Source: Micromonospora wenchangensis
GTDB taxonomy: Bacteria > Actinomycetota > Actinomycetes > Mycobacteriales > Micromonosporaceae
Assembly (NCBI RefSeq): GCF_002210435.1
Contig: NZ_MZMV01000006.1
Span: 117,533 to 181,532 of the forward strand
Reading direction: 5' to 3'
DNA: 64,000 bases
A model generated the notes under the pieces. It was not told the origin of the DNA. It did not search any database and was given only the letters and a program-made list of their open reading frames with translations. This document shows, piece after piece, positions 1 to 64,000 of this stretch. Each line of letters begins with the position of its first letter. The stretch's first letter is position 1. The translations under genes were made by a program, and so were the position numbers.

Positions 1-283
1 GTGGTTGGTCGGTGACGATGTCCTCGCGGCGCACGACGAGGCCGGGCCGGGCCGGGATGTGCTGCGGGGCGATGTCCGTGGCGACCACCTCGGCGGCCCG
101 TCCGGCCAGCCAGAGCGCGATGCTGCCGGCCCCGGCGGCCACCTCCAGGCAGCGTCGGCCGGTCAACTCGCCGAGTTCGGTGAGGGCGGCCCGGGTCGGT
201 CCGTCCAGCAGGCCCGCCAGCGCGTCGTGGTGCGCGGTGGCCTGGTCGCTGGCGTTGTCGAAGGAGTAGCCCTGCGTGTCCAC
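1..283 (-). CDS. Class I SAM-dependent methyltransferase, N-terminal part (cut by window edge)
   Basis: The reverse strand reads an open frame of at least 94 codons that runs off the left edge. Residues 46-56 (LEVAAGAGSIA) are the glycine-rich motif I of class I methyltransferases, and D70 in VVATD fits the acidic residue that binds the SAM ribose. The N-terminus (DTQGYSFDNASDQ) resembles small-molecule or ubiE-like methyltransferases. The start is taken as the GTG at 283; an in-frame GTG at 301 is also possible. The substrate cannot be told because the C-terminal half is missing. It is divergent from vanA, with 181 bp between them in which I see no convincing promoter. Confidence 0.75.
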   Translation of the reverse strand, partial: MDTQGYSFDNASDQATAHHDALAGLLDGPTRAALTELGELTGRRCLEVAAGAGSIALWLAGRAAEVVATDIAPQHIPARPGLVVRREDIVTDQP

Positions 284-464
284 CCGGCCATCGTGCCGCA
301 CGACCCGCAGCCGCGGCGCCCCGGTCGGGCGACGTCCGCCGCGTTCCCGGTCGGCGGTGTGCCGCCACCCGTCTTCCACTGGACGGAAGGCGTGGTCCCC
401 GGCGGCGGCCCCGGACGCGATGATTCGTCTCCGTCGATGGTCAGCCCGCGAGGAGGTCGTGCGG

Positions 465-1508
465 ATGGAGTTCGCCCGGGACCAGTGGTACGTGGCGGCC
501 CACGGCGTCGAGGTCGGCCGGGACCTGCTCGCCCGTACCGTGCTCGGTGAGCCGTTGGTGCTCTACCGCACCGGCGCGGGGGAGGCGGTGGCGCTCGCCG
601 ACCGGTGCGTGCACCGGCGTTTCCCGCTGTCGCAGAGCCGCCTCGACGGCGACACCGTCGTCTGCGGCTACCACGGCTTCACCTACGACCCCACCGGAGC
701 CTGCGTCTTCGTCCCCGGCCAGCAGCGGATTCCGCGTACCGCGCGGGTCGCGGCGTACCCGGTGGTGGAGCAGGACTCCCTCGTCTGGGTGTGGATCGGC
801 GACCGGGAGCGCGCCGACCCGGCCACGATCCCCCGCGCGCCGTGGCTGGCCGACCCCCGGTACGCGGTGGTCCGCGGCATGGCCCCGCTGGACGCCCGCT
901 ACGGCCTGCTGGTGGACAACCTGATGGACCTGTCCCACGAGACCTACCTGCACGGCGGCTACATCGGCACGCCGGAGGTGGCGGACACCCCGATCACCAC
1001 CGAGGTGGACGAGGACCGGGGTGTGGTGCACGTCAGCCGGCACATGGACGACGCCGAGTGCCCGCCGTTCTACGCCCGCTCGACAGGCATCCAGGGCCGG
1101 ATCACCCGCTGGCAGGACATCGAGTACCACCCGCCGTGCCTCTACCTGCTGCACAGCCGGATCGCCCCGCAGGGGGTCTATCCACCCGCCGAGGGCGAGG
1201 ACAGCGCCGCCTTCCACGCCGAGATCGTCTACGCCATCACCCCGTCGACCGCGCACAGCACGTACGACTTCTGGGCGGTGGCGCGGGACTTCGCGGTCGA
1301 CGACGAGTCGGTCAGCGCGTACCTGCACCAGAGCAACCACACGGTGGTGATGCAGGACGTCGCGGCGTTGAACGTCCTGGAGCGGGTGATCGCCGCCGAA
1401 CCGGAGCGGTACCAGGAGCTGAGCATCAACATCGACACCGGTGGGCTGGCCGCCCGGCGGCTGCTGGCCCGGCTGGTCGGGTCGGGGACGGTGGGAGCGC
1501 CCCGGTGA
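465..1508 (+). CDS. vanA: Vanillate O-demethylase oxygenase subunit (Rieske non-heme iron oxygenase)
   Basis: The 347-aa protein is the terminal oxygenase that removes the O-methyl group of vanillate, giving protocatechuate and formaldehyde. C48-x-H50 and C67-x2-H70 bind the Rieske [2Fe-2S] cluster. DNLMDLSHETYLH (151-163) supplies the mononuclear iron histidines H158 and H163. The length is normal for VanA. The ATG at 465 is chosen because AGGAGG lies at 451-456; a longer frame upstream is arginine-rich and looks non-coding. The stop overlaps the next GTG by 4 bp, so it is co-transcribed with a small ORF and vanB. Specificity for vanillate rather than another methoxy-arene is inferred from the paired reductase and the nearby protocatechuate genes. 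Confidence 0.88.
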   Translation: MEFARDQWYVAAHGVEVGRDLLARTVLGEPLVLYRTGAGEAVALADRCVHRRFPLSQSRLDGDTVVCGYHGFTYDPTGACVFVPGQQRIPRTARVAAYPVVEQDSLVWVWIGDRERADPATIPRAPWLADPRYAVVRGMAPLDARYGLLVDNLMDLSHETYLHGGYIGTPEVADTPITTEVDEDRGVVHVSRHMDDAECPPFYARSTGIQGRITRWQDIEYHPPCLYLLHSRIAPQGVYPPAEGEDSAAFHAEIVYAITPSTAHSTYDFWAVARDFAVDDESVSAYLHQSNHTVVMQDVAALNVLERVIAAEPERYQELSINIDTGGLAARRLLARLVGSGTVGAPR

Positions 1509-1723
1509 GCCCCGGGGCCGACGCACCAGGCGGGGGCCGGGTCTACCGGGTCCACTGGGTGCCGGGCACCGACACCCTGCGCGGCATCTGCCACTGCGGC
1601 GCGCAGCGGCTCGCCGAGGAGCCGGTCGCGTTGTGGCAGTGGCTGCTCGACCATCCGCGGGGCCACCACCTCCCGACCGTGCCGGCGGCCGACCCGACCG
1701 GTCGACAGGCGGTGCCGGCGTGA
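1505..1723 (+). CDS. Small Cys-containing protein between vanA and vanB
   Basis: This 72-aa frame starts at a GTG overlapping the vanA stop (GTGA) and ends 4 bp into vanB, so translational coupling on both sides supports it as a real gene. Residues 13-58 (YRVHWVPGTDTL, then GICHCGAQ with C29, H30 and C31, then WQWLLDHPRGHH) look like a compact metal-binding or interaction module. I do not recognise the family. It could be an assembly factor or electron-transfer accessory of the Rieske system, or a small unrelated domain. The function is unknown. Confidence 0.6.
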   Translation: MSPGADAPGGGRVYRVHWVPGTDTLRGICHCGAQRLAEEPVALWQWLLDHPRGHHLPTVPAADPTGRQAVPA

Positions 1724-2658
1724 CCGCGACGGACCTGGTGGTGGTCACCCGGCAGCAGGTGGCCACCGGGGTCGTCGAGTTCGGCCTGGCCCGCGCCGAC
1801 GGCGCGGCGCTGCCCGGCTGGGAGCCGGGCGCGCACGTCGACCTGGAACTGGGCCCGGGGCTGCTGCGGCAGTACTCCCTGTGCGGTGACCCGGCCGACC
1901 GGTCCGTCCTGCGGATCGCGGTGCAGCGGGAGGCGGCGGGGCGCGGCGGCTCCCGGGCGGCGCACGAGCGGCTCACCGTCGGCGGCACCGTCCGGGTGCA
2001 CGGCCCCCGTAACACGTTCCCGCTGGTCGCGGCCCGGCACTACCGTTTCGTCGCCGGTGGCATCGGGATCACCCCGATCGTGCCGATGGTCGCCGCCGCC
2101 GACGCCGCGGGTGCGGACTGGCACCTGTCGTACGGCGGACGGACCCGCGCCGCGATGGCGTACGCCACCGCGCTGCGCGACCGGTACGGCGACCGGGTCG
2201 ACCTGTACCCGCAGGACGAGACGGGACTGCTCGACCTGGCCGGGCTGCTGGCCGGGCCCGGCGACGGGCCGGTCTACTGCTGCGGCCCGGAATCGCTGGT
2301 GCGGGCGGTGGAGGAACACTGCCGGGACTGGCCGCCCGGCCGCCTGCACGTCGAGCGGTTCGCCCCCCGGGACGACACCACCTTCCCGGACACGGCGATC
2401 GAGGTGGAACTCGCGCTGTCCGGGCGGACGGTGACCGTGCCGCCGGGGGTGCCGATCCTGCGGGCGGTGGAGGAGGCCGGGGTGCCGGTCCTGTCGTCCT
2501 GCCGGGAGGGCACCTGCGGCACCTGCGAGACACCGGTGCTGGCCGGGGTGCCGGAGCACCGCGACAGTCTGCTGTCCGCGCAGGACCGCGCCGCCGGGGA
2601 CACCATGCTGATCTGTGTCTCGCGGGCCCGTACCCCCCGGCTCGTCCTGGAGCTGTGA
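1720..2658 (+). CDS. vanB: Vanillate O-demethylase reductase (ferredoxin-NAD(P)H reductase, PDR type)
   Basis: The 312-aa protein passes electrons from NAD(P)H to the VanA Rieske cluster. The order is FMN-binding barrel (about 1-105, with RQYSL at 50-54), NAD-binding domain (VAGGIGITPI at 111-120) and a C-terminal plant-type [2Fe-2S] ferredoxin with C261, C266, C269 and C299. This domain order and length are standard for phthalate-dioxygenase-reductase/VanB proteins. The GTG start overlaps the stop of the upstream small ORF. Confidence 0.88.
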   Translation: MTATDLVVVTRQQVATGVVEFGLARADGAALPGWEPGAHVDLELGPGLLRQYSLCGDPADRSVLRIAVQREAAGRGGSRAAHERLTVGGTVRVHGPRNTFPLVAARHYRFVAGGIGITPIVPMVAAADAAGADWHLSYGGRTRAAMAYATALRDRYGDRVDLYPQDETGLLDLAGLLAGPGDGPVYCCGPESLVRAVEEHCRDWPPGRLHVERFAPRDDTTFPDTAIEVELALSGRTVTVPPGVPILRAVEEAGVPVLSSCREGTCGTCETPVLAGVPEHRDSLLSAQDRAAGDTMLICVSRARTPRLVLEL

Positions 2659-2688
2659 CCGGCCGGCGCGGGCGGGGAGGATGGTGGG

Positions 2689-3441
2689 ATGCGCGGGCAG
2701 CCGGGGCGGACGGTGACCAGCCGGGTGCTGGCGCTGCTCGACGCGTTCAGCCCGGCCAGTCCGGCCCTGACGCTCAGCGAACTGGCCCGCCGGGCCGGGC
2801 TGCCGCTGTCCACCGTGCACCGCCGGGTGGCGGAACTGCTCGCCTGGGGCGCGTTGGAGCGCGGCGGGGACGGGCGGTACCGGATCGGCCTGCGGCTGTG
2901 GGAGGTGGGTTCGCTCGCGCCCCGGGGCCTGGGGCTGCGCGAGGTGGCCCTGCCGGTGATGGAGGACCTGTACGAGGTGACGCACGAGAACGTGCAGCTC
3001 GCCGTCCGGCAGGGGCTGGAACTGGTGTTCATCGAACGGATCGCCGGCCGGCGGGCGGTGCCGGTGCGCACCCGGGTGGGCGGCCGGTTCGCGCTGCACG
3101 CCACCGGGGTCGGGCTGGTGCTGCTCGCCCACGCCCCGGCCGAGGTGCAGGAACGGGTGCTGGCCGGGCCGCTGGAGCGCTACACCGCGTTGACCGTCAC
3201 CGATCCGGGGCGGTTGCGCCGCTGCCTGGCCGAGGTGCGCCGGGTCGGGTACGCGGTCAGCGACCGTCAGGTCACCATGGACGCCCTGTCGGTGGCCGCG
3301 CCGGTGCGGGCCCCGGAGGGGGTGGTGGCGGCGCTGTCGCTGGTGGTCGCCCACGACCGGGCGGACCCGGTGGCGCTGGCCCCGCTGGTCCAGGCGGCGG
3401 GCCGGGTGCTGTCCCGGGCCCTGGGCGGCACGCCCCGGTGA
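2689..3441 (+). CDS. IclR-family transcriptional regulator, likely for the van operon
   Basis: The 250-aa protein has a winged helix at about 10-65 (LSELARRAGLPLSTVHRRVAEL, with the recognition helix near 33-46) followed by an IclR effector domain ending in a typical AAPVRAPEGVVAALSLVV segment. It follows vanB by 30 bp on the same strand, so it probably belongs to the van transcript. Control of vanillate demethylation is inferred from position. It ends 5 bp from the convergent MarR gene. Confidence 0.82.
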   Translation: MRGQPGRTVTSRVLALLDAFSPASPALTLSELARRAGLPLSTVHRRVAELLAWGALERGGDGRYRIGLRLWEVGSLAPRGLGLREVALPVMEDLYEVTHENVQLAVRQGLELVFIERIAGRRAVPVRTRVGGRFALHATGVGLVLLAHAPAEVQERVLAGPLERYTALTVTDPGRLRRCLAEVRRVGYAVSDRQVTMDALSVAAPVRAPEGVVAALSLVVAHDRADPVALAPLVQAAGRVLSRALGGTPR

Positions 3442-3446
3442 GGGGT

Positions 3447-3911
3447 TCAGTCGGGGAAGGCCAGCAGCCGCAGCAGCCGGGCCAGCCGGGCCCGGTCCTG
3501 TGCCGGCACGACGGACAGCGAGTCGATCCCCACGGCGCGGACGGCGTCGCGGGCGCGGGCGAACAGGGCCCGGCCGGCGTCGGTGGCGACGAGGACGTTG
3601 GCCCGCCGGTCGGCGGGGTCGGCGTGCCGCTCGACGAGGTGCCGCTGTTCCAGCCCGTCGACGAGGGCGACGACCTGGCTCGGGTCGAGCCGCAGGAACT
3701 CGGCGAGTTCCCGCTGGGTCGGGCGGACGTCGTCGGCGGCCAGCGCGAGCACCGAGTAGGAGCGGGCCTTCAGGCCGTGGGTGGCCAGGGCGGCGTTCGC
3801 CGCGGCGAGGGCGAGCGCGTTGGCGCGGGCCAGCAGGAAGCTCAGGTCACCGGCGAGCGCGCTGTCCCGCAGCCGGTCGCGGCCGGTCGACCGGGTCCGT
3901 TCGGCGGGCAT
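3447..3911 (-). CDS. couR: MarR-family regulator of the hydroxycinnamate genes (CouR-like)
   Basis: The 154-aa protein has a MarR winged helix at about 60-125 (TQRELAEFLRLDPSQVVALVDGL, then the wing DPADRRANVLVATDAG) flanked by dimerisation helices. It is divergent from the four-gene operon for beta-oxidative hydroxycinnamate degradation. In Rhodococcus jostii RHA1 the matching pathway is controlled by the MarR protein CouR, which responds to p-hydroxycinnamoyl-CoA. An ATTGA-N5-TCAAT palindrome lies 30 bp upstream of its start. The symbol is given by pathway context and not by a sequence search. Confidence 0.72.
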   Translation of the reverse strand: MPAERTRSTGRDRLRDSALAGDLSFLLARANALALAAANAALATHGLKARSYSVLALAADDVRPTQRELAEFLRLDPSQVVALVDGLEQRHLVERHADPADRRANVLVATDAGRALFARARDAVRAVGIDSLSVVPAQDRARLARLLRLLAFPD

Positions 3912-3940
3912 GGCGACGATGGTAGCAAGCTTCCTGAATA

Positions 3941-3955
3941 ATTGACATTCTCAAT
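3941..3955. promoter_or_regulatory. Perfect ATTGA-N5-TCAAT palindrome, candidate MarR operator over a -35 box
   Basis: The intergenic space between the MarR and SDR genes holds a perfect 5-5-5 inverted repeat. TTGACA (3942-3947) lies inside it and can serve as the -35 box of the rightward promoter, with a weak -10 (TCAGAT, 3965-3970) 17 bp on. An operator placed there would block the rightward promoter and could also autoregulate the MarR gene. Assignment to this regulator is inference. Confidence 0.6.
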
Positions 3956-3993
3956 GGTTCGTGCTCAGATCGCATCGACGGAAGGGAGTGCCC

Positions 3994-4920
3994 ATGTCAC
4001 TGGACGGCAAAGTCGCCATCGTCACCGGCTCCGGGCGCGGCCTCGGCCTGGCCTACGCCCAGGAGTTGGCGCGGCGGGGCGCCCACGTCGTGGTCAACGA
4101 CGTCGACGCCGATGCCACGGCCGAGGCGGTGGCCACGATCGAGGCGTCCGGCGGGCGGGCCGTCGGGGTGACCGCGCCGGTGGGCCCGACCGAGACCGCC
4201 AAGGAACTGGTCGACACCGCCCTCGCCGCGTTCGGCCGGCTCGACGCCCTGGTCACCAACGCCGGGGTCCTGCGCGACACCGTGCTGTGGAAGATGAGCG
4301 ACGACGACTTCGACACCGTCGTCACCGTGCACCTGCGCGGCACCTTCACCACCGTGCGCGAGGCGGTGCGGCACATGCGGCAGGCCGGCGAGGGCGGCCG
4401 GATCATCTGCATCGGCTCGCCCACCGGCCAGCGGGGCACCTTCGGCCAGACCAACTACGCGGCGGCCAAGGCGGGCATCGTCGGCATGGTCCGCACCTGG
4501 GCGCTGGAGCTGAAGCGGGCCGGCATCACCGCCAACACCGTCGTCCCGGTCGCCGCGACCGCGATGACCGCCACCGTCCCCTACTTCGCCGCCGCCGTCC
4601 GCGCCGAGGCCGACGGTGAGCCGATGCCCGCGTTCTTCCGGCACGACCTCGGCTTCGGCACCGTCGACGACGTGGCCGGCCTGGTCGCCTTCCTCGCCTC
4701 CGACGCGGCGGCCAAGGTCACCGGGCAGGTGATCGGGGTCGGCGGCGACCGCCTGCAGATCTGGACCCACCCGGAGGCGGCACTGACCGCCTACCGCGAG
4801 GGCGGCTGGACCTACGACGCGCTGGTGGAGGCCTGGCCGACGACGTTCGACGGGGCCACGCAGAGCGTCGGCGAACGCTTCCCCGAACTGCCCGCCCGGT
4901 TCCAGCCGGCGACCCCCTGA
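3994..4920 (+). CDS. SDR-family 3-hydroxyacyl-CoA dehydrogenase of the hydroxycinnamate pathway
   Basis: The 308-aa protein has the NAD-binding TGSGRGLG motif (11-18), NAGV and a YxxxK active site in NYAAAK preceded by the catalytic serine in IGSP. Its C-terminal extension of about 60 residues beyond the SDR core is usual for FabG-like and multifunctional-enzyme-type hydroxyacyl-CoA dehydrogenases. The inferred step is oxidation of 3-hydroxy-3-arylpropionyl-CoA to the beta-ketoacyl-CoA, which the next gene product cleaves. The start at 3994 has a GAAGGGAG ribosome site. It is the first gene of the four-gene operon and corresponds to the dehydrogenase of the cou pathway. Confidence 0.8.
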   Translation: MSLDGKVAIVTGSGRGLGLAYAQELARRGAHVVVNDVDADATAEAVATIEASGGRAVGVTAPVGPTETAKELVDTALAAFGRLDALVTNAGVLRDTVLWKMSDDDFDTVVTVHLRGTFTTVREAVRHMRQAGEGGRIICIGSPTGQRGTFGQTNYAAAKAGIVGMVRTWALELKRAGITANTVVPVAATAMTATVPYFAAAVRAEADGEPMPAFFRHDLGFGTVDDVAGLVAFLASDAAAKVTGQVIGVGGDRLQIWTHPEAALTAYREGGWTYDALVEAWPTTFDGATQSVGERFPELPARFQPATP

Positions 4921-4981
4921 CCCGGCCGACCGACGAGACCGCCCGACCCGCCGGACCGGACCGCCCGACGGAGGCCGCCTG

Positions 4982-5884
4982 ATGTACCAGTCCGCGATCG
5001 ACCTCGACGCCGTCACCGCGATCGACATGCACGTGCACATCGAGGTCGACGACCACGGCCACGCCTCGCTGCCCGAACCGCTGGTGGCCGCCGTGTCGAA
5101 GTACTTCCGCACCGACGGGCCCCGACCCGCCGTCGACGCGGTGGCCCGGTACTACCGCGAACGGCAGATGGCCGCCGTCGTCTTCACCGTCGACGCGGGC
5201 ACCCAACTGCGGCACCCGCCGCTGTCCAGCGCCGAGATCGCCCGCGCCGCCGCCGAACACGCCGACGTGCTCATCCCCTTCGGGTCGGTCGACCCGCGCA
5301 CCGGCGCGGCGGCCCTCGACCTCGCCGCCCGGCTGATCGAGCAGGAGGGGGTACGCGGGTTCAAGTTCCACCCCACCGTGCAGGGCTTCGACCCCGGCCA
5401 CGAGGCGTACGCCCCGCTGTGGGCCCTGATCGAGCGCGCCGGCCTGCCGGCGATCTTCCACACCGGACAGACCGGCATCGGCGCGGGCCTGCCCGGCGGG
5501 TACGGCCTGCGGCTCGGACTGTCCAACCCGATGCTGCTCGACCCGGTCGCCGCCGACTTCCCCGACCTGCAGATCGTCATGGCCCACCCGTCGGTGCCCT
5601 GGCAGGACGAGGCGCTGTCGGTGGCCACCCACAAGCCCAACACCTGGATCGACCTGTCCGGCTGGAGCCCGAAGTACTTCCCGGCCGCGCTGGTGCGCCA
5701 CGCCAACTCGGTGCTGAGGCACCGGGTGCTGTTCGGCACCGACTACCCGCTGCTGACCCCCGACCGGTGGCTGCGCGACGTGGCGGCCACCGACCTGAGG
5801 CCGGAGGTGCTCCCGGGCATCCTCAAGGACAACGCGGCCCGGCTGCTGGGCCTCGGCCCGCACCGACGAGAGGAGTCGCCATGA
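4982..5884 (+). CDS. couO: Amidohydrolase-2 family beta-ketoacyl-CoA hydrolase (CouO-like)
   Basis: The 300-aa metal hydrolase has the HxH motif (H17, H19), H160, H202 and the late Asp D254 in FGTDYP. The CouO of R. jostii RHA1, whose metal ligand Asp257 is required, performs hydrolytic removal of the acetyl-CoA unit from 4-hydroxyphenyl-beta-ketoacyl-CoA. That replaces thiolase plus thioesterase and releases the benzoate (vanillate or 4-hydroxybenzoate). The context with an SDR, a MaoC hydratase and a CoA ligase is the same. The stop overlaps the next ATG (ATGA). Confidence 0.8.
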   Translation: MYQSAIDLDAVTAIDMHVHIEVDDHGHASLPEPLVAAVSKYFRTDGPRPAVDAVARYYRERQMAAVVFTVDAGTQLRHPPLSSAEIARAAAEHADVLIPFGSVDPRTGAAALDLAARLIEQEGVRGFKFHPTVQGFDPGHEAYAPLWALIERAGLPAIFHTGQTGIGAGLPGGYGLRLGLSNPMLLDPVAADFPDLQIVMAHPSVPWQDEALSVATHKPNTWIDLSGWSPKYFPAALVRHANSVLRHRVLFGTDYPLLTPDRWLRDVAATDLRPEVLPGILKDNAARLLGLGPHRREESP

Positions 5885-6333
5885 CGACGACCATCACCTA
5901 CGACCAGCTCGCCGACCTCGCCGGCACCGACCTGGGGCACACCGGCTACCGGACGGTCACCCAGGACCAGGTGAACCTGTTCGCCGACGCCACCGACGAC
6001 CACCAGTGGATCCACGTCGACCCGCAGCGGGCGGCGGCCGGCCCGTTCGGCGCGCCGATCGCCCACGGTTTCCTCACCCTGTCGCTGGCGGTGCCGTTCT
6101 GGACCGAGCTGCTGGAGGTCAAGGGCGTGTCCACCAAGGTGAACTACGGCCTCGACCGGGTGCGCTTCCCCGCACCGGTCGTGGTCGGCGCGCGGGTACG
6201 GATGCGGGCCACCGTCGTCGAGGTGGCCGAGGTGCGGGGCGGCTACCAGCTCACCGTCGACCAGACCGTCGAGATCGAGGGCGGCACCAAGCCGGCGGTG
6301 GTCGCCCGCGGGTTGTACCGCTTCCACGCCTGA
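5881..6333 (+). CDS. MaoC-like enoyl-CoA hydratase (hydroxycinnamoyl-CoA hydration)
   Basis: The 150-aa single hot-dog protein has the R-hydratase signature (DATDDHQWIHVD, about 40-51, then GAPIAHGFLTLSL), where the Asp and His form the catalytic pair. It would hydrate p-hydroxycinnamoyl-CoA to the 3-hydroxyacyl-CoA. It closely resembles the MaoC protein encoded at 37134-37622, sharing VNYGLDRVRF. The ATG overlaps the couO stop by 4 bp. Confidence 0.82.
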   Translation: MTTTITYDQLADLAGTDLGHTGYRTVTQDQVNLFADATDDHQWIHVDPQRAAAGPFGAPIAHGFLTLSLAVPFWTELLEVKGVSTKVNYGLDRVRFPAPVVVGARVRMRATVVEVAEVRGGYQLTVDQTVEIEGGTKPAVVARGLYRFHA

Positions 6334-6388
6334 GACCCCGGGCGTCCGGCCAGGTCATCATCCCACCTCCACCACCAGGAGACCGCTG

Positions 6389-7915
6389 ATGCACCAGCAC
6401 GGAATCGACGCCTGGGTCACCCGGCGTCGGCTCAGGTCCCCGGACCGGGTCGCCCTCGTGCACGGCGCGGGCGCGACCGTCACCTACGCGCAGTTCGCCG
6501 ACGCCGTGGACCGGGTCGCGGCGGTGCTGCGGGAGCACGGTGTCGGCACCGGCGACACCGTCGCCTACCTGGGCGAGAACAGCCCGGAGTTCCTCCAGGT
6601 GATGTTCGGGGCGGTGCGGCTCGGTGCCGTGTTCGTGCCGGTCAACACCCGGCTCGCGCCCCCCGAGATCGGCCACGTGCTGACCGACTGCGCGGCCCGG
6701 GTGCTGATCCACGACCCGGACTTCGCGGTGCCGGTGGCCGCCGCGCTGCCGACCGCCCGGCCCCCACTGGTCCTGGTCACCGGCGAGGGCACCCCGGACC
6801 GGCCGGGCCTGGCGACGCTGACCCGCGACGCCGACCCGGCACGGGCCGGGCACGCCGACCCCGGCCCCACCGACCCGGCGGCGATCGTCTACACCTCGGG
6901 CACCACCGGCCGGGCCAAGGGCGCGGTGCTCACCCACGGCAACCTGACCTGGGTGGCGCTCAACTGCGTGGTCGACTACGACGTCGTCTCCACCGACGTG
7001 GCGCTGATGATCTCGCCGTTGTTCCACGTCGCCTCGCTGGGGATGGGCGCGCTGCCCGTCATCCTCAAGGGAGCCACGATGGTCATCGAGCGCGGTTTCG
7101 AGCCGGGCCGGGCGCTCGCGCAGATCGCCAGGCACCGGGTCACCATGCTCAGCGGCGTGCCGACCACCTACCAACTGCTGGCCGACCACCCCGACTGGGC
7201 CTCGACCGACCTGTCCACGCTGACGAAGCTCACCTGCGGCGGGTCCGCCGTGCCGACCCGCGTCCTCGACGCGTACGAGGCGCGCGGCCTGTCGTTCTCC
7301 CAGGGGTACGGGATGACCGAGGCGTCGCCGGGCGCGACCGCCCTGCCGCCTGCGATGACCCGGGCCAAGCAGGGCAGCGTCGGCCTGCCGCACTTCTTCA
7401 CCGACGTCCGGGTCACCGACCCGACAGGTGCGGTGCTGCCCGCCGGTGCGGTCGGTCAGATCGAGGTGGCCGGGCCCAACGTCTTCCCCGGCTACCACGG
7501 CCTGCCGGAGGCGACCGCCGAGGCGTTCACCGCCGACGGCTGGTTCCGCTCCGGCGACCTGGGCCGCCTGGACGACGAGGGCTACCTCTACGTCTCCGGC
7601 CGGCTCAAGGACATGATCATCTCGGGTGGCGAGAACATCTACCCGGCCGAACTCGAACTGCTGCTCGGCGAGATCGACGGGGTGGTGTCGGCGGCCGTGA
7701 TCGGGGTGCCTGACGACCGCTGGGGGGAGGTGCCGTGGGCGGTGCTGACGGTCCGGTCGGGGGCGTCGGTGGACACCGGCACCGTCCGGGCCCACCTCGA
7801 CGGCCGGGTCGCCCGCTACAAGCTGCCGAAGAACGTGGTCGTCGTGGACGAGCTGCCGCGCACCGCGTCGGGGAAGGTCAGGAAGGCCGAGCTGCGGGCG
7901 CGGTTCGCCGGCTGA
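6389..7915 (+). CDS. couL: AMP-forming p-hydroxycinnamate:CoA ligase (CouL-like)
   Basis: The 508-aa ANL-superfamily ligase would activate p-coumarate, caffeate or ferulate to the CoA ester and so start the pathway. It has the P-loop-like YTSGTTGRAKG (168-178), GYGMTEASPG, the SGDLGRLDDEGYLYVSGR hinge region and catalytic K496 in TASGK. CCAGGAGA precedes the start, after a 55-bp gap from the MaoC gene. The last 38 bp overlap the convergent PaaX gene. Substrate choice is inferred from the operon; aryl-CoA ligases are hard to separate by sequence alone. Confidence 0.78.
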   Translation: MHQHGIDAWVTRRRLRSPDRVALVHGAGATVTYAQFADAVDRVAAVLREHGVGTGDTVAYLGENSPEFLQVMFGAVRLGAVFVPVNTRLAPPEIGHVLTDCAARVLIHDPDFAVPVAAALPTARPPLVLVTGEGTPDRPGLATLTRDADPARAGHADPGPTDPAAIVYTSGTTGRAKGAVLTHGNLTWVALNCVVDYDVVSTDVALMISPLFHVASLGMGALPVILKGATMVIERGFEPGRALAQIARHRVTMLSGVPTTYQLLADHPDWASTDLSTLTKLTCGGSAVPTRVLDAYEARGLSFSQGYGMTEASPGATALPPAMTRAKQGSVGLPHFFTDVRVTDPTGAVLPAGAVGQIEVAGPNVFPGYHGLPEATAEAFTADGWFRSGDLGRLDDEGYLYVSGRLKDMIISGGENIYPAELELLLGEIDGVVSAAVIGVPDDRWGEVPWAVLTVRSGASVDTGTVRAHLDGRVARYKLPKNVVVVDELPRTASGKVRKAELRARFAG

Positions 7916-8744
7916 CCGTGGGCCGGTGGGTGACCAGGGCGGCGAACTCCGCCGCGGACGCCTCGGCCAGCGCCCGGTGCGCCAGGCGGTAGGTCTGCGC
8001 CGACCGGGCGGCCGGCCAGTGCGCGTCCATGAACTCGGCCGGCAGCCTCGGGTCGGCCCGCAGCAGCGCCAGCCAGTCCGCCACCAGCATGGTGCGCCGG
8101 GTCAACGCGCCCGCCGCCGCCGTGCTCGCGGCCGGGTCGGCCCACCTGTCGATGAACGCCAGGTGCTCGCGCCGGATCGCCTCGATGTCCCAGGCGGAGC
8201 GGACGCTGTCGCCGATCGGGAAGCCGGCGAGTTCGCGGGCGTGGAAGGCGACCACGGGGTGCGGGGCGAGATCCTGGCGCAGCGGCTCCAACGACCCGGC
8301 GAGGTCGACCTCGCCGGGGGCCAGCCACAGCCCGTCGCGGATCGGCGCGAAGCCCTCCCAGGTCAGCGTGGAGCGCAGCCGGTGCCGCAGCGTCCGCTGC
8401 TCCTCCGGGATCGAGAAGGTGACGAGCGTCCAGCCGCTGCCCTGCGGGTCGAACGGCCGGGGCCCGCGCACCCGGTACGTCGCCTCACGCAGCACCGCCG
8501 CCCCGTGCTCGGTCAGCGAGAACAGCGTCTCCCGACCGCTGCGGCCCCGGGCGAGGACGCCGCTGCGCACCAGCCGGTCGAGGGTGGCCCGGGTCGCCGG
8601 CGCGGCGACCCCCGCCCCCTCCAGCACGGTGATCAGGACGCTGGCCCGGATCGGCCCGGTGTCGCCGTCGACGACGTGTTCGCCGAAGAAGGCGAGCACC
8701 AGCTGCTTGGGCTGTCGCCTAGCCACAGTCATCCCCTCCGACAC
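7878..8744 (-). CDS. PaaX-family transcriptional regulator 1
   Basis: The 288-aa protein has an N-terminal winged helix (about 20-90: RATLDRLVRSGVLARGRSGRETLFSL) and the central Cas2-like PaaX domain (GWTLVTFSIPEEQR, then the C-terminal PaaX region). PaaX regulators usually sense aryl-CoA thioesters. It lies 18 bp downstream of the ATPase gene of a NitT/TauT ABC operon on the same strand and probably is its last gene. A second PaaX gene (22104-23084) occupies the same place after the second transporter. It overlaps the end of the convergent CoA-ligase gene by 38 bp. Confidence 0.82.
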   Translation of the reverse strand: MSEGMTVARRQPKQLVLAFFGEHVVDGDTGPIRASVLITVLEGAGVAAPATRATLDRLVRSGVLARGRSGRETLFSLTEHGAAVLREATYRVRGPRPFDPQGSGWTLVTFSIPEEQRTLRHRLRSTLTWEGFAPIRDGLWLAPGEVDLAGSLEPLRQDLAPHPVVAFHARELAGFPIGDSVRSAWDIEAIRREHLAFIDRWADPAASTAAAGALTRRTMLVADWLALLRADPRLPAEFMDAHWPAARSAQTYRLAHRALAEASAAEFAALVTHRPTVSRRTAPAARPS

Positions 8745-8762
8745 CTCCGACGCCCGGCGCGC

Positions 8763-9575
8763 TCACGGCGCGGGTCGCGGGGCCACATTCTGCCCGCGTC
8801 TGGCCCGCTGGATCTCGCCGTAGACGTGCGTGCGCAGCTCGGTGAACCGGGGCAGGGCGCGGGTGGTGATCTGGTCCCGGTCGGCCGGCAGGTCGATCAC
8901 CAGGTCCTCGCGTACCCGGGTCGGGGCGTGGGACAGCACCAGCACCCGCTGCCCGAGGTAGACCGACTCGTCGATGTCGTGGGTGACGAACAGCACCGAG
9001 ATCCCGCGTCGGGCGTGCAGCTCCCGCACCAGGTCCTCCAGGTCGGCCCGGGTCTGCGCGTCCACCGCCGCGAACGGCTCGTCCATGATCAGGACCTCCG
9101 GCTGGTACGCGACGGCCCGCGCGATCGCCACCCGCTGCTGCATCCCGCCGGAGAGCTGCCACGGGTGGCTGCGGGCGGCGTGCGCCAGGCCCACCGCGTC
9201 GAGCGCGTCGGCGACCAGGGTGTGCCGCTGCGCGCGGGACAGCCGCTTGTGCCGCAGCGGCAGCTCGACGTTGCCGCGTACGGTCAGCCACGGGTAGAGG
9301 CTGCGGCCGTACTCCTGGAACACCACGGCCATCGCGGGGCTGGGGCCGGTCACCGGCGCGCCGTGCATCTCGACGGTGCCGCCGGTCGGGCGCAGCAGCC
9401 CGGCGAGGCACTTCAGCAGGGTGGTCTTGCCGCACCCGGACGGCCCGACGATGCAGACGAGTTCGCCGGCGTCCATCGTGAAGCTGAGGTCCCCGATCGC
9501 CTCGACGTCGCCGGTGCGGGCCCGGTAGACCTTGTTCAGCTGCGTCACCCGCAGCAGGGTGCCCCGGTCAGACAC
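8763..9575 (-). CDS. NitT/TauT-type ABC transporter ATPase 1
   Basis: The 270-aa ATPase has Walker A (GPSGCGKT, 44-51), the signature LSGGMQQR (141-148) and Walker B (VLIMDEP, 161-167), followed by the THDIDE switch region. It belongs to the SsuB/TauB/NrtD branch, which powers import of sulfonates, nitrate, pyrimidines and aromatic acids. It overlaps the upstream permease gene by 8 bp. The substrate is probably an aromatic acid given couL and pobA on either side, but this is inference from position. Confidence 0.88.
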   Translation of the reverse strand: MSDRGTLLRVTQLNKVYRARTGDVEAIGDLSFTMDAGELVCIVGPSGCGKTTLLKCLAGLLRPTGGTVEMHGAPVTGPSPAMAVVFQEYGRSLYPWLTVRGNVELPLRHKRLSRAQRHTLVADALDAVGLAHAARSHPWQLSGGMQQRVAIARAVAYQPEVLIMDEPFAAVDAQTRADLEDLVRELHARRGISVLFVTHDIDESVYLGQRVLVLSHAPTRVREDLVIDLPADRDQITTRALPRFTELRTHVYGEIQRARRGQNVAPRPAP

Positions 9576-10392
9576 GGTTGACCTCCCTGGTTCCGTGGTA
9601 CCAGCGCAGCACGCGCCGCTCGACGACCCCGAAGACGACGGCGAGCAGCACGCCGACCCCGCCGAGCAGCAGGATGCCGCTCCACATCTCGGCGACGAGG
9701 TAGTTGCGTTGGAAGTAGGCGATCCGGTAGCCCAGCCCGGCCGACGAGGCGAACATCTCGGAGATGACCATCAGGATGAGCGCGACCGAGAGGGCCTGCC
9801 GCGCCCCGGCCATGATCCGGGGGCTGGCGGCGGGGAGCACCAGGAACCACAGCCGCTCCCACCGGGTGACCCGGAACGACAGCGCGGTCTGCGTCAGCAC
9901 GCTGTCGGTGCCCCGGACCCCCTCGACCGTGTTGAGCAGGATCGGCCAGACCGCGCCGGAGACGATCACCACGACCTTCATGGTGTCGGTGATGCCGAGC
10001 AGGAGCATCGCCACCGGGATCAGCACCGGCGGCGGGACGGCCCGGAGGAACTCCAGCAGCGGTTCGAGCAGCTCACGCAGCCACGGGGTCAGGCCGATGA
10101 CGGTGCCGGCGGCGACGCCGAGCACGACCGACGCGGCGACCCCGAGGCCGAGCCGGTAGAGGCTGGGCAGCACGTCCTGGACGAACGCGGGCCCGATCCA
10201 GGTGTCGACGAAGGCGTCGGCGATCGTCACCGGGTCGGGGAGGAACCGGTTAGTCGCCCTCGTCGCCACCAGGCCCCAGAGCACCAGCAGCAGCATCGGC
10301 AGTCCGAGCGCGTGCAGCAGGCCCGTCACGGCCCGCGTGCCGGCCCGGCGGCGGCGCGGCGCGGCGACGACCCGGCCCGGGTACGCGGTCAC
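9568..10392 (-). CDS. NitT/TauT-type ABC permease 1B
   Basis: The 274-aa inner-membrane permease has about six hydrophobic segments and a BPD_transp_1 domain (ALSFRVTRWERLWFLVLPAASPRIMAGARQ carries the EAA-type loop that docks the ATPase). The GTG at 10392 is chosen because it forms a GTGA overlap with the previous permease stop; the open frame further upstream is a shadow of that gene. It is the second permease of a heterodimeric importer. Confidence 0.86.
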   Translation of the reverse strand: MTAYPGRVVAAPRRRRAGTRAVTGLLHALGLPMLLLVLWGLVATRATNRFLPDPVTIADAFVDTWIGPAFVQDVLPSLYRLGLGVAASVVLGVAAGTVIGLTPWLRELLEPLLEFLRAVPPPVLIPVAMLLLGITDTMKVVVIVSGAVWPILLNTVEGVRGTDSVLTQTALSFRVTRWERLWFLVLPAASPRIMAGARQALSVALILMVISEMFASSAGLGYRIAYFQRNYLVAEMWSGILLLGGVGVLLAVVFGVVERRVLRWYHGTREVNRV

Positions 10393-11189
10393 AGCGCCCG
10401 CTCCCCACGGACGGACTCGTGCCAGGACAGCGTCCGCCGTTCGACGAACCGGAAGACGAGGTTCACCGCCAGCCCGAGCAGGCCGGTGACCACGACGAGG
10501 GCGTACAGGCCGACCGCGTCGCCGCCGGAGCGGGACAGCTCGATCATGCGGCCGAGGCCGGGGTTGCCGATCACCATCTCGGCGGTGATGGCCAGGATGA
10601 GCGCCACCGCCGCCGCGAGCCGCAGACCCGTCATCAGGTACGGCAGGGTGGTCGGCAGGACGAGGTGCGTCCACTGCTCGCGGCGGCGCAGGCCGAAGCT
10701 GCGCGCGGTGTCCCGGGCGACCGCGTCGACGTCCGCTACCCCGTAGATCACCTGCACGAACACCTGCCAGAACGACGCGTAGACGATGATGACCAGGGCG
10801 GCCTGCCGCTGGATGCCGAACATCAGCACGGCGAGCGGGATGAGCGCGACCGACGGGATGGGGCGCAGGAACTCGACCATCGTGTGGGTCGTACGGCGCA
10901 GGAACGGCACCAGGCCGACGAGGGTGCCGAGGGCGACGGCGGCGAGGGTCGCCACGGTCAGCCCGATCGCCCAGGAGGTCATGGTGCTGCCGAGTCGCCG
11001 CCAGAACGCCAGGTCGACGAGCTGTTCGGCGAGCCGGGCCAGCACGTCCGTCACGTACGGCAGGTACTGCGGGTCGATCAGGCCCAGCGCCGGGATCGCC
11101 TGCCAGCCGACGAGGAAGCCGGCCAGGCCGGTGACGCCCAGCAGCGCCCTGCGCAACGCGGGTGGCCGTCGGGTGGTGGGCACGGGCAT
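10389..11189 (-). CDS. NitT/TauT-type ABC permease 1A
   Basis: The 266-aa permease has an N-terminal transmembrane anchor (residues 14-36) and a BPD_transp_1 core. The EAA loop is at ARSFGLRRREQWTHLVLPTTLPYLMTGLR. Pairing with the distinct permease just downstream suggests a heterodimeric pore, which is less usual than the homodimer of TauC or SsuC. A strong hairpin separates it from the binding-protein gene upstream. Confidence 0.86.
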   Translation of the reverse strand: MPVPTTRRPPALRRALLGVTGLAGFLVGWQAIPALGLIDPQYLPYVTDVLARLAEQLVDLAFWRRLGSTMTSWAIGLTVATLAAVALGTLVGLVPFLRRTTHTMVEFLRPIPSVALIPLAVLMFGIQRQAALVIIVYASFWQVFVQVIYGVADVDAVARDTARSFGLRRREQWTHLVLPTTLPYLMTGLRLAAAVALILAITAEMVIGNPGLGRMIELSRSGGDAVGLYALVVVTGLLGLAVNLVFRFVERRTLSWHESVRGERAL

Positions 11190-11210
11190 GTCACCTCCGG
11201 GGGCGTGGTC

Positions 11211-11245
11211 GGTGTCGCCCGGCGGCCCGGCCGCCGGGCGACACC
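11211..11245 (-). terminator. Intra-operon hairpin between binding-protein and permease genes
   Basis: This is a perfect 15-bp inverted repeat (arms 11211-11225 and 11231-11245) with a 5-nt loop, placed between the binding-protein stop and the permease start. There is no U tract, as is usual in high-GC genomes. It may partly terminate transcription or protect the upstream mRNA, so that binding protein exceeds permease. Confidence 0.6.
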
Positions 11246-11252
11246 GGGCCGG

Positions 11253-12227
11253 CTACTGCTGGCGGACGAGCCGGTCGAGGTCGGGCTGCCGGTCGAGCAC
11301 CCGGTACCTGCCGGCGAGTTCGGCGAGCGTCTGGAGGCTGGCCCGGTCGACGTCCCAGCCGAACGCCGGCAGCCTGACCGACTCCGCCACCGGCGGCGGC
11401 AGTTGGAGGTTGTCCTTGATGGCCTGTCGCAGGGCCGGCGCGTTGGCCGGGTCCTGCGCCCACTGGAGGGTCTGCTTCATCGCCGCGGAGAAGTCCTCGA
11501 CCAGCTCGGCGTCCTTGTCGAGGCGGGCGGTGGTGGTGATGGTGGTCAGGGTGGCCAGGCCGGGCACCACCGCCTGGTAGGGCGCCACCACGAACCTGTC
11601 GCCCCGGCTCCTCAGCTGGGTGACGAAGGGTTCCGGCACCCAGGCGGCGTCGATGTTGCCCGCCGCGAGCTGGGCCGGGGCGTCCGGGAAGGCCACCTCG
11701 ACGAACTTGACCTTCCTGGGGTCGCCGCCGTCCTTCTCCACCGCCGCCATGATCGTGACGTCGCCGGCCGCGCCCAGGCTGTTGACCGCGACCCGCTTGC
11801 CGGCGAGGTCGGCCGGCCTGGTGACACCGGACTTCGCCGAGGCCACCACGGCGTTGATGTCGTCGCCCTGGGCGTACGAGGAGGCGTAGTTGCCGATGAT
11901 GACGACGCCCAGGTTCTGCAGGTCGGCGCGGAACGGACCGAACGGCTGGCCGATGGCGAAGTCGATGTCGCCGTTCATCAGCGCCGGGATGGCCTGCGCG
12001 CCGCCCTGGGCGGGCAGCACCTCGACCTGGAGCCCGCGCTCGGCGAACAGGCCCGCCTTGATGCCGCCCCACAGCGCGGCGGTCTCGGTGATCGGCAGCG
12101 CGGCGACCCGGACCTTGCGCAGGTCGCCGGAGGTCGGCGCGGACGGGGTGGACGCGTCGGAGTCGGTACATCCGGTGAGGGCGATCGCGGTGACGGCGAT
12201 CAACCCGAGAGCCATGACCTTCTTCAT
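11253..12227 (-). CDS. NitT/TauT-type substrate-binding lipoprotein 1
   Basis: The 324-aa protein has a lipoprotein signal peptide with lipobox ALTGC (C20) and a SsuA/TauA (NMT1-like) periplasmic-binding fold. The mature part begins with a VRVAALPITETAALWGGIKAGLF segment typical of this family. It is the first gene of the transporter operon. The ligand is unknown; an aromatic carboxylate would fit the flanking pathways. Confidence 0.85.
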   Translation of the reverse strand: MKKVMALGLIAVTAIALTGCTDSDASTPSAPTSGDLRKVRVAALPITETAALWGGIKAGLFAERGLQVEVLPAQGGAQAIPALMNGDIDFAIGQPFGPFRADLQNLGVVIIGNYASSYAQGDDINAVVASAKSGVTRPADLAGKRVAVNSLGAAGDVTIMAAVEKDGGDPRKVKFVEVAFPDAPAQLAAGNIDAAWVPEPFVTQLRSRGDRFVVAPYQAVVPGLATLTTITTTARLDKDAELVEDFSAAMKQTLQWAQDPANAPALRQAIKDNLQLPPPVAESVRLPAFGWDVDRASLQTLAELAGRYRVLDRQPDLDRLVRQQ

Positions 12228-12377
12228 TGACGAGGCCCTTCCTGGGCGGGGGTGGTGGGGTGCGTCGGAAGTCGGCGGGATGCCTCGGACCTGCGGGGGG
12301 AACCAACCGCTGCGTGGGGGCGCACGCCGCTGTGGTGGCCATGGTCGGCCACCCCGACATCGAAAGTCAAGAATTTC

Positions 12378-12389
12378 TGACGCCCGTCA
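12378..12389. promoter_or_regulatory. TGACG-N2-CGTCA inverted repeat upstream of ABC operon 1
   Basis: The 200-bp gap between pobA and the binding-protein gene is locally AT-rich around 12361-12402. It contains a perfect 5-2-5 inverted repeat, and TTGACT on the minus strand (12370-12365) may be a -35 box, though I find no good -10. It is a candidate operator for the PaaX gene at the far end of this operon. The assignment is speculative. Confidence 0.4.
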
Positions 12390-12427
12390 TGAATAAGTTG
12401 AACGACGCTGCGTCGTGGTGGTGTCGC

Positions 12428-13600
12428 TCAGACCTCGGGCAGGCCCACGTAGTTCTCGGCCAGGCTCGTCGCGTACGCCCGGGAGGTGGCGGCGTACCGC
12501 AGCGTCGCGGTCTGCAACTTCGCCTCGTACGGGTCGTCGTGCGCCAGCCGGTGCAGCATCGAGGTCATCCACCAGGAGAAGTGCTGGGCCCGCCAGACCC
12601 GGCGCAGCGCGGTGGTGGAGTAGCCCGCCAGCAGGTCGGCGCGGCCGTGGGAGTACCAGGCGGCGAACGCCTCGCCGAGCAGCGCGACGTCGGCCAGCGC
12701 CAGGTTCATGCCCTTGGCCCCGGTCGGCGGGACGATGTGCACGGCGTCCCCGGCCAGGTACAACCGCTCCCACTGCATCGGCTCCACCACGAAACTGCGC
12801 ATCGGCGTGATCGACTTCTCCAGCACCGGGCCCTCGGTGAGCGACCAGCCCGGCACCGTCTCCAGCCGGACCCGCAGCTCCGCCCAGATCCGCTCGTCCG
12901 GCCACGCGGCGATGTCCTCGTCGGGGGCGACCTGGAGGTAGAGCCGGGAGACCTGCGGCGAGCGCATGCTGTAGAGGGCGAAACCCCGCTCGTGGTGGGC
13001 GTAGACGAGTTCCTCCACGGCCGGCGCGGCGGCGGCGAGCACCCCCAGCCAGGCGAACGGGTACGCCCGCTCGTAGCTGGTCAGCACCCCGTCGGGCACC
13101 GCGCCCCGGCTCACCCCGTGGAACCCGTCGCAGCCGGCCACGAAGTCGCAGCGCAGTTGCTCGTCGCGGCCGTCGCGTCGGTAGTGGACCACCGGGTCGG
13201 GGGAGTCGAGCCCGTCCAGCCGGGTCACCTCGGCGTCGAACAGGATCGTGCCGCCGGCCGCGAGGCGCGCGGCGATCAGGTCCTTGACCACCTCCTGCTG
13301 CCCGTAGACGGTGATCGCCCGCCCGGTCAGCTCGGTCATCGGCACCCGGTGCGACTCCCCGGCGAAGCGCAGCTCGATGCCCTCGTGCCGCAGCCCCTCG
13401 CGGAGCAGCCGCTCGCCGAGGCCGGTGCGGCAGAGCAGGTCGACCGAACCCTGTTCGAGCACCCCGGCGCGCAGCCGGTGCTCGACGTGCTCGCGGCTGC
13501 GGCTCTCCAGCACCACCGAGGAGACGCCCTGCCGGTGCAGCAGGTGCGACAGCATGAGGCCCGCCGGCCCGGCGCCGACGATGCCGACCTGGGTTCGCAT
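12428..13600 (-). CDS. pobA: 4-hydroxybenzoate 3-monooxygenase
   Basis: The 390-aa flavoprotein hydroxylates 4-hydroxybenzoate to protocatechuate using NAD(P)H and O2. It has the FAD motif GIVGAGPAGLML (6-17), the mid-chain DG motif (CDGFHG) and the second FAD motif GDAVHIVPPTGAKGMNLA. Its length matches the roughly 390-aa PobA family. It is divergent from the pca operon that uses its product. The 258-bp space between them holds two near-identical 15-bp elements. Confidence 0.92.
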   Translation of the reverse strand: MRTQVGIVGAGPAGLMLSHLLHRQGVSSVVLESRSREHVEHRLRAGVLEQGSVDLLCRTGLGERLLREGLRHEGIELRFAGESHRVPMTELTGRAITVYGQQEVVKDLIAARLAAGGTILFDAEVTRLDGLDSPDPVVHYRRDGRDEQLRCDFVAGCDGFHGVSRGAVPDGVLTSYERAYPFAWLGVLAAAAPAVEELVYAHHERGFALYSMRSPQVSRLYLQVAPDEDIAAWPDERIWAELRVRLETVPGWSLTEGPVLEKSITPMRSFVVEPMQWERLYLAGDAVHIVPPTGAKGMNLALADVALLGEAFAAWYSHGRADLLAGYSTTALRRVWRAQHFSWWMTSMLHRLAHDDPYEAKLQTATLRYAATSRAYATSLAENYVGLPEV

Positions 13601-13662
13601 CCCGGTCCGTCCTTCCTGGACGCCGGCCCGACACCGGGGCCCGGCGGCGGGCCACCGACTGC

Positions 13663-13677
13663 GTTCGCTTGGCGAAC
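13663..13677. promoter_or_regulatory. GTTCGC-N3-GCGAAC inverted repeat, operator candidate on the pobA side
   Basis: This perfect 6-3-6 inverted repeat lies 63 bp upstream of pobA in the divergent pobA-pcaI region. A 13/15 match recurs at 13817-13831, next to pcaI. IclR proteins such as PobR and PcaR control these genes in other bacteria, and an IclR gene ends the pca operon here. Binding by that protein is inferred. Confidence 0.6.
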
Positions 13678-13771
13678 GGGTGTTCTCTCATTGAACGTTG
13701 GCACGCGGCCCGGCTCCCGTCAACGTCCTGCCCGGACGGTGGTCGTCCCGACGCCGGGCCCGATGCGGACA

Positions 13772-13800
13772 TTGACGGATGTCGCCGCCCGTCGTACGTT
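13772..13800 (+). promoter_or_regulatory. Promoter of the pca operon (TTGACG-N17-TACGTT)
   Basis: A good -35 box (TTGACG, 13772-13777) is followed after exactly 17 bp by TACGTT (13795-13800). The start of transcription would be near 13807, about 50 bp before the pcaI GTG. The second 15-bp element lies just downstream at 13817-13831, a position suited to repression. Confidence 0.6.
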
Positions 13801-13816
13801 CGACATGAGCACGATG

Positions 13817-13831
13817 GTCCGCATGGCGAAC
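13817..13831. promoter_or_regulatory. Second copy of the pobA/pca 15-bp element
   Basis: GTCCGCATGGCGAAC matches the element at 13663-13677 at 13 of 15 positions. It lies about 10-25 bp past the expected pca transcription start. Two copies, one on each side of a divergent region, are what a shared regulator would need. Confidence 0.55.
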
Positions 13832-13858
13832 ACCGGTCCGAGGTGAGGCGGGAGGCCC

Positions 13859-14677
13859 GTGGCAACGCTCGTCCCGCTGGCGCAGGCCGTGGCGGAACTG
13901 GTCCGCGACGGCGACGTGGTGGCCCTGGAAGGCTTCACCCACCTCATCCCGTTCGCCGCCGGTCACGAGATCATCCGCCAGCGACGGCAGGAGCTGACCC
14001 TGGTCCGGATGACCCCCGACGTCATCTACGACCAGCTCATCGGTGCCGGGTGCGCCCGCCGGCTGGTGTTCTCCTGGGGCGGCAACCCCGGCGTGGGATC
14101 ACTGCACCGGTTCCGCGACGCCGTGCAGCACTCCTGGCCGCGCCCGCTGGAGCTGGAGGAACACAGCCACGCCGGGATGGCCAACCGCTACGTGGCAGGC
14201 GCGTCCGGCCTGCCGTTCGCCGTGCTGCGCGGCTACACCGGCACCGACCTGCCCCGGCACACCGCCAACGTCAGCTCGGTCGACTGCCCCTTCACCGGCG
14301 AGACCCTCACCGCCGTGGCGGCCCTGCGCCCCGACGTGACAGTGGTGCACGCCCAACGCGCCGACCGGGCCGGCAACGTGCAGTTGTGGGGCATCACCGG
14401 CGTGCAGAAGGAGGCGGTGCTCGCCGCCCACCGGTCGCTGGTCACCGTCGAGGAGGTCGTGCCCGAGCTGACCCCCGTCCCCGGGCAGGTCGTGCTGCCC
14501 GGCTGGGCGGTCACCGCCGTGGCCGAGGTGCCCGGCGGCGCCCACCCCTCCTACGCCCAGGGCTACTCGGTCCGGGACAACGACTTCTACCGGGCCTGGG
14601 ACGCCGTCAGCCGGGACCGCGACACCTTCCGCGCCTGGCTCGACCGGCACGTGCACCGGGCCGGGGCGGCGGCATGA
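13859..14677 (+). CDS. pcaI: 3-oxoadipate CoA-transferase subunit A
   Basis: The 272-aa alpha subunit is of the family-I CoA-transferase type (VRDGDVVALEGFTHLIPFAAGHEI, then the FSWGGNPGVGSLHRF region). With PcaJ it moves CoA from succinyl-CoA to beta-ketoadipate. It starts at GTG with GCGGGAGG just upstream. It is the first gene of a tightly packed pca operon. Some features also resemble glutaconate CoA-transferase subunits, but the context decides the assignment. Confidence 0.85.
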   Translation: MATLVPLAQAVAELVRDGDVVALEGFTHLIPFAAGHEIIRQRRQELTLVRMTPDVIYDQLIGAGCARRLVFSWGGNPGVGSLHRFRDAVQHSWPRPLELEEHSHAGMANRYVAGASGLPFAVLRGYTGTDLPRHTANVSSVDCPFTGETLTAVAALRPDVTVVHAQRADRAGNVQLWGITGVQKEAVLAAHRSLVTVEEVVPELTPVPGQVVLPGWAVTAVAEVPGGAHPSYAQGYSVRDNDFYRAWDAVSRDRDTFRAWLDRHVHRAGAAA

Positions 14678-14711
14678 GCGCGCCGCCCGACCCCCGCCCC
14701 GGGAGGCGGAC

Positions 14712-15497
14712 GTGAGCGGCCCGCCCCCGCCCGCCGGGTGGACCGCCGACGAGATGATGACCGTCGCCGCCGCCCGGCAGCTCCGCGACGGCGTCGCCTG
14801 CTTCGTCGGGATCGGACTGCCCAGCACCGCGGCGAACCTCGCCCGCGCCACCCACGCCCCGGACCTGGTGCTCGTCTACGAGTCCGGCTGCCTCGGCGCG
14901 AAACCGGACCGGCTGCCGCTGTCCATCGGCGACGGCGTCCTCGCCGACACCGCCGACGCGGTCGTGTCGGTGCCCGAGGTGTTCAACTACTGGCTCCAGC
15001 CCGGCCGGATCGACGTCGGCTTCCTCGGCGCGGCGCAACTCGACAGGTACGGCAACCTCAACACCACTGTCGTCGGCGACGACTACGCCGCCCCGGCCGT
15101 CCGGCTGCCCGGCGCGGGCGGGGCCCCCGAGATCGCCGCCTCCTGCCGCGAGGTCGTGGTGATCGTCAGGCAGAACCCGCGCACCTTCACCAGCCGCGTC
15201 GACTTCGTCACCTCGGTCGGCTACGGCACGGGCCCGGGGGACCGGGAACGGCTGGGCCTACGCGGCGGCGGCCCCCGACTGGTGATCACCGACCTCGGCG
15301 TCCTGGAACCCGACCCGGTGAGCTGTGAGCTGACCCTGACCCGGCTGCACCCCGGCGTGACCCGCGAGCAGGCCCGCGCCGCCACCGGCTGGGAGCTCGC
15401 CGTCGCCGAGCCGCTGACCACGAACGACCCGCCCACGGCACACGAGTTGGCGGTGCTGCGCGCGTTGCAGGCCACGGCCGAGGGGAGCCGACCATGA
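14712..15497 (+). CDS. pcaJ: 3-oxoadipate CoA-transferase subunit B
   Basis: The 261-aa beta subunit carries the catalytic glutamate in YESGCLGA and the GIGLPSTAANLA nucleotide region. It forms the active transferase with PcaI, which lies 34 bp upstream. The GTG start follows GGGAGG. It ends in an ATGA overlap with pcaH. Confidence 0.87.
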   Translation: MSGPPPPAGWTADEMMTVAAARQLRDGVACFVGIGLPSTAANLARATHAPDLVLVYESGCLGAKPDRLPLSIGDGVLADTADAVVSVPEVFNYWLQPGRIDVGFLGAAQLDRYGNLNTTVVGDDYAAPAVRLPGAGGAPEIAASCREVVVIVRQNPRTFTSRVDFVTSVGYGTGPGDRERLGLRGGGPRLVITDLGVLEPDPVSCELTLTRLHPGVTREQARAATGWELAVAEPLTTNDPPTAHELAVLRALQATAEGSRP

Positions 15498-16237
15498 CCG
15501 AGGACACCACCGGCCGCGGGCTGCCACTGCCGGTGTACCGGCGCGACGACGTCGACGCCCACCCGCCGCTGTTCAGCCCCGGCTACCGGTCGACCGTGAC
15601 GCGGGCCCCCAGGCAACCACTGGCCCACCTGCCGCAGCGGCTGACCGAGGTCACCGGCCCGCTGCTGGGCGAGGGACGCCTCGGCGACCTCGACCACGAC
15701 CTGACCCGCCAGCACGACGGGTCACCACAGGGGCAGCGGATCATCGTGCACGGCCGGGTCCGCGACGGCGACGGCCGGCCGGTGCCGCGTACGCTCGTCG
15801 AGATCTGGCAGGCCAACGCCGCCGGACGCTACCGCCACGCGCGCGACACCTGGCCGGCCCCGATCGACCCGCACTTCGACGGGGTGGGCCGGACGCTCAC
15901 CGACGACCAGGGGCGCTACCGGTTCGTCACCGTGCAACCGGGGGCCTACCCCTGGCGCAACCACGACAACGCCTGGCGGCCGGCGCACATCCACTTCTCC
16001 CTGTTCGGCCGGGCGTTCACCCAGCGGCTGGTGACCCAGATGTACTTCCCCGGCGACCCGCTGTTCTTCCAGGACCCGGTGCTGCACTCGGTGCGCGACC
16101 CGATGGCCCGGCAACGGCTGGTCGCCCGCTACGACCACGCCGCCACGCAGCCCGAGTGGGCGCTGGCCTACGCGTTCGACATCGTGCTGCGGGGCCGGGA
16201 GGACACCCCCTTCGAGGACGGCGACGACGATGAGTGA
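15494..16237 (+). CDS. pcaH: Protocatechuate 3,4-dioxygenase beta subunit
   Basis: The 247-aa intradiol dioxygenase catalytic subunit cleaves protocatechuate to 3-carboxy-cis,cis-muconate. The intradiol signature is seen in GRVRDGDGRPVPRTLVEIWQAN, the tyrosine-containing YRFVTVQPGAYPW, and the iron-binding WRPAHIHFS. The N-terminal region before the signature is typical of PcaH. Its last 8 bp overlap pcaG. Confidence 0.93.
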   Translation: MTEDTTGRGLPLPVYRRDDVDAHPPLFSPGYRSTVTRAPRQPLAHLPQRLTEVTGPLLGEGRLGDLDHDLTRQHDGSPQGQRIIVHGRVRDGDGRPVPRTLVEIWQANAAGRYRHARDTWPAPIDPHFDGVGRTLTDDQGRYRFVTVQPGAYPWRNHDNAWRPAHIHFSLFGRAFTQRLVTQMYFPGDPLFFQDPVLHSVRDPMARQRLVARYDHAATQPEWALAYAFDIVLRGREDTPFEDGDDDE

Positions 16238-16802
16238 CCGGCTGGGCGTCACCCCGGCGCAGACCGTCGGGCCGTACCTGAGCATCGGCCTGCACTGGCC
16301 CGACGGCCCGTACGTCGTCCCCGAGGGCACCCCCGGCGCGTTCTGGATCCGGGGCCGGATCGTCGACGGCACCGGGGAACCCGTGGTCGACGCGCTGGTG
16401 GAGAGCTGGCAGGCCGACCCGGACGGCCGGTTCGACCACCCGGACGACCCGCGCGGGGCCCGGCCGCCGCGGCTCGCGGGATTCCGGGGGTTCGGCCGCA
16501 GCGAGACCGACGACCAGGGGTGCTACCGGCTGCTGACGGTCCGGCCGGGGCCGCTGCCCGACCCGGACGGCGGCACCGAGGCCCCGCACCTGACCCTGTC
16601 GGTGCTCGGCCGGGGGCTGCTGCACCGCCTGGTGACCCGGCTCTACCTCCCCGACGAGCCGGCGGCCAACGCCGTCGACCCGGTGCTGAACAGCGTGGAG
16701 GCCGAGCGCCGGGGCACGCTGCTGGCCAGCGCCGCCCCGGACGGGTTCCGCTTCGACATCCACCTGCAGGGCGACCGTGAGACCGTCTTCTTCGCCGTCT
16801 GA
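16230..16802 (+). CDS. pcaG: Protocatechuate 3,4-dioxygenase alpha subunit
   Basis: The 190-aa alpha subunit starts with TPAQTVGPYLSIGLHW, the typical PcaG beginning. It keeps the intradiol fold (GRIVDGTGEPVVDALVESWQAD) but lacks the beta-subunit iron histidines, as expected. It makes the alpha-beta protomer with PcaH. It overlaps pcaB by 26 bp if that gene starts at the GTG at 16777. Confidence 0.92.
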   Translation: MSDRLGVTPAQTVGPYLSIGLHWPDGPYVVPEGTPGAFWIRGRIVDGTGEPVVDALVESWQADPDGRFDHPDDPRGARPPRLAGFRGFGRSETDDQGCYRLLTVRPGPLPDPDGGTEAPHLTLSVLGRGLLHRLVTRLYLPDEPAANAVDPVLNSVEAERRGTLLASAAPDGFRFDIHLQGDRETVFFAV

Positions 16803-18117
16803 CGGCCTGCTCTCCGGCCTGTCCGGCAGCCCGGAGGTGGACGCGGAACTCGACGATCACGCCCTGCTGCGGGCGCTGCTCGACGCGGAGGCCGCGCTCG
16901 CCCGGGCCGGGGCCGACGCCGGCGTCGTGCCCGCCCCGGCGGCCGACGCGATCGTCACCGCGTGCCACCCCGACCGGTACGACCCGGCGGCGCTGGGCCG
17001 GGCCGCCGACGCCGCCGGTAACCCGGTCGTCCCCCTCGTGCGGGAGGTGACCGCCGCCGTGCCCGCCCCGGCCCGACCCTGGGTGCACCTCGGGGCGACC
17101 AGCCAGGACATCCTGGACACCGGGCTGAGCCTGCTGGCCGTCCGGGCGCTCGGCGCGCTGCGCCGGCACCTCGACGCCGCCGTCGACGCCGCCGCCCGGC
17201 TCGCCGACACCCACCGGGACACCGTGCTGGTCGCCCGGACCCTCGGCCAGCAGGCGGCACCCACCACCTTCGGGCTCAAGGCCGCCGGCTGGCTGACCGG
17301 CCTGGCACAGGCCGGCGACCGGCTCCGGCAGGCCGGCGACGGGCAGCCCGCACAACTCGGCGGCGCGGTCGGCACCCTCGCCGCGCTCGGCCCGGCCGGC
17401 CCCGACGTCGCCGCCCGGTTCGCCGCCCACCTGGGGCTGCCCGCGAGCGCGCTGCCCTGGCACACCCGACGGCAGCCCCGCCTCGATCTGGCCGCCGCCC
17501 TCGGTGGTCTGCTCGTGGCCACCGGCAAGATCGCGCTCGACGTCGGCCTGCTCGCCCAGACCGAGGTCGGTGAGGTCGCCGAGGGCGGTGCCGGGCGGGG
17601 CAGTTCCTCGGCCATGCCGCACAAACGCAACCCGGTCGACGCGATCCTGGTCGGGGCCGCCGCCCGCCGCGGCCCCGGCCTCGTCGCCACCCTGTTCGCC
17701 GCGGCGGTGCAGGAGCACGAACGGGCCGCCGGCGGCTGGCACGCCGAGTGGGAGCCGCTGCGGGACCTGCTGCACCTGGCCGGGGGTGCCAGCGCCCGGT
17801 GCGCCCGGCTGCTCGCCGGGCTGCGGGTCGACCCCGCCCGGATGCGGGCGAACCTCGACGCCACCGGCGGGCGGGTGCTCGCCGAGGCCGTCGCCGCCCG
17901 GCTGGCCCCCGCCGTCGGCCGCGACGTCGCGCACGACCTGGTCGCCCGCGCCGCCGCCGCACCCGCGTTCCGCGCCGCGCTGCTCGCCGACCCCGAGATC
18001 CGCGCCCACCTGTCCGGGACGGAGGTCGACGAGGCGCTCGACCCGGACCGGTGGCTCGGCTCGGCCGGCCGGTTCGTCGACGCGGCGCTGGCCGCCGCCC
18101 GGGGCGCGGGGCCGTGA
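16777..18117 (+). CDS. pcaB: 3-carboxy-cis,cis-muconate cycloisomerase
   Basis: The 446-aa member of the fumarase/aspartase superfamily forms 4-carboxymuconolactone. The superfamily signature is GRGSSSAMPHKRNPVDAI, and HLGATSQDILDTG is the second conserved region. The GTG at 16777 lies inside pcaG. The first about 15 residues are weakly conserved, so a later start is possible. It overlaps pcaD by 4 bp. Confidence 0.9.
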   Translation: MRPSSSPSDGLLSGLSGSPEVDAELDDHALLRALLDAEAALARAGADAGVVPAPAADAIVTACHPDRYDPAALGRAADAAGNPVVPLVREVTAAVPAPARPWVHLGATSQDILDTGLSLLAVRALGALRRHLDAAVDAAARLADTHRDTVLVARTLGQQAAPTTFGLKAAGWLTGLAQAGDRLRQAGDGQPAQLGGAVGTLAALGPAGPDVAARFAAHLGLPASALPWHTRRQPRLDLAAALGGLLVATGKIALDVGLLAQTEVGEVAEGGAGRGSSSAMPHKRNPVDAILVGAAARRGPGLVATLFAAAVQEHERAAGGWHAEWEPLRDLLHLAGGASARCARLLAGLRVDPARMRANLDATGGRVLAEAVAARLAPAVGRDVAHDLVARAAAAPAFRAALLADPEIRAHLSGTEVDEALDPDRWLGSAGRFVDAALAAARGAGP

Positions 18118-18887
18118 CCTCCCGGCTGCACCTGAGGGTCGACGGCCCGCCCACCGCGCCGGTGCTGCTGCTCGGCGGTTCCCTCGGCACCACCGGCGCG
18201 ATGTGGGAACCCCAGGTCGCGGCGCTGGCCGAAGGGTTCCGGGTGATCCGGTACGACCACCTGGGCCACGGCCGCTCGGCGACGCCGGCCGGGCCGTACA
18301 CGGTGGATCTGCTGGGCCGGGAGGTGCTGCGGACGCTTGACCACCTCGGCGTGCCGTGGGTCCACTACGCCGGGCTGTCCCTCGGCGGCATGGTCGGCAT
18401 GTGGCTCGCCGTCCACGCGCCCGACCGGGTGCGCCGGCTCGCCCTGCTGTGCACCTCGGCCCGGCTCGGCCCGCCCGAACCCTGGCGGCAACGGGCGGCC
18501 ACGGTCCGCGCCGCCGGCCTGCCGGCGATCGCCGACGCGGTGGTGGCCCGCTGGTTCACCCCGACCTTCGCCGCCGCCCACCCGGAGCTGGTGGCCGGCT
18601 ACCGCGCCATGCTGACCGCGACCTCCCCGGCCGGCTACGCGGCGTGCTGCGAGGCGATCGCCGCCCTGGATCTGCGCCCCGACCTGGGCCGGATCGGCGT
18701 ACCGACGCTTGTCGTCGCGGGCGCGGACGACCCGGCGATCCCCGTCGGGCACGCCCGGGAGATCGTCGACCTGGTCCCCGGGGCGCGGCTGGTCGTCCTC
18801 GACGCGGCGGCCCACCTGGCCAACGTCGAGCGGCCCGGGCCGGTGGGCCGACTCCTGCGGGAACACTTCGAACAGGCGGGTGGCTGA
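18114..18887 (+). CDS. pcaD: 3-oxoadipate enol-lactonase
   Basis: The 257-aa alpha/beta-hydrolase has nucleophile elbow GLSLGG, oxyanion region LGGSLGT, and late Asp and His (GADDPAIP, AAHLANVE). It hydrolyses beta-ketoadipate enol-lactone. The GTG start overlaps the pcaB stop (GTGA). In many actinomycetes PcaD and PcaC are fused as PcaL; here the stop and the next ATG overlap by 1 nt (TGATG), so they are separate proteins. Confidence 0.9.
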   Translation: MTSRLHLRVDGPPTAPVLLLGGSLGTTGAMWEPQVAALAEGFRVIRYDHLGHGRSATPAGPYTVDLLGREVLRTLDHLGVPWVHYAGLSLGGMVGMWLAVHAPDRVRRLALLCTSARLGPPEPWRQRAATVRAAGLPAIADAVVARWFTPTFAAAHPELVAGYRAMLTATSPAGYAACCEAIAALDLRPDLGRIGVPTLVVAGADDPAIPVGHAREIVDLVPGARLVVLDAAAHLANVERPGPVGRLLREHFEQAGG

Positions 18888-19267
18888 TGGACGACCGGGA
18901 ACGGCACGAGGCCGGCATGACCGTACGCCGGCAGGTGCTCGGTGACGCGCACGTCGACCGCGCGGTCGCCGGCACCGACGCGTTCACCGCCGACTTCCAG
19001 GACTTCATCACCCGCTACGCCTGGGGCGAGGTGTGGACCCGGCCCGGCCTCGACCGGCGTACCCGTAGCTGCATCACCCTCGCGGTGCTCGCCGCCCTGC
19101 GTCACGAGGAGGAACTGGCGATGCACGTGCGGGCCGCACTGGGCAACGGGCTGACCGAACAGGAGGTGGCGGAGGTCCTGCTCCAGGTGGGCGTCTACGC
19201 TGGCGTACCGGCGGCGAACCGGGCGTTCACGGTGGCCCGGGAGGCGCTGCGGCGGGAGGCTGGGTGA
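18887..19267 (+). CDS. pcaC: 4-carboxymuconolactone decarboxylase
   Basis: The 126-aa protein has the AhpD-like CMD fold (WTRPGLDRRTRSCITLAVLAALRHEEELAMHVRAAL). It decarboxylates 4-carboxymuconolactone to the enol-lactone used by PcaD. Its length is normal for stand-alone PcaC. It is coupled to pcaD by a TGATG junction. Confidence 0.92.
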   Translation: MDDRERHEAGMTVRRQVLGDAHVDRAVAGTDAFTADFQDFITRYAWGEVWTRPGLDRRTRSCITLAVLAALRHEEELAMHVRAALGNGLTEQEVAEVLLQVGVYAGVPAANRAFTVAREALRREAG

Positions 19268-19268
19268 G

Positions 19269-20045
19269 GTGGGCGGTCAGACGGCACGGTCACCGGAGTT
19301 CGTGCAGTCGCTGGAGCGCGGGCTCGCGGTGATCAGGGCGTTCGACGCCGAGCATCCGCAGCTCACCCTGAGCGACGTGGCCCGCCGTACCGGGCTGACC
19401 CGGGCCGCGGCCCGCCGGTTCCTGCTCACCCTGGTCGAGCTGGGGTACGTGCACACCGACGGCCGGCTGTTCTCGCTGCGGGCGCGGATCCTCGCCCTCG
19501 GCTACGCCTACCTGTCCGGCCTGGGCCTGCCCGAGATCGCCCAACCGCACATGGAGGCGCTGGTCGCGCAGGTGCACGAGTCGTGCTCGGTGTCGGTGCT
19601 CGACGGCGACGAGGTGGTCTACGTCGCCCGGGTGCCCACCCGACGGATCATGACGGTGGGGATCAGCGTCGGCACCCGGTTCCCCGCGTACGCCACGTCG
19701 ATGGGGCGGGTGCTGCTCGCCGCGCAACCGGCGGACCGGTTGGACGACTACCTCGCCACCGCGCGGTTGCACCAGTTGACCAGGCGCACCGTCACCGATC
19801 CGGCGAAGCTGCGTGCCGTCCTGACGAAGATCGCCGCCCAGGGGTACGCGATCGTGGACCAGGAACTGGAGGAGGGGTTGCGGTCGCTGGCCGCGCCGAT
19901 CCACGGCCCGCACGGGTCGGTGGTGGCGGCGGTGAACCTGTCCGCGCACGCCTCGCGGGGGTCGTTCGAGCTGATCCGGCGCGAGTTGCTCCCGCCGCTG
20001 CTGGCCACCGCCAGGCGGATCGAGGAGGATCTGCGCGGCGCGTGA
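19269..20045 (+). CDS. pcaR: IclR-family regulator of the pca genes (PcaR/PobR type)
   Basis: The 258-aa protein has a winged helix (LSDVARRTGLTRAAARRFLLTLVELGYV, about 34-61) and an IclR effector domain with the VPTRRIMTVGISVGTRFPAYATSMGRVLLA segment typical of PcaR, PobR and CatR. It starts 1 bp after the pcaC stop at a GTG. Position as the last pca gene suggests it controls pca and perhaps pobA through the 15-bp elements at 13663 and 13817. Confidence 0.82.
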   Translation: MGGQTARSPEFVQSLERGLAVIRAFDAEHPQLTLSDVARRTGLTRAAARRFLLTLVELGYVHTDGRLFSLRARILALGYAYLSGLGLPEIAQPHMEALVAQVHESCSVSVLDGDEVVYVARVPTRRIMTVGISVGTRFPAYATSMGRVLLAAQPADRLDDYLATARLHQLTRRTVTDPAKLRAVLTKIAAQGYAIVDQELEEGLRSLAAPIHGPHGSVVAAVNLSAHASRGSFELIRRELLPPLLATARRIEEDLRGA

Positions 20046-20058
20046 GGGCCCGGCGTCC

Positions 20059-20529
20059 TCACTGGACCCGGTAGAGCCGGCTCGCCGGGTCCACGACGGC
20101 GGTCAGCAGCCGGCCGGGCACGAGTCCCGGGTCGTCGGGCCGGACCGTGTCCGCCTCGAAGGGGGCGAAGCCGGGCCCGCTGATCCGCAGGTGCAGGTCG
20201 AGTTCCGGGCTCTCCCCGCCGAGGTGGTGCGCCACGGTGAGGATCTCGGCGGTGGCGGCGACCCCGGTGGCGTCGAGCCGGCGGGCGTCGCTGCGGGACC
20301 GGTCGACCACCCGCCAGCCGAAGACACCGAAGCCGACCCCGACGATCGTGGTGAACACCCCGCCGGCGACGAGCCCCCAGCGCTCCCCGGGTGACACCGG
20401 CAGGTCGCCTGTCACGTCGGCGGCGAGCAGGACCGGGCCGGGCAGGCAGATGGCCACGAAGAGCAGCCGGCACAGCAGCGCGCCGACCGGCCCGATGCGG
20501 GTCTCCGCCTCCCGGGGTGCGCTGGTCAT
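20059..20529 (-). CDS. Small membrane protein of unknown function (DUF3592-like)
   Basis: The 156-aa protein has two hydrophobic segments (about 16-40 and 50-72, the second GLVAGGVFTTIVGVGFGVFGW). They are followed by a soluble part (ATAEILTVAHHLGG, then VPGRLLTAVVDPASRLYRV) that resembles DUF3592-type beta-rich domains. I cannot give a function. It converges on pcaR with a 13-bp gap. Confidence 0.6.
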   Translation of the reverse strand: MTSAPREAETRIGPVGALLCRLLFVAICLPGPVLLAADVTGDLPVSPGERWGLVAGGVFTTIVGVGFGVFGWRVVDRSRSDARRLDATGVAATAEILTVAHHLGGESPELDLHLRISGPGFAPFEADTVRPDDPGLVPGRLLTAVVDPASRLYRVQ

Positions 20530-20548
20530 GCCGGCACCCTAGAGCACG

Positions 20549-20585
20549 GTGCGGCGGGCCGGTACCTCGTACCAGCCCGCCGCAC
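20549..20585 (-). terminator. Hairpin terminator after the CBM2 hydrolase gene
   Basis: This is a 17-bp stem (20549-20565 with 20569-20585) and a 3-nt loop, with one position that pairs as G-U on the minus-strand transcript. It lies 29 bp after the stop of the secreted hydrolase gene. Confidence 0.65.
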
Positions 20586-20614
20586 CTGCGACCCGCCGTG
20601 CGGCGGCGCGACGG

Positions 20615-21874
20615 TCAGCTTCCGGTGCAGGTGGCGGTGGTTCCGGTGCCGGTGCCGGTGCCCTGGAACCCGAAGCTGGTGCTCTGCCCGGCACCGAGCC
20701 GTCCGTTGTAGCTCTGGTTGGTGACGGTGATGGTGCCGCTGGTGCCGGTGGCGACCCCGTTCCACACCGAGCTGACCGCTGCGCCGCCCGGCAGGGTCAG
20801 GGTGACCCGCCAGCCGGTGAGCGCGGCGGACCCGGCGGTGACGCTGACGTTGGCGACGAACCCGCCGTTCCACTGGTCCTGCACGGCGTAGACGGCGGTG
20901 CAGCCGGTGTCGCCGGGCGGGGCGGTGGTGGGCGGTGGCGTCGTCGGCGGTGGGGTGGTCGGCGGCGGGGTGGTGGGCGGGGGAGTGGTCGGCGGTGGGG
21001 TGGTGGGGGGCGGGGTGGTCGGCGGCGGGCCGTCGAGCGTCAGGTTCTTCTGCTGGACGGTCCACTGGGTGCGGCACAGCCCGCAGTTCGCGCCGACGAA
21101 GTTGCCGCCGGCGGTGGTGTCGCCCTTGAGCCGCCACTTGAGGTAGAGCACCGCCACCCGGCCGAACTCGCCGCCGTTGGGCTGGTCGTAGGTGCCGCCG
21201 TGCCCGACGTTCAGGTTGCCCATGAAGGCGGGCAGCCCGGCGGGCAGCTTGCCCCAGTCGTCCATGGCGTTGGGGTAGGCGATGTCGCTGGGCCCGCCGA
21301 CGAAGTAGGCGATCGGCTTGGTGAGCCGCCGGAGCTGGTAGTCGTCGGCGTCGTTGAGCAGGCCGCTGCTGAAGATTCCGGTGGTGGTCACCCGGGGGTC
21401 GTTGGAGACGGCGTACGCCTCCAGGCCACCGCAGGAGAAGCCGGCGACGGCGACCTTGCCGGTGTCGATCCGGTTGTAGTACTTGCTGCCCTGGCGGGAG
21501 TTCTCCGCCACCGCCCAGTCGATGGACTGGGTGAGCATCTGCGAGTTGGTGGAACCGGAGGCGTTCGGGCCGCCGTTGGCGATGGCCAGGAAGCCGTGCG
21601 AGGCGATCTCGCGCAGGAAGTTGCCCTGCGAGAGGCCGTTGGCCGAGCAGCCGCCGTTGCCCCACACGAGGATCGGCAGGCGCTCGGTCGGCAGCGTCTG
21701 GGGTCGGAAGATGGTGTGGTTGGGCAGGCTGGTCGAGGTCTCGTAGTCGGCGGGGTAGGGCCCCGAGCCGCCGACTGCGGCATCGGCCGGCGTCGCGCCG
21801 AGTGCCATCAGCACGGCGGCTGCCGGCACGAGCGCGGCGGTCAGGCCCGCGTAGAGCTTCGATCTCCTTGGCAT
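20615..21874 (-). CDS. Secreted chlorophyllase-like alpha/beta-hydrolase with C-terminal CBM2
   Basis: The 419-aa exported protein starts MPRRSKLYAGL and has a Sec signal peptide cleaved near ATPADA-AVGG. A catalytic domain (about 35-310) has the nucleophile elbow GFSCGG and LPILVWGNGGCSANG, like chlorophyllase or PET-hydrolase-type esterases. A (PPPTT)7 linker follows, then a family-2 carbohydrate-binding module (about 320-419: GCTAVYAVQDQWNGGF, then GWRVTLTLPGG). It probably docks an esterase on cellulose. The start at 21874 has AGGAGG just upstream. The substrate is unknown. Confidence 0.82.
   Translation of the reverse strand: MPRRSKLYAGLTAALVPAAAVLMALGATPADAAVGGSGPYPADYETSTSLPNHTIFRPQTLPTERLPILVWGNGGCSANGLSQGNFLREIASHGFLAIANGGPNASGSTNSQMLTQSIDWAVAENSRQGSKYYNRIDTGKVAVAGFSCGGLEAYAVSNDPRVTTTGIFSSGLLNDADDYQLRRLTKPIAYFVGGPSDIAYPNAMDDWGKLPAGLPAFMGNLNVGHGGTYDQPNGGEFGRVAVLYLKWRLKGDTTAGGNFVGANCGLCRTQWTVQQKNLTLDGPPPTTPPPTTPPPTTPPPTTPPPTTPPPTTPPPTTAPPGDTGCTAVYAVQDQWNGGFVANVSVTAGSAALTGWRVTLTLPGGAAVSSVWNGVATGTSGTITVTNQSYNGRLGAGQSTSFGFQGTGTGTGTTATCTGS
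20924..21028 (-). repeat. Seven 15-bp repeats coding the (PPPTT)7 linker
   Basis: Seven in-frame, imperfect 15-bp units encode PPPTT each, and form the Pro-Thr linker between the hydrolase and CBM2 domains. Linkers of this kind are common in actinobacterial cellulose-active enzymes. The units vary mainly at third positions. Confidence 0.9.
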
Positions 21875-22027
21875 GCACCCTCCTGCGGGTGTCGGCGGTG
21901 GCACCCCTGCGGTGGCGGGTCTGCCGCCGGGCCCGACCAGGGTGGTCAGCACCGGCGACGGGGCGGGCCGACGTGGACGCGTCGACCGCCCGGCCGCAGT
22001 CCCCACAGGCGGTCGCGGTATGCAGTT

Positions 22028-22056
22028 ACTATCACCGGGGTAACGAAAAGTGTCAA
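22028..22056 (-). promoter_or_regulatory. Promoter of the CBM2 hydrolase gene (TTGACA-N17-GATAGT)
   Basis: On the minus strand a perfect -35 (TTGACA, 22056-22051) is followed after 17 bp by GATAGT (22033-22028). This would leave a leader of about 145 nt before the ATG at 21874. It is one of the best vegetative-type promoters in the window. Confidence 0.65.
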
Positions 22057-22103
22057 TGTGTTGCCCGTCTGGCGGGCCGGGTGCGACGCCCGTGCGGCAA
22101 CGG

Positions 22104-23084
22104 TCAGCCGGTGCGGTGCGGGACGCCCGCCGGCGCCGGTCGAGCCTGGTCGCCCGGGGCGTCGAAGTGGGTGATCCACCGGGCGGCGTCCGGCCAGTGC
22201 GGGGTGGTCACCTCGACCAGCCGGGTCCGGGCGAGCACACCGAGCCGGGAGTGGACGTCGAGGAAGGTCTCCCGGGCCTGACCACGGGGCCAGGGCTGCG
22301 GCAGCAGGTGCGCGGGCAGATCCGGGTCGGTGTCGGCGAACCGACGCCAGGAGTCCATCGCGGAGGTCCGCGCCACCAGCGCGGTGGCCGGATCGACAGT
22401 GCCCCGACGGGCCGCCGCCCGCAACGGCGCGAACCGCGCGACGAAGGCCGCGTAGCCGGCGGCGAGACCGGTCAGGTCGTACGCGGCGGCCGGGCCGTGC
22501 GGCCCGGCCTCCTCGTCGAACCGGACGTGCAGCACCGACCAGCGGGCCCCCTCGACGGGGTGCAGCAGCGCCGAGAGTTCCGCCCGGACCGGCGCGGCGT
22601 GGACCCCCGGCCTGATCCACACGCTGTCGTAGAGGCCCACGAAGCCGTGGCCGGTCAACGCCCGGCGCACCGCGTGCCGGACCGCCCGACCGGGGCCGGG
22701 GACCGAGAAGGAGACCAGCACCCAGTCGCCGGTCCAGTGCGGCGGCTGCGCGCCGAAGGTCAGGAAGTGCCGCATCCGGGTACGGTGTCTGGCGATCGCC
22801 GCGGGCGTGAGGTGGTAGACCGGCGGCCGGGTGCTGCCCCGGGTGGCGATGAGACCCCGCTTGACCAGCCGGGACAGCGCGGCGCGGGCGCTGGGTTCGG
22901 TGACTCCGAACTCCCGCAGCATCGCGACGACCGCCGTCGACGGCAGGTCGGCGTCCGCGGAGTCGAGGTACTCGCCGAGCAGCGTGGCCAGCAGGTGCTG
23001 CGGGCTCGACCCGAGCGGGGCCCGGGGGGTGCGGACGTCGTGGACGGGCTGTTCGGCGTTCACCCCGTCAGATTGTCGCACCAC
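22104..23084 (-). CDS. PaaX-family transcriptional regulator 2
   Basis: The 326-aa protein has a winged helix (VVAMLREFGVTEPSARAALSRLVKRGLI) and PaaX domains (DWVLVSFSVPGPGR, FVGLYDSVWIRPG, then LPAHLLPQPWPRGQAR). It is the last gene of the second NitT/TauT module, 87 bp past the ATPase gene. The start may be the GTG at 23084 or a GTG seven codons later. It probably controls uptake through this transporter and perhaps the divergent aceB operon. Confidence 0.82.
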   Translation of the reverse strand: MVRQSDGVNAEQPVHDVRTPRAPLGSSPQHLLATLLGEYLDSADADLPSTAVVAMLREFGVTEPSARAALSRLVKRGLIATRGSTRPPVYHLTPAAIARHRTRMRHFLTFGAQPPHWTGDWVLVSFSVPGPGRAVRHAVRRALTGHGFVGLYDSVWIRPGVHAAPVRAELSALLHPVEGARWSVLHVRFDEEAGPHGPAAAYDLTGLAAGYAAFVARFAPLRAAARRGTVDPATALVARTSAMDSWRRFADTDPDLPAHLLPQPWPRGQARETFLDVHSRLGVLARTRLVEVTTPHWPDAARWITHFDAPGDQARPAPAGVPHRTG

Positions 23085-23171
23085 CGTACGGCCGGTGCCG
23101 CCGACCGGGCCGCCCGCGGGCCGCCGGGCCGCCCGTCGGCAGGACGGCCCCGGCGGCCCGCGGCGGGTCGG

Positions 23172-23963
23172 TCAGTGGCCCATGACCAGGTCCATCACCT
23201 CGCTGCGCAGCTTGCCGAAGAGCGGCTCCTGCTTGGTGAGGATCTGGTCGCGGTCGCGGGGCAGCGGCACGTCCACGGTCGCCTTCACCGTCGACGGGCC
23301 CCCGCTCAGCACCACCACCCGGTCGGAGAGGTAGACGGCCTCGTCGATGTCGTGGGTGATGAACAGGACCGACTTGTTCCACTCCCGCCACACCCGCAGG
23401 GTGAGGTCCTCCAGGCTGATCCGGGTCTGCGCGTCGACCGAGGCGAACGGCTCGTCCATCAGCAGGATCTTCGGCTTGTTGATCAGCGCGCGGGCGATGG
23501 CGACCCGCTGCTGCATGCCGCCGGAGAGCTGCCACGGGTACTTGCCGATCACCGAGCGGGGCAGCCCGACGGCCGCAAGCAGGCTGTCCACCGCGCTGGC
23601 CACGGTGGCCCGGCTCGCCCCGGTGCGGCGCAGCGGCAGCCCGATGTTGCGTTCGACGGTGAGCCAGGGGAACAGCGAGCGGCTGTAGTCCTGGAACACG
23701 ATCGCCATGTCCTCCGACGGACCGTCGCCGATGGTCTCGCCGAACGACCGGACCTCGCCGGTGCTGGGCCGCATCAGCCCCGAGATGCAGTTGAGCAGCG
23801 TGGTCTTGCCGCTGCCGGAGGGCCCGACGATGGACACGAACTCGCCCGCGTGCACCTCCAGGTCCACCTGTTCGATCGCCAGGTGGTCGACCCCGTTCGT
23901 GGTGTACGTCTTGGACAGTCCCGCCACGACCAGCGCGGCCGAGGTGTTCTCCGGGTCGCTCAT
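23172..23963 (-). CDS. NitT/TauT-type ABC transporter ATPase 2
   Basis: The 263-aa ATPase has Walker A (GPSGSGKT, 47-54), LSGGMQQR and the Walker B ILLMDEP. It is a close paralogue of the ATPase at 8763-9575, sharing YPWQLSGGMQQRVAIARA-like stretches. The ATG at 23963 overlaps the upstream permease stop (ATGA). Confidence 0.88.
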   Translation of the reverse strand: MSDPENTSAALVVAGLSKTYTTNGVDHLAIEQVDLEVHAGEFVSIVGPSGSGKTTLLNCISGLMRPSTGEVRSFGETIGDGPSEDMAIVFQDYSRSLFPWLTVERNIGLPLRRTGASRATVASAVDSLLAAVGLPRSVIGKYPWQLSGGMQQRVAIARALINKPKILLMDEPFASVDAQTRISLEDLTLRVWREWNKSVLFITHDIDEAVYLSDRVVVLSGGPSTVKATVDVPLPRDRDQILTKQEPLFGKLRSEVMDLVMGH

Positions 23964-24754
23964 GCCGATCTCCCTACCGTCGGTCGCCCGCGGAGCGCCC
24001 ACCGCTCGTACAGGCCGAAGAGTGCGTTGAACAGGATGCCGATCGCGCACGCCATCACCACCCCGGCGAACATCCGGGGGGTGTCGAACTTCTGCTGCTG
24101 GAGCAGGATCTGGTAGCCGACCCCCGAGGTGGAGGCGTACAGCTCCGAGCTGACCATCAGGACCACCGCGATGCCCAGGCTGACCCGCGCGCCGGCCAGG
24201 ATGCGCGGCAGCGCCGCCGGGAGCACGACGAACCGGAAGCGGTCCACCCGCCGCAACCCGATGGCACGGGCGCTGTTGAGGGCCAGCCGGTCGACGTTGG
24301 CCACCCCGTCCATCGTGTTGAACACGACCGGCCAGATCGAGCCGAACGCGATGACGAAGATCGGCATCCGGTCGTTGATCCCGAGCAGCACGATCGCGAT
24401 CGGGATGAGCACCACCGCGGGGGTGGCGACGCCGAGGCGCACCACCGGCGCGCACAGCCACTCCAGGCGTCGGCTGCGGCCCAGCGCCACGCCGACCAGG
24501 GTGCCCACCGACACCGCCAGGGCGTAGCCGACGAGCAGCCGGAACATGCTCGCGCCGACGTCGGCGACGAACGCGTCGGAGGCGAACAGCCGGTGCGCCG
24601 GCCCGCTCCACCACAGGTCGACGAACGCGCCGGCGACCCGGCTCGGCGGTGGGGTGAACGACGAGTCCCGCCAGCGCAGCAGCACCTCGGCCACGAGCAC
24701 CAGGGCGAGCACGAGCCAGGTGTAGGACACCACTCGGATGAGGAACCTGCGCAC
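23960..24754 (-). CDS. NitT/TauT-type ABC permease 2B
   Basis: The 264-aa permease has an N-terminal membrane anchor (4-26) and a BPD_transp_1 domain. The EAA-like loop is ARAIGLRRVDRFRFVVLPAALPRILAGAR. It is the second permease of the second transporter and overlaps the ATPase gene by 4 bp. Confidence 0.86.
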   Translation of the reverse strand: MRRFLIRVVSYTWLVLALVLVAEVLLRWRDSSFTPPPSRVAGAFVDLWWSGPAHRLFASDAFVADVGASMFRLLVGYALAVSVGTLVGVALGRSRRLEWLCAPVVRLGVATPAVVLIPIAIVLLGINDRMPIFVIAFGSIWPVVFNTMDGVANVDRLALNSARAIGLRRVDRFRFVVLPAALPRILAGARVSLGIAVVLMVSSELYASTSGVGYQILLQQQKFDTPRMFAGVVMACAIGILFNALFGLYERWALRGRPTVGRSA

Positions 24755-24757
24755 TGT

Positions 24758-25543
24758 CTACTCCTGCCCGGACGGACGCCAGCGGATGACGCGTCGCTCG
24801 GTGAGCTGGGCGGCGATGTTGAGCACCATGCCGGTGATGCTGACCGCGAGCACCCCGGCGTAGACCGCGTCGGCCCGCTGCGCCTCCTGGTAGCTGACGA
24901 GCACCGTGCCGACGCCGGTGGTGGCCCCGAGCAGTTCGGCGCTGAGGGTCACCACGAAGGCGATGCCGGTGGCGATCCGGATGCCGGTCACGACGTACGG
25001 CAGGGTGGTGGGCAGCAGCACCCGGCGCATCGTCTCGACCCGGCCGAACTTCAGCGCCTGGGCCACCCGCAGCGCCAGCGGTTCGACGCTGCGTACCCCG
25101 TAGATGGTGTTGACCAGGACGATCCAGAAGACCGAGAAGGTCACCACCGAGATCTTCATCTGCGGGCCCAGCCCGACCAGGACGATCGCCGCCGGGATCA
25201 GTGTCACCACCGGCATCGCCCGGCCGATGTCGATCACCAGGGAGCTGGCCCGGGCCAGCGGTTCGAGATAGCCGATCAGCAGGCCCAGCGGGATGCTGAC
25301 GACCACCGCGAGACCGAGGCTGACCGCCCAGGTGGCCAGCGTGTCGAGGTACTCCCGGACGAAGTCGGCGTCGCCGAGCAGGCTGGCGAACGCCCGCCCG
25401 ACGGCGACCGGGCCGGGCAGCCCGGAGGCGGGCACCACCCCGGCGGCGGCGACGGCGGCCCAGCCGGCGACCACCAGGCCGAGGCCCGCCACCCCCCAGA
25501 GCATCGGCTCGCCGCGCCGCAGCGCGATGCGGACGGCGCCCAT
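24758..25543 (-). CDS. NitT/TauT-type ABC permease 2A
   Basis: The 261-aa permease has an EAA-type loop in AQALKFGRVETMRRVLLPTTLPYVVTG and six predicted membrane segments. The ATG at 25543 sits in a TGATG junction with the binding-protein stop, so the longer open frame upstream is not used. Confidence 0.86.
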   Translation of the reverse strand: MGAVRIALRRGEPMLWGVAGLGLVVAGWAAVAAAGVVPASGLPGPVAVGRAFASLLGDADFVREYLDTLATWAVSLGLAVVVSIPLGLLIGYLEPLARASSLVIDIGRAMPVVTLIPAAIVLVGLGPQMKISVVTFSVFWIVLVNTIYGVRSVEPLALRVAQALKFGRVETMRRVLLPTTLPYVVTGIRIATGIAFVVTLSAELLGATTGVGTVLVSYQEAQRADAVYAGVLAVSITGMVLNIAAQLTERRVIRWRPSGQE

Positions 25544-26640
25544 CAAGCCGACTCGTGGACGAGGCCGGAGGTGTCGACCCTGGTGCTGATCGCGCCGAAC
25601 TCGTGGGCGAGGTCGGCCATCTTCTGCAACGCCGCCCGGTCCACCTCGCTGGACAGCTCCTCGAACTGGCTGGCCCGGATCGCCTCGACTGTCGTCTTGC
25701 CGAAGTCGGCCGCCATCTGCTGCCACTCCGCCTCGTTGGCCGGGTCCTTGATCTGGCGCAGCGACTCGTCCATGGCGGCCCGGAACTTCGCGATCCGGTC
25801 GGCGTTGCCGGCGACGAACTTCTCCGAGGCGACGTAGTCGGCGTAGTTGATCCGTCCCTGCACGTCGGCGTACGGTTCGCCGAGCCAGACCGCGCCGCCC
25901 TCGCGGACCAGGGTCTGCCCGATCGCCCCGCTGGCGTTGATCGCGTCCACCGCGCCGCCCTTCAACGAGGTGGCCATCTGGGCGCTCGGGATGTTCACGT
26001 ACTTGATCTTCTTGTCGTCGCAGCCGGCCTTGCGGACGGCGGCGCTGGTGTAGACCTGGCCGGGACCGTTGAGTTCGGTGACCCCGACGGTCTTGCCGAC
26101 CAGGTCACAGTAGGCCTTCGCGCCGCTCTTCGTACTGGCGAAGACGCCCCGGCTGCGGGTCGGATCGGGTGGGGTGGGATTGAAGTACGCACCCATGACG
26201 ATCTTGACCTTGACCCCCTGCGAGGCGGCCACGATCGCCCCCCAGCCGCCGGAGAAGGCCAGGTCGACCTGGCCGGAGTCGGCCGCGGCGACGGCGGACG
26301 AGGCGGACGCGAGGGTGACCGGCTCCACGGCGATGCCGTGCTTGGCGAAGAGACCCTTCTTCAACGCCCAGACCAGGGTGATCTCGTTGGGGAAGCCGAT
26401 CTGGGTGACCTTCAGCGGCTCGCCCAGCGAGGCGTCGGCGGGGGCGCCCGACCCGCCGTCGGAGAAGCAGCCGGACAGGGCGAGCGCACTGACGGCGACC
26501 AGCGCGACGCCCAGCCGTCCGCGCCGGAACAGTCCACTGTCCCGGCGGCGGTGCGGGGTGCGGTCGTGCTCGCGACGGGGTCCGTCGGCGGCCCGATCTC
26601 CCGGGGTGCGCGCCTTCGAGTCCACAGAGAAGAAAACCAT
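25543..26640 (-). CDS. NitT/TauT-type substrate-binding lipoprotein 2
   Basis: The 365-aa binding protein has lipobox ALSGC (C58). The charged region before the hydrophobic stretch is unusually long (about 42 residues). The ATG at 26640 is chosen because GGAGG lies 8 bp upstream; the ATG at 26670 has none. The mature part (KVTQIGFPNEITLVWALKKGLF) is SsuA/TauA-like. The ligand is unknown; the divergent TfdA-like dioxygenase suggests a carboxylate it can attack. Confidence 0.83.
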   Translation of the reverse strand: MVFFSVDSKARTPGDRAADGPRREHDRTPHRRRDSGLFRRGRLGVALVAVSALALSGCFSDGGSGAPADASLGEPLKVTQIGFPNEITLVWALKKGLFAKHGIAVEPVTLASASSAVAAADSGQVDLAFSGGWGAIVAASQGVKVKIVMGAYFNPTPPDPTRSRGVFASTKSGAKAYCDLVGKTVGVTELNGPGQVYTSAAVRKAGCDDKKIKYVNIPSAQMATSLKGGAVDAINASGAIGQTLVREGGAVWLGEPYADVQGRINYADYVASEKFVAGNADRIAKFRAAMDESLRQIKDPANEAEWQQMAADFGKTTVEAIRASQFEELSSEVDRAALQKMADLAHEFGAISTRVDTSGLVHESA

Positions 26641-26944
26641 GGGGATGTCCTCCAGTGAGTTGACAGGCATCCCGAGGGCGTGTCCGCCTCGGCCGGCGCG
26701 GACACCAGGGCCGCGGACGCCGCAGGTTGGCCGGCGGTGATCCGCGATCGCTGACGGGACCTGATGGGGGATGAGGAGGGTGCGGCGGTACCCGACCGGT
26801 GTCGCCGATCGGACGTGGTGGGTGACGCGGGCCGGAGTCGTCAGGACTTCACGACGGGCGGCGGGATGACCGGCGCCTCGGTCACGGGCACGAGGAAGGG
26901 TGACGGCCGTGCCGACGGTGGAGCTGCGTTGACGGGTGACCGGA

Positions 26945-26973
26945 ATCCTCTATGCGAGATGACATCTTGTCAA
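26945..26973 (-). promoter_or_regulatory. Leftward promoter of ABC module 2 (TTGACA-N17-GAGGAT)
   Basis: On the minus strand a consensus -35 (TTGACA, 26973-26968) is followed after 17 bp by GAGGAT (26950-26945). The 13-bp motif fills the spacer next to the -35, where a bound repressor would exclude RNA polymerase. The leader to the ATG at 26640 would be about 300 nt. Confidence 0.55.
26955..26967. promoter_or_regulatory. Shared operator candidate, copy 1 (CGAGATGACATCT)
   Basis: It contains the perfect palindrome AGATG-A-CATCT (26957-26967). An 11/13 match lies at 27091-27103 in the divergent aceB promoter region. The PaaX at 22104 is the obvious candidate regulator, which is inference. Confidence 0.5.
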
Positions 26974-27052
26974 GTGATGCACGGTGCTCCCTGGTCCGCG
27001 TTCGCGCACCTCGCGGCCGGTGTCGTGCCGTGGTGGCGACCGTGGGGTGGGG

Positions 27053-27080
27053 TTGACAGCACCTGCATCATGGGTAAATC
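27053..27080 (+). promoter_or_regulatory. Rightward promoter of aceB (TTGACA, TAAATC)
   Basis: A perfect TTGACA (27053-27058) is followed 16 bp later by TAAATC (27075-27080). The -10 is imperfect. Transcription would start near 27087, just before the second copy of the 13-bp motif. Confidence 0.5.
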
Positions 27081-27090
27081 TATCGCTATC

Positions 27091-27103
27091 CGAGATGGCG
27101 TCT
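27091..27103. promoter_or_regulatory. Shared operator candidate, copy 2 (CGAGATGGCGTCT)
   Basis: It matches copy 1 at 11 of 13 positions and sits just downstream of the expected aceB start, where binding would block elongation. It is part of an imperfect GAGA-N5-TCTC repeat. Confidence 0.5.
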
Positions 27104-27198
27104 CTCTTTTTGATACAGACTGCCCCGGTTGACGACCCGCACGAGCATCACCGCGACCCGGGCGCAGGAAACTGGCGAACGAACAGCGAGGTTCAGCC

Positions 27199-28800
<1,602 letters not shown>

Positions 28801-28825
28801 ACAGTCATCGAGGAAAGGATCTGAC

Positions 28826-29818
28826 GTGGTCGAAATCGTTGGTGGCCCCGCGGCGTGGCGGGGTCCGGACATCGTGGACCGTCCGGAATGGAAGACCGAG
28901 CTGACCGACGCGCACGTCGCCGAACTCATGGCGGCCCTGGCCGCCGTGGACCGGCCCGGCATCGGGCTGCGGGACGTCACCAAGGAGGACTTCGTGCTGC
29001 CCACGCTCGCCCCGGTGCTCGCGGGCGTGGTCGACGAACTGGTCGACGGTCGCGGCTTCGTCCTGGTGCGCGGGGTGCCGGTCGAGCGGCTGACCGAACG
29101 GCAGGCCGAGCTGATGTACTGGGGCATCGGGCTGCACGTGGGCATCCCGATCCACCAGAAGACCGAGGACGACCTGCTCATCCACATCCGGGACCAGGGC
29201 GTCGACCGCAACGACCCGCTGGTGCGCGGCTTCCAGACCAGCGCCCGACTCGACTACCACGCCGACTCCTCCGACGTGGTCGGGCTGCTGTGCATCCGCC
29301 CCGCCATGTCCGGTGGGGTCAGCACGATCGTCAGCGCGGTAGCGGTCCACGACGAGATCGTCCGCCGCCGCCCCGACCTGGCCGAGGTGCTGTACGCCGA
29401 CTGGTGGCACGACCGCCGCTCGGGCAACGGCCCGGAGAGCTTCTTCCAGTGCCCGATCTTCGGCCGCAACGACGACGGCAAGCTGTTCGCGCACTACGGC
29501 CGGGCGTACATCGAGTCGGCCCCCCGGGGCGAGGGTGTGCCCGACCTGACCCCCGCCCAGATCGAGGCGATGGACCTGCTCGACGAACTCGACAACTCCG
29601 ACGAGTTCGTGCTCAACATGAACTTCGCCCCCGGCGACATCCAGTTCCTCAACAACTACACCATCATGCACGCGCGCACCGACTACCAGGACCACCCGGA
29701 GCCGGAACGCAAGCGGGACCTGATCCGGCTGTGGCTGGTCATCGACCGTGACCTCGGCCTGCCGCCGGCCTTCGACGCCGGGGGCATCGTGCCCCGCGCG
29801 GTCGCCCTGGCCCGCTGA
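28826..29818 (+). CDS. TauD/TfdA-family Fe(II)/2-oxoglutarate dioxygenase
   Basis: The 330-aa protein has the facial triad H145-x-D147 (DYHADSSD) and H282 (NNYTIMHART), with R301 a candidate 2-oxoglutarate-binding arginine. It is longer than TfdA or TauD (about 285 aa). TauD releases sulfite from taurine, and TfdA opens aryloxyacetates to a phenol and glyoxylate. Co-transcription with malate synthase points to a glyoxylate-releasing reaction, but the substrate is not visible from the sequence. GAGGAAAGGAT precedes the GTG start. Confidence 0.82.
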   Translation: MVEIVGGPAAWRGPDIVDRPEWKTELTDAHVAELMAALAAVDRPGIGLRDVTKEDFVLPTLAPVLAGVVDELVDGRGFVLVRGVPVERLTERQAELMYWGIGLHVGIPIHQKTEDDLLIHIRDQGVDRNDPLVRGFQTSARLDYHADSSDVVGLLCIRPAMSGGVSTIVSAVAVHDEIVRRRPDLAEVLYADWWHDRRSGNGPESFFQCPIFGRNDDGKLFAHYGRAYIESAPRGEGVPDLTPAQIEAMDLLDELDNSDEFVLNMNFAPGDIQFLNNYTIMHARTDYQDHPEPERKRDLIRLWLVIDRDLGLPPAFDAGGIVPRAVALAR

Positions 29819-29830
29819 CCCCGCCGCCCA

Positions 29831-29867
29831 CCACGGCCGGCCCGGCGCATCCGGCGGCCGGCCGTGG
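29831..29867 (+). terminator. Hairpin after the aceB-dioxygenase operon
   Basis: This is a perfect 12-bp stem (29831-29842 with 29856-29867) with a 13-nt loop that can pair further inside, 12 bp after the dioxygenase stop. It has no U tract. Confidence 0.6.
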
Positions 29868-29943
29868 CGGGCGGGCCCCCGCGACCGCCGGCCCACCCGA
29901 CCCGGCGTCGGTCGGCCTCGCGGCGGCCCGTGCGGCCCGTGAC

Positions 29944-30858
29944 ATGATGACGCCCATGGGGAAGCAGCAGGACGTCGACCGGCCCGACCGTCACGGTGGG
30001 GCGGGTGCCCGCCCGCCCACGACGATGGACGGCGACGTCGACGCCCGGCTCCGCCTCGCGCAGGACCCGGGCACCACCCACCTGACCCTGATCGACCTGG
30101 CCGCCGACCCGTCGCCGGTGGTCCGGCGGGCGGTCGCCACCCGGGCCGACGCGCCCGCCCAGGCGTTGCGCCCGCTCACCCGTGACCGTGACCGCGACGT
30201 GCGGGAGGCCGTGGCGCGTAATCCCGCCACCTCGATCGCCAACCTGCTGCGCCTGGTCAGGGACGCCGACCGGTGGGTCCGTTGGGCGGTCGCCGGCAAC
30301 CCGGCCTGCGACGCGTCGGTACGCCGGGCGATGGCGCAGACCGCCGACAAGGAACTGCGGGGCCTGCTCGCCGAGTCGCGTGACCTGGAGCCGGAGCTGG
30401 CCGTGCGGCTGGTCGACGACGTCTCACCCGAGGTGCGGGAACGCCTCGCCGCCCACACCCACGACTCCGACGTGATGACCACACTGCTGGCCGACCGCAC
30501 GGCCCGGGTACGCAAGGGGCTGGCGCGCAATCCGCGGACCACCGCCGAGCACCGTCGCGCGCTCGCCCAGGACCCGGTGCCGGACGTCCGCGCCGCGCTG
30601 GTGTCCGCCGTCGCGCTCGACGAGGCCGATCTGCGTCCCCTGGTCGAGGACCGGTCGGCGCAGGTGCGGATGGCGGTGGCGACGTCGGAACTCGTTCCGG
30701 CGCACCTGCGGCAGGCGCTCACCGACGACCCGGACGAGCTGGTCGCGGGCGCGGTCCGGCAGTTCCGCCCGGGTGCGGCGACCTCCCCGGTGGTACGCGC
30801 GCCGCGCGTCGGCCACCGCACCGCCGGGCCGGGCCGGTCGGACGACGCCCGGCGCTGA
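29944..30858 (+). CDS. Leucine-rich-variant (LRV/HEAT-like) repeat protein
   Basis: The 304-aa, Arg/Asp-rich protein has about nine repeats of 20-25 residues such as LAADPSPVVRRAVATRADAP and VARNPATSIANLL. The recurring V-R-x-A-V-A-x-N pattern is typical of LRV or HEAT-type alpha solenoids. It has no signal peptide, so it is probably cytoplasmic and protein-binding. Several in-frame ATGs (29944, 29947, 29956) are possible starts, with no clear ribosome site. No link to the flanking catabolic genes is evident. Confidence 0.72.
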   Translation: MMTPMGKQQDVDRPDRHGGAGARPPTTMDGDVDARLRLAQDPGTTHLTLIDLAADPSPVVRRAVATRADAPAQALRPLTRDRDRDVREAVARNPATSIANLLRLVRDADRWVRWAVAGNPACDASVRRAMAQTADKELRGLLAESRDLEPELAVRLVDDVSPEVRERLAAHTHDSDVMTTLLADRTARVRKGLARNPRTTAEHRRALAQDPVPDVRAALVSAVALDEADLRPLVEDRSAQVRMAVATSELVPAHLRQALTDDPDELVAGAVRQFRPGAATSPVVRAPRVGHRTAGPGRSDDARR

Positions 30859-30962
30859 GCCCGTACCCCGCGCACGACGGGTGTCGCCGCAGGGGCTTCC
30901 CCTCGGGTCGAGGGTGCGCGACACTTCTCGGGCGGATCGATCGGGGTGGCTCCCTTCGTTTC

Positions 30963-30980
30963 CTTCCGACCGGACGGTAG
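30963..30980. promoter_or_regulatory. TetR-type operator G, upstream of the TetR gene
   Basis: CTTCCGACCGGACGGTAG matches the palindrome ATACCGACCGGTCGGTAT at 14 of 18 positions. It fills the 17-bp spacer between TTCGTT (30955-30960) and TAGCAT (30978-30983), with the same offset as the sites at 39779 and 39874. It implies that the TetR gene is autoregulated. Confidence 0.6.
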
Positions 30981-31016
30981 CATTGTCTGGCTGTATCGCG
31001 GACAGGGAGGCCATTG

Positions 31017-31652
31017 ATGGCGCGTGCGACGTCCCGCCCGGAGTCGACCCGACGCCGGCAACGCTGGCCCGACGGGTACGACCCGGAGAACACCCGCAAC
31101 TCGTTGATCACGAGTGCGTTGGGCCTGATCGAGCAACGGGGCTTCGACCGCACCTCGGTGCAGGAGATCGCCGACCAGGCGCAGCTCACCAAGGGTGCCT
31201 TCTACCACCACTTCGCCAGCAAGGACGACCTGCTGCGGCACATCCAGGAGGAGTACCTGGAGGCGCAGCTCGCCGCCATCCAGAAGATCGAGACCGACAG
31301 CGACGACCCGACCGTGCGGGTACGCGAGCTGATCCGGTTCAGCCTCACCAGCGTGGCCGAGTACCGGGCCCACGTGACGATCTTCTACCAGGAGCGGCGG
31401 TACCTCTCCGGTGACCTGTTCGCCGAGGTGACCCGCAAGCGGGGCCTGGTGGAGGCCGCGTTCGCCGGGATGATCGCCGACGGGGTCGCCCGGGGGGCGT
31501 TCCGCGCGGACGTCGACCCGCGCATCGCCACCTTCGGGCTGGTCGGCATGTGTGCCTGGGCGTACCAGTGGCTCAACGTCGGCGGACCGCTCAGCGTCGA
31601 CGAGGTGGCCCGCCAGTTCAGCGCGATGGTGCTGGAGGGCCTGACCGCCTGA
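31017..31652 (+). CDS. TetR/AcrR-family regulator, likely master of the downstream catabolic island
   Basis: The 211-aa protein has an N-terminal TetR helix-turn-helix (TSVQEIADQAQLTKGAFYHHFASKDDLL, about 46-73) and an all-helical ligand domain. The ATG at 31017 is preferred over a TTG one codon earlier, with GGGAGG 7 bp upstream. It stands at the left border of a 33-kb cluster of acyl-CoA genes. The same 18-bp palindrome occurs in its own promoter and in five further control regions up to 56993. An acyl-CoA inducer is likely. Confidence 0.85.
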   Translation: MARATSRPESTRRRQRWPDGYDPENTRNSLITSALGLIEQRGFDRTSVQEIADQAQLTKGAFYHHFASKDDLLRHIQEEYLEAQLAAIQKIETDSDDPTVRVRELIRFSLTSVAEYRAHVTIFYQERRYLSGDLFAEVTRKRGLVEAAFAGMIADGVARGAFRADVDPRIATFGLVGMCAWAYQWLNVGGPLSVDEVARQFSAMVLEGLTA

Positions 31653-31659
31653 GTCCCGC

Positions 31660-31675
31660 CGGGGCCCTCGCCCCG
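31660..31675. terminator. Short hairpin between convergent TetR and acyl-CoA dehydrogenase genes
   Basis: A CGGGGC-N4-GCCCCG hairpin (6-bp perfect stem) lies in the 27-bp gap between two converging stops. It may terminate both transcripts. Confidence 0.45.
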
Positions 31676-31679
31676 CCCG

Positions 31680-32828
31680 TCAGTCCTTGAGGAGTTGGCG
31701 GGCCATGACGATGCGTTGGACCTGGTTGGTGCCTTCGTAGATTTGGGTGATCTTGGCGTCGCGCATCATGCGTTCGACGGGGTAGTCGCGGGTGTAGCCG
31801 TAGCCGCCGAGGAGTTGGACGGCGTCGGTGGTGATGTCCATGGCGGCGTCGGAGGCGAAGCACTTGGCGGCGGCGCCGAAGTAGGTGAGGTCGGCGTCGC
31901 CGCGTTCGGACTTGCCGGCCGCGGTGTAGGTGAGCTGGCGGGCGGCTTCGAGTTTCATGCCCATGTCGGCGAGCATGAACTGGACGCCCTGGAATTCGGC
32001 GACGGGTTTGCCGAACTGTTGGCGTTCCTGGACGTAGCCCTTGGCGTAGTCGAGGGCGCCCTGGGCGATGCCGACGGCTTGGGCGGCGATGGTGACCCGG
32101 GTGTGGTCGAGGGTGCGCATCGCGGTGGCGAAGCCGGTCCCCGGCTCCCCGATGATCCGGTCGGCCGGAATCCGCACGTTGTCGAGGTACACCTCGCGGG
32201 TGGGGGAGCCTTTGATGCCGAGTTTCTTCTCGGGTGCGCCGAAGCTGACTCCGGGGTCGGACTTCTCGACGACGAAGGCGGAGATGCCGCGGGAGCGGGC
32301 GGTGGGGTCGGTGACGGCGAACACGGTGTAGTACTCGGAGACTCCGGCGTTGGTGATCCACCGTTTGACGCCGTTGAGGACCCAGTGGTCGCCGTCGCGG
32401 ACGGCCCGGGTGGTCATGGAGGCCGCGTCGCTGCCGGCCTCGGGTTCGGACAGGCAGTACGAGAACATCGCCTCACCCGCCGCCACCGGCGTCAGATAGC
32501 GCCGCTTCAACTCCTCCGACCCCGCCAGCAGCAACGGCATCGTGCCCAGCTTGTTGCCGGCGGGGATGAGGGCCGTCGAGGCGCAGGCACGGGCGACCTC
32601 CTCGATGACGATCGCGGTGGCCAGGGCGTCCGCGCCGGCCCCGCCGTACTCGACGGGGATGTGCGGGGCATGGAAGTCGGCGGCACGCAGCGCGTCGTAG
32701 CCGCGGCGGGGAAATTCGCCGGTCTCGTCGGCCTCGGCCGCGTGCGGGGCCACCTTGGCGGCACAGACCTCGCGGACGGCCTCGCGGACCGCCTCGTGCT
32801 CCTCGGGCAACCGGTACGCCTCGAACAC
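31680..32828 (-). CDS. Acyl-CoA dehydrogenase (short/medium-chain FadE type)
   Basis: The 382-aa flavoprotein has LSEPEAGSDAASM and the FAD/substrate loop WITNAG. The catalytic Glu lies in QIYEGTNQVQR near the C-terminus, as in short-chain and butyryl-CoA dehydrogenases. The GTG at 32828 is chosen because AGGAGG lies 6 bp upstream; the ATG at 32870 would place the start inside operator A. Codon use differs from the neighbours: AAA for Lys, CTC and C-ending codons over most of the gene, and G-ending codons around 32460-32560. It may be acquired or recombined. Confidence 0.88.
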   Translation of the reverse strand: MFEAYRLPEEHEAVREAVREVCAAKVAPHAAEADETGEFPRRGYDALRAADFHAPHIPVEYGGAGADALATAIVIEEVARACASTALIPAGNKLGTMPLLLAGSEELKRRYLTPVAAGEAMFSYCLSEPEAGSDAASMTTRAVRDGDHWVLNGVKRWITNAGVSEYYTVFAVTDPTARSRGISAFVVEKSDPGVSFGAPEKKLGIKGSPTREVYLDNVRIPADRIIGEPGTGFATAMRTLDHTRVTIAAQAVGIAQGALDYAKGYVQERQQFGKPVAEFQGVQFMLADMGMKLEAARQLTYTAAGKSERGDADLTYFGAAAKCFASDAAMDITTDAVQLLGGYGYTRDYPVERMMRDAKITQIYEGTNQVQRIVMARQLLKD

Positions 32829-32863
32829 CACAGACCTCCTCGCCGGAACCGCCGGCCAGCAAA

Positions 32864-32881
32864 ATACCATCCGGTCGGTAT
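32864..32881. promoter_or_regulatory. TetR-type operator A, for the acyl-CoA dehydrogenase gene
   Basis: ATACCATCCGGTCGGTAT matches the 18-bp palindrome at 16 of 18 positions. On the minus strand its end overlaps TATTTT (32866-32861), a fair -10 box, as at the other sites. It pairs with operator F 40 bp away in a divergent promoter region. Confidence 0.7.
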
Positions 32882-32893
32882 GTTAGGCACCCC

Positions 32894-32922
32894 TTGAGTT
32901 GTCCGGGCCGGAGGTGTTAGAT
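32894..32922 (+). promoter_or_regulatory. Promoter of the SnoaL-nitroreductase operon (TTGAGT-N17-TTAGAT)
   Basis: TTGAGT (32894-32899) and TTAGAT (32917-32922) are 17 bp apart. Operator F begins at the last two bases of the -10, so a bound repressor would cover the start point. Confidence 0.55.
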
Positions 32923-32938
32923 ACCCACCAGTCGGAAT
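32921..32938. promoter_or_regulatory. TetR-type operator F, for the SnoaL-nitroreductase operon
   Basis: ATACCCACCAGTCGGAAT matches the palindrome at 15 of 18 positions and ends 12 bp before the ATG at 32951. It overlaps the transcription start region. Confidence 0.65.
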
Positions 32939-32950
32939 GTGGGAGGCCGG

Positions 32951-33922
32951 ATGACCCGCGCGGTCCGGGCAGGCATGGACTTCGTCTCCGCGCTCGACCG
33001 GGGCAGCCTCGGCGGTCTCGCCCGGTTGTGCGCCCCCGACGCGACCTGGTGGGTGGACACCGGCCCGGACCGTCGCGGCGGCGATCCGGATCTCGCGCCG
33101 CACGGCAGCGGACGCTTCCCCCTGCACGGCCTGATGCGGATGGACGACAAGCTGGCGCTGATGCGGTCCCTCGGCCCGCACGCGTTCCCCACCGGCTGCC
33201 GGCAGATCCCCCGCCGGATCGTCGCCGGGGACGACACCTGCGTCATCGAGGTCGAGGGATACGGCGTCCACGCCAGCGGACGCGAGTACGCCAACCGCTA
33301 CGGCTTCGTCGTCGACGTGGACCCGACCGGCGCGATCGTCGCCGTGCGGGAGTACCTCGACACCGCCCACGCGCAGCACGTCGTGGGCGACGACGCGCCC
33401 GTACCCCGCAGCAGCCTCGACGACCCCCCGCACCACGACCCGCCCGACCCGGTCGACGTGCCCCCGGCGCTGGCGACCGCGCTGGCGATGTGGCCGGCCC
33501 TCGCCCGGGGCGACCTCGACGCCTTCGGCGCGCTGTTCACCGCCGACGCCACCTGGTGGACCGACTCCGGCCGCCGCCGCGACCTCGGCCGGCACCACGG
33601 CCGGGGCGACCTCGACGCCAACGGGCCGTTGCACGGCCGGGTCGCGATGAGCGGGAAACTCGCCGCGATGCGGGCCCGACTGGCCGGCGGGACCTACGCG
33701 TCCCCCGGGATCGCGGTCACCGCCGACCGGTGGATCGTCGACGACACCCTGGTCGCCGTCGAGGCCCACGGACACGCCGTCCTCGGCGACGGTGCCCGCT
33801 ACCAGAACCGCTACCTCTGGATCGTCGACGTCCGACCCGGCGGCATCGCCGGGGTCCGCGAGTACTGCGACACCCTGCACGTCACCGACCTGCTGGGCGT
33901 CGCACCGGAGGCCGACCGATGA
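32951..33922 (+). CDS. Tandem SnoaL/NTF2-like domain protein
   Basis: The 323-aa protein carries two copies of an NTF2-like cone domain (about 1-140 and 175-320). Both have the ATWW(V/T)D(T/S)G motif, a GRxxxxxK(L)AxMR helix and a REYxDTxH end (REYLDTAHAQH, REYCDTLHVTD). Single SnoaL-like domains act as cyclases, isomerases or ketosteroid-isomerase-like enzymes. The tandem form suggests one chain forming an intramolecular dimer. The ATG at 32951 has GGGAGG upstream. It heads a six-gene operon. The reaction is unknown. Confidence 0.75.
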   Translation: MTRAVRAGMDFVSALDRGSLGGLARLCAPDATWWVDTGPDRRGGDPDLAPHGSGRFPLHGLMRMDDKLALMRSLGPHAFPTGCRQIPRRIVAGDDTCVIEVEGYGVHASGREYANRYGFVVDVDPTGAIVAVREYLDTAHAQHVVGDDAPVPRSSLDDPPHHDPPDPVDVPPALATALAMWPALARGDLDAFGALFTADATWWTDSGRRRDLGRHHGRGDLDANGPLHGRVAMSGKLAAMRARLAGGTYASPGIAVTADRWIVDDTLVAVEAHGHAVLGDGARYQNRYLWIVDVRPGGIAGVREYCDTLHVTDLLGVAPEADR

Positions 33923-34668
33923 CCCTGCCGTTCACCGACCTCAACCACGTGCTGACCACCACCCGGTCGGTCCGGCTCCGCCTCGACTACGACCGCCCGG
34001 TGCCCCTCGACCTCGTCGGCGAGTGCCTCCAACTCGCCGTCCAGGCGCCCACCGGCGGCGGCGCCGAGGACTGGCGCTGGCTCGTCGTCGGCGACCCGGC
34101 GCTCAAGGCCGAGCTGGCGACGCTCTACCACGCCGCCTACCGCACCCACGTGCACGAACCGCTGCACAGCGCGGCGGGCACCGGCAACGACCTGGTCCGG
34201 GGCCGCCTCGGCGGCGTCGACGCGGACGGCACGGTCAGCGCCCGCACCGCCCGTATCCTCGCCGGAGCCGAACACCTCGCGCAGCACATCGGGCGGGCCC
34301 CGTACCTGGTCATCCCGTGCGCCACCCGGCCCGACCCGACCACCGGCGGCCCCGGCACCAACTCCGCCCTCTACGGGTCGCTCTATCCGGCGATCTGGCA
34401 GTTCAACCTGGCGCTGCGGGCGCGCGGACTCGGCACCGTCATCACCACCCTGCACCTGCACCACGCCGCCGCCGTCGCCACGCTGCTCGGCATCCCCGAC
34501 GGCGCGGTGCAGATCACCATGCTGCCTGTCGCGTACACCCTCGGCACCGACTTCAGGGTCGCCGCCCGCCGACCCGTACGCAGCGTCAGCTACCTCGACC
34601 GGTGGGGAACCCCGTTGCCCTACCGGGACAAGCCCGTCGACCGCCTCACCGGAGAGGACCACCGATGA
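33919..34668 (+). CDS. Nitroreductase-family flavoprotein A
   Basis: The 249-aa protein has the nitroreductase fold (TTRSVRLRLDYDRPVPLDLVGECLQLAVQAPTGGGAEDWRWLVV at the N-terminus and GLGTVITTLHLHH, then LGIPDG near the end). These are FMN enzymes that reduce nitro groups, quinones or enones. It overlaps the SnoaL gene (ATGA) and is followed by a paralogue with 4-bp overlap. In this context enone or quinoid reduction is more likely than nitro reduction, but that is a guess. Confidence 0.8.
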   Translation: MTLPFTDLNHVLTTTRSVRLRLDYDRPVPLDLVGECLQLAVQAPTGGGAEDWRWLVVGDPALKAELATLYHAAYRTHVHEPLHSAAGTGNDLVRGRLGGVDADGTVSARTARILAGAEHLAQHIGRAPYLVIPCATRPDPTTGGPGTNSALYGSLYPAIWQFNLALRARGLGTVITTLHLHHAAAVATLLGIPDGAVQITMLPVAYTLGTDFRVAARRPVRSVSYLDRWGTPLPYRDKPVDRLTGEDHR

Positions 34669-35375
34669 CCGGCGCAGTGATCACCGACATCGACGAGGTA
34701 CTGACCACCACCCGCGCGGTGCGCCACCGGCTGGACTTCGACCGGCCCGTCGGCCGCGCCGTCGTCGAGGAGTGCCTGCGCCTCGCCCAACAGGCACCGA
34801 TGGGCTCCAACCTGGAGGACTGGCGGATCGTCGCGGTCGACGACCCGGCACTCAAGCGGGAACTGTCCACCCTGTACACCGAGATCTGGCACGACACCGT
34901 CGCCCGTCCGCTGGCCGACGGCGAGGCCGCCACCACCACCCGGTTGTCGCCCGGCGTCCGGGCCGACCCGCAGGCCCAGGCCCGCCAGCAGCGGGTCCTC
35001 GCCGCCGTCAAGCACCTCGTCGACCACCTGGCGCAGGTGCCCGTCCTGGTCGTGCTGTGCAGCACCAAACCGGTCCCGCAACGGCCCGTCGGCGGCACCG
35101 CCTCCGGCTACTACGGGTCGATCTTCCCGTTCGCCTGGTCGTTCCAGCTCGCCCTGCGCTCCCGGGGCCTCGGCTCGGTGCTGGCCACCGCCCTGGCCCA
35201 CCGGGCCACCCGGGTACGCGAGGTGCTCGGCCTGCCCGACGACTGGCGACCGGTCACCCTCGTCCCGGTCGCCTACACCCGGGGCCTGGACTTCCGCCCC
35301 GCCGCCCGCGCCGACCTCGCCGACGTGGCGTTCTGGAACGGGCCCACCGAGCCGGCCGGATCGGCGGCCCGGTGA
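34665..35375 (+). CDS. Nitroreductase-family flavoprotein B
   Basis: The 236-aa paralogue of the preceding protein shares the DxxxVLTTTRxVRxRLDxDRPV start, the APxGxxxEDWR flavin-binding segment and the YYGSIFPFAWSFQLALRSRGLGSVL core. A and B could form a heterodimer or act on two related intermediates. It overlaps genes on both sides by 4 bp. Confidence 0.8.
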   Translation: MTGAVITDIDEVLTTTRAVRHRLDFDRPVGRAVVEECLRLAQQAPMGSNLEDWRIVAVDDPALKRELSTLYTEIWHDTVARPLADGEAATTTRLSPGVRADPQAQARQQRVLAAVKHLVDHLAQVPVLVVLCSTKPVPQRPVGGTASGYYGSIFPFAWSFQLALRSRGLGSVLATALAHRATRVREVLGLPDDWRPVTLVPVAYTRGLDFRPAARADLADVAFWNGPTEPAGSAAR

Positions 35376-36328
35376 GAGCCGCCCACGTCCGCACCCCGAG
35401 CGCCGCCGACCCGGTCGGCGCGCTGCACGTCGGCGACCTGGCCGCCCCGACGGCACCCCCCGGCTGGGTCGACGTCGACGTGCGGGCCGGCGCGCTGAAC
35501 ATGCACGACCTGTGGACGCTGCGCGGCGTCGGCACCACCGGGCACGACGGACCCCGGGTCATCGGCAGCGACGCGGCAGGTGTCGCCGCAGGCCGCGAGG
35601 TGATCGTCTACCCGGTGCTGCCCACCGCGCCCGACGGCCGGACCGTCCCGCACGCCACCCTGCTACCCGACGCCGGCCACGGCGTGCTCGCCGAACGGAT
35701 CGTCGTCCCGGCGGCCCACCTCGTCGCCAAACCCGCCGGACTGAGCTGGGCCGAGGCCGCCAGCCTCCCGACCGCCTGGCTCACCGCGTACCGGATGCTG
35801 TTCACCCGGGCGGCGGTCGGTCCCGGGCGGACCGTGCTGGTGCAGGGCGCGGGCGGCGGGGTGGCGACCGCCGCGATCAGCCTCGCCGTGGCCGCCGGCG
35901 CCACCGTCATGGTCACCTCCCGGTCGGCGGCCAAACGGGAACGGGCCCTCGCCCTCGGTGCGGCCGTCGCCCTGGACAGTGGCGCGCGGACCCCGGAACT
36001 CGCCGACATCGTGGTGGAGACCGTCGGCGCGGCCACCTTCGACCACTCGACCCGCTGCACCCGGGCCGGCGGCACCATCGTGGTGTGCGGCGGCACCAGC
36101 GGCTTCACCGCCGAGCTGGACCTGCCGCGGCTGTTCGCCCGGGAGATCAGCGTGCACGGCGCGACCATGGGCACCCTCGACGAGTTCGTGGCGCTGGTCG
36201 GGTTCGTCGACACCCACCGTATCCGGCCGGTCGTCGACAGCGTCGTCGACCTCGCCGACATCCGCACCCAGGCGGCCCGGATGCTGGCCGGCACCGCGTT
36301 CGGCAAGCTCTGCGTGAGCCTGACGTGA
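35372..36328 (+). CDS. Zinc-less MDR-type dehydrogenase (quinone-oxidoreductase-like)
   Basis: The 318-aa medium-chain dehydrogenase has a GroES-like start (ALNMHDLWTLRGV, GSDAAGV) and the NADPH-binding VLVQGAGGGVATAAI motif (about 152-166). The structural-zinc cysteine cluster is absent, as in quinone or enoyl reductases. GAKLxx-type C-terminal residues (GTAFGKLCVSLT) match this family. It would reduce an enone or enoyl-CoA intermediate. The GTG start overlaps the previous stop. Confidence 0.8.
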   Translation: MRAAHVRTPSAADPVGALHVGDLAAPTAPPGWVDVDVRAGALNMHDLWTLRGVGTTGHDGPRVIGSDAAGVAAGREVIVYPVLPTAPDGRTVPHATLLPDAGHGVLAERIVVPAAHLVAKPAGLSWAEAASLPTAWLTAYRMLFTRAAVGPGRTVLVQGAGGGVATAAISLAVAAGATVMVTSRSAAKRERALALGAAVALDSGARTPELADIVVETVGAATFDHSTRCTRAGGTIVVCGGTSGFTAELDLPRLFAREISVHGATMGTLDEFVALVGFVDTHRIRPVVDSVVDLADIRTQAARMLAGTAFGKLCVSLT

Positions 36329-37146
36329 CCTCCGTGGTGCTGACCCGGCGCGGGGCCGCCCTCTGGGCGCGCATCGACCGGCCCGGGTCCGGCAACGCCT
36401 GCGACAGCACGGTGCTGACCGGTCTCGAACGGTGGCTGGCCGGCGCGGCCGACCCGGCGGTACGGGTGCTCGTGCTCACCGGCACCGGCCGCAGCTTCTG
36501 CGCCGGAGCCGACCTCGCCGAGGCCACCGGTCTGCTCGGCGACCTGCCCGCGCTGCTGGCCCACCTCGACCGGGGCCGCCGTCTCGTCCGCGCCCTCCGG
36601 GCCGCCCCGGTGCCCACCGTCGCCGCGGTCAACGGGGCGGCCTTCGGCGGCGGCCTCGAACTGCTGCTCGGCTGCGACATCGCGGTCGCCGCCGACAGCG
36701 CCCGGATCGGCGACCGGCACCTCGCCGCCGGTCAGGTCCCCGGCTGGGGGGCAAGCGTCCTGCTGCCCCGCGCCGTCGGGCCGGCGCTCGCCCGCCGCCT
36801 GCTGCTCACGGGGGAGACCTGGTCGGCCGAGGAATCCGAGCGTCGGGGACTGGTCAGCGCCGCCGTCGCCGACGACCGGCTCGTCGGGCACGTCGACGCG
36901 CTGGCCGACGCGGTCGCGGCCCGCGACCCGGCGGCGGTCCGCCGGATGCTCACCGTCGCCCGCCCGCCGGTGGCCGAGGCGGACTGGGACCGGGAGTGGG
37001 AGGCCCTCACCGCGCACGTCACGGCCCAGGCGACGGCCCGTGCCGCAGCCGCGTCCCCGCCCGACCGGCACACCCCCGGGGCACCCACCCGACCCGACAC
37101 CCTGGACCCACCACCCGGAACGGAGCACCCCCCATGCGCACCATGA
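36325..37146 (+). CDS. Enoyl-CoA hydratase/isomerase family protein 1
   Basis: The 273-aa crotonase-fold protein has the oxyanion segments FCAGADLAEA and AAFGGGLELLLGCDIAVA. The usual second catalytic glutamate region reads DRHLAAGQVPGWGASVLLPRAVG, so one of the two hydratase Glu residues may be missing and another crotonase reaction is possible. The tail of about 25 residues is rich in Pro and Thr. Its end overlaps the start of the MaoC gene by 13 bp. Confidence 0.82.
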   Translation: MTSVVLTRRGAALWARIDRPGSGNACDSTVLTGLERWLAGAADPAVRVLVLTGTGRSFCAGADLAEATGLLGDLPALLAHLDRGRRLVRALRAAPVPTVAAVNGAAFGGGLELLLGCDIAVAADSARIGDRHLAAGQVPGWGASVLLPRAVGPALARRLLLTGETWSAEESERRGLVSAAVADDRLVGHVDALADAVAARDPAAVRRMLTVARPPVAEADWDREWEALTAHVTAQATARAAAASPPDRHTPGAPTRPDTLDPPPGTEHPPCAP

Positions 37147-37622
37147 GACGGACCACCGTCGACACCCCTTCCGACCTGCTGGGGCTGGTCGGCACGGAAC
37201 TGGGCGTCAGCGCGCCGCAGGTGGTGACCCAGCGGCAGGTCGACCAGTTCGCCGACGTCACCGGGGACCACCAGTGGATCCACGTCGACGTCGAACGGGC
37301 CCGGTCCGGGCCGTTCGGCGGCACCGTCGTGCACGGGTTCCTCACCCTGGCCCTCGTCCCCCGGCTGCTCGCCGACATCCTGGAGGTGCGGACCTTCTCG
37401 ATGGGCGTCAACTACGGCCTCGACCGGGTCCGGTTCGTCCGGCCGCTGCCGCCGGGGGTCGAGATCCAGGGCACCGCGACCCTCGTCGCGGCCACCGCGA
37501 TCACCGCGCCCGGCCCGCAGGCCACCCCCGGGGTGCAGGCCACGGCGTCGGTGGCGGTGGAGTTCGCCGAGTCGTCGCAGCCCTGCTGCGTGGCGGAGAT
37601 CGTGTTCCGCTACTACGCCTGA
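37134..37622 (+). CDS. MaoC-like enoyl-CoA hydratase 2
   Basis: The 162-aa hot-dog hydratase has DVTGDHQWIHVD (catalytic Asp and His) and GGTVVHGFLTLAL. It is similar to the MaoC protein at 5881-6333, sharing the VNYGLDRVRF segment, which suggests duplication within the locus. The ATG at 37134 has GGAG 8 bp upstream; a second ATG at 37143 is possible. It is the last gene of the operator-F operon. Confidence 0.82.
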   Translation: MRTMRRTTVDTPSDLLGLVGTELGVSAPQVVTQRQVDQFADVTGDHQWIHVDVERARSGPFGGTVVHGFLTLALVPRLLADILEVRTFSMGVNYGLDRVRFVRPLPPGVEIQGTATLVAATAITAPGPQATPGVQATASVAVEFAESSQPCCVAEIVFRYYA

Positions 37623-37644
37623 GCCCGGGGAGCGTCGCCGCCCC

Positions 37645-37679
37645 GCCCGGCGTCGGCCGTGACCCGGCCGACGCCGGGC
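37645..37679. terminator. Perfect 15-bp hairpin between convergent operons
   Basis: Arms 37645-37659 and 37665-37679 pair perfectly around a 5-nt loop, between the MaoC stop and the flavin-reductase stop on the other strand. A third partial copy of the arm follows at about 37693-37703. It is a likely bidirectional terminator. Confidence 0.7.
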
Positions 37680-37707
37680 CGGCGGTCACCCGGCCCGGCG
37701 TCGGTGG

Positions 37708-38220
37708 TCACTCGGTCGTCCGCGACGGGGTGACGAACCGGCCCCGGTAGAACGACAGCGCCGGCACGTCGGTCGGCTTCAGGTGGACCCGGTCGACGTC
37801 GATCAGGACGATCACGTGGTCGCCGCTGGTGATCACCTCGTCGCGCCGTCCGGCCAGGATCGCCGGGGTGTCGGGCAGCAGCGGGACGCCGTCGGGGCCG
37901 GGCACCCAGGACACCCCGTCGAGCCGTTGCTCCCCGGACAGCCCGGAGGTGGCGAACCGCCGGGCCACGTCCTCCTGGTCCTGGCTGAGGATGTGGACGG
38001 CGATCCGGTCGGCGTCCATCAGCACCGGGAAGCTCGACGAGAAGCTGGTGACGCAGAACAGCACCTTCGCCGGGTGCAGCGAGACCGAGGTGAACGAGTT
38101 CACGGTCAGCGCGGCGACCGCGCCCCCGGCGGTCACCGCCGTCACCGCCGTCACGCCGGTGGGGAAGTGCCCGCACACCTGGCGGAACTCGGCGGAGTCG
38201 AACAGGGGCTCGGCCATCAT
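37708..38220 (-). CDS. Flavin reductase (DIM6/NTAB, HpaC-like)
   Basis: The 170-aa protein has the flavin-reductase-like split barrel (FPTGVTAVTAVTAGGAVAALTVNSFTSVSLHPAKVLFC). It supplies FMNH2 or FADH2 to two-component monooxygenases. The four luciferase-like monooxygenases at 57010-63692 are natural clients. The ATG at 38220 forms an ATGA overlap with the VOC gene. Confidence 0.86.
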   Translation of the reverse strand: MMAEPLFDSAEFRQVCGHFPTGVTAVTAVTAGGAVAALTVNSFTSVSLHPAKVLFCVTSFSSSFPVLMDADRIAVHILSQDQEDVARRFATSGLSGEQRLDGVSWVPGPDGVPLLPDTPAILAGRRDEVITSGDHVIVLIDVDRVHLKPTDVPALSFYRGRFVTPSRTTE

Positions 38221-39035
38221 CGGTTCACCGCCGGGTCGCAGGAGTCGTGGTCGGGCCGCAGCCCGGTGTCGAGCTGGATCAGGCACAGGGTGTGCCCACC
38301 CGGGTCCTTCACCAGGTGCAGCCGGCCGTGCGGGGTGTCGACCGGCCCGACGGTGGGCTTGCCGCCCAGGGCGGTCACCCGGGCCAGCGCGTCGTCGAGC
38401 GAGGCGACGGCGAAGTAGGTGACCCACGTCGACGGGATGGGGTTCGGCCAGGCGTTGTCGAGTTCGAGGACCCCGGCGACCGGCACGTCGGCGAGCATCA
38501 GCACCGTGTAGGGCCGGGCCGTCGGCGAGTCGTCGCGCTGCTGGGTGGTGTAGCCGAACAACGTGCGGTAGTAGGCCACCGCCTCGGCCGGCTCACCGGT
38601 GTCCAGCTCGTTCCAGCACAGCGCCCCGACGGAGTTGACCGCCTGGACGCCGACGCGCGACTCACCCTGGTAGAGGCCGAAGGCAGCGCCGAACGGGTCG
38701 ATCACCGCGGCGCCGGTGCCCGCCGCCGGCAGGTAGCGCGGCGGCGCGACCAGTTCGCCGCCGAGCGCCACCGCCTGCCGGGCGGACGCGGCGATGTCGT
38801 CGACGGCGAAGTAGGTGAGCCAGCCCCGGGGGCGGTCGCCGTGCAGGGCGGCGGCGTCGGAGATCCCGGCGACGTCCCGCCCGTCGATGCTGCACATCCG
38901 GTAGGTGGTGCCGCCGAGGCGTTCGGCGCGGACCGTCCAGCCGAGCAGCGCGGCGTAGAAGGTCTCGGCCTGTGCCGGGTCGGGTGTGCACAGCTCCACC
39001 CAGACCGCCTCGCCGGGCTGGAATCGTGGTCTCAT
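38217..39035 (-). CDS. Two-domain VOC (glyoxalase/extradiol-like) protein
   Basis: The 272-aa protein has two beta-alpha-beta-beta-beta VOC modules (about 8-125 and 136-260): GEAVWVELCTPDPAQAETFYAALLGW, then ALCWNELDTGEPAEAVAYYRTLFGY. The layout matches the CFP-30/27-kDa antigen type of glyoxalase-like proteins. Its catalytic role is unknown. It sits between a hydratase and a flavin reductase in a three-gene minus-strand operon. Confidence 0.8.
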   Translation of the reverse strand: MRPRFQPGEAVWVELCTPDPAQAETFYAALLGWTVRAERLGGTTYRMCSIDGRDVAGISDAAALHGDRPRGWLTYFAVDDIAASARQAVALGGELVAPPRYLPAAGTGAAVIDPFGAAFGLYQGESRVGVQAVNSVGALCWNELDTGEPAEAVAYYRTLFGYTTQQRDDSPTARPYTVLMLADVPVAGVLELDNAWPNPIPSTWVTYFAVASLDDALARVTALGGKPTVGPVDTPHGRLHLVKDPGGHTLCLIQLDTGLRPDHDSCDPAVNR

Positions 39036-39769
39036 CCGGTTGTCCCCCTGGTGGCCGGGCCCGCGACGATCGTGCGGGCCGAGATGTCGTACGCCTGGTC
39101 GGCGGTTCCGGTGGCCAGGCTCGACTCGACGACCCCGACCACCGCCCGCAGGGTCGCCCCCGGCACGGCCAGCAGGGCGTCGACGAGGTCGTCGACCGCC
39201 GCGTCCAGCTCGTCGTCGGGGACCACCCGGGCCACCAGGCCCCAGTCGCGCAGTTGCCCGGCGGTCGCCTCCGCCACCCCGGTGAGCAGGTGGTAGGCGT
39301 GCGGCCGGGGCACCGACCGGGCGATGGTGTGGCCGACCCCGGCGGGGGCGAAGCCGTAGCGCGCCTCCGGCAGGGACAGCCGGGCGTCGGCGGCGGCGAC
39401 CGGCAGGTGTACGGCGCTGAGCAGGCCGACGCCGAACCCGATGATCCGTCCCCGGACGGCGGCGACGACGGGCACCGGGAGCCGGCGGATGCGCGCCACC
39501 GCGGTGTCGCTGGCGCGCAGGTCGGCGGCGACCTCCTCGCGGGTGGCCCCGGCCAGCGCGGTGAAGGAGGAGGTGTCCCAGCCGGCGCAGAAGTGTCGCC
39601 CGGCCATGTCCAGGCGGATGACCGCGCAGGTGCCGTCGGCGGCGGCGGTCTCCAGGGTGTCGACGAGCCGGTGCAGTGTCGTGGTGTCGAAACAGTTGCC
39701 GCGCGCCGCGTTGTCGTAGCGGACCCGGGCGAGGCGGCCGTCGTGCCCATGGGTGAGGGTGATGGTCAC
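39032..39769 (-). CDS. Enoyl-CoA hydratase/isomerase family protein 2
   Basis: The 245-aa crotonase-fold protein has FCAGWDTSSF and VRGRIIGFGVGLLSAVHLPVAAADARLSLPEARYGFAPAG. The conserved Glu of SLPEARYG corresponds to one catalytic glutamate. The GTG at 39769 is chosen; a longer frame from 39802 would run through operator B. With the promoter described below the mRNA would begin at or next to this GTG, so translation may be leaderless. Confidence 0.82.
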   Translation of the reverse strand: MTITLTHGHDGRLARVRYDNAARGNCFDTTTLHRLVDTLETAAADGTCAVIRLDMAGRHFCAGWDTSSFTALAGATREEVAADLRASDTAVARIRRLPVPVVAAVRGRIIGFGVGLLSAVHLPVAAADARLSLPEARYGFAPAGVGHTIARSVPRPHAYHLLTGVAEATAGQLRDWGLVARVVPDDELDAAVDDLVDALLAVPGATLRAVVGVVESSLATGTADQAYDISARTIVAGPATRGTTG

Positions 39770-39775
39770 CGCGGT

Positions 39776-39804
39776 ATCATACAAACCGGTCGGTATGAAC
39801 ACAA
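39776..39804 (-). promoter_or_regulatory. Leaderless-type promoter of the hydratase-VOC-flavin-reductase operon
   Basis: On the minus strand TTGTGT (39804-39799) and TATGAT (39781-39776) are separated by 17 bp. The expected start point coincides with the GTG codon at 39769. Operator B lies inside the spacer. Confidence 0.6.
39779..39796. promoter_or_regulatory. TetR-type operator B
   Basis: ATACAAACCGGTCGGTAT matches the palindrome at 16 of 18 positions. It begins 2 bp after the -35 and covers the first three bases of the -10 (TAT), the same geometry as operators C and G. Confidence 0.72.
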
Positions 39805-39865
39805 CGGTGCTGGCCGGTGGGCCTTTGTCACGCGAATGTCACGAGCGAGATACCCGGTCGACCCG

Positions 39866-39894
39866 TTGACTTGATACCGGCTGGTCGGTACTTT
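39866..39894 (+). promoter_or_regulatory. Promoter of the peptide-type ABC/thiolase operon (TTGACT-N17-TACTTT)
   Basis: TTGACT (39866-39871) and TACTTT (39889-39894) are spaced 17 bp apart, with operator C in the spacer. The leader would be about 57 nt to the ATG at 39958. Confidence 0.62.
39874..39891. promoter_or_regulatory. TetR-type operator C
   Basis: ATACCGGCTGGTCGGTAC matches the palindrome at 15 of 18 positions. It starts 2 bp after the -35 box and overlaps the first three bases of the -10. With operator B it controls both sides of a divergent region. Confidence 0.7.
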
Positions 39895-39957
39895 GTGGCG
39901 AACGTCACCGCCGCCTCACGCGGAGACATGACGGGTCCATCGCAGTGAAGGACACCC

Positions 39958-41484
39958 ATGATGATCATGAAATCCCTGCGCTCCCGGCGCTTCCTGGCAT
40001 TGGCCGCCGCGCTGACCGTCGCGAGCGCCGGCCTCACCGGGTGCGGCGGCTCCGACTCCGACAACTCCGGCGCGTCGGGCACGGGCCCGATCCGGGCGCT
40101 GCTCGCCGCCCAGCCGGCGACCCTCGACCCGATCGTCGGCGCGCGCTCCGCCCAGATCGTCTGGGCGACGATGCTCGAACCCCTGATCAACACCGGCAGC
40201 GACCTCGCGCCGACCGACACCGGCCTGGTCACCAGCTGGACCCGTACCGACGCCACGACCTGGACGTTCAAGGTCCGGCCCGACATCAGCTTCAGCAACG
40301 GCGAGAAGGCCGACGCGGCGGCGGTCGCCAACACCATCATGCTCACCCGCGACAGCGCGGCCTCGCAGCTCAAGTCGTACTTCGGCAACGTCACCGCGAT
40401 CGAGGCGCCCGACGCCACCACGGTCGTGGTCAAGACCAAGACCCCGCAGTACGACATCCCCGACCTGCTCACCACCGTCTACCTGGTGCCGCCGAAGTAC
40501 TACCAGGAGAAGGGCTCGGAGGGCTTCGCCGCCGCACCCGTCGGCACCGGCCCGTACGTCTGGTCGGGCGCGAACGCCGGCCGCGACATCTCGGTCAAGC
40601 GCAACCCCGACTACTGGGGCACCAAGGCGACCAACGAGGGCGTCACCTTCACCTGGGCCAACGAGGCCGCCCAGCGGCTCGCGCTGATCCAGAGCAAGAG
40701 CGTGGACGTCTCCTTCGACCTGCCGCCGGCCCAGGCCAGCGCCGCCAAGGCCGCCGGGGTCGAGGTGGTCAGCACCGAGACCGCCATGAAGATCATCGCC
40801 TTCCTCGACTCCACGAAGGCACCGTTCGACGACCCGAAGCTGCGCGAGGCGGCGGCCCTGGCCATCGACCGCGACGCCATCGTCAAGGGCATCTTCGACG
40901 GTCAGGCGGTCGCCGACGCCGGGCTGCTCAACGTCAAGCCCGGTCAGCAGCCGACGCAGAGCGTGACCGCCGACGCCGCCAAGGCCAAGGAACTCCTCGG
41001 CGGGGCGACCCCGACCGTGCAGATCACCTACCCGGCGGCCCAGTACACCAACATCGAAGAGGTGTCCCAGGCCGTCGGGGGCAGCCTGGAGAAGGCCGGC
41101 TTCAAGGTCAGCTACGTGCCGCTGGACTACGGCACGCTGGTCAAGCGGATCGTCGGCCGCCAGGTGCCCGGTCTGTCGATCTTCGCCGGGGTGCCGAACG
41201 TCGCCGTGCCCGACTACTTCGTCAGCGGCTTCATGAAGACGAAGTCGATCACCGGCAACTGCCCCGACCCGCAGATCGACACCCTGGCCCAGCAGGCGCT
41301 GGAACAGAACGACGCCCAGCAGGCCGCCCCGCTCTACGAGCAGCTCAACACGATCGGCGTGGTCCAGAAGCACTGCTACGTGCCGCTGTACCGGCAGGTG
41401 TTCAACTACGCGACCGGCCCCGGCGTCTCCGGCGTGGTGTTCGGCCCGCTGAACACCGTGGACTTCACGAAGACGACCCGCTGA
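39958..41484 (+). CDS. Family-5 (peptide/nickel type) substrate-binding lipoprotein
   Basis: The 508-aa protein has a signal peptide with lipobox GLTGC (C29) and an SBP_bac_5 fold (TWTFKVRPDISFSNGEKADAAAV, then a VGTGPYVWSG segment). Members bind peptides but also plant-derived glycosides, opines and aromatic or terpenoid compounds. It leads a long operon of transporter and CoA-metabolism genes behind operator C. Import of the catabolic substrate is inferred. Confidence 0.87.
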   Translation: MMIMKSLRSRRFLALAAALTVASAGLTGCGGSDSDNSGASGTGPIRALLAAQPATLDPIVGARSAQIVWATMLEPLINTGSDLAPTDTGLVTSWTRTDATTWTFKVRPDISFSNGEKADAAAVANTIMLTRDSAASQLKSYFGNVTAIEAPDATTVVVKTKTPQYDIPDLLTTVYLVPPKYYQEKGSEGFAAAPVGTGPYVWSGANAGRDISVKRNPDYWGTKATNEGVTFTWANEAAQRLALIQSKSVDVSFDLPPAQASAAKAAGVEVVSTETAMKIIAFLDSTKAPFDDPKLREAAALAIDRDAIVKGIFDGQAVADAGLLNVKPGQQPTQSVTADAAKAKELLGGATPTVQITYPAAQYTNIEEVSQAVGGSLEKAGFKVSYVPLDYGTLVKRIVGRQVPGLSIFAGVPNVAVPDYFVSGFMKTKSITGNCPDPQIDTLAQQALEQNDAQQAAPLYEQLNTIGVVQKHCYVPLYRQVFNYATGPGVSGVVFGPLNTVDFTKTTR

Positions 41485-41486
41485 CG

Positions 41487-42332
41487 ATGTCCGAGGTAAC
41501 GGAGACGGGGGTGCCGGGCGACCTCGCCCGGCACCCCCGCACCCCGGAGTCGGACACCCCCGTGCTGGAGGTCGACGACCTCGTCGTCGAGCACCGCGAC
41601 GGCGGCACCGGCACGCTGTTCCGCGCGGTCGACCAGGTGTCGCTGCGCATCGCGGCCGGCGAGAGCGTCGCCGTCGTCGGCGAGTCCGGCTCCGGCAAGA
41701 CCACCCTCGCGATGGCGGCCACCGGGCTGGGCCCACGCGGCCGGGGCGACATCCGGCTGCTCGGCCACTCGCTCTCGGCGGTCAGCCGCACCCAACTGCG
41801 TCGGCTGCGCCCCGAGGTGCAGGTGGTCTTCCAGGACCCGCACGGCTCGCTCGACCCCCGCCAGTCGGTCCGCTCCGGGCTGCGGGAACTGCGGGCGCTG
41901 CAACCCGAACGGACCTCCTGGATCGACGACGCCGACCTGCTCGGCCGGGTCCGGCTCGCCCCGGACCTGCTCGACCGCTACCCCCACCAGCTCTCCGGGG
42001 GACAGGCGCAGCGGGTCTGCATCGCCCGCGCGCTGCTGATGCGTCCCCGCCTGATCGTCGCCGACGAGCCGACCTCCGGCCTCGACGTCTCCGTCCAGGC
42101 CGACGTGCTGGCCCTGCTGCGCCAGATCCGTGCCACCACCGGCGCGGCGCTGCTGATGATCAGTCACGACCTGGCCGTGGTCCGCTCGCTCTGCGACGTC
42201 GTGCACGTGATGTACCGGGGCCGGGTCGTCGAGGCGGGACCCTGCGACCGGGTCTTCGGCACCCCCGAGAACGACTACACCCGCGAACTGCTCGCCGCGA
42301 TGCCCGGCGCGCGCTGGAGGTCCCGCCGATGA
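41487..42332 (+). CDS. Peptide/nickel-type ABC ATPase (OppF-like)
   Basis: The 281-aa ATPase has Walker A (GESGSGKT), Q-loop VFQDPHGSLDPR, signature LSGGQAQR and Walker B LIVADEP followed by TSGLDVSVQ. These are typical of OppF/DppF. The C-terminal oligopeptide/dipeptide extension is short. It follows the binding-protein stop by 2 bp. In contrast to most opp operons, the second ATPase gene comes after the permeases. Confidence 0.87.
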   Translation: MSEVTETGVPGDLARHPRTPESDTPVLEVDDLVVEHRDGGTGTLFRAVDQVSLRIAAGESVAVVGESGSGKTTLAMAATGLGPRGRGDIRLLGHSLSAVSRTQLRRLRPEVQVVFQDPHGSLDPRQSVRSGLRELRALQPERTSWIDDADLLGRVRLAPDLLDRYPHQLSGGQAQRVCIARALLMRPRLIVADEPTSGLDVSVQADVLALLRQIRATTGAALLMISHDLAVVRSLCDVVHVMYRGRVVEAGPCDRVFGTPENDYTRELLAAMPGARWRSRR

Positions 42333-43252
42333 AGGCCAGCACCGTACGCCGCGTCGGCGGCCGGCTCGCGTCGCTGTTCGCCTCGCTGCTCATCGCGCTC
42401 AGCCTGGCGTTCCTGCTCGGCCGGCTCTCCGGCGACCCGACCGCCACCATCCTCGGCCCGATGGCCCCGCCCGAACAACGCGAGGCGCTGCGCCACCAGC
42501 TCGGCCTGGACCTGCCCGTCGTCGTGCAGTACCTCGACTACCTCAAGGGCGTGTTCACCGGCGACCTCGGCCAGTCGTTGCAGTTCTACCAGTCCAACAC
42601 CTCGATGATCGCCGACCGGCTGCCGTACACCCTGCAACTGGTCGGCGCGGGCATGGCCCTCGCCCTGCTGGTCGGCGTGCCGCTCGGGGTGCTCGCGGCC
42701 ACCCGGGAGGGCACCTGGTGGGACCGGGGAGCCTCCACCCTCGCCCTGCTCGGCCAGTCCGTGCCGGTCTTCTGGTTCGGCATGATGCTGGTGGTGCTGT
42801 TCGCCGTCAAACTCGGCTGGCTGCCCGCCGGCCAGTCCGGCAGCCCGAGACACCTGATCCTGCCCGCACTGACCATGTCGGTCTACCCGATGGCGCACAT
42901 CGCCCGGCTCACCCGCGCCTCGATGAGCGACGCGCTGGCCGAGCCCTACATCGACTCCGCCCGCGCCCGGGGCATCAGCACCCGCCGGGTGGTGTGGCGG
43001 CACGCCTTCACCAACGCGATGATGCCGATCCTGACCATCGTGGTGCTCCAGACCGGCATCCTGCTCTCCGGCGCGGTCGCCGTCGAGTACGTCTACTCCT
43101 GGCCCGGTCTCGGCCAGCTCGCGTTGCAGGCCATCCAGTTCCGCGACTTCCCGCTGGTGCAGGCGATCGTGGTGTTCGGCGCGCTGGTGTTCGTGCTGCT
43201 GAACCTGCTCGTCGACGTCCTGCACTCGATCGTCGACCCGAGGGTGCGGTGA
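42329..43252 (+). CDS. Peptide/nickel-type ABC permease (DppB-like)
   Basis: The 307-aa permease has six membrane segments, an LGLDLPVVVQYLDYLKGVFTGDLGQSL periplasmic region and an EAA loop DSARARGISTRRVVWRHAFTNAMMP. This is typical of OppB/DppB. The start overlaps the ATPase stop (ATGA). Confidence 0.88.
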   Translation: MKASTVRRVGGRLASLFASLLIALSLAFLLGRLSGDPTATILGPMAPPEQREALRHQLGLDLPVVVQYLDYLKGVFTGDLGQSLQFYQSNTSMIADRLPYTLQLVGAGMALALLVGVPLGVLAATREGTWWDRGASTLALLGQSVPVFWFGMMLVVLFAVKLGWLPAGQSGSPRHLILPALTMSVYPMAHIARLTRASMSDALAEPYIDSARARGISTRRVVWRHAFTNAMMPILTIVVLQTGILLSGAVAVEYVYSWPGLGQLALQAIQFRDFPLVQAIVVFGALVFVLLNLLVDVLHSIVDPRVR

Positions 43253-43254
43253 GC

Positions 43255-44145
43255 ATGAGCCAACTCGAACTCGACCCGGTCACCGCCCCGGTTTCGCCAC
43301 CGCGCCGGGCCGGCCGCCGGGCGCGTACGTCGGCGTTCTGGCTGGCCCTGCCGCTGGCGGTGGCCGCCGTCGCGGTGTTCGTGCTGCCGCTGACCGGGCT
43401 GCTGCCCGACGGCGGCCAGAACCTCGACGCGACCCGCCAGCCGCCCGCGTTCCTGGCCGGCGGCAGCTGGGCGCACCCCCTCGGCACCGACAAGCTCGGC
43501 CAGGACCTGCTCACCCAGTTCGTCTCCGCCGGCCGGCTCACCATCGTGATCGGCCTGGTCGGCGCGCTCGTCGCGATCGGCCCCGGCACGCTGCTCGGCC
43601 TGCTGGCCGGCTACTTCCGGGGCTGGGTCGACCGGGTCATCTCGATCCTCATCGACGCCCAGCTCGCCCTGCCGTTCATCCTGGTCGCCCTCGCCATCAT
43701 CGCCAACCGGGGCAGCTCCCTGCCGGTGCTGTTCCTGGTGCTGGCGCTCACCGGCTGGGCGGTGTGCGCCCGGGTCACCCGCGCGGCGACCCTGGCCATC
43801 CGGGAACGCCAGTTCGTCGTCGGCCTGCGCGCCGCCGGCGCGTCCGAGCCCCGGATCGTCTTCCGGCACATCCTGCCCAACCTCGCCGGCACCATCGTCG
43901 CGCTCGGCACCCTCCAGGTCGGCACCGCGATCCTGGTCGAGAGCGCGCTGAGCTTCCTCGGCCTGGGCGTGGTGCCGCCGATGAACAGCTGGGGCTCGAT
44001 GCTCGCCTCCGGCCAGGACGAACTGAGCCAGGCCTGGTGGATCGCCTTCTTCCCCGGCCTCGCCATCACCGTGCTGGTGCTGCTGGTGAACCTGCTCGGC
44101 GACGCGCTGCTCACCCACCACGACCCACGGAAGAGGCGGCGATGA
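43255..44145 (+). CDS. Peptide/nickel-type ABC permease (DppC-like)
   Basis: The 296-aa permease has HPLGTDKLGQDLLTQFVSAGR and the EAA loop GLRAAGASEPRIVFRHILPN, typical of OppC/DppC. The ATG at 43255 is annotated; a GTG two codons earlier overlaps the DppB stop and may be the true coupled start. Confidence 0.87.
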   Translation: MSQLELDPVTAPVSPPRRAGRRARTSAFWLALPLAVAAVAVFVLPLTGLLPDGGQNLDATRQPPAFLAGGSWAHPLGTDKLGQDLLTQFVSAGRLTIVIGLVGALVAIGPGTLLGLLAGYFRGWVDRVISILIDAQLALPFILVALAIIANRGSSLPVLFLVLALTGWAVCARVTRAATLAIRERQFVVGLRAAGASEPRIVFRHILPNLAGTIVALGTLQVGTAILVESALSFLGLGVVPPMNSWGSMLASGQDELSQAWWIAFFPGLAITVLVLLVNLLGDALLTHHDPRKRRR

Positions 44146-44933
44146 GCGTACTGCTGAAGCTCTCCGGGCTGTCCATCACCGCCCGGCTCGCCGACGGCGA
44201 GCTGACCCTGCTCGACGACGTCGACCTGGAGATCCGCCGGGGCCAGATCGTCGGCGTCGTCGGCGAGTCCGGCAGCGGCAAGACCACCCTCGCCCGCGCC
44301 GTCGTCGGGCTGCTCGACCGCAACGTCCGGGTCGACCGGGGCACCGTCACCGTCGGCGACGAACAGGTGGTGGCCCCCGGCGTCGACCGCACCGCGCGGG
44401 TCCGGGGCAGCGCCGTCGGCATGGTCTTCCAGGACGCGTCCCGGTCGCTGAACCCGCTGCTGAAGGTCCGCACCCAGCTCGCCGAGGTGCTGCGCCGGCA
44501 CGTGCGGGACATCACCCGCGCCGAGGTGGAACGCCGCTCGGTGGAGGTGCTGGCCCAGATGCGCATCGACGACCCCGGCCGGGTGCTGGCCAGCTACCCG
44601 CACCAGCTCTCCGGCGGCCTGCGCCAGCGGGTCGCCATCGGGCTCGCCGTCGTCACCCGCCCCGCGCTGGTGATCGCCGACGAGTGCACCACCGCCCTGG
44701 ACGTCACCACCCAGACCAAGGTCGTCGACCTGTTCCGCACCCTCGTCGACGAACTCGGCATCGGCCTGCTCTTCGTCACCCACGACCTGATGCTCGCCAG
44801 CGACCTGTGCGACCGGATCGCGGTGATGAGCGGCGGGCGGGTCGTCGAACAGGGCGACGCCCTGACCGTGCTGGACCGACCGCAGCAGGAGTACACCCGA
44901 CGCCTGCTCGCCGCCATCCCCTCGTGGAGCTGA
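44142..44933 (+). CDS. Peptide/nickel-type ABC ATPase (OppD-like)
   Basis: The 263-aa ATPase has Walker A GESGSGKT, Q-loop VFQDASRSLNP, signature LSGGLRQR and Walker B LVIADECT. The residue after the Walker B Glu is Cys instead of the usual Pro. Otherwise it is a complete OppD-type domain. It overlaps the permease gene by 4 bp. Confidence 0.86.
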   Translation: MSVLLKLSGLSITARLADGELTLLDDVDLEIRRGQIVGVVGESGSGKTTLARAVVGLLDRNVRVDRGTVTVGDEQVVAPGVDRTARVRGSAVGMVFQDASRSLNPLLKVRTQLAEVLRRHVRDITRAEVERRSVEVLAQMRIDDPGRVLASYPHQLSGGLRQRVAIGLAVVTRPALVIADECTTALDVTTQTKVVDLFRTLVDELGIGLLFVTHDLMLASDLCDRIAVMSGGRVVEQGDALTVLDRPQQEYTRRLLAAIPSWS

Positions 44934-44950
44934 AGGAGAACCCGCGACCC

Positions 44951-46363
44951 ATGCCCGAGCAACCAGGCATCGACGCCTACGCGGCCTACCTCCCGGCGTA
45001 CGCGCTCGACGACACCAGGCTCGACCCGACCGGCCCGGCCCGCGACGGTGGCCGCACCCGCGGCGTAGCCGGCTACGACGAGGACGCCGTCACCATGGCC
45101 GTCGAGGCGCTGCGGCACGTCGCCGCCGACACCCCGGCCGGGCGGCACCTGCTGCTGGCCACCACCAGCGCACCGTACGAGACGAAGACCTCCGCCGGGG
45201 TGGTCCACGAGGCGCTGGGCCTCGACCCCGGGGTCACCGCCCTCGACCTGCGCGGCCACCGGGCCGGCGCGTCCGCCCTGGACCTGGTCCTGCGGGGCGT
45301 CGCCACGGCGGCCCTGGCCGACGTGCGTACCACCCGCCCCGGGGCCCCCGACGAGCTGGCCCAGGGCGACGCCGCCGCGGCGTTCGCCGGGGGCGGCCGG
45401 GCCGCCGTGCTCCTCGCCCGCGCCGGCCACACCACCGAACTGCTCGACCGCTGGCGGCTGCCCGGGGAACGGCACGACCGGGTCTGGGACGAACGGTTCA
45501 CCGCCGAGATCCTCGTCGCCGCCGGCCTCGACGCCGCCCGCCGGGCCCTGGCGCAGGCGTCGCTCGACGCCGTCGACGAGGTCGTCGTGTCGTCGTCGAA
45601 CCCGCGTGCGGCGGCGGCGCTGCGCAAGGCGCTCGGCGGCACCGGAGGGGACGCGAGCGTCGAACGGGCCACCGGCTTCACCGGCGTCGCCCACCCCGGC
45701 CTGCTGCTCGCCGCCGCCCTCGACGAGGCCGAACCCGGGCAGACCATCCTGCTGCTGTCGGCCACCGAGGGCGCCGACGCGTTCGTGCTGCGGGTCGGTG
45801 ACGACGTCCGCGCCGCCCGGGGCGGGCCGACGGTCCGCGCCCAGCTCGCCGCCCGGCAGCGCCTCGGCTACGGCCGCTACCTGCGCTGGCGGGGCCTGCT
45901 CGACGTGCAGGGCCCGGCCCGACCGGCCTCCCCGGCCCCGGCCGCCCCGCCCATGCACCGCCGGGCCGGCTGGAAGTACCGGCTGGAGGGCAGCCGGTGC
46001 GACGCCTGCGGCCGGGTCACCACACCCCCCGGTCGGGTCTGCGCCTCCTGCGGCGTCGCCGGGTCGGGTGCCACCGCGGTGTCGCTGCGCGACCGCACCG
46101 CCAGGGTGGTCTCGGTGACCCGCGACCACCTGACCACCATGCCGGAACCGGAGGTCGCGATCGTCGTCGCCGACGTCGACGGCGGCGGCCGGCTCAGCGC
46201 GTACGTCACCGACGTGGCACCCGGTGACGTGCGGGTGGGCATGCCGGTGACCCCGGTGTTCCGCCGGCTCTGGACCACCGACTCGATCCACAACTACTTC
46301 TGGAAGCTCCGCCCGGCACCCGCCGACGCCGCGCCAGGGAAGGACACCGCCGATGGCCAGTAG
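44951..46363 (+). CDS. HMG-CoA-synthase-like domain fused to a DUF35 zinc-ribbon/OB-fold domain
   Basis: In this 470-aa fusion, residues 5-310 follow the thiolase-fold HMG-CoA synthase (APYETKTSAGVVHEALGL, DLRGHRAGASALDL). Residues 335-450 are DUF35: a zinc ribbon (C350, C353, C364, C367) and an OB fold. By alignment from memory to archaeal HMG-CoA synthase, the catalytic Glu is T72 and the nucleophilic Cys is H103, so the domain may be structural or altered. In archaea, thiolase, HMG-CoA synthase and DUF35 form one complex; here the next gene is a thiolase. Confidence 0.75.
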   Translation: MPEQPGIDAYAAYLPAYALDDTRLDPTGPARDGGRTRGVAGYDEDAVTMAVEALRHVAADTPAGRHLLLATTSAPYETKTSAGVVHEALGLDPGVTALDLRGHRAGASALDLVLRGVATAALADVRTTRPGAPDELAQGDAAAAFAGGGRAAVLLARAGHTTELLDRWRLPGERHDRVWDERFTAEILVAAGLDAARRALAQASLDAVDEVVVSSSNPRAAAALRKALGGTGGDASVERATGFTGVAHPGLLLAAALDEAEPGQTILLLSATEGADAFVLRVGDDVRAARGGPTVRAQLAARQRLGYGRYLRWRGLLDVQGPARPASPAPAAPPMHRRAGWKYRLEGSRCDACGRVTTPPGRVCASCGVAGSGATAVSLRDRTARVVSVTRDHLTTMPEPEVAIVVADVDGGGRLSAYVTDVAPGDVRVGMPVTPVFRRLWTTDSIHNYFWKLRPAPADAAPGKDTADGQ

Positions 46364-47537
46364 GCGCACCACCCACGACGTCGCGATCGTCGCGATGGGC
46401 TGCACCCCGTTCCGGGACCACTGGAACTCCTCCGCCGACGACCTGCTCGTCGACGCCGTGCAGGAGTGCGTCGGGTCGCTGCCCGACGTCACCCTCGACG
46501 ACGTCGACGCGTTCTGGGTCGGCACCCAGGGCTCGGGCATGTCCGGGCAGACCCTGGCCCGCCCGCTGCGGCTGACCGGCAAGCCGGTGACCCGGGTGGA
46601 GAACTACTGCGCCACCGGCTCGGAGGCGTTCCGCAACGCCGCCTTCGCCGTCGCCTCCGGCGCGTACGACATGGTCATGGCGACCGGGGTGGAGAAGCTC
46701 AAGGACTCCTCCTACTCCGGACTGTCGGCGGTGTTCCCGCCCGCCGACGGCACCGACGTCGACTGGACCGCGCCGGCCGGGTTCTCCCTGCTCGCCCCCG
46801 CCTACCAGGCGGCGCACGGGATCGACGAGGGGGAGATGCGCGCCGCGATGACCCGGGTCGCGGTGAAGAACCACGCCAACGGGGCCCGCAACGACCGCGC
46901 CCAGTTCCGCCGGGCGGTCACCGCCGAGACGGTGGAACGGTCCCCGCGCATCGCCGGGCAGCTCGGCGTCATGGACTGCTCAGGCGTCTCCGACGGCGCG
47001 GCGGCGGCGATCCTGGTTCGCGCCGAGGACGCCCACCGGTACACCGACAGACCGGTCTACCTGCGCGGGATGAGCTTCGTCGCCGGCTCCGGGGCCGGGC
47101 TGGCCGCCGACGGCTACGACTTCACCACCTTCCCCGAGGTGGTCACCGCCGCCCGCGAGGCGTACGAGCAGGCCGGCGTGACCGACCCGGCGGCGCAGAT
47201 CTCGCTGGCCGAGGTGCACGACTGTTTCACCCCGACGGAGGTGGTGCTGATGGAGGACCTGGGTTTCTCCGCCCGCGGCAAGGCGTGGCGGGACATCCTC
47301 GACGGCCGCTACGACCTCGACGGGGCGTTGCCGGTCAACACCGACGGCGGGCTCAAGTCGTTCGGCCACCCGATCGGCGCGACCGGGCTGCGGATGATGT
47401 TCGAGTGTTTCACCCAGCTCCGCGGGGAGGCCGGACCCCGGCAGGTGCCCGACGCGCGGCTGGCGGTGGCCCAGAACCTCGGCGGGCAGCCTGGTTCCTG
47501 CGTCGCGTTCGTGGCGGTCCTGGGGAACGAGCGATGA
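46353..47537 (+). CDS. SCP-x/lipid-transfer-type thiolase
   Basis: The 394-aa thiolase-fold enzyme has the nucleophile C86 in ENYCATGSEAF, EVHDCFT and the C-terminal GGLKSFGHPIGATG. This subgroup includes SCP-x thiolases and the Ltp aldolases of steroid side-chain degradation, which work with DUF35 partners. It overlaps the HMGS-DUF35 gene by 11 bp, so a complex is likely. It would cleave a beta-ketoacyl-CoA or perform a retro-aldol step. Confidence 0.83.
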   Translation: MASRRTTHDVAIVAMGCTPFRDHWNSSADDLLVDAVQECVGSLPDVTLDDVDAFWVGTQGSGMSGQTLARPLRLTGKPVTRVENYCATGSEAFRNAAFAVASGAYDMVMATGVEKLKDSSYSGLSAVFPPADGTDVDWTAPAGFSLLAPAYQAAHGIDEGEMRAAMTRVAVKNHANGARNDRAQFRRAVTAETVERSPRIAGQLGVMDCSGVSDGAAAAILVRAEDAHRYTDRPVYLRGMSFVAGSGAGLAADGYDFTTFPEVVTAAREAYEQAGVTDPAAQISLAEVHDCFTPTEVVLMEDLGFSARGKAWRDILDGRYDLDGALPVNTDGGLKSFGHPIGATGLRMMFECFTQLRGEAGPRQVPDARLAVAQNLGGQPGSCVAFVAVLGNER

Positions 47538-48454
47538 GCGCCCGGGTCACCCTCGACGGCCGGGTCGTCGTCGTCACCGGCGCGGGCAACGGCATCGGCC
47601 GGGCGCATGCGCTGACCCTCGCCGCGCGTGGCGCGTCGGTGGTCGTCAACGACCTCGGCGGGACGGTCGACGGCTCCGGTTCCTCGGGCGCGGCGCAACA
47701 GGTCGTCGCCGAGATCCGCGCGGCCGGCGGCACCGCCGTCGCCTCGACCGACTCGGTGGCCACCGCCGCCGGGGGCGCGGACCTGGTCGGCCGGGCGATC
47801 GACACGTACGGCCGGCTCGACGCGGTCATCCACAACGCCGGCATCCTGCGGGACCGGACGCTGGCCAAGATGTCCGACGAGGACGTCAGCGCGGTGCTCG
47901 ACGTGCACCTGGCCGGGGCGTTCCACGTGCTGCGGCCCGCCTGGCCGCACCTGGTCGCCCAGGGCTACGGCCGGATCGTGCTGACCAGTTCGTCGTCCGG
48001 CCTGTTCGGCAACTTCGGCCAGGCCAACTACGGCGCGGCCAAGGCCGGCCTGATCGGGCTGATGAACGTGCTCGCGCTGGAGGGGGCCCGCCGGGGCATC
48101 CTGGTCAACGCGATCGCGCCGACGGCGGCGACCCGGATGACCGAGAACCTGCTCGGCGAGCTGACCGACCGGTTCGACCCGCAGCACGTGGCGGCGGTGG
48201 CGACCTTCCTCGCCTCCGAGCAGTGCCAGCTCAACCGGCACATCCTCACCGTCGGCGGCGGCCGGGTCGGGCGGATCTTCCTGGGCGTCACCCCCGGCTG
48301 GTACGGCGGGCCCACCCCGGCCTCGCCCGACGACATCCTCGGCGCGGTGGACGACATCTGCCGGCTCGACGACTTCATCGTGCCGGACAGCGGCGCGGAC
48401 GAGGTCACCCTGATCCAACGGGTCCTCGGCGGGCCGTCCGGACCGTCCGCCTGA
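47534..48454 (+). CDS. SDR-family 3-hydroxyacyl-CoA dehydrogenase 2
   Basis: The 306-aa SDR of the peroxisomal multifunctional-enzyme type has TGAGNGIG (NAD), VVNDLGGTVDGSG, a catalytic serine in TSSSSGLFG and NYGAAKAG (Tyr, Lys). The extension after the core (MTENLLGELTDRFDPQHVAAVATFLASEQC) is typical for 3-hydroxyacyl-CoA dehydrogenases, which act just before thiolase. It overlaps the thiolase gene by 4 bp. Confidence 0.85.
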   Translation: MSARVTLDGRVVVVTGAGNGIGRAHALTLAARGASVVVNDLGGTVDGSGSSGAAQQVVAEIRAAGGTAVASTDSVATAAGGADLVGRAIDTYGRLDAVIHNAGILRDRTLAKMSDEDVSAVLDVHLAGAFHVLRPAWPHLVAQGYGRIVLTSSSSGLFGNFGQANYGAAKAGLIGLMNVLALEGARRGILVNAIAPTAATRMTENLLGELTDRFDPQHVAAVATFLASEQCQLNRHILTVGGGRVGRIFLGVTPGWYGGPTPASPDDILGAVDDICRLDDFIVPDSGADEVTLIQRVLGGPSGPSA

Positions 48455-48485
48455 TCCGGCGCGAACCAACAGGAAGGCAGGCATC

Positions 48486-48980
48486 ATGCCGGTCAGCGAA
48501 GTGCACCACGTGGCGATGACCGTCTCGGACGTCGACCGCGCCGCGGACTTCTACGAGCGGGCCCTGGGCTACCGCCGGACGCTGCGGACCGACGTCGGCG
48601 GGCCGGGGATCGAGGTGTCGCTGGGGTTGCCCGCCGGCACCACCGGCCGGGTCCAGTACCTCCAGGGGCCCAGCCGGGTCGGCCAGCTCGAACTCATCGA
48701 GTGGAACGGCGTGAAGACCCGCACCGCCACCGCCGGTCACCTGGAGCTGGGCACCTTCCTGCTCAGCTTCGAGGTGCCCCTGGACGAGCTGGACGACCTG
48801 CACCGGCGGCTGACCGAGCTGGGCGCGCAGTGCCTGTCCGCGCCGAACCGGGTGCTGCTGGACAACTACGGGTACATCACCGCGTTCGCCGCCCGGGACC
48901 TCGACGGCAACCTGCTGGAGTTCGTGTCGTTGCCGTCCCGGGAGGAGATCCTGGCCCGGCGGCGGGGGAGCGGCGACTGA
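48486..48980 (+). CDS. Single-domain VOC protein (methylmalonyl-CoA epimerase-like)
   Basis: The 164-aa vicinal-oxygen-chelate protein starts EVHHVAMTVSDVDRAADFYERALGY and ends ARDLDGNLLEFVSLP, where the early His and the late Glu are the metal ligands. Members include epimerases, glyoxalases and dioxygenases. CAGGAAGGC precedes the ATG. Its stop overlaps the next ATG by one base. Confidence 0.78.
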   Translation: MPVSEVHHVAMTVSDVDRAADFYERALGYRRTLRTDVGGPGIEVSLGLPAGTTGRVQYLQGPSRVGQLELIEWNGVKTRTATAGHLELGTFLLSFEVPLDELDDLHRRLTELGAQCLSAPNRVLLDNYGYITAFAARDLDGNLLEFVSLPSREEILARRRGSGD

Positions 48981-50503
48981 TGGGCGGCAGCAACTTCACC
49001 GAGACGCTGCGCCGGCAGGCGTTGCGCCGCGCCGACGCCGAGGCCCTGGTCGACGGGGCGGCCCGCTGGACGTACGCGGAACTCGACGCCGACGTGGACC
49101 GGCACGCCGCGGCCCTGCGCGACGCCGGCATCGCCGACGGCGACCTGGTCGGGGTGCTCGGGCGCAACACCGCCACCTACGTCGTCGAGCTACTGGCGCT
49201 GAGCCGGCTCGGCGCGGTCTCGGTGCCGCTGAACTGGCGGCTGCACGCCAACGAGCAGGCGTACGTCATCGACCAGGCGGGCGTCACCGGACTGCTCTAC
49301 GACGACGACTTCGCCGCCGACGCCGCCCGGCTGGCGGCCACGACCGGGCTGCGCACGCTGGTCGCCAACGGCGACACGGTCGTCGGTGCCGCGCGACGGC
49401 TGGCCGACCTGCTCGCCGGGCAGCCTCCGGGCGTGCGGGTCGCCGACGCCGACAAGGGCCCCGCCGACGTGCACCGGCTGCTCTACACCTCGGGCACCAC
49501 GGCCCGCCCCAAGGGGGTGGTGCACACCTGCGGGAACCTCACCGCGAACCACTTCGCGCAGGTCCTCGAACTGGAGTTGACCGCCGCCGACCGGATCCTC
49601 GTCTCCGCGCCGCTGTTCCACGTCAGCGGGCTGGAGGCGCCGGGCCTGGCGACGTTCGTGGCCGGCGCGACGATGGTGCTCACCCCGACGTTCAAGCCGG
49701 CCGACATCGCCCGGATCGCCGCGCAGGAGCGGATCACCGGCATGGTGCTGGCCGCCCAGATCCTGTTCGGACTGCTCGACCTGGACGACCCGCCGGATCT
49801 CGGAAAGCTGCGTTACCTGCTGTTCGCCGGGGTCGCGCCGAGCGTGCGGCAGGAGGTCAAGCGGCGGCTGCCGCACGTGCGGCTGATCGACACGTTCGGC
49901 ATGACCGAGCTGTGCAACGGGGTCTGCTACCTCGACGCCGCCCACGAGCAGAGCAAGCTCGGTGCGCTCGGCGCGCCGTTCCCCGGGGTGCAGATCCGGA
50001 TCGTCGACGAGCACTTCCGGCCGGTCGGCCCGGACGTCGAGGGGGAGATCGTCGTCCGGGGGGAGAAGGTGTCGCCCGGCTACTGGAACGACGACGAGGC
50101 CAACCGGCGCAGCCGGCGCGACGGCTGGTTCCGCACCGGCGATGTGGGCCGGATCGACGCCGACGGCTACCTGTGGTTCGTCGACCGCCGGGCCGACCTG
50201 ATCAAGTCCGGTGGGGAGAACATCGCCAGCGCCGAGATCGAACGGGTCCTCGCCCAGCATCCCGACGTCGCCGAGGTCGCCGTGATCGGGGTGCCGGACC
50301 CGCAGTGGGACGAGGTGCCGAAGGCGTTCGTCATCCTCCGCGACGGCGCGACCGGCACCGCCGAGGACCTGCGCGCGCACTGCCGGGCCGAACTGGCCCG
50401 CTACAAGGTCCCCCGGTACGTGCAGCTGGTGACGTCGTTGCCGCGCAACGACTCCGGCAAGGTGCTGAAGAAGGCGCTGCGCGAGGCGGCGGTGTCGGGG
50501 TGA
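48980..50503 (+). CDS. AMP-dependent acyl-CoA ligase 1 of the island
   Basis: The 507-aa ANL ligase has YTSGTTARPKG, FGMTELCNGV, the hinge GDVGRIDADGYLWFVDRR and catalytic Lys in NDSGK. It is adjacent to a second ligase with 4-bp overlap. The two share a PADxHR/LQRIVYTSGTT layout and a CYLDAAHEQSK-like segment, which suggests tandem duplication. The substrate is unknown. Confidence 0.84.
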   Translation: MGGSNFTETLRRQALRRADAEALVDGAARWTYAELDADVDRHAAALRDAGIADGDLVGVLGRNTATYVVELLALSRLGAVSVPLNWRLHANEQAYVIDQAGVTGLLYDDDFAADAARLAATTGLRTLVANGDTVVGAARRLADLLAGQPPGVRVADADKGPADVHRLLYTSGTTARPKGVVHTCGNLTANHFAQVLELELTAADRILVSAPLFHVSGLEAPGLATFVAGATMVLTPTFKPADIARIAAQERITGMVLAAQILFGLLDLDDPPDLGKLRYLLFAGVAPSVRQEVKRRLPHVRLIDTFGMTELCNGVCYLDAAHEQSKLGALGAPFPGVQIRIVDEHFRPVGPDVEGEIVVRGEKVSPGYWNDDEANRRSRRDGWFRTGDVGRIDADGYLWFVDRRADLIKSGGENIASAEIERVLAQHPDVAEVAVIGVPDPQWDEVPKAFVILRDGATGTAEDLRAHCRAELARYKVPRYVQLVTSLPRNDSGKVLKKALREAAVSG

Positions 50504-52053
50504 GCACCGCGAACCTCGCCGCCATGCTGGCCGGCAACGCCCGCCGGTTCGCCGACGCCGACGCGCTGGTCTTCGGCGACCGCCGGTGGACCCACCGGCA
50601 GCTCGACGACGACGTCAACGCGCTGGCCGCCGGGCTGGTCGCCGAGGGGGTACGCCGGGACAGCCGGGTGGCGGTCGTCGCGGACAACGTCCCCGAGTTC
50701 CTCCTGCTCTGTCTGGCGCTGGCGAAACTCGGCGCGGTCGTGGTCCCGCTGAACTACCGGTTGACGGCCGGGGAGCTGGCCCGGTTGCTGGCGCACGCGC
50801 GGGTCGGGGCGGTCGCCACCGTGCCGGAGTTCGCCCCGCTCACCACCGCCGCCCTCGCCGACCTGCCGCAGGTACGCCGGTTCGCGCTGGAACCGGTCGA
50901 CGACGGCTGGACCGACGTGCGGGCGCTCGTCGCGGCGCACCGGGGCGCGCGGGTCGCCGACGCCGACCTCGACGACGCGGCCCTGCAACGGATCGTCTAC
51001 ACCTCCGGCACCACCAGCCTGCCCAAGGGGGTGCTGCTCACCCACGGCAACGTGAACCGGAACATGCACGCCCAGATCGTCGAGCTGGGCCTGCGGCCGA
51101 CCGACCGGATCCTCAACGTCGCGCCGCTCTACCACGTCGGTGGCACCGACCTGCCCGGCTTCGGCATCTGGCACGTCGGGGGTGCCATGGTGCTGCACCG
51201 CCGGTTCGTGCCGGCGGCCGTGCTGCGGGCGATCGAGACGGAACGGATCACCGGCATGGTGGTCGCGGCGACCATGCTGGACATGGTCCGCCGCGAGCCC
51301 ACCGCCGCCGGCACCGACCTGTCGTCGGTCCGCTGGCTGATCTTCTCGCAGGTCACCTCGGCGCTGTTCGGGGTGGCCCGGGGGCTGTTCCCGAACGCCC
51401 GGCTGATCGAGGGGTACGGCCTGACCGAGACGTGCAGCGGGCTGACCTACCTCGACGCCGCCCACCAGGAGTCCAAGCAGGGGTCGGTGGGGCTGCCGGT
51501 GCCGTGGGTCCAGGTCCGGGTGGTCGACCCGGACGGTGCGGACGTGCCGGTCGGCGCGCACGGCGAGGTGGTCGCGCGCGGGCCGAAGGTCAGCCCCGGT
51601 TACCTCGACGATCCGGCGGCGACGGCCGCCGCGTTCCGGGACGGGTGGTTCCACACCGGCGACATCGGCTGCTTCGACGCCGACGGCTACCTCTACATCC
51701 GCGACCGGCTCAAGGACATGATCCGCAGCGGCGGGGAGAACATGTCAAGCGCCGAGATCGAGAACGTGCTGGCCGACCATCCGCTGGTGCTGGCCGCGTC
51801 GGTGGTGGCGGCCCCGCACCCGACGTGGCAGGAGGTGCCGGCCGCGTTCGTGGTGGCCCGTCCAGGGTTGACGCCCGAGGTGCTGATCGCGCACGCCCGG
51901 CAGCGGCTCGGCCGGTTCAAGGTGCCCCGGGAGGTCTACCTGGTGCCGGAGTTCCCCACCAACCCGTCGGGCAAGGTGCTCAAGCGGACCCTGCGGGAGC
52001 TGCGCCCGACCCTGCGCCCGGACTGGACGTACGACGACGCCCGGCGCGACTGA
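50500..52053 (+). CDS. AMP-dependent acyl-CoA ligase 2 of the island
   Basis: The 517-aa ligase has YTSGTTSLPKG, GYGLTETCSGLTYLDAAHQESKQ, the hinge GDIGCFDADGYLYIRDRLKDM and catalytic Lys in NPSGK. The GTG start overlaps the preceding ligase. Two consecutive ligases may activate two carboxylic acids formed at different stages. A 19-bp hairpin follows the stop. Confidence 0.85.
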   Translation: MSTANLAAMLAGNARRFADADALVFGDRRWTHRQLDDDVNALAAGLVAEGVRRDSRVAVVADNVPEFLLLCLALAKLGAVVVPLNYRLTAGELARLLAHARVGAVATVPEFAPLTTAALADLPQVRRFALEPVDDGWTDVRALVAAHRGARVADADLDDAALQRIVYTSGTTSLPKGVLLTHGNVNRNMHAQIVELGLRPTDRILNVAPLYHVGGTDLPGFGIWHVGGAMVLHRRFVPAAVLRAIETERITGMVVAATMLDMVRREPTAAGTDLSSVRWLIFSQVTSALFGVARGLFPNARLIEGYGLTETCSGLTYLDAAHQESKQGSVGLPVPWVQVRVVDPDGADVPVGAHGEVVARGPKVSPGYLDDPAATAAAFRDGWFHTGDIGCFDADGYLYIRDRLKDMIRSGGENMSSAEIENVLADHPLVLAASVVAAPHPTWQEVPAAFVVARPGLTPEVLIAHARQRLGRFKVPREVYLVPEFPTNPSGKVLKRTLRELRPTLRPDWTYDDARRD

Positions 52054-52057
52054 GACC

Positions 52058-52103
52058 GGGCGGCCCGCCCGGCGCGACTGAGACCGCGCCGGGCGGGCCG
52101 CCC
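52058..52103. terminator. Perfect 19-bp-stem bidirectional terminator
   Basis: Arms 52058-52076 and 52085-52103 are perfectly complementary with an 8-nt loop, between the convergent ligase (stop 52053) and MBL (stop 52109) genes. It is the strongest hairpin noticed in the window. Confidence 0.8.
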
Positions 52104-52108
52104 CGGTG

Positions 52109-53089
52109 TCAGCTGTCGGCGGCGGCGTGGCGGAGCAGGGCGAGGGCGTGCACCAGGGCGAACCGTCGGGTGCCCCGGCCCAGCTCGTCCCACGGCTTCT
52201 TCCAGGTCATCCGCCGGGCGACGTCCCACGCGGTGTCGCCGTCGCGGGCCAGCCCCCGGACCGTCTCGACCTCGTCGCGGTGGAACGCGGCGAGCGCCTG
52301 CGCGCGGGCGGCGACGTCCCGGTAGGGGAACTGGTGGGCGGGGCAGGCGATGGCGGCCCCGAGGTCGCCGATGCGGGCCAGCGTGCCGAACAGGTCGGCG
52401 GCCGGGTCGTCGTCGGGGCGGCTGACGATGGCGAGCTGGGTGGGCCCCTCGGCCATCATCGTGTCACCGGTGAACACCAGTCCCCGGGTGTCGACGTAGA
52501 CGGTGTGGCCGTAGGTGTGCCCGGGGGCGGGCAGGGCGCGGACGGTCACGTCGCCGAAGCGGAACTCGGTGTCGTGGTCCACGGCCACGTCGAGCCGCAG
52601 GTCCTCCCGGTGCACGGCGACGGCGACCGCGTCGGCGTACATGGCGGCGACGACGTCGGGCGGGGCGCCGGTCAGTTCGAGCGCGGCGCGTACCTGCTGG
52701 AGGAAGGTGCCGCGTCGGCGGTGCATGGTGGCGAAGTCGTCGGGCGCGCCCATCACCACCCGCGCGCCGGAGGCGGCGCGTACCCGGTCGGCGAAGCCGA
52801 CGTGGTCGGGGTGGTTGTGGGTGAGCAGGACCGCTGCGATGGTGTCGACCCGCTGCCCGATGGCCGCCACCGACTGTTGGAACGACGTCCAGCAGCTCGG
52901 GTGGTCGTAGCCGGCGTCGACGAGGACCGGGCCCTCGTCGGTGGTGATCAGGAAGACGGTGATGGACCGCAGGGCGCTGCCGTGCAGGGGGACCGGGATC
53001 GCCCAGACACCGTCGACGACCTGCGCGGGGACCGGCACCTGACGGGCCCGCCAACTGGCGGCGTGGGCGTCGCTCACAGGTATGGACAT
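52109..53089 (-). CDS. Metallo-beta-lactamase-fold hydrolase
   Basis: The 326-aa protein has THNHPDH (H91, H93, D95, H96) plus later GHTYGHTVYVD and FTGDTMM, which complete a two-metal site. An alpha-helical C-terminal region is typical of glyoxalase-II-like, thioesterase-like members. It may hydrolyse a CoA thioester or lactone in the pathway. Operator D lies upstream and a -10 box (TATGTT, 53125-53120) overlaps it. Confidence 0.8.
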   Translation of the reverse strand: MSIPVSDAHAASWRARQVPVPAQVVDGVWAIPVPLHGSALRSITVFLITTDEGPVLVDAGYDHPSCWTSFQQSVAAIGQRVDTIAAVLLTHNHPDHVGFADRVRAASGARVVMGAPDDFATMHRRRGTFLQQVRAALELTGAPPDVVAAMYADAVAVAVHREDLRLDVAVDHDTEFRFGDVTVRALPAPGHTYGHTVYVDTRGLVFTGDTMMAEGPTQLAIVSRPDDDPAADLFGTLARIGDLGAAIACPAHQFPYRDVAARAQALAAFHRDEVETVRGLARDGDTAWDVARRMTWKKPWDELGRGTRRFALVHALALLRHAAADS

Positions 53090-53122
53090 CGTCGGGAGGC
53101 TCCCTTACTGTGGGACACCAAC

Positions 53123-53140
53123 ATACCGGATGGTCGGAAT
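53123..53140. promoter_or_regulatory. TetR-type operator D, between the MBL and ligase genes
   Basis: ATACCGGATGGTCGGAAT matches the palindrome at 14 of 18 positions. On the minus strand it sits between TTGAGC (53149-53144) and TATGTT (53125-53120), overlapping the first three bases of the -10. It can control both the MBL gene and the rightward operon that begins at 53158. Confidence 0.65.
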
Positions 53141-53157
53141 CTAGCTCAAGGAGTCCG

Positions 53158-54705
53158 ATGAGCCAGGAGCGGACCGGGTTCCGGCTGTGGGCAGCCGCGG
53201 AACCGGAGCTGTGCGCGATCGTGACCGCCGACGACCGGCGGATCTCCTACGGTGACCTGTTCGCCGAGGTGAACCGGATCTCGCACGGCCTGCGTACGCA
53301 CGCGGGCCTGCGGCCCGGTGACACCGTCGCGGCGGTCATGACCAACAGCCCCGGCCTGGTCGCGCTCTATCTCGCGGCCATGCAGTCCGGGCTCTACCTG
53401 GTCACCCTCAACTACCACCTGACCGCCCCCGAGGTCGGCTACATCCTCGCCGACAGCGAGGCCCGGGTGGTGGTCGGCTCCGCCCGGGTCGAGGACGTCG
53501 TGCTGGACGCCGCCGCGGCGGTGCCCGGCATCCAGGTCTTCGTCGACGGCACGCCCCGCACGGACCGGGCCCGACCGCTCGCGGCGCTCACCGCCGACAT
53601 GCCCGCCACCAGCCCGGCGGACACCCCGGCCGGCTCGCTGATGATGTACACCTCCGGCACCACCGGCCGGCCCAAGGGGGTCAAGCGCCCGCTCAGCGGC
53701 GTCGACGCCGACACCGGCGCGCTGACCTACGTCTGGCTGTTCCGGGAGTTCGGGATGGAGCGGGAGGCGTTCGGGTCCTGGCTGGTGTCGGCCCCGATGT
53801 ACCACTCGGCCAACATCACCCCGGCGATGGGCGCGCTGCACGCCGGCGGCACGATGGTGCTGATGGACGGCTGGACGCCGGAGGGCTTCCTGCACCGGGT
53901 CCAGGAACGCCGGGTCACCGGCACCAGCATGGTGCCGACCCACTTCTACCGGCTGCTGCAACTGCCTGAGGCGGTCCGTGACCGCTACGACCTGTCCTCG
54001 CTGCGCTACGTCCTGCACGGCGCGGCGCCCTGCCCGCGCGAGGTCAAGCAGCGCATCCTCGACTGGTTCGGCCCGGTGGTCTACGAGTACTACGGCTCCA
54101 CCGAGGTCGGCACCACCGTCGCCCGTCCCCACGAGTGGCTGGCCCACCCGGGCACGGTCGGCCGGCCGGCCTCCATCTCCACCCTCCGCATCCTCGACGA
54201 GCTGGGCAACGAGGTGCCCGTCGGGCAGACCGGCATCGTCTACATGCGCCAGGGCGACGACCGGGTCGAATACCACAACGACCCCGGCAAGACCGACGGC
54301 GCGCGGCGCGACGGCCTGATGACCGTCTGGGACGTCGGCCACGTCGACGCCGACGGCTTCCTCTACATCACCGGCCGCGCGGCCGAGCTGATCCTGGTCG
54401 GCGGGGTCAACGTCTACCCGGCCGAGATCGAGGCGGCGCTGATCGGCCACGACTGGGTCGCCGACGTCGGCGTGGTCGGGGTGCCCGACCCGGAGTTCGG
54501 CGAGGTGCCCCAGGCGCACGTCGTGCTCACCGACACCGCGCCCGACCCGGACACGGCCGTCGCGCAGCTGCGCCGGTACCTCACCGAGCGGCTGGCCAAG
54601 CCGAAGCGCCCGCAGTCCTACGTCGTGCGCGACGCGCTGCCCCGCGACCCGAACGGCAAGCTCTACAAGGCCCGGCTCGTGCCCGCCGAGGAGGCCAGCG
54701 CGTGA
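53158..54705 (+). CDS. AMP-dependent acyl-CoA ligase 3 of the island
   Basis: The 515-aa FadD-like ligase has YTSGTTGRPKGVKRPL, YEYYGSTEVG, the GHVDADGFLYITGR hinge and catalytic Lys in DPNGK. The ATG at 53158 has AAGGAG 4 bp upstream. It is the first gene of an operon with two acyl-CoA dehydrogenase genes. Ligases with YYGSTE often act on medium-chain or alicyclic acids. Confidence 0.85.
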   Translation: MSQERTGFRLWAAAEPELCAIVTADDRRISYGDLFAEVNRISHGLRTHAGLRPGDTVAAVMTNSPGLVALYLAAMQSGLYLVTLNYHLTAPEVGYILADSEARVVVGSARVEDVVLDAAAAVPGIQVFVDGTPRTDRARPLAALTADMPATSPADTPAGSLMMYTSGTTGRPKGVKRPLSGVDADTGALTYVWLFREFGMEREAFGSWLVSAPMYHSANITPAMGALHAGGTMVLMDGWTPEGFLHRVQERRVTGTSMVPTHFYRLLQLPEAVRDRYDLSSLRYVLHGAAPCPREVKQRILDWFGPVVYEYYGSTEVGTTVARPHEWLAHPGTVGRPASISTLRILDELGNEVPVGQTGIVYMRQGDDRVEYHNDPGKTDGARRDGLMTVWDVGHVDADGFLYITGRAAELILVGGVNVYPAEIEAALIGHDWVADVGVVGVPDPEFGEVPQAHVVLTDTAPDPDTAVAQLRRYLTERLAKPKRPQSYVVRDALPRDPNGKLYKARLVPAEEASA

Positions 54706-54738
54706 CCGGCGACACCGACGACCCACAGGGGGGTGGGC

Positions 54739-55890
54739 ATGGACTTCGCTGACAGCGACACCGACCTGGCGTTCCGGCACGAGGTCGGCGGGTGGCTCGA
54801 CAAGGCGCTGGCCGACGTGCCCGACCAGGAGGAGCTGACCCAGGACGAGCGGGAGCACTGGTCCCGGGTGTGGCAGGACCGGCTCTGCGCCGGCAACTGG
54901 GCCGGACTGTCCTGGCCCACGGCGCACGGCGGCCGGGGGATGGACGCGCTGGCCCAGGCCGTCTTCAACGAGGAGGCCGCGGTACGCGGCGCGCCGTACC
55001 CGCTCAACGGGGTGGGCATGATGCTGGCCGGGCCGACGATCATCGCGCACGGCACCGACGCCCAGCAGGCCCGGCACCTGCCCGGCATCCTGCGCGGCGA
55101 CGAGTACTGGTGCCAGGGGTTCAGCGAACCCGGCTCCGGGTCGGACCTGGCGAGCCTGACCACGGCGGCGACCCGGGTCGACGGGGGCTGGCGGATCAAC
55201 GGGGCCAAGATCTGGACGTCCAACGCGCACAACGCCTCGCGCTGCCTGCTGCTGGCGCGTACCGACGCCGCCGCGCCGAAGCACGAGGGGATCACCTACT
55301 TCCTCGCCCCGATGGACGGGTTCACCGTCCGGTCGCTGGTGATGATCAACGGGGACACCGAGTTCAACGAGATGTTCCTCGACGACGTGTTCGTCGCCGA
55401 CGACGACGTGCTCGGCGGGGTCGGCAACGGCTGGACCGTCGCGCTCACCACGCTCGCGTTCGAGCGCGGCAGCATGGCGTTGAACCTGTGGGTCTGGGCC
55501 CGGCAGGCGGTCGACCGGCTGATCGACGTCGCCGTCGAGCGGGGCGTCGCCGACGACAGCGCGTTCGTCGACGCGGTGGGCGCGTTGCAGTGCGACGCCG
55601 AGGCGGTCCGGATCGGCTCGATGCGGATGCTCGGCGAGAGCCGGGCCGGCGGGGTGCCGGGGCCGGAGACCTCGGCGCTCAAGAGCCTGTGGGCCCGGGT
55701 GGTGCAGAACGCCAACCGGCTCGCCGTGCAGCTCGACGAGGCCGGCGGGGTGCTGGTCGACGGCGACGGCGCCGCCGCCCGGATGCGTCGCTACCTGCGG
55801 GCCCGCGCCCACACCATCGAGGGCGGCACGGAGGAAGTCCAGAAGTCGATTCTCGCGGAGCGGGTCCTGCGCCTGCCCCGCTCCCGCTGA
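54739..55890 (+). CDS. Acyl-CoA dehydrogenase, subunit 1 of a probable heteromer
   Basis: The 383-aa protein has QGFSEPGSGSDLASL, WTSNAH and a C-terminal TIEGGTEEVQKSILAERVL, where the Glu can be the catalytic base. This type, followed directly by a shorter partner, resembles the alpha2-beta2 dehydrogenases of steroid and cyclic-substrate degradation. The ATG at 54739 follows an AGGGGGG ribosome site; a GTG two codons earlier is possible. Confidence 0.83.
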   Translation: MDFADSDTDLAFRHEVGGWLDKALADVPDQEELTQDEREHWSRVWQDRLCAGNWAGLSWPTAHGGRGMDALAQAVFNEEAAVRGAPYPLNGVGMMLAGPTIIAHGTDAQQARHLPGILRGDEYWCQGFSEPGSGSDLASLTTAATRVDGGWRINGAKIWTSNAHNASRCLLLARTDAAAPKHEGITYFLAPMDGFTVRSLVMINGDTEFNEMFLDDVFVADDDVLGGVGNGWTVALTTLAFERGSMALNLWVWARQAVDRLIDVAVERGVADDSAFVDAVGALQCDAEAVRIGSMRMLGESRAGGVPGPETSALKSLWARVVQNANRLAVQLDEAGGVLVDGDGAAARMRRYLRARAHTIEGGTEEVQKSILAERVLRLPRSR

Positions 55891-55903
55891 GCGAGGTGGT
55901 CCG

Positions 55904-56935
55904 GTGCGCGCGACATTCACCCAGGAACAGCAGGACATCGGCCGGACCGTGGGCGCGCTCGCGGACGCCGACCGGGGCACCGCCCGCGCGGCGTGGTCGG
56001 GCGGGTGGCGGGCCCCGGCGGGGGACGGGCCGCTGCTGCGTGACTTCGGGCTGCTCGGGGTGCCCGAGCCGGCCGGCGGCATCGGGTCGAGCCTGATCGA
56101 CCTGCTGGTCGCCGTCGAGGCGCTCGGCGGGCGGTTGGTGCCCAGCCGGTTCCCGGCGCACGCGGCGGCCGTGCAGCTGCTCTGCGGCGACGAGCGGTCC
56201 GGCGGGCCGCTGCCCGACGAGGTGCTCGACGGTCGCCGGGTGCTCACCGCGGCGGTCGACGTGCCGGGCAGTTCCGGCTGGGCCGACGCGGTGCCGGTGG
56301 ACCCGCTGGTCCGCACCCTGGTGCCGTATGCGGCGCAGGCCGACGGCGTGGTCGCGCTCGGCCCGGCCGGGGTCTGGTTCGCCGACCCGGTCCGGGTCAC
56401 CGAGCGGCAGTCGCTGGACCCGTCGGTGCCGTTGGCGGACCTGACGGTGGCCGCGCCCGAGCGGCCCCGCCCGGCCGGCACCGGGCCGTTGCGGGCGGCG
56501 CTGGTGGTGGCGGCGGAGCTGTGCGGGGTGGCCCAGGGCGCGATCGACCTGGCCGCCGAGCAGGCCCGCACGCGCCGCCAGTTCGGCCGGGTGATCGGGT
56601 CGTTCCAGGGGGTCGCGTTCCCGCTGGCCGAGGCGGCCACGGCGCGCAAGGCGGCGTGGGACCTGACCCTGTACGCGGCGTGGGCGGTCGACACCGGACA
56701 CCCGGACGCCGGGGTCCAGGTGCACGCGGCGAAGGCGGCGGCCGGGCAGGCGGCGGTGTTCGCGGCCGAGCGGTGCATCCAGGTGCACGGCGGGATGGGC
56801 ATCACGATGGAGGCGGACCCGCACCTGTTCCTGCGCCGCGCGTTCGTGCTCGACGCCCGCTGCGGGCGGGGGTCGTGGCACCGGCGGCGGGCCGGGGAGC
56901 TGCGCATCCGGGCACGTCGGGCCGTGCGGGGCTGA
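55904..56935 (+). CDS. Acyl-CoA dehydrogenase, subunit 2 of a probable heteromer
   Basis: The 343-aa shorter paralogue keeps the C-terminal helical domain (ARTRRQFGRVIGSFQGVAFPLAEAATARKAAWD, VHGGMGITMEADPHLFLRRA). It has a poorly conserved middle region, and I do not see the standard SEPxAGSD FAD motif. This pattern fits a non-catalytic or FAD-sharing subunit that pairs with the previous gene product. It starts at GTG 13 bp after that gene. Confidence 0.78.
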   Translation: MRATFTQEQQDIGRTVGALADADRGTARAAWSGGWRAPAGDGPLLRDFGLLGVPEPAGGIGSSLIDLLVAVEALGGRLVPSRFPAHAAAVQLLCGDERSGGPLPDEVLDGRRVLTAAVDVPGSSGWADAVPVDPLVRTLVPYAAQADGVVALGPAGVWFADPVRVTERQSLDPSVPLADLTVAAPERPRPAGTGPLRAALVVAAELCGVAQGAIDLAAEQARTRRQFGRVIGSFQGVAFPLAEAATARKAAWDLTLYAAWAVDTGHPDAGVQVHAAKAAAGQAAVFAAERCIQVHGGMGITMEADPHLFLRRAFVLDARCGRGSWHRRRAGELRIRARRAVRG

Positions 56936-56975
56936 CCTGCGGAAGTCTTGCCGGGCACCAGCCCGGAGCAGTAAC

Positions 56976-56993
56976 ATACCGGCTGGTCGGAAT
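56976..56993. promoter_or_regulatory. TetR-type operator E, before the monooxygenase operon
   Basis: ATACCGGCTGGTCGGAAT matches the palindrome at 15 of 18 positions and lies 16 bp before the GTG at 57010. Possible -10 boxes are TAACAT (56972-56977, with TTGCCG 18 bp upstream) or AATAAA (56991-56996). Confidence 0.68.
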
Positions 56994-57009
56994 AAATGAG
57001 GAGAAGGCC

Positions 57010-58101
57010 GTGAAGTTCGGAATCATGAACCTGTTCCCGGTGGCCGACGGCGCATCGGACCATCAGGTGCTCCGAGAAACCCTCGAGGAGATCCAGCTGG
57101 CCGACGAGCTGGGCTTCGACTCGGTCTGGCTCGCCGAGCACCACTTCTCGAAGTACGGCATCCTCGGCAGCCCGGTGAACTTCGGCATGGCCGTCGCCGA
57201 GCGGACCCGCCGGATCACCATCGGCACCGCCGTCCTGGTCCTCCCGCTGCACCACCCGCTGCGCCTCGCCGAGGACATCGCCGCCCTCGACGTGCTCAGC
57301 GGCGGCCGGGTCTCCATCGGTGTCGGCCGCGGCTACCAGCCCGCCGAGTTCGCCGGCTTCGGCGTCCCGCTGGAGGAGTCCAAGCAGCGCTACCAGGAGA
57401 CCCTGGAGATCCTGCGGCTCGCGCTGTCGCAGGAGAACTTCTCCTACCACGGCGAGATCTTCCACTACGACAACGTCACCACCTACCCGCGGCCGTTCAC
57501 CCCCGGCGGGCCGCCCATCCTGCAGGGCACGGTCTCCCCGGACAGCTTCCGGGAACGCGGCGCGCTCGGCGAGTCGATCATCACCTCACCGAACTTCACG
57601 CCGTTGGGCATCATGCAGAAGAACTTCGACCTCTACCGGCAGAGCATGCGGGAGAACGGCTTCGACCTGTCCACCTACGACCTGCCGTTCATGCAGCAGG
57701 TCTGGTGCGGCGACGGCGACGAGGGCCTGCGCGCGGCGGCCCAGGCGGCGATGAACTACTACAAGTCCGTCGGCAAGGTCATCCCCGGCTCGGAGGACGC
57801 CATCGCCAAGGAACGCGCCTACTACGCGGCGGTCGCCAAGAACATCGAGCTGCTCACCCTGGAGCAGACGCTGACCCACGGCGGGAACTTCGGCTCGGCC
57901 CAGCGCGTCATCGAGACCATCGAGATGCTGCGCGAACAGCTCGGCATCAACCACTACATCGGCTGGCTGCGGATCCCGTCGCTGGACCGGGCCGCCGCGC
58001 TGCGCTCCATGGAGGAGTTCGCCGACAAGGTCATCCCGCACTTCCGGGCCCAGGACCGCGCCGCCGAGCGGGTGCCCACCGCCGAGGCGGTCCTCGGGTG
58101 A
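57010..58101 (+). CDS. Luciferase-like flavin-dependent monooxygenase 1
   Basis: The 363-aa TIM-barrel protein of the bacterial luciferase superfamily has FGIMNLFPV, SVWLAEHHFSKYG, GTAVLVLPLHHPLRLAEDIAALDVLSGGR and GVGRGYQPAEF. The EHHF region and the GGRxxxGxGRGY loop are typical of FMNH2-dependent alkanal-type monooxygenases. The GTG at 57010 has GAGGAGAAGG upstream. It is the first of four such enzymes in seven genes. F420 as cofactor cannot be excluded. Confidence 0.86.
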   Translation: MKFGIMNLFPVADGASDHQVLRETLEEIQLADELGFDSVWLAEHHFSKYGILGSPVNFGMAVAERTRRITIGTAVLVLPLHHPLRLAEDIAALDVLSGGRVSIGVGRGYQPAEFAGFGVPLEESKQRYQETLEILRLALSQENFSYHGEIFHYDNVTTYPRPFTPGGPPILQGTVSPDSFRERGALGESIITSPNFTPLGIMQKNFDLYRQSMRENGFDLSTYDLPFMQQVWCGDGDEGLRAAAQAAMNYYKSVGKVIPGSEDAIAKERAYYAAVAKNIELLTLEQTLTHGGNFGSAQRVIETIEMLREQLGINHYIGWLRIPSLDRAAALRSMEEFADKVIPHFRAQDRAAERVPTAEAVLG

Positions 58102-59099
58102 AGATCAGCTGCTTCCTGAGTGCCCAGTTCGATCCGTCGGCGTCCGCCGCCGAGGGCATCGACGGCGTACTGGCCCAGGCGGCTGCCGCCGAGGCGGCCG
58201 GCTTCCACGCCGTCTACCTCGGCCACCACTACCTGGCCCGGTCGGCGTTCGTCCAACCCGTCCCGCTGGCCGGCTACCTCGCCCACGCCACCTCCCGGGT
58301 CCGCATCGGGTTCGGCGTGCTGCTCGCCCCGCTGCTGAACCCGGTCGCCCTCGCCGAGGACCTGGCCTCGCTCGACGTGCTGTGCGGCGGCCGGCTGACC
58401 GTCGGCCTCGGCGCGGGCTACCGCAAGCGCGAGACCACCGCGTTCGGCGTCGCCTGGGAGGACCGGCTGCGCCGGCTGCGGGAGTACGTGCCGATCCTGC
58501 GCGCCCTGTGGAACGGCGAGACGATCGACGTCGCCGGCAGCTGGGGCGAGGTCCCCGGCGCGTCGCTGGCGCTGCGCCCGGCCCAGCCCGGCGGCCCGCC
58601 GCTGTGGATCGGCGCGTTCGCCGAACCGGCCGTCCGCCGTGCCGCCCGGCTGGACGCCCCGTGGCTGATCGGCCCCAAGGGCAACGACGCCGAACTGGCC
58701 CGGCTGCTCGGGATCTACCGGGCCGACCTCGCCGAGCACGGCTTCCCGCTGGACCGGGAGTACCCGATGAGCCGCGAGGCGTACCTCGGCGACAGCTATC
58801 CGGCGGCGGTCGCGGCCGTCCGCCCGCACCTGGAACGCCAGTACGCCGGCTACAAGTCCTGGGACGACGCGCAGTCCCTCGACCTCGACCGGTACCTGGC
58901 CGAGGACTGCCTGGTCGGCTCGGCCGACGAGATCGTGGCCAAGCTGCGCCGCTGGGAGACCCAGCTGGGCATCACCGAGGTCTCGCTGCGCCACCAGTTC
59001 GTCGGCGCGAGCCAGGACGAGGCGATGGAACAGCTCGCCCGCTTCGGCGCGGAGGTCATCCCCAGGGTCACCACGACCGCGACCGGGGTGACCCGGTGA
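58098..59099 (+). CDS. Luciferase-like flavin-dependent monooxygenase 2
   Basis: The 333-aa member of the same superfamily has GFHAVYLGHHYL, VLLAPLLNPVALAEDLASLDVLCGGRLTVGLGAGYRKRE and GPPLWIGA. It overlaps the previous gene by 4 bp. The sequence is quite different from monooxygenase 1, so it probably has a distinct substrate and is not a simple copy. Confidence 0.85.
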   Translation: MKISCFLSAQFDPSASAAEGIDGVLAQAAAAEAAGFHAVYLGHHYLARSAFVQPVPLAGYLAHATSRVRIGFGVLLAPLLNPVALAEDLASLDVLCGGRLTVGLGAGYRKRETTAFGVAWEDRLRRLREYVPILRALWNGETIDVAGSWGEVPGASLALRPAQPGGPPLWIGAFAEPAVRRAARLDAPWLIGPKGNDAELARLLGIYRADLAEHGFPLDREYPMSREAYLGDSYPAAVAAVRPHLERQYAGYKSWDDAQSLDLDRYLAEDCLVGSADEIVAKLRRWETQLGITEVSLRHQFVGASQDEAMEQLARFGAEVIPRVTTTATGVTR

Positions 59100-60721
59100 G
59101 CGCCGGCAACCTGGTCGGCATCCTGGAGGGCCGGTGCGCCGACCGGGGCGACCTGCCCGGCCTGTACGGCGAGGACGGCCGTGCCTGGACCTTCGACCAG
59201 ATCGACCTGCTCGCCGGGGGCGTCGCCGCCGCGCTGCGCGCCGAGGGCGTCGGCCCCGGCGACCGGGTCGCCTGCTACCTGACCAACGGACCCGAGATCG
59301 TCTTCCTGCTCTTCGGGGCCTGGAAGATCGGCGCGGTGCCGGTCACCGTCAGCAGCCTCTACAACGCCGCCGAGCTGGCCGAGTCGGTGGCGAAGACCGC
59401 GCCCCGGCTGCTGCTGGTCGACGACCGCCGACCCGACGTGGTCGCCACCTTCCTCGCCGCCGACGGCGACGCCGCCCAGGTCCCGGTCCGGTCCGTCACG
59501 TCGCCGCTGACCGACGTGCCCGAACTGCCGTGGCGGCAGGAGACCCGGGTCACCGGCGTCGACGTGGGGCCGCAGGCCGAGGCGTGCATCCTGTTCACCG
59601 GCGGCACCACCGGACGACCCAAGGCGGTCAGCGTCACCCACGGCGGGACGCGGGAGTCGCTGATGCGCCTCGCCCGGGTCACCACCGGCACCGAGGCCGA
59701 GGGCAGCGCCGCCCGCGACGCCCGCCCCAACCTGATCGCGCTGCCGCTGTTCCACAGCGGCGGCCAGCACGCGCTGCTGTTCGCGTACTTCGTGGGGCGG
59801 GCGGCGGTGGTCTGGGAACGCTTCGGCGTCGACCGGCTCGCCGACCTGATGCCCCGGTTCGGGTTCGACAACCTGTTCCTGCTGCCCACCATGGTCTTCG
59901 ACATCGTGCACGCCGAGCGGGACCTGCCGTTCGCCGGGGTCAGGTCGGTGCTGGTGGCCGGGCAGGCGATCTCCTGGCCGGTGCGGCGCGCCTTCGAGGA
60001 GCGCTACCGGGTGCCCATCCTGGTCAACTACGGCTCGACCGAGGCCGGGCACATCGCCGGCTGGACCGGCCGGGACATGAAGGCCGGCCGGTGGAAGCCC
60101 GGCTCGGCCGGCCGGGTCTACCCCGGCGTCGAGCTGGAGATCCGCGACGACGCCGGGGCCGCGCTGCCGACCGGCGCGGAGGGCGAGGTGGTGGTCCGCT
60201 CCGCCCTGACCCGGGGGTACGTCGACGACGCCGCCGCCTCGGCCGAACTGGTCCGCGACGGCTGGGTGCACACCGGTGACATGGGCTACGTCGACCCCGA
60301 CGGGGTGCTCTTCCTGGTCGGCCGCAAGCGGGACATGATCAAGTGCGGCGGTTTCCAGGTCTGGCCCGAGGAGATCGAGGACGAACTGCGTGGGCATCCG
60401 CTCGTGCGCGACGTCCGGGTGCTCGGCCGGCCGGACGACCGGCTGGGCGAGATCCCGGTGGCGCTGGTGGTCCGGGCCGCCGACGACACGGTCGACGACA
60501 CCGACCTGGCCGCCCGGCTCGTCGCGTACGCCCGGGAGCGGCTGGCCCACTTCAAGGCACCCCGGCGGATCGAGTTCGTGCCCGCGCTGGAACGCAGCGC
60601 CACCGGCAAGATCAGCCGCGTAGCGGCCCCCCTGCCGGAGGCCGGCAAGATCAGCCGCGCAGCGGCTCCCGTGCCGGAGGCGGGCGGGACCAGCCGATCG
60701 ACAGATGGGGGCAGCCGATGA
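59096..60721 (+). CDS. AMP-dependent acyl-CoA ligase 4 of the island, with duplicated C-terminus
   Basis: The 541-aa ligase has FTGGTTGRPKA in place of the usual TSGTTGxPKG, then NYGSTEAGHIAG, the GDMGYVDPDGVLFLVGRK hinge and catalytic K505 in ATGKISR. A 39-bp tandem duplication follows K505, so GKISRAAAPVPEA (517-529, with K518) repeats GKISRVAAPLPEA (504-516), and a decayed third start (GGTSR) follows. The tail adds about 30 residues. It overlaps monooxygenase genes on both sides by 4 bp. Confidence 0.85.
   Translation: MSAGNLVGILEGRCADRGDLPGLYGEDGRAWTFDQIDLLAGGVAAALRAEGVGPGDRVACYLTNGPEIVFLLFGAWKIGAVPVTVSSLYNAAELAESVAKTAPRLLLVDDRRPDVVATFLAADGDAAQVPVRSVTSPLTDVPELPWRQETRVTGVDVGPQAEACILFTGGTTGRPKAVSVTHGGTRESLMRLARVTTGTEAEGSAARDARPNLIALPLFHSGGQHALLFAYFVGRAAVVWERFGVDRLADLMPRFGFDNLFLLPTMVFDIVHAERDLPFAGVRSVLVAGQAISWPVRRAFEERYRVPILVNYGSTEAGHIAGWTGRDMKAGRWKPGSAGRVYPGVELEIRDDAGAALPTGAEGEVVVRSALTRGYVDDAAASAELVRDGWVHTGDMGYVDPDGVLFLVGRKRDMIKCGGFQVWPEEIEDELRGHPLVRDVRVLGRPDDRLGEIPVALVVRAADDTVDDTDLAARLVAYARERLAHFKAPRRIEFVPALERSATGKISRVAAPLPEAGKISRAAAPVPEAGGTSRSTDGGSR
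60603..60680 (+). repeat. 39-bp tandem duplication in the 3' end of the ligase gene
   Basis: Unit 1 (60603-60641) and unit 2 (60642-60680) differ at only a few positions and encode 13 residues each around the catalytic TGKISR motif. A truncated third unit may follow at 60681. It keeps the reading frame and extends the protein. Confidence 0.85.
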
Positions 60722-61713
60722 GGTTCGGCATCATGGCGTCGCACCAGTACCCACCCGGCGACGACCTCCGCAGGCACCTCGACGACCTGTTCGGCACCGT
60801 CGAACTCGCCGCCGAACTGGGCTACGACTCGGTGTGGACGATCAACCACTTCCAGTCCAACCTGGCCACCCCGCAGCCCATCTCGATGCTGGCGAGCCTC
60901 ATCCCGCGCTCCGGGGACATGCTGCTCGGCACCGGCATCCTGCTGCTGCCGATGTTCCATCCGGTGCACGTCGCCGAGGAGTTCGCCACCCTGGACCACC
61001 TCTCCGGCGGGCGGGTGATCCTCGGCGTCGGGGCGGGCTACCGGGAGAACGAGTTCGCCGCCTTCGGCGTCGACCCGGAGACCCGGTTCCGCCGCTTCGA
61101 CGAGAGCCTGCGGCTGATCCGGGCGCTGTGGAGCGGCGCGCCGGTCACCCACGACGGCGAGTTCTACCCGCAGGTCGACGCGACCATCGGCATCCCGCCG
61201 CTGACCCCGGGCGGCCCACCGATCTGGATCGGCGCCGGCGGCAAGAAGGCCGTCCGCCGGGCCGCCCGACTCGGCGACGCCTGGTACGCGCCGGGCAACT
61301 CGCCGAGCCGCCGCTTCCTGCCCGAGCACCTGGCCGTCTACAACGAGGCGCTGGCCGAGTACGGGCGGGACCCGGCGACGGTGGCACGGCCCGTCGGCGT
61401 GGAGCTGTACTGCGCGCCGAGCACCGAACAGGCCGTCGCGGAGGCGTTACCGCACGCCCGGCGCGAGTACTCGACGTACGCCGAGTACCCGGCGCTGCGC
61501 TGGCAGCGGGACCGGTTCGACGAGCTGGTCCGCAACACGCTGCTGCTGGGTTCCCCCGAGTTCCTCGTCGAGCGGATCTCCGCCCTGCGGGACCTGGGGT
61601 TCGACCATCTCATCTTCCGGCCCGGGTGGCTGGGCATGCCCACCGAGAAGCTGCGCGCCTCGCTGCGGCTGTTCGCCACCGAAGTGATCCCCGCCTTCCG
61701 TACCACCACCTGA
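60718..61713 (+). CDS. Luciferase-like flavin-dependent monooxygenase 3
   Basis: The 331-aa protein has MRFGIMASHQYPPGDDL, SVWTINHFQSNLATPQP, GTGILLLPMFHPVHVAEEFATLDHLSGGR and GVGAGYRENEF. It resembles monooxygenase 4 (MRFGILLDHQYAPGDDL), so the two are probably paralogues that arose within the cluster. The start overlaps the ligase stop (ATGA). Confidence 0.86.
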   Translation: MRFGIMASHQYPPGDDLRRHLDDLFGTVELAAELGYDSVWTINHFQSNLATPQPISMLASLIPRSGDMLLGTGILLLPMFHPVHVAEEFATLDHLSGGRVILGVGAGYRENEFAAFGVDPETRFRRFDESLRLIRALWSGAPVTHDGEFYPQVDATIGIPPLTPGGPPIWIGAGGKKAVRRAARLGDAWYAPGNSPSRRFLPEHLAVYNEALAEYGRDPATVARPVGVELYCAPSTEQAVAEALPHARREYSTYAEYPALRWQRDRFDELVRNTLLLGSPEFLVERISALRDLGFDHLIFRPGWLGMPTEKLRASLRLFATEVIPAFRTTT

Positions 61714-61728
61714 CCTAAGGAATCCGCC

Positions 61729-62700
61729 GTGAAGAAGACCGAAGCCGAGCTGCTGGAGAACCAGTGGGACGTCGAGAACATGGAGGTCGACCCCGAGGTC
61801 CTCGCGAAGTACGTCCGCTACCACGTCGACGAGGAGCGGGCCGTCGCCACCATCACCTTCGACCGTCCGGAGCGGCTCAACGCCATCCCGGTGGCCGCCT
61901 TCGAACGGGTGGGTGACCTGGTCCGTGAGGCGGAGACCGACGACCGGGTCAAGGTCATCGTGTTCACGGGGGAGGGGGAGCACTTCGGCACCGGTGCCGA
62001 CGCCGCCGAACTCGGCCACTACATCGGCTACCGGACCGGCACCGACAAGGCGTCCCGGCGTCGCCCGGCGCAGCGCCAGCGCATCCTGCCCGACCGCAAC
62101 GTGCTCAGCTCCGGCTTCACCCGGCCGATCATCGAGTCGCTGAAGGCGACCATCTGCCAGGTGCAGGGCTACTGCTACGGCGGGCACTTCCAGATCGCGC
62201 TGTCGGCCGACATCGTCATCGCCTCCCCGGACGCCCGGTTCACCCACCCGGCGTTCCGGTACCTCGGTCCCGCGCCGCAGGACATGTACCACTGGATCGA
62301 GAAGGTGGGCCTGACCACGATGAAGGACGTCATGCTCACCATGCGGGCGATCGGCGCGGAGGAGGGTGAACGCAAGGGCCTGGTCACCAAGGTCGTCCCG
62401 CGTGACGAACTCCAGAAGTGGGTCGACGACTACGCCGACGCGATCGCGGTGATGCCGCTGGACTCGCTGATGATGGGCAAGTCGATGATGCAGGTGGTGA
62501 TGGAGGCGCGCGGCAAGGGCCTCGGGGCGATGACCGGCTGGGTCGGGCACGGCTGGGCCACCAACGTCAGCTTCGCCGACGGCGACTGGAACTTCCTCAA
62601 GGAACGCCGGGAGAAGGGCATCGCGCAGGCGCTCGCCGACCGGGACCGGCTGGTCGCCCCGTACTTCCGGCTCAGCGACAGCCGGTCGCGGGAAGAGTAG
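61729..62700 (+). CDS. Enoyl-CoA hydratase/isomerase family protein 3 (long form)
   Basis: The 323-aa crotonase-fold protein has an N-terminal extension of about 30 residues (ELLENQWDVENMEVDPEVLAKYVRYHV). Oxyanion segments are HFGTGADAAEL and VQGYCYGGHFQIALSADIVIA. The length and aromatic residues differ from standard hydratases (about 260 aa) and recall ring-opening or lyase members of the superfamily. AAGGAAT precedes the GTG. It lies between two monooxygenase genes. Confidence 0.82.
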   Translation: MKKTEAELLENQWDVENMEVDPEVLAKYVRYHVDEERAVATITFDRPERLNAIPVAAFERVGDLVREAETDDRVKVIVFTGEGEHFGTGADAAELGHYIGYRTGTDKASRRRPAQRQRILPDRNVLSSGFTRPIIESLKATICQVQGYCYGGHFQIALSADIVIASPDARFTHPAFRYLGPAPQDMYHWIEKVGLTTMKDVMLTMRAIGAEEGERKGLVTKVVPRDELQKWVDDYADAIAVMPLDSLMMGKSMMQVVMEARGKGLGAMTGWVGHGWATNVSFADGDWNFLKERREKGIAQALADRDRLVAPYFRLSDSRSREE

Positions 62701-62708
62701 GCGACGGC

Positions 62709-63692
62709 GTGAGGTTCGGCATCCTGCTCGACCACCAGTACGCCCCCGGCGACGACCTGGGCCGGCGCATCGGGGAGACCGTCGAGTACGTCCAGCACAT
62801 CCGCGACCTGGGCTACGACTCGGTCTTCGGCATCCACCACTACCTGTCGTCGCTGCGCACCCCGCAGCCGCTGCCGCTGCTGAGCCGGCTCGTCGACCAC
62901 TCCGGGACGATGCAACTCGGCACCGGCATCCTCATTCTGCCGCTGGGCCACCCGGTGCACTGGGCCGAGGAGATCGCCACCATCGACCAGATGTCCGGTG
63001 GCCGGTTCGTCCTGGGCATCGGCTCGGGCTACCGCGACGTCGAGTTCACGTCGTTCGGCATCGAACGGCGCACCCGGGTGTCCCGGATGAACGAGGCGCT
63101 TTCGGTGATGCAGCAGCTGTGGACCGGGGAGCCGGTGCACCACGAGGGGAAGCACTTCACCCTGGACGGGGTGCGGTGCAGCGTACTGCCGATGCAGCGT
63201 CCGCACCCGCCGGTCTGGGTGGGTGCCAACGGCCCGACCGGGATCGCCCGGATCGCCCGGCAGGGGCTGCCCTGGCTGGCCCCGTCCAACGTGCGCCGCA
63301 ACTGGGCCGTCGGCAACCTGGCCGACTACCGCGAGCAGCGGCGGGCCGCCGGTTTCGACGAGCGGGACGCGGTCTTCCCGATCCACCGGGACCTGTGCGT
63401 GGCCGACTCCGCGGAGGCCGCGTTCGCCGTCGCCGGTGAACAGGTGAAACGCTCCTACGGCGAGTACGTCCAGTACGGCATGGACTTCTTCGAGTCCCAG
63501 TGGGACGCGATCAAGGAGAAGGCGCTGTTCTTCGGCTCGCCCGACGACATCACCGCCAAGATCCAGGATTTCGCCGACGCCGGTTACAACCACTTCGTGT
63601 TCCGCGCCCAGTGGCTCGGCCTGCCGATCGAACGGTCCATGGAGATCGTCGAGCGGTTCGCCCGCGAGGTGATGCCGAGGTTCCGCCCATGA
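62709..63692 (+). CDS. Luciferase-like flavin-dependent monooxygenase 4
   Basis: The 327-aa protein has VFGIHHYLSSLRTPQPLPLLSRL, GTGILILPLGHPVHWAEEIATIDQMSGGRFVLGIGSGYRDVEF and RPHPPVWVGANGPTG. It is the closest relative of monooxygenase 3. The GTG at 62709 lies 8 bp past the hydratase gene and its stop overlaps the next ATG. Confidence 0.86.
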   Translation: MRFGILLDHQYAPGDDLGRRIGETVEYVQHIRDLGYDSVFGIHHYLSSLRTPQPLPLLSRLVDHSGTMQLGTGILILPLGHPVHWAEEIATIDQMSGGRFVLGIGSGYRDVEFTSFGIERRTRVSRMNEALSVMQQLWTGEPVHHEGKHFTLDGVRCSVLPMQRPHPPVWVGANGPTGIARIARQGLPWLAPSNVRRNWAVGNLADYREQRRAAGFDERDAVFPIHRDLCVADSAEAAFAVAGEQVKRSYGEYVQYGMDFFESQWDAIKEKALFFGSPDDITAKIQDFADAGYNHFVFRAQWLGLPIERSMEIVERFAREVMPRFRP

Positions 63693-64000
63693 GGATCGGC
63701 CACGTGATCGTCCCCGCCGACGAGCTGGACGCCCAACTCGCCTTCTACACCTCCCTCGGGTTGACCGTGAAGTTCCGCGACGGCGACCGCTACGCCGCCG
63801 TCACCGACGGCACGGTGACCGTCGGCCTGGCCGACGCCACCCAGCAACCCGTCGCCGGCCGCACCGTGCTCAGCATCCAGGTCGACGACCTCGACGCCTG
63901 CCTCGCCCAGTTGGCCGCCGCGGGCGCCACCGTCTCCACCCCGATCACCGGCCCCCACGAACGCCGGGCCCTGGTCACCGACCCCACCGGCAACCCCCTG
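63689..64000 (+). CDS. VOC-family protein, partial (runs off the window end)
   Basis: The first 104 residues show a VOC module: RIGHVIVPADELDAQLAFYTSLGLTVKF, then the second half RTVLSIQVDDLDACLAQLAAAGA and VTDPTGNPL, after which the metal-binding Glu is expected just beyond the edge. It overlaps monooxygenase 4 (ATGA), so the operon goes on to the right. Its role is unknown. Confidence 0.8.
   Translation, partial: MRIGHVIVPADELDAQLAFYTSLGLTVKFRDGDRYAAVTDGTVTVGLADATQQPVAGRTVLSIQVDDLDACLAQLAAAGATVSTPITGPHERRALVTDPTGNPL

Follow-up and report, generated by a model that had tools for sequence, protein, structure and literature searches.

The window, a stretch of 64,000 nucleotides from Micromonospora wenchangensis, carries a likely catabolic island headed by a gene for a TetR-family regulator. 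The island is organized as follows:

31017..31652, plus: TetR-family regulator (tetR), 211 aa, with TetR_N and TetR_C_24 (Pfam) and the recognition helix LTKGAFYHHF
31680..32831, minus: acyl-CoA dehydrogenase, from family searches
32951..37622, plus: predicted six-gene operon with a SnoaL-like protein, two nitroreductase-family proteins, an MDR reductase, an enoyl-CoA hydratase and MaoC
37708..39769, minus: predicted three-gene operon with an enoyl-CoA hydratase (ECH2), a VOC protein and a flavin reductase
39958..52053, plus: predicted eleven-gene operon with an SBP_bac_5 ABC importer, an HMG-CoA-synthase-like protein bearing ChsH2-type domains, thiolase, SDR, VOC and two acyl-CoA ligases
52109..53038, minus: MBL-fold hydrolase, from family searches
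53158..56935, plus: acyl-CoA ligase and two acyl-CoA dehydrogenases, from family searches
57010..64000, plus: predicted seven-gene operon with four luciferase-like monooxygenases (LLM), an acyl-CoA ligase, an enoyl-CoA hydratase (ECH3) and a VOC protein truncated at the contig end

The island enzymes may degrade a CoA-activated acid, possibly alicyclic or terpenoid/steroid-like, which the SBP_bac_5 ABC transporter would import. No ring-epoxidase of the paaABCE type stands among the 25 best NCBIfam matches (E ≤ 0.001) obtained with 29 of the island proteins; the last four island genes, outside this set, were searched against Pfam only. No clue to the substrate comes from the PDB, where ECH3 and the one LLM enzyme compared (of four) have general matches, nor from the generic names of the ECH3 homologues (best 120 of 201). 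Among the papers listed by literature searches, none describes such a catabolic cluster.

Between these transcription units lie seven 18-mers that match the consensus ATACCGACCGGTCGGTAT at 14 to 16 of 18 positions:

30963..30980, plus (S1): 14/18; precedes tetR; the -10 box TAGCAT overlaps the operator end
32864..32881, minus (S2): 16/18; overlaps the predicted -10 box TATTTT of the minus-strand acyl-CoA dehydrogenase gene
32921..32938, plus (S3): 15/18; overlaps the end of the predicted -10 box (TTGAGT-17-TTAGAT) of the SnoaL operon
39779..39796, minus (S4): 16/18; amid the predicted -35/-10 boxes (TTGTGT-17-TATGAT) of the ECH2 operon
39874..39891, plus (S5): 15/18; amid the predicted -35/-10 boxes (TTGACT-17-TACTTT) of the ABC transporter operon
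53123..53140, no strand assigned (S6): 14/18; between the divergent MBL and acyl-CoA ligase genes, with predicted promoters TTGAGC-18-TATGTT (MBL, minus) and TGGACA-17-TACTGT (acyl-CoA ligase, plus)
56976..56993, plus (S7): 15/18; overlaps the end of the predicted -10 box (TTGCCG-18-TAACAT) of the LLM operon

All seven copies reported in the initial annotation were recovered in place, S1 being the weakest. They are imperfect palindromes, with 5-7 of 9 dyad positions paired per site. A direct search allowing up to three mismatches returns five sites, against a mean of 0.01 across 100 shuffles. With a leave-one-out matrix built from the other six sites, every site scores above all non-site positions of the window. 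Their location in intergenic control regions, also proposed earlier, holds throughout: none of the seven overlaps a called gene, and the flanking genes are 9-161 bp away. The probability of this arising by chance is about 2e-12, because only 2.1% of the 18-mers in 29956-63692 are wholly intergenic according to our own gene calls.

The sites were associated with eight predicted core promoters and display three geometries. At five of these promoters the operator occupies the -35/-10 spacer; at two (S3 and S7) it begins within the -10 box and extends downstream; on the plus side of S6, it lies 11 bp downstream of the TGGACA-17-TACTGT pair. At 30963 and 39874 a plus-strand -10 box shares its first three bases with the site end; at 39779, 32864 and 53123 a minus-strand -10 box does so. 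In counts that include the window itself, the TANNNT form of the -10 box is kept in 11/11 aligned loci at 30963, 14/14 at 39874, 14/14 at 39779 and 8/8 at 32864, and TATGTT is kept in 5/5 at 53123. The -35 box of S5, TTGACT, is present in 14/14 aligned loci. For S1, the "-35" TTCGTT matches at only 2/6 positions, without conservation in the aligned loci. The -10 overlap previously described at 32864 and 53123 was found on the minus strand, and that at 30963, 39779 and 39874 also stands, but the -35 box claimed at 30963 is poor. The fixed geometry claimed for the sites applies to five of the eight predicted promoters, but not to those at S3 and S7 or to the acyl-CoA ligase promoter at S6. The transcript of the ECH2 operon is predicted to be leaderless.

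In the genome, a scan for the pattern with up to three mismatches, followed by matrix scoring, returned 51 places; sites with more than three mismatches would be missed. The six top-scoring places are island sites; a large number of comparable hits within genes of unrelated function, which would speak against a regulon, was not seen. The seventh island site (30963) is weaker, and two places read as intergenic, C22:36285 and C7:106514, score slightly higher. Sixteen of the 44 non-island places were examined. C53:22786 and C6:71866 lie within called genes and were rejected as regulon members. Three others were set aside: C7:106514, in the gap between two minus-strand genes, whose 18-mer also occurs in genomes G004, G006 and G017, of which G004 and G017 have no TetR orthologue; C22:36285, which belongs to a longer inverted repeat; and C6:60983, a longer palindrome before an efflux-type gene (read by eye), about 1.5 kb from a TetR gene with the helix SKGGLIYHF.

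The regulator shows several features of its family. Its TetR_N match reaches 62.8 bits (Pfam cut-off 24), indicating an N-terminal helix-turn-helix, and TetR_C_24 scores 102.3 bits (cut-off 26.4). The predicted structure (pLDDT 84.6) has nine helices and no strands, with an all-helical C-terminal ligand/dimer domain, and a candidate palindromic operator of the kind typical of the family lies near its own and the target promoters, all predicted from sequence. The position of S1 makes autoregulation of tetR likely.

Conservation ties the sites to this gene. A TetR orthologue is found in 3/36 same-genus genomes (G012, G008 and G006), each of which keeps all seven sites. Pattern hits number 15-21 in the four genomes with the TetR orthologue, versus 1-8 in the 33 same-genus genomes without it. 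S1 is found in 11/11 close loci, where operator identity is 0.96 and that of the flanks 0.45-0.48; identity was measured for five of the seven site groups and is 0.93-0.99 in the operators, against 0.42-0.68 in the flanks. Among 80 homologous tetR loci picked by protein alone, 36 carry a site of at least 18 bits between 350 bp upstream and 60 bp inside the match, versus 21/1240 control windows; the other 44 have no such upstream site. In Nocardioides, Actinomadura and Conexibacter, the island order is rearranged, yet the sites are found ahead of gene blocks. The same holds for a rearranged island on a Streptomyces plasmid, where 7/7 sites lie outside annotated genes. Seven loci from Nocardioides, Actinomadura and Thermomonospora (L079-L085) have no site directly before tetR, so autoregulation would there occur at most via an operon.

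Two characterized TetR repressors have closely related operators. PaaR of Burkholderia cenocepacia represses a phenylacetate regulon with several scattered promoters, and a review names phenylacetyl-CoA as the ligand that releases it (PMC2770484, PMC9493321). Its operator ACCGACCGGTCGGT, located between predicted -35/-10 boxes, is the same as the central part of the consensus derived from the seven sites, although no single window site carries a perfect copy, and the outer AT..AT of the island 18-mer falls outside the quoted 15-bp PaaR repeat. PaaR controls paa genes, whose ring-epoxidase type is the one missing among the NCBIfam matches of the 29 island proteins; the comparison with PaaR is one of operators. 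The repressor PfmR (TTHB023) of Thermus thermophilus is reported to regulate phenylacetate/fatty-acid genes, and its sites overlap core promoters (PMC7022988). Its quoted consensus TACCGACCGNTNGGTN overlaps that of the island, and the gene content of the two regulons differs. PfmR (PDB 3vpr) shares the fold of the island TetR (TM 0.81 to the predicted structure, 29% identity; sequence match E 1.9e-19), and its helix reads LSKAALYHHF. The best fold match (TM 0.82) is Mycobacterium tuberculosis KstR2, by title a ketosteroid/cholesterol regulator (PDB 4w97). Its helix, ILSGSLYHHF, defines a type to which the island TetR, with LTKGAFYHHF, does not belong. AibR of Myxococcus is a further fold match, at 26% identity. 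The AibR structures (PDB 5k7z, 5k7h) were solved with isovaleryl-CoA and operator DNA and serve as the template for proposing a CoA-ester inducer.

It is very probable that the seven near-copies are operators of the TetR protein encoded at 31017-31652, which would repress tetR itself and a further 32 genes nearby until released by a CoA thioester. A TetR dimer would bind the seven sites and block RNA polymerase at the eight predicted promoters, tetR included, making it a likely autoregulated repressor. By analogy with its fold neighbours KstR2, PfmR and AibR, the inducer may be an acyl-CoA, a CoA-thioester intermediate of the pathway. The TetR regulon put forward in the initial annotation is supported by the retention of all sites in the three same-genus orthologue genomes and the genus-level hit excess, as well as by the sites before rearranged blocks elsewhere and the co-occurrence with the recognition helix described below. 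The grouping of about 30 genes under one switch corresponds to the predicted set of tetR and its 32 neighbours. The predicted regulon is a new, well-supported case of a familiar type of bacterial switch. It marks out about 33 genes, spread over both strands in several predicted operons, as one predicted pathway, which could not be recognized from gene order alone.

The sites might instead serve a regulator encoded elsewhere, the local TetR being a bystander. At least 62 TetR_N matches exceed the cut-off in the genome (150 of 228 candidates scored), and C6:60983 lies near one such gene. Genome G010, without orthologue, has two near-perfect palindromes, and three outside-genus genomes without a close orthologue (G043, G056, G040) have 13-18 pattern hits; the operator is therefore not private to the island TetR. 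One of the 62 matches, that of the gene at the left border of the island, is listed in the window, in line with the single TetR gene claimed there. TKGAFYHHF is unique to this gene among the 20 distinct TetR genes of the genome with a helix read. Among same-genus genomes, the surplus of pattern hits tracks this gene, and a site precedes it in every close locus, which makes a distant regulator improbable.

Rather than a simple repressor, the TetR protein could also be an activator or have a dual role, as the name of the weakly matching NCBIfam family FasR would imply (44 bits, cut-off 330), and three operators (S3, S7, S6 plus side) lie outside the spacer. We regard this as similarly unlikely: the operator sits between the boxes at most of the predicted promoters, the others lie over or downstream of the -10 box, where a bound protein would be expected to block, and the regulators with the nearest operators, PaaR and PfmR, are repressors. 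That the repeats arose by chance or are structural, terminator-like palindromes serving no regulator is scarcely credible. Their dyads are imperfect and C22:36285 places a similar sequence in a longer inverted repeat, but the shuffle expectation, the conservation and the tie to the TetR gene contradict it.

The sites also track the recognition helix. Homologues with the helix TKGAF have a site within about 1.5 kb in 6/7 cases, versus 0/18 for those with a KstR2-type helix. L156 has the TKGAF helix, yet no site within this distance, and at L051, L052 and L058 sites occur alongside different helices. Together, helix and operator give a direct key with which to search other phyla, and plasmids too, for this pathway. 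As a tentative proposal, somewhat less probable than its opposite, TKGAFYHHF and ATACCGACCGGTCGGTAT may form a frozen module that spread across the phyla Actinomycetota, Chloroflexota, Spirochaetota and Pseudomonadota while the ligand pocket and pathway changed; here it would wire a horizontally moving, unnamed catabolic pathway, with the operon order rebuilt and the switch kept. If so, the helix alone would suffice to deduce the operator. The regulon itself offers a testable case for operator prediction from the recognition helices of TetR proteins.

The seven 18-bp sites (30963, 32864, 32921, 39779, 39874, 53123 and 56976) are best read as the operators of a local, autoregulated TetR regulon, and very probably are. 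The resemblance reported in the initial annotation is confirmed, with 14 to 16 of 18 positions agreeing with ATACCGACCGGTCGGTAT and dyad symmetry at 5 to 7 of 9 positions. A consensus search allowing at most three mismatches recovers five of the seven, with an expectation of 0.01. A symmetric scoring matrix made from the seven gives them 20.0 to 27.4 bits, against 13.4 for the next-best window position, and with leave-one-out matrices every site ranks above all non-site window positions. As claimed, all seven are wholly intergenic, compared with 2.1% of 18-mers by our own codon-model gene calls, a placement that depends on the chosen start codons, some genes having longer in-frame starts. An alternative ATG at 32870 would extend a gene into the site at 32864.

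The TetR gene had been described as the window's only one, and a single TetR_N match is indeed found there, of 62 over the cut-off genome-wide (63 rows; 150 of 228 candidates scored). About 30 genes were said to be grouped by the sites; 33 are counted in the following units, which are inferred from gene spacing and strand.

TetR gene and predicted transcription units of the island
31017-31652, TetR gene, domains TetR_N and TetR_C_24
Predicted tetR unit, 1 gene
Predicted acyl-CoA dehydrogenase (ACAD) unit, 1 gene
Predicted SnoaL operon, 6 genes
Predicted enoyl-CoA hydratase (ECH2) operon, 3 genes
Predicted ABC operon, 11 genes
Predicted MBL unit, 1 gene
Predicted ligase-ACAD operon, 3 genes
Predicted luciferase-like monooxygenase (LLM) operon, 7 genes

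After tetR, the island encodes three acyl-CoA dehydrogenases, three enoyl-CoA hydratases, four acyl-CoA ligases and four luciferase-like monooxygenases, together with a SnoaL-like protein, two nitroreductase-family proteins, an MDR reductase, a MaoC, a flavin reductase, three VOC proteins, an SBP_bac_5 ABC importer (SBP), a thiolase, an SDR, an MBL hydrolase and an HMG-CoA-synthase-like protein carrying ChsH2-type domains. The last gene, a VOC gene (63689), is broken off at position 64000 because the window ends with contig C6; the right border of the island is absent from the assembly.

Five of the sites had been claimed to overlap -10 boxes in a fixed manner. With promoter boxes predicted as consensus matches, unlike mapped starts, this geometry holds at five promoters (tetR, ACAD, ECH2, SBP, MBL) and is not shared by the sites 32921 and 56976, which begin inside the -10 of TTGAGT-17-TTAGAT and TTGCCG-18-TAACAT (TTGACA-17-TAACAT in the Conexibacter counterpart), respectively. 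The -10-like boxes of tetR, ACAD (minus strand), ECH2 (minus strand) and SBP share their first three bases with the end of the operator and read TANNNT in 11/11, 8/8, 14/14 and 14/14 loci; TTGACT lies 17 bp upstream of the SBP box in all 14. The MBL box (minus strand) shares three bases in the same way and reads TATGTT in 5/5 loci, with TTGAGC-18 in the window. The pair at 32921 is unrecognisable in one locus (L074), and some loci have a higher-scoring alternative there. For the ligase, the pair TGGACA-17-TACTGT precedes the site 53123 by 11 bp, and by 6 bp in Conexibacter. At ECH2 (window 39769-39781, minus strand), the gap from the -10, TATGAT in the window, to the start codon is 6 bp in 11 of 14 loci and 7 bp in the other three, and a leaderless message is therefore predicted.

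Across the organism's own genome, a pattern scan allowing at most three mismatches yields 62 strand-hits, against 16 with the reversed pattern, at 51 distinct places. When equally good sites were sought among these, the six top matrix scores proved to be island sites; C22:36285 (21.2) and C7:106514 (20.7) rank above the seventh, 30963 (20.0), and C6:60983 (19.4) just below. Ten of 16 inspected places, from 44 outside the island, fall within called genes and six outside, by rough gene calls. At C22:36285 the operator-like 18-mer sits within a longer inverted repeat, with no called gene in the stretch. The longer palindrome AACTGTACCGGCTGGTCGGTACAGTT at C6:60983 is immediately upstream of a gene start (efflux-type by eye), with another TetR gene some 1.5 kb away, and is likely a look-alike operator of a different regulator.

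Among 60 relatives, each scored on at most 50 candidates, a TetR orthologue occurs in three of 36 same-genus genomes (98, 98 and 90%), each holding all seven sites; two more genomes, G032 and G035, have homologues at 33 to 34%. A related pattern (at most two mismatches) gives 21, 17, 15 and 19 strand-hits in the four orthologue-bearing genomes and 1 to 8 (mean 5.2) in the 33 same-genus genomes lacking it. Sites also occur in orthologue-free genomes, which slightly weakens the regulon reading and slightly strengthens its rival, that a different regulator encoded elsewhere owns the sites and the local TetR is a bystander; we consider this rival very unlikely. Counting against a strict link are G010, which lacks the orthologue and carries ATACCGACTGGTCGGTAT and ATACCGTCCGGTCGGTAT, and three genomes outside the genus, G040, G056 and G043 (18, 15 and 13 hits). 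G040 and G043 have TetR homologues of about 30%, and G056 has none at 1e-20 among up to 50 scored candidates. The near-perfect palindrome copies of G010 lie at C333:33446 and C287:4130.

Recognition helices were compared in 46 homologues taken without helix selection (18 non-own rows and 28 new loci among the matches listed), and a site of at least 16 bits was sought in each locus, about 1.5 kb each side. It accompanies the TKGAF helix in 6 of 7 homologues, three of the six being close orthologues, the KstR2-type helix LSGSLYHHF in 0 of 18, and other helices in 3 of 21 (L051, L052, L058). L051 and L052, same-genus homologues with the helix TKGALYHWF, have near-perfect operator copies 1.26 kb upstream; a protein of this type is a possible second regulator of the same site.

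Returning to the local regulon, operator columns have mean pairwise identities of 0.93 to 0.99, against 0.42 to 0.68 in the flanks, in five site groups (30963, 39779, 39874, 53123 and 56976; 11, 14, 14, 5 and 5 loci). In G012 both sites are kept though five of six SnoaL-operon genes are unmatched. A protein-based scan of named genomes, of which the best 80 loci were kept, finds TetR identities of 86 to 96% in Micromonospora, Virgisporangium and Dactylosporangium, 51 to 58% in Nocardioides, Actinomadura and Thermomonospora, and lower at more distant loci; this points to Micromonospora as the likely genus of the window. A site of at least 18 bits lies between 350 bp upstream of the tetR match and 60 bp into it in 36 of 80 loci, against 21 of 1240 control windows from elsewhere in the same loci, other island sites included. 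KGAFYHHF is present in 80/80, the helix being largely selected because one of six peptide patterns demanded it. In gene maps of the 10-kb flanks, island genes are reordered in other genera with sites between them; in Conexibacter, sites precede ligase-ACAD, LLM1-LLM2, ligase-LLM3, ECH3-LLM4 and SBP blocks. Much of the island is carried near IS3/IS6 transposase genes by a linear Streptomyces cathayae plasmid (NZ_CP121683.1, 45000-94900), with a 53% identical TetR and seven sites of at least 15 bits, all outside annotated genes in an incomplete gene table and adjoining gene starts.

No paper on the island TetR regulon was found in the open-access literature searched. Repression in B. cenocepacia requires the repeat ACCGACCGGTCGGT, located in the spacer of predicted -35 and -10 boxes (PMC2770484). 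According to a review, gel shifts show PaaR bound to this repeat, and the CoA ester releases the protein (PMC9493321). For PfmR, the consensus given is TACCGACCGNTNGGTN (PMC7022988). KstR2, PfmR and AibR are among the ten best PDB rows by E-value for the AlphaFold model of the window's TetR (pLDDT 84.6). By analogy with these fold neighbours and PaaR only, the inducer may be a CoA ester; the substrate is suggested by gene names only. In two same-genus genomes (L065:11413-12033, L069:6706-7326) the LLM operon is followed by F420-dependent NADP oxidoreductase genes (PF03807), a hint that F420 serves some of the LLM enzymes. On the Streptomyces cathayae plasmid, an annotated NADPH-dependent F420 reductase gene adjoins the LLM operon.
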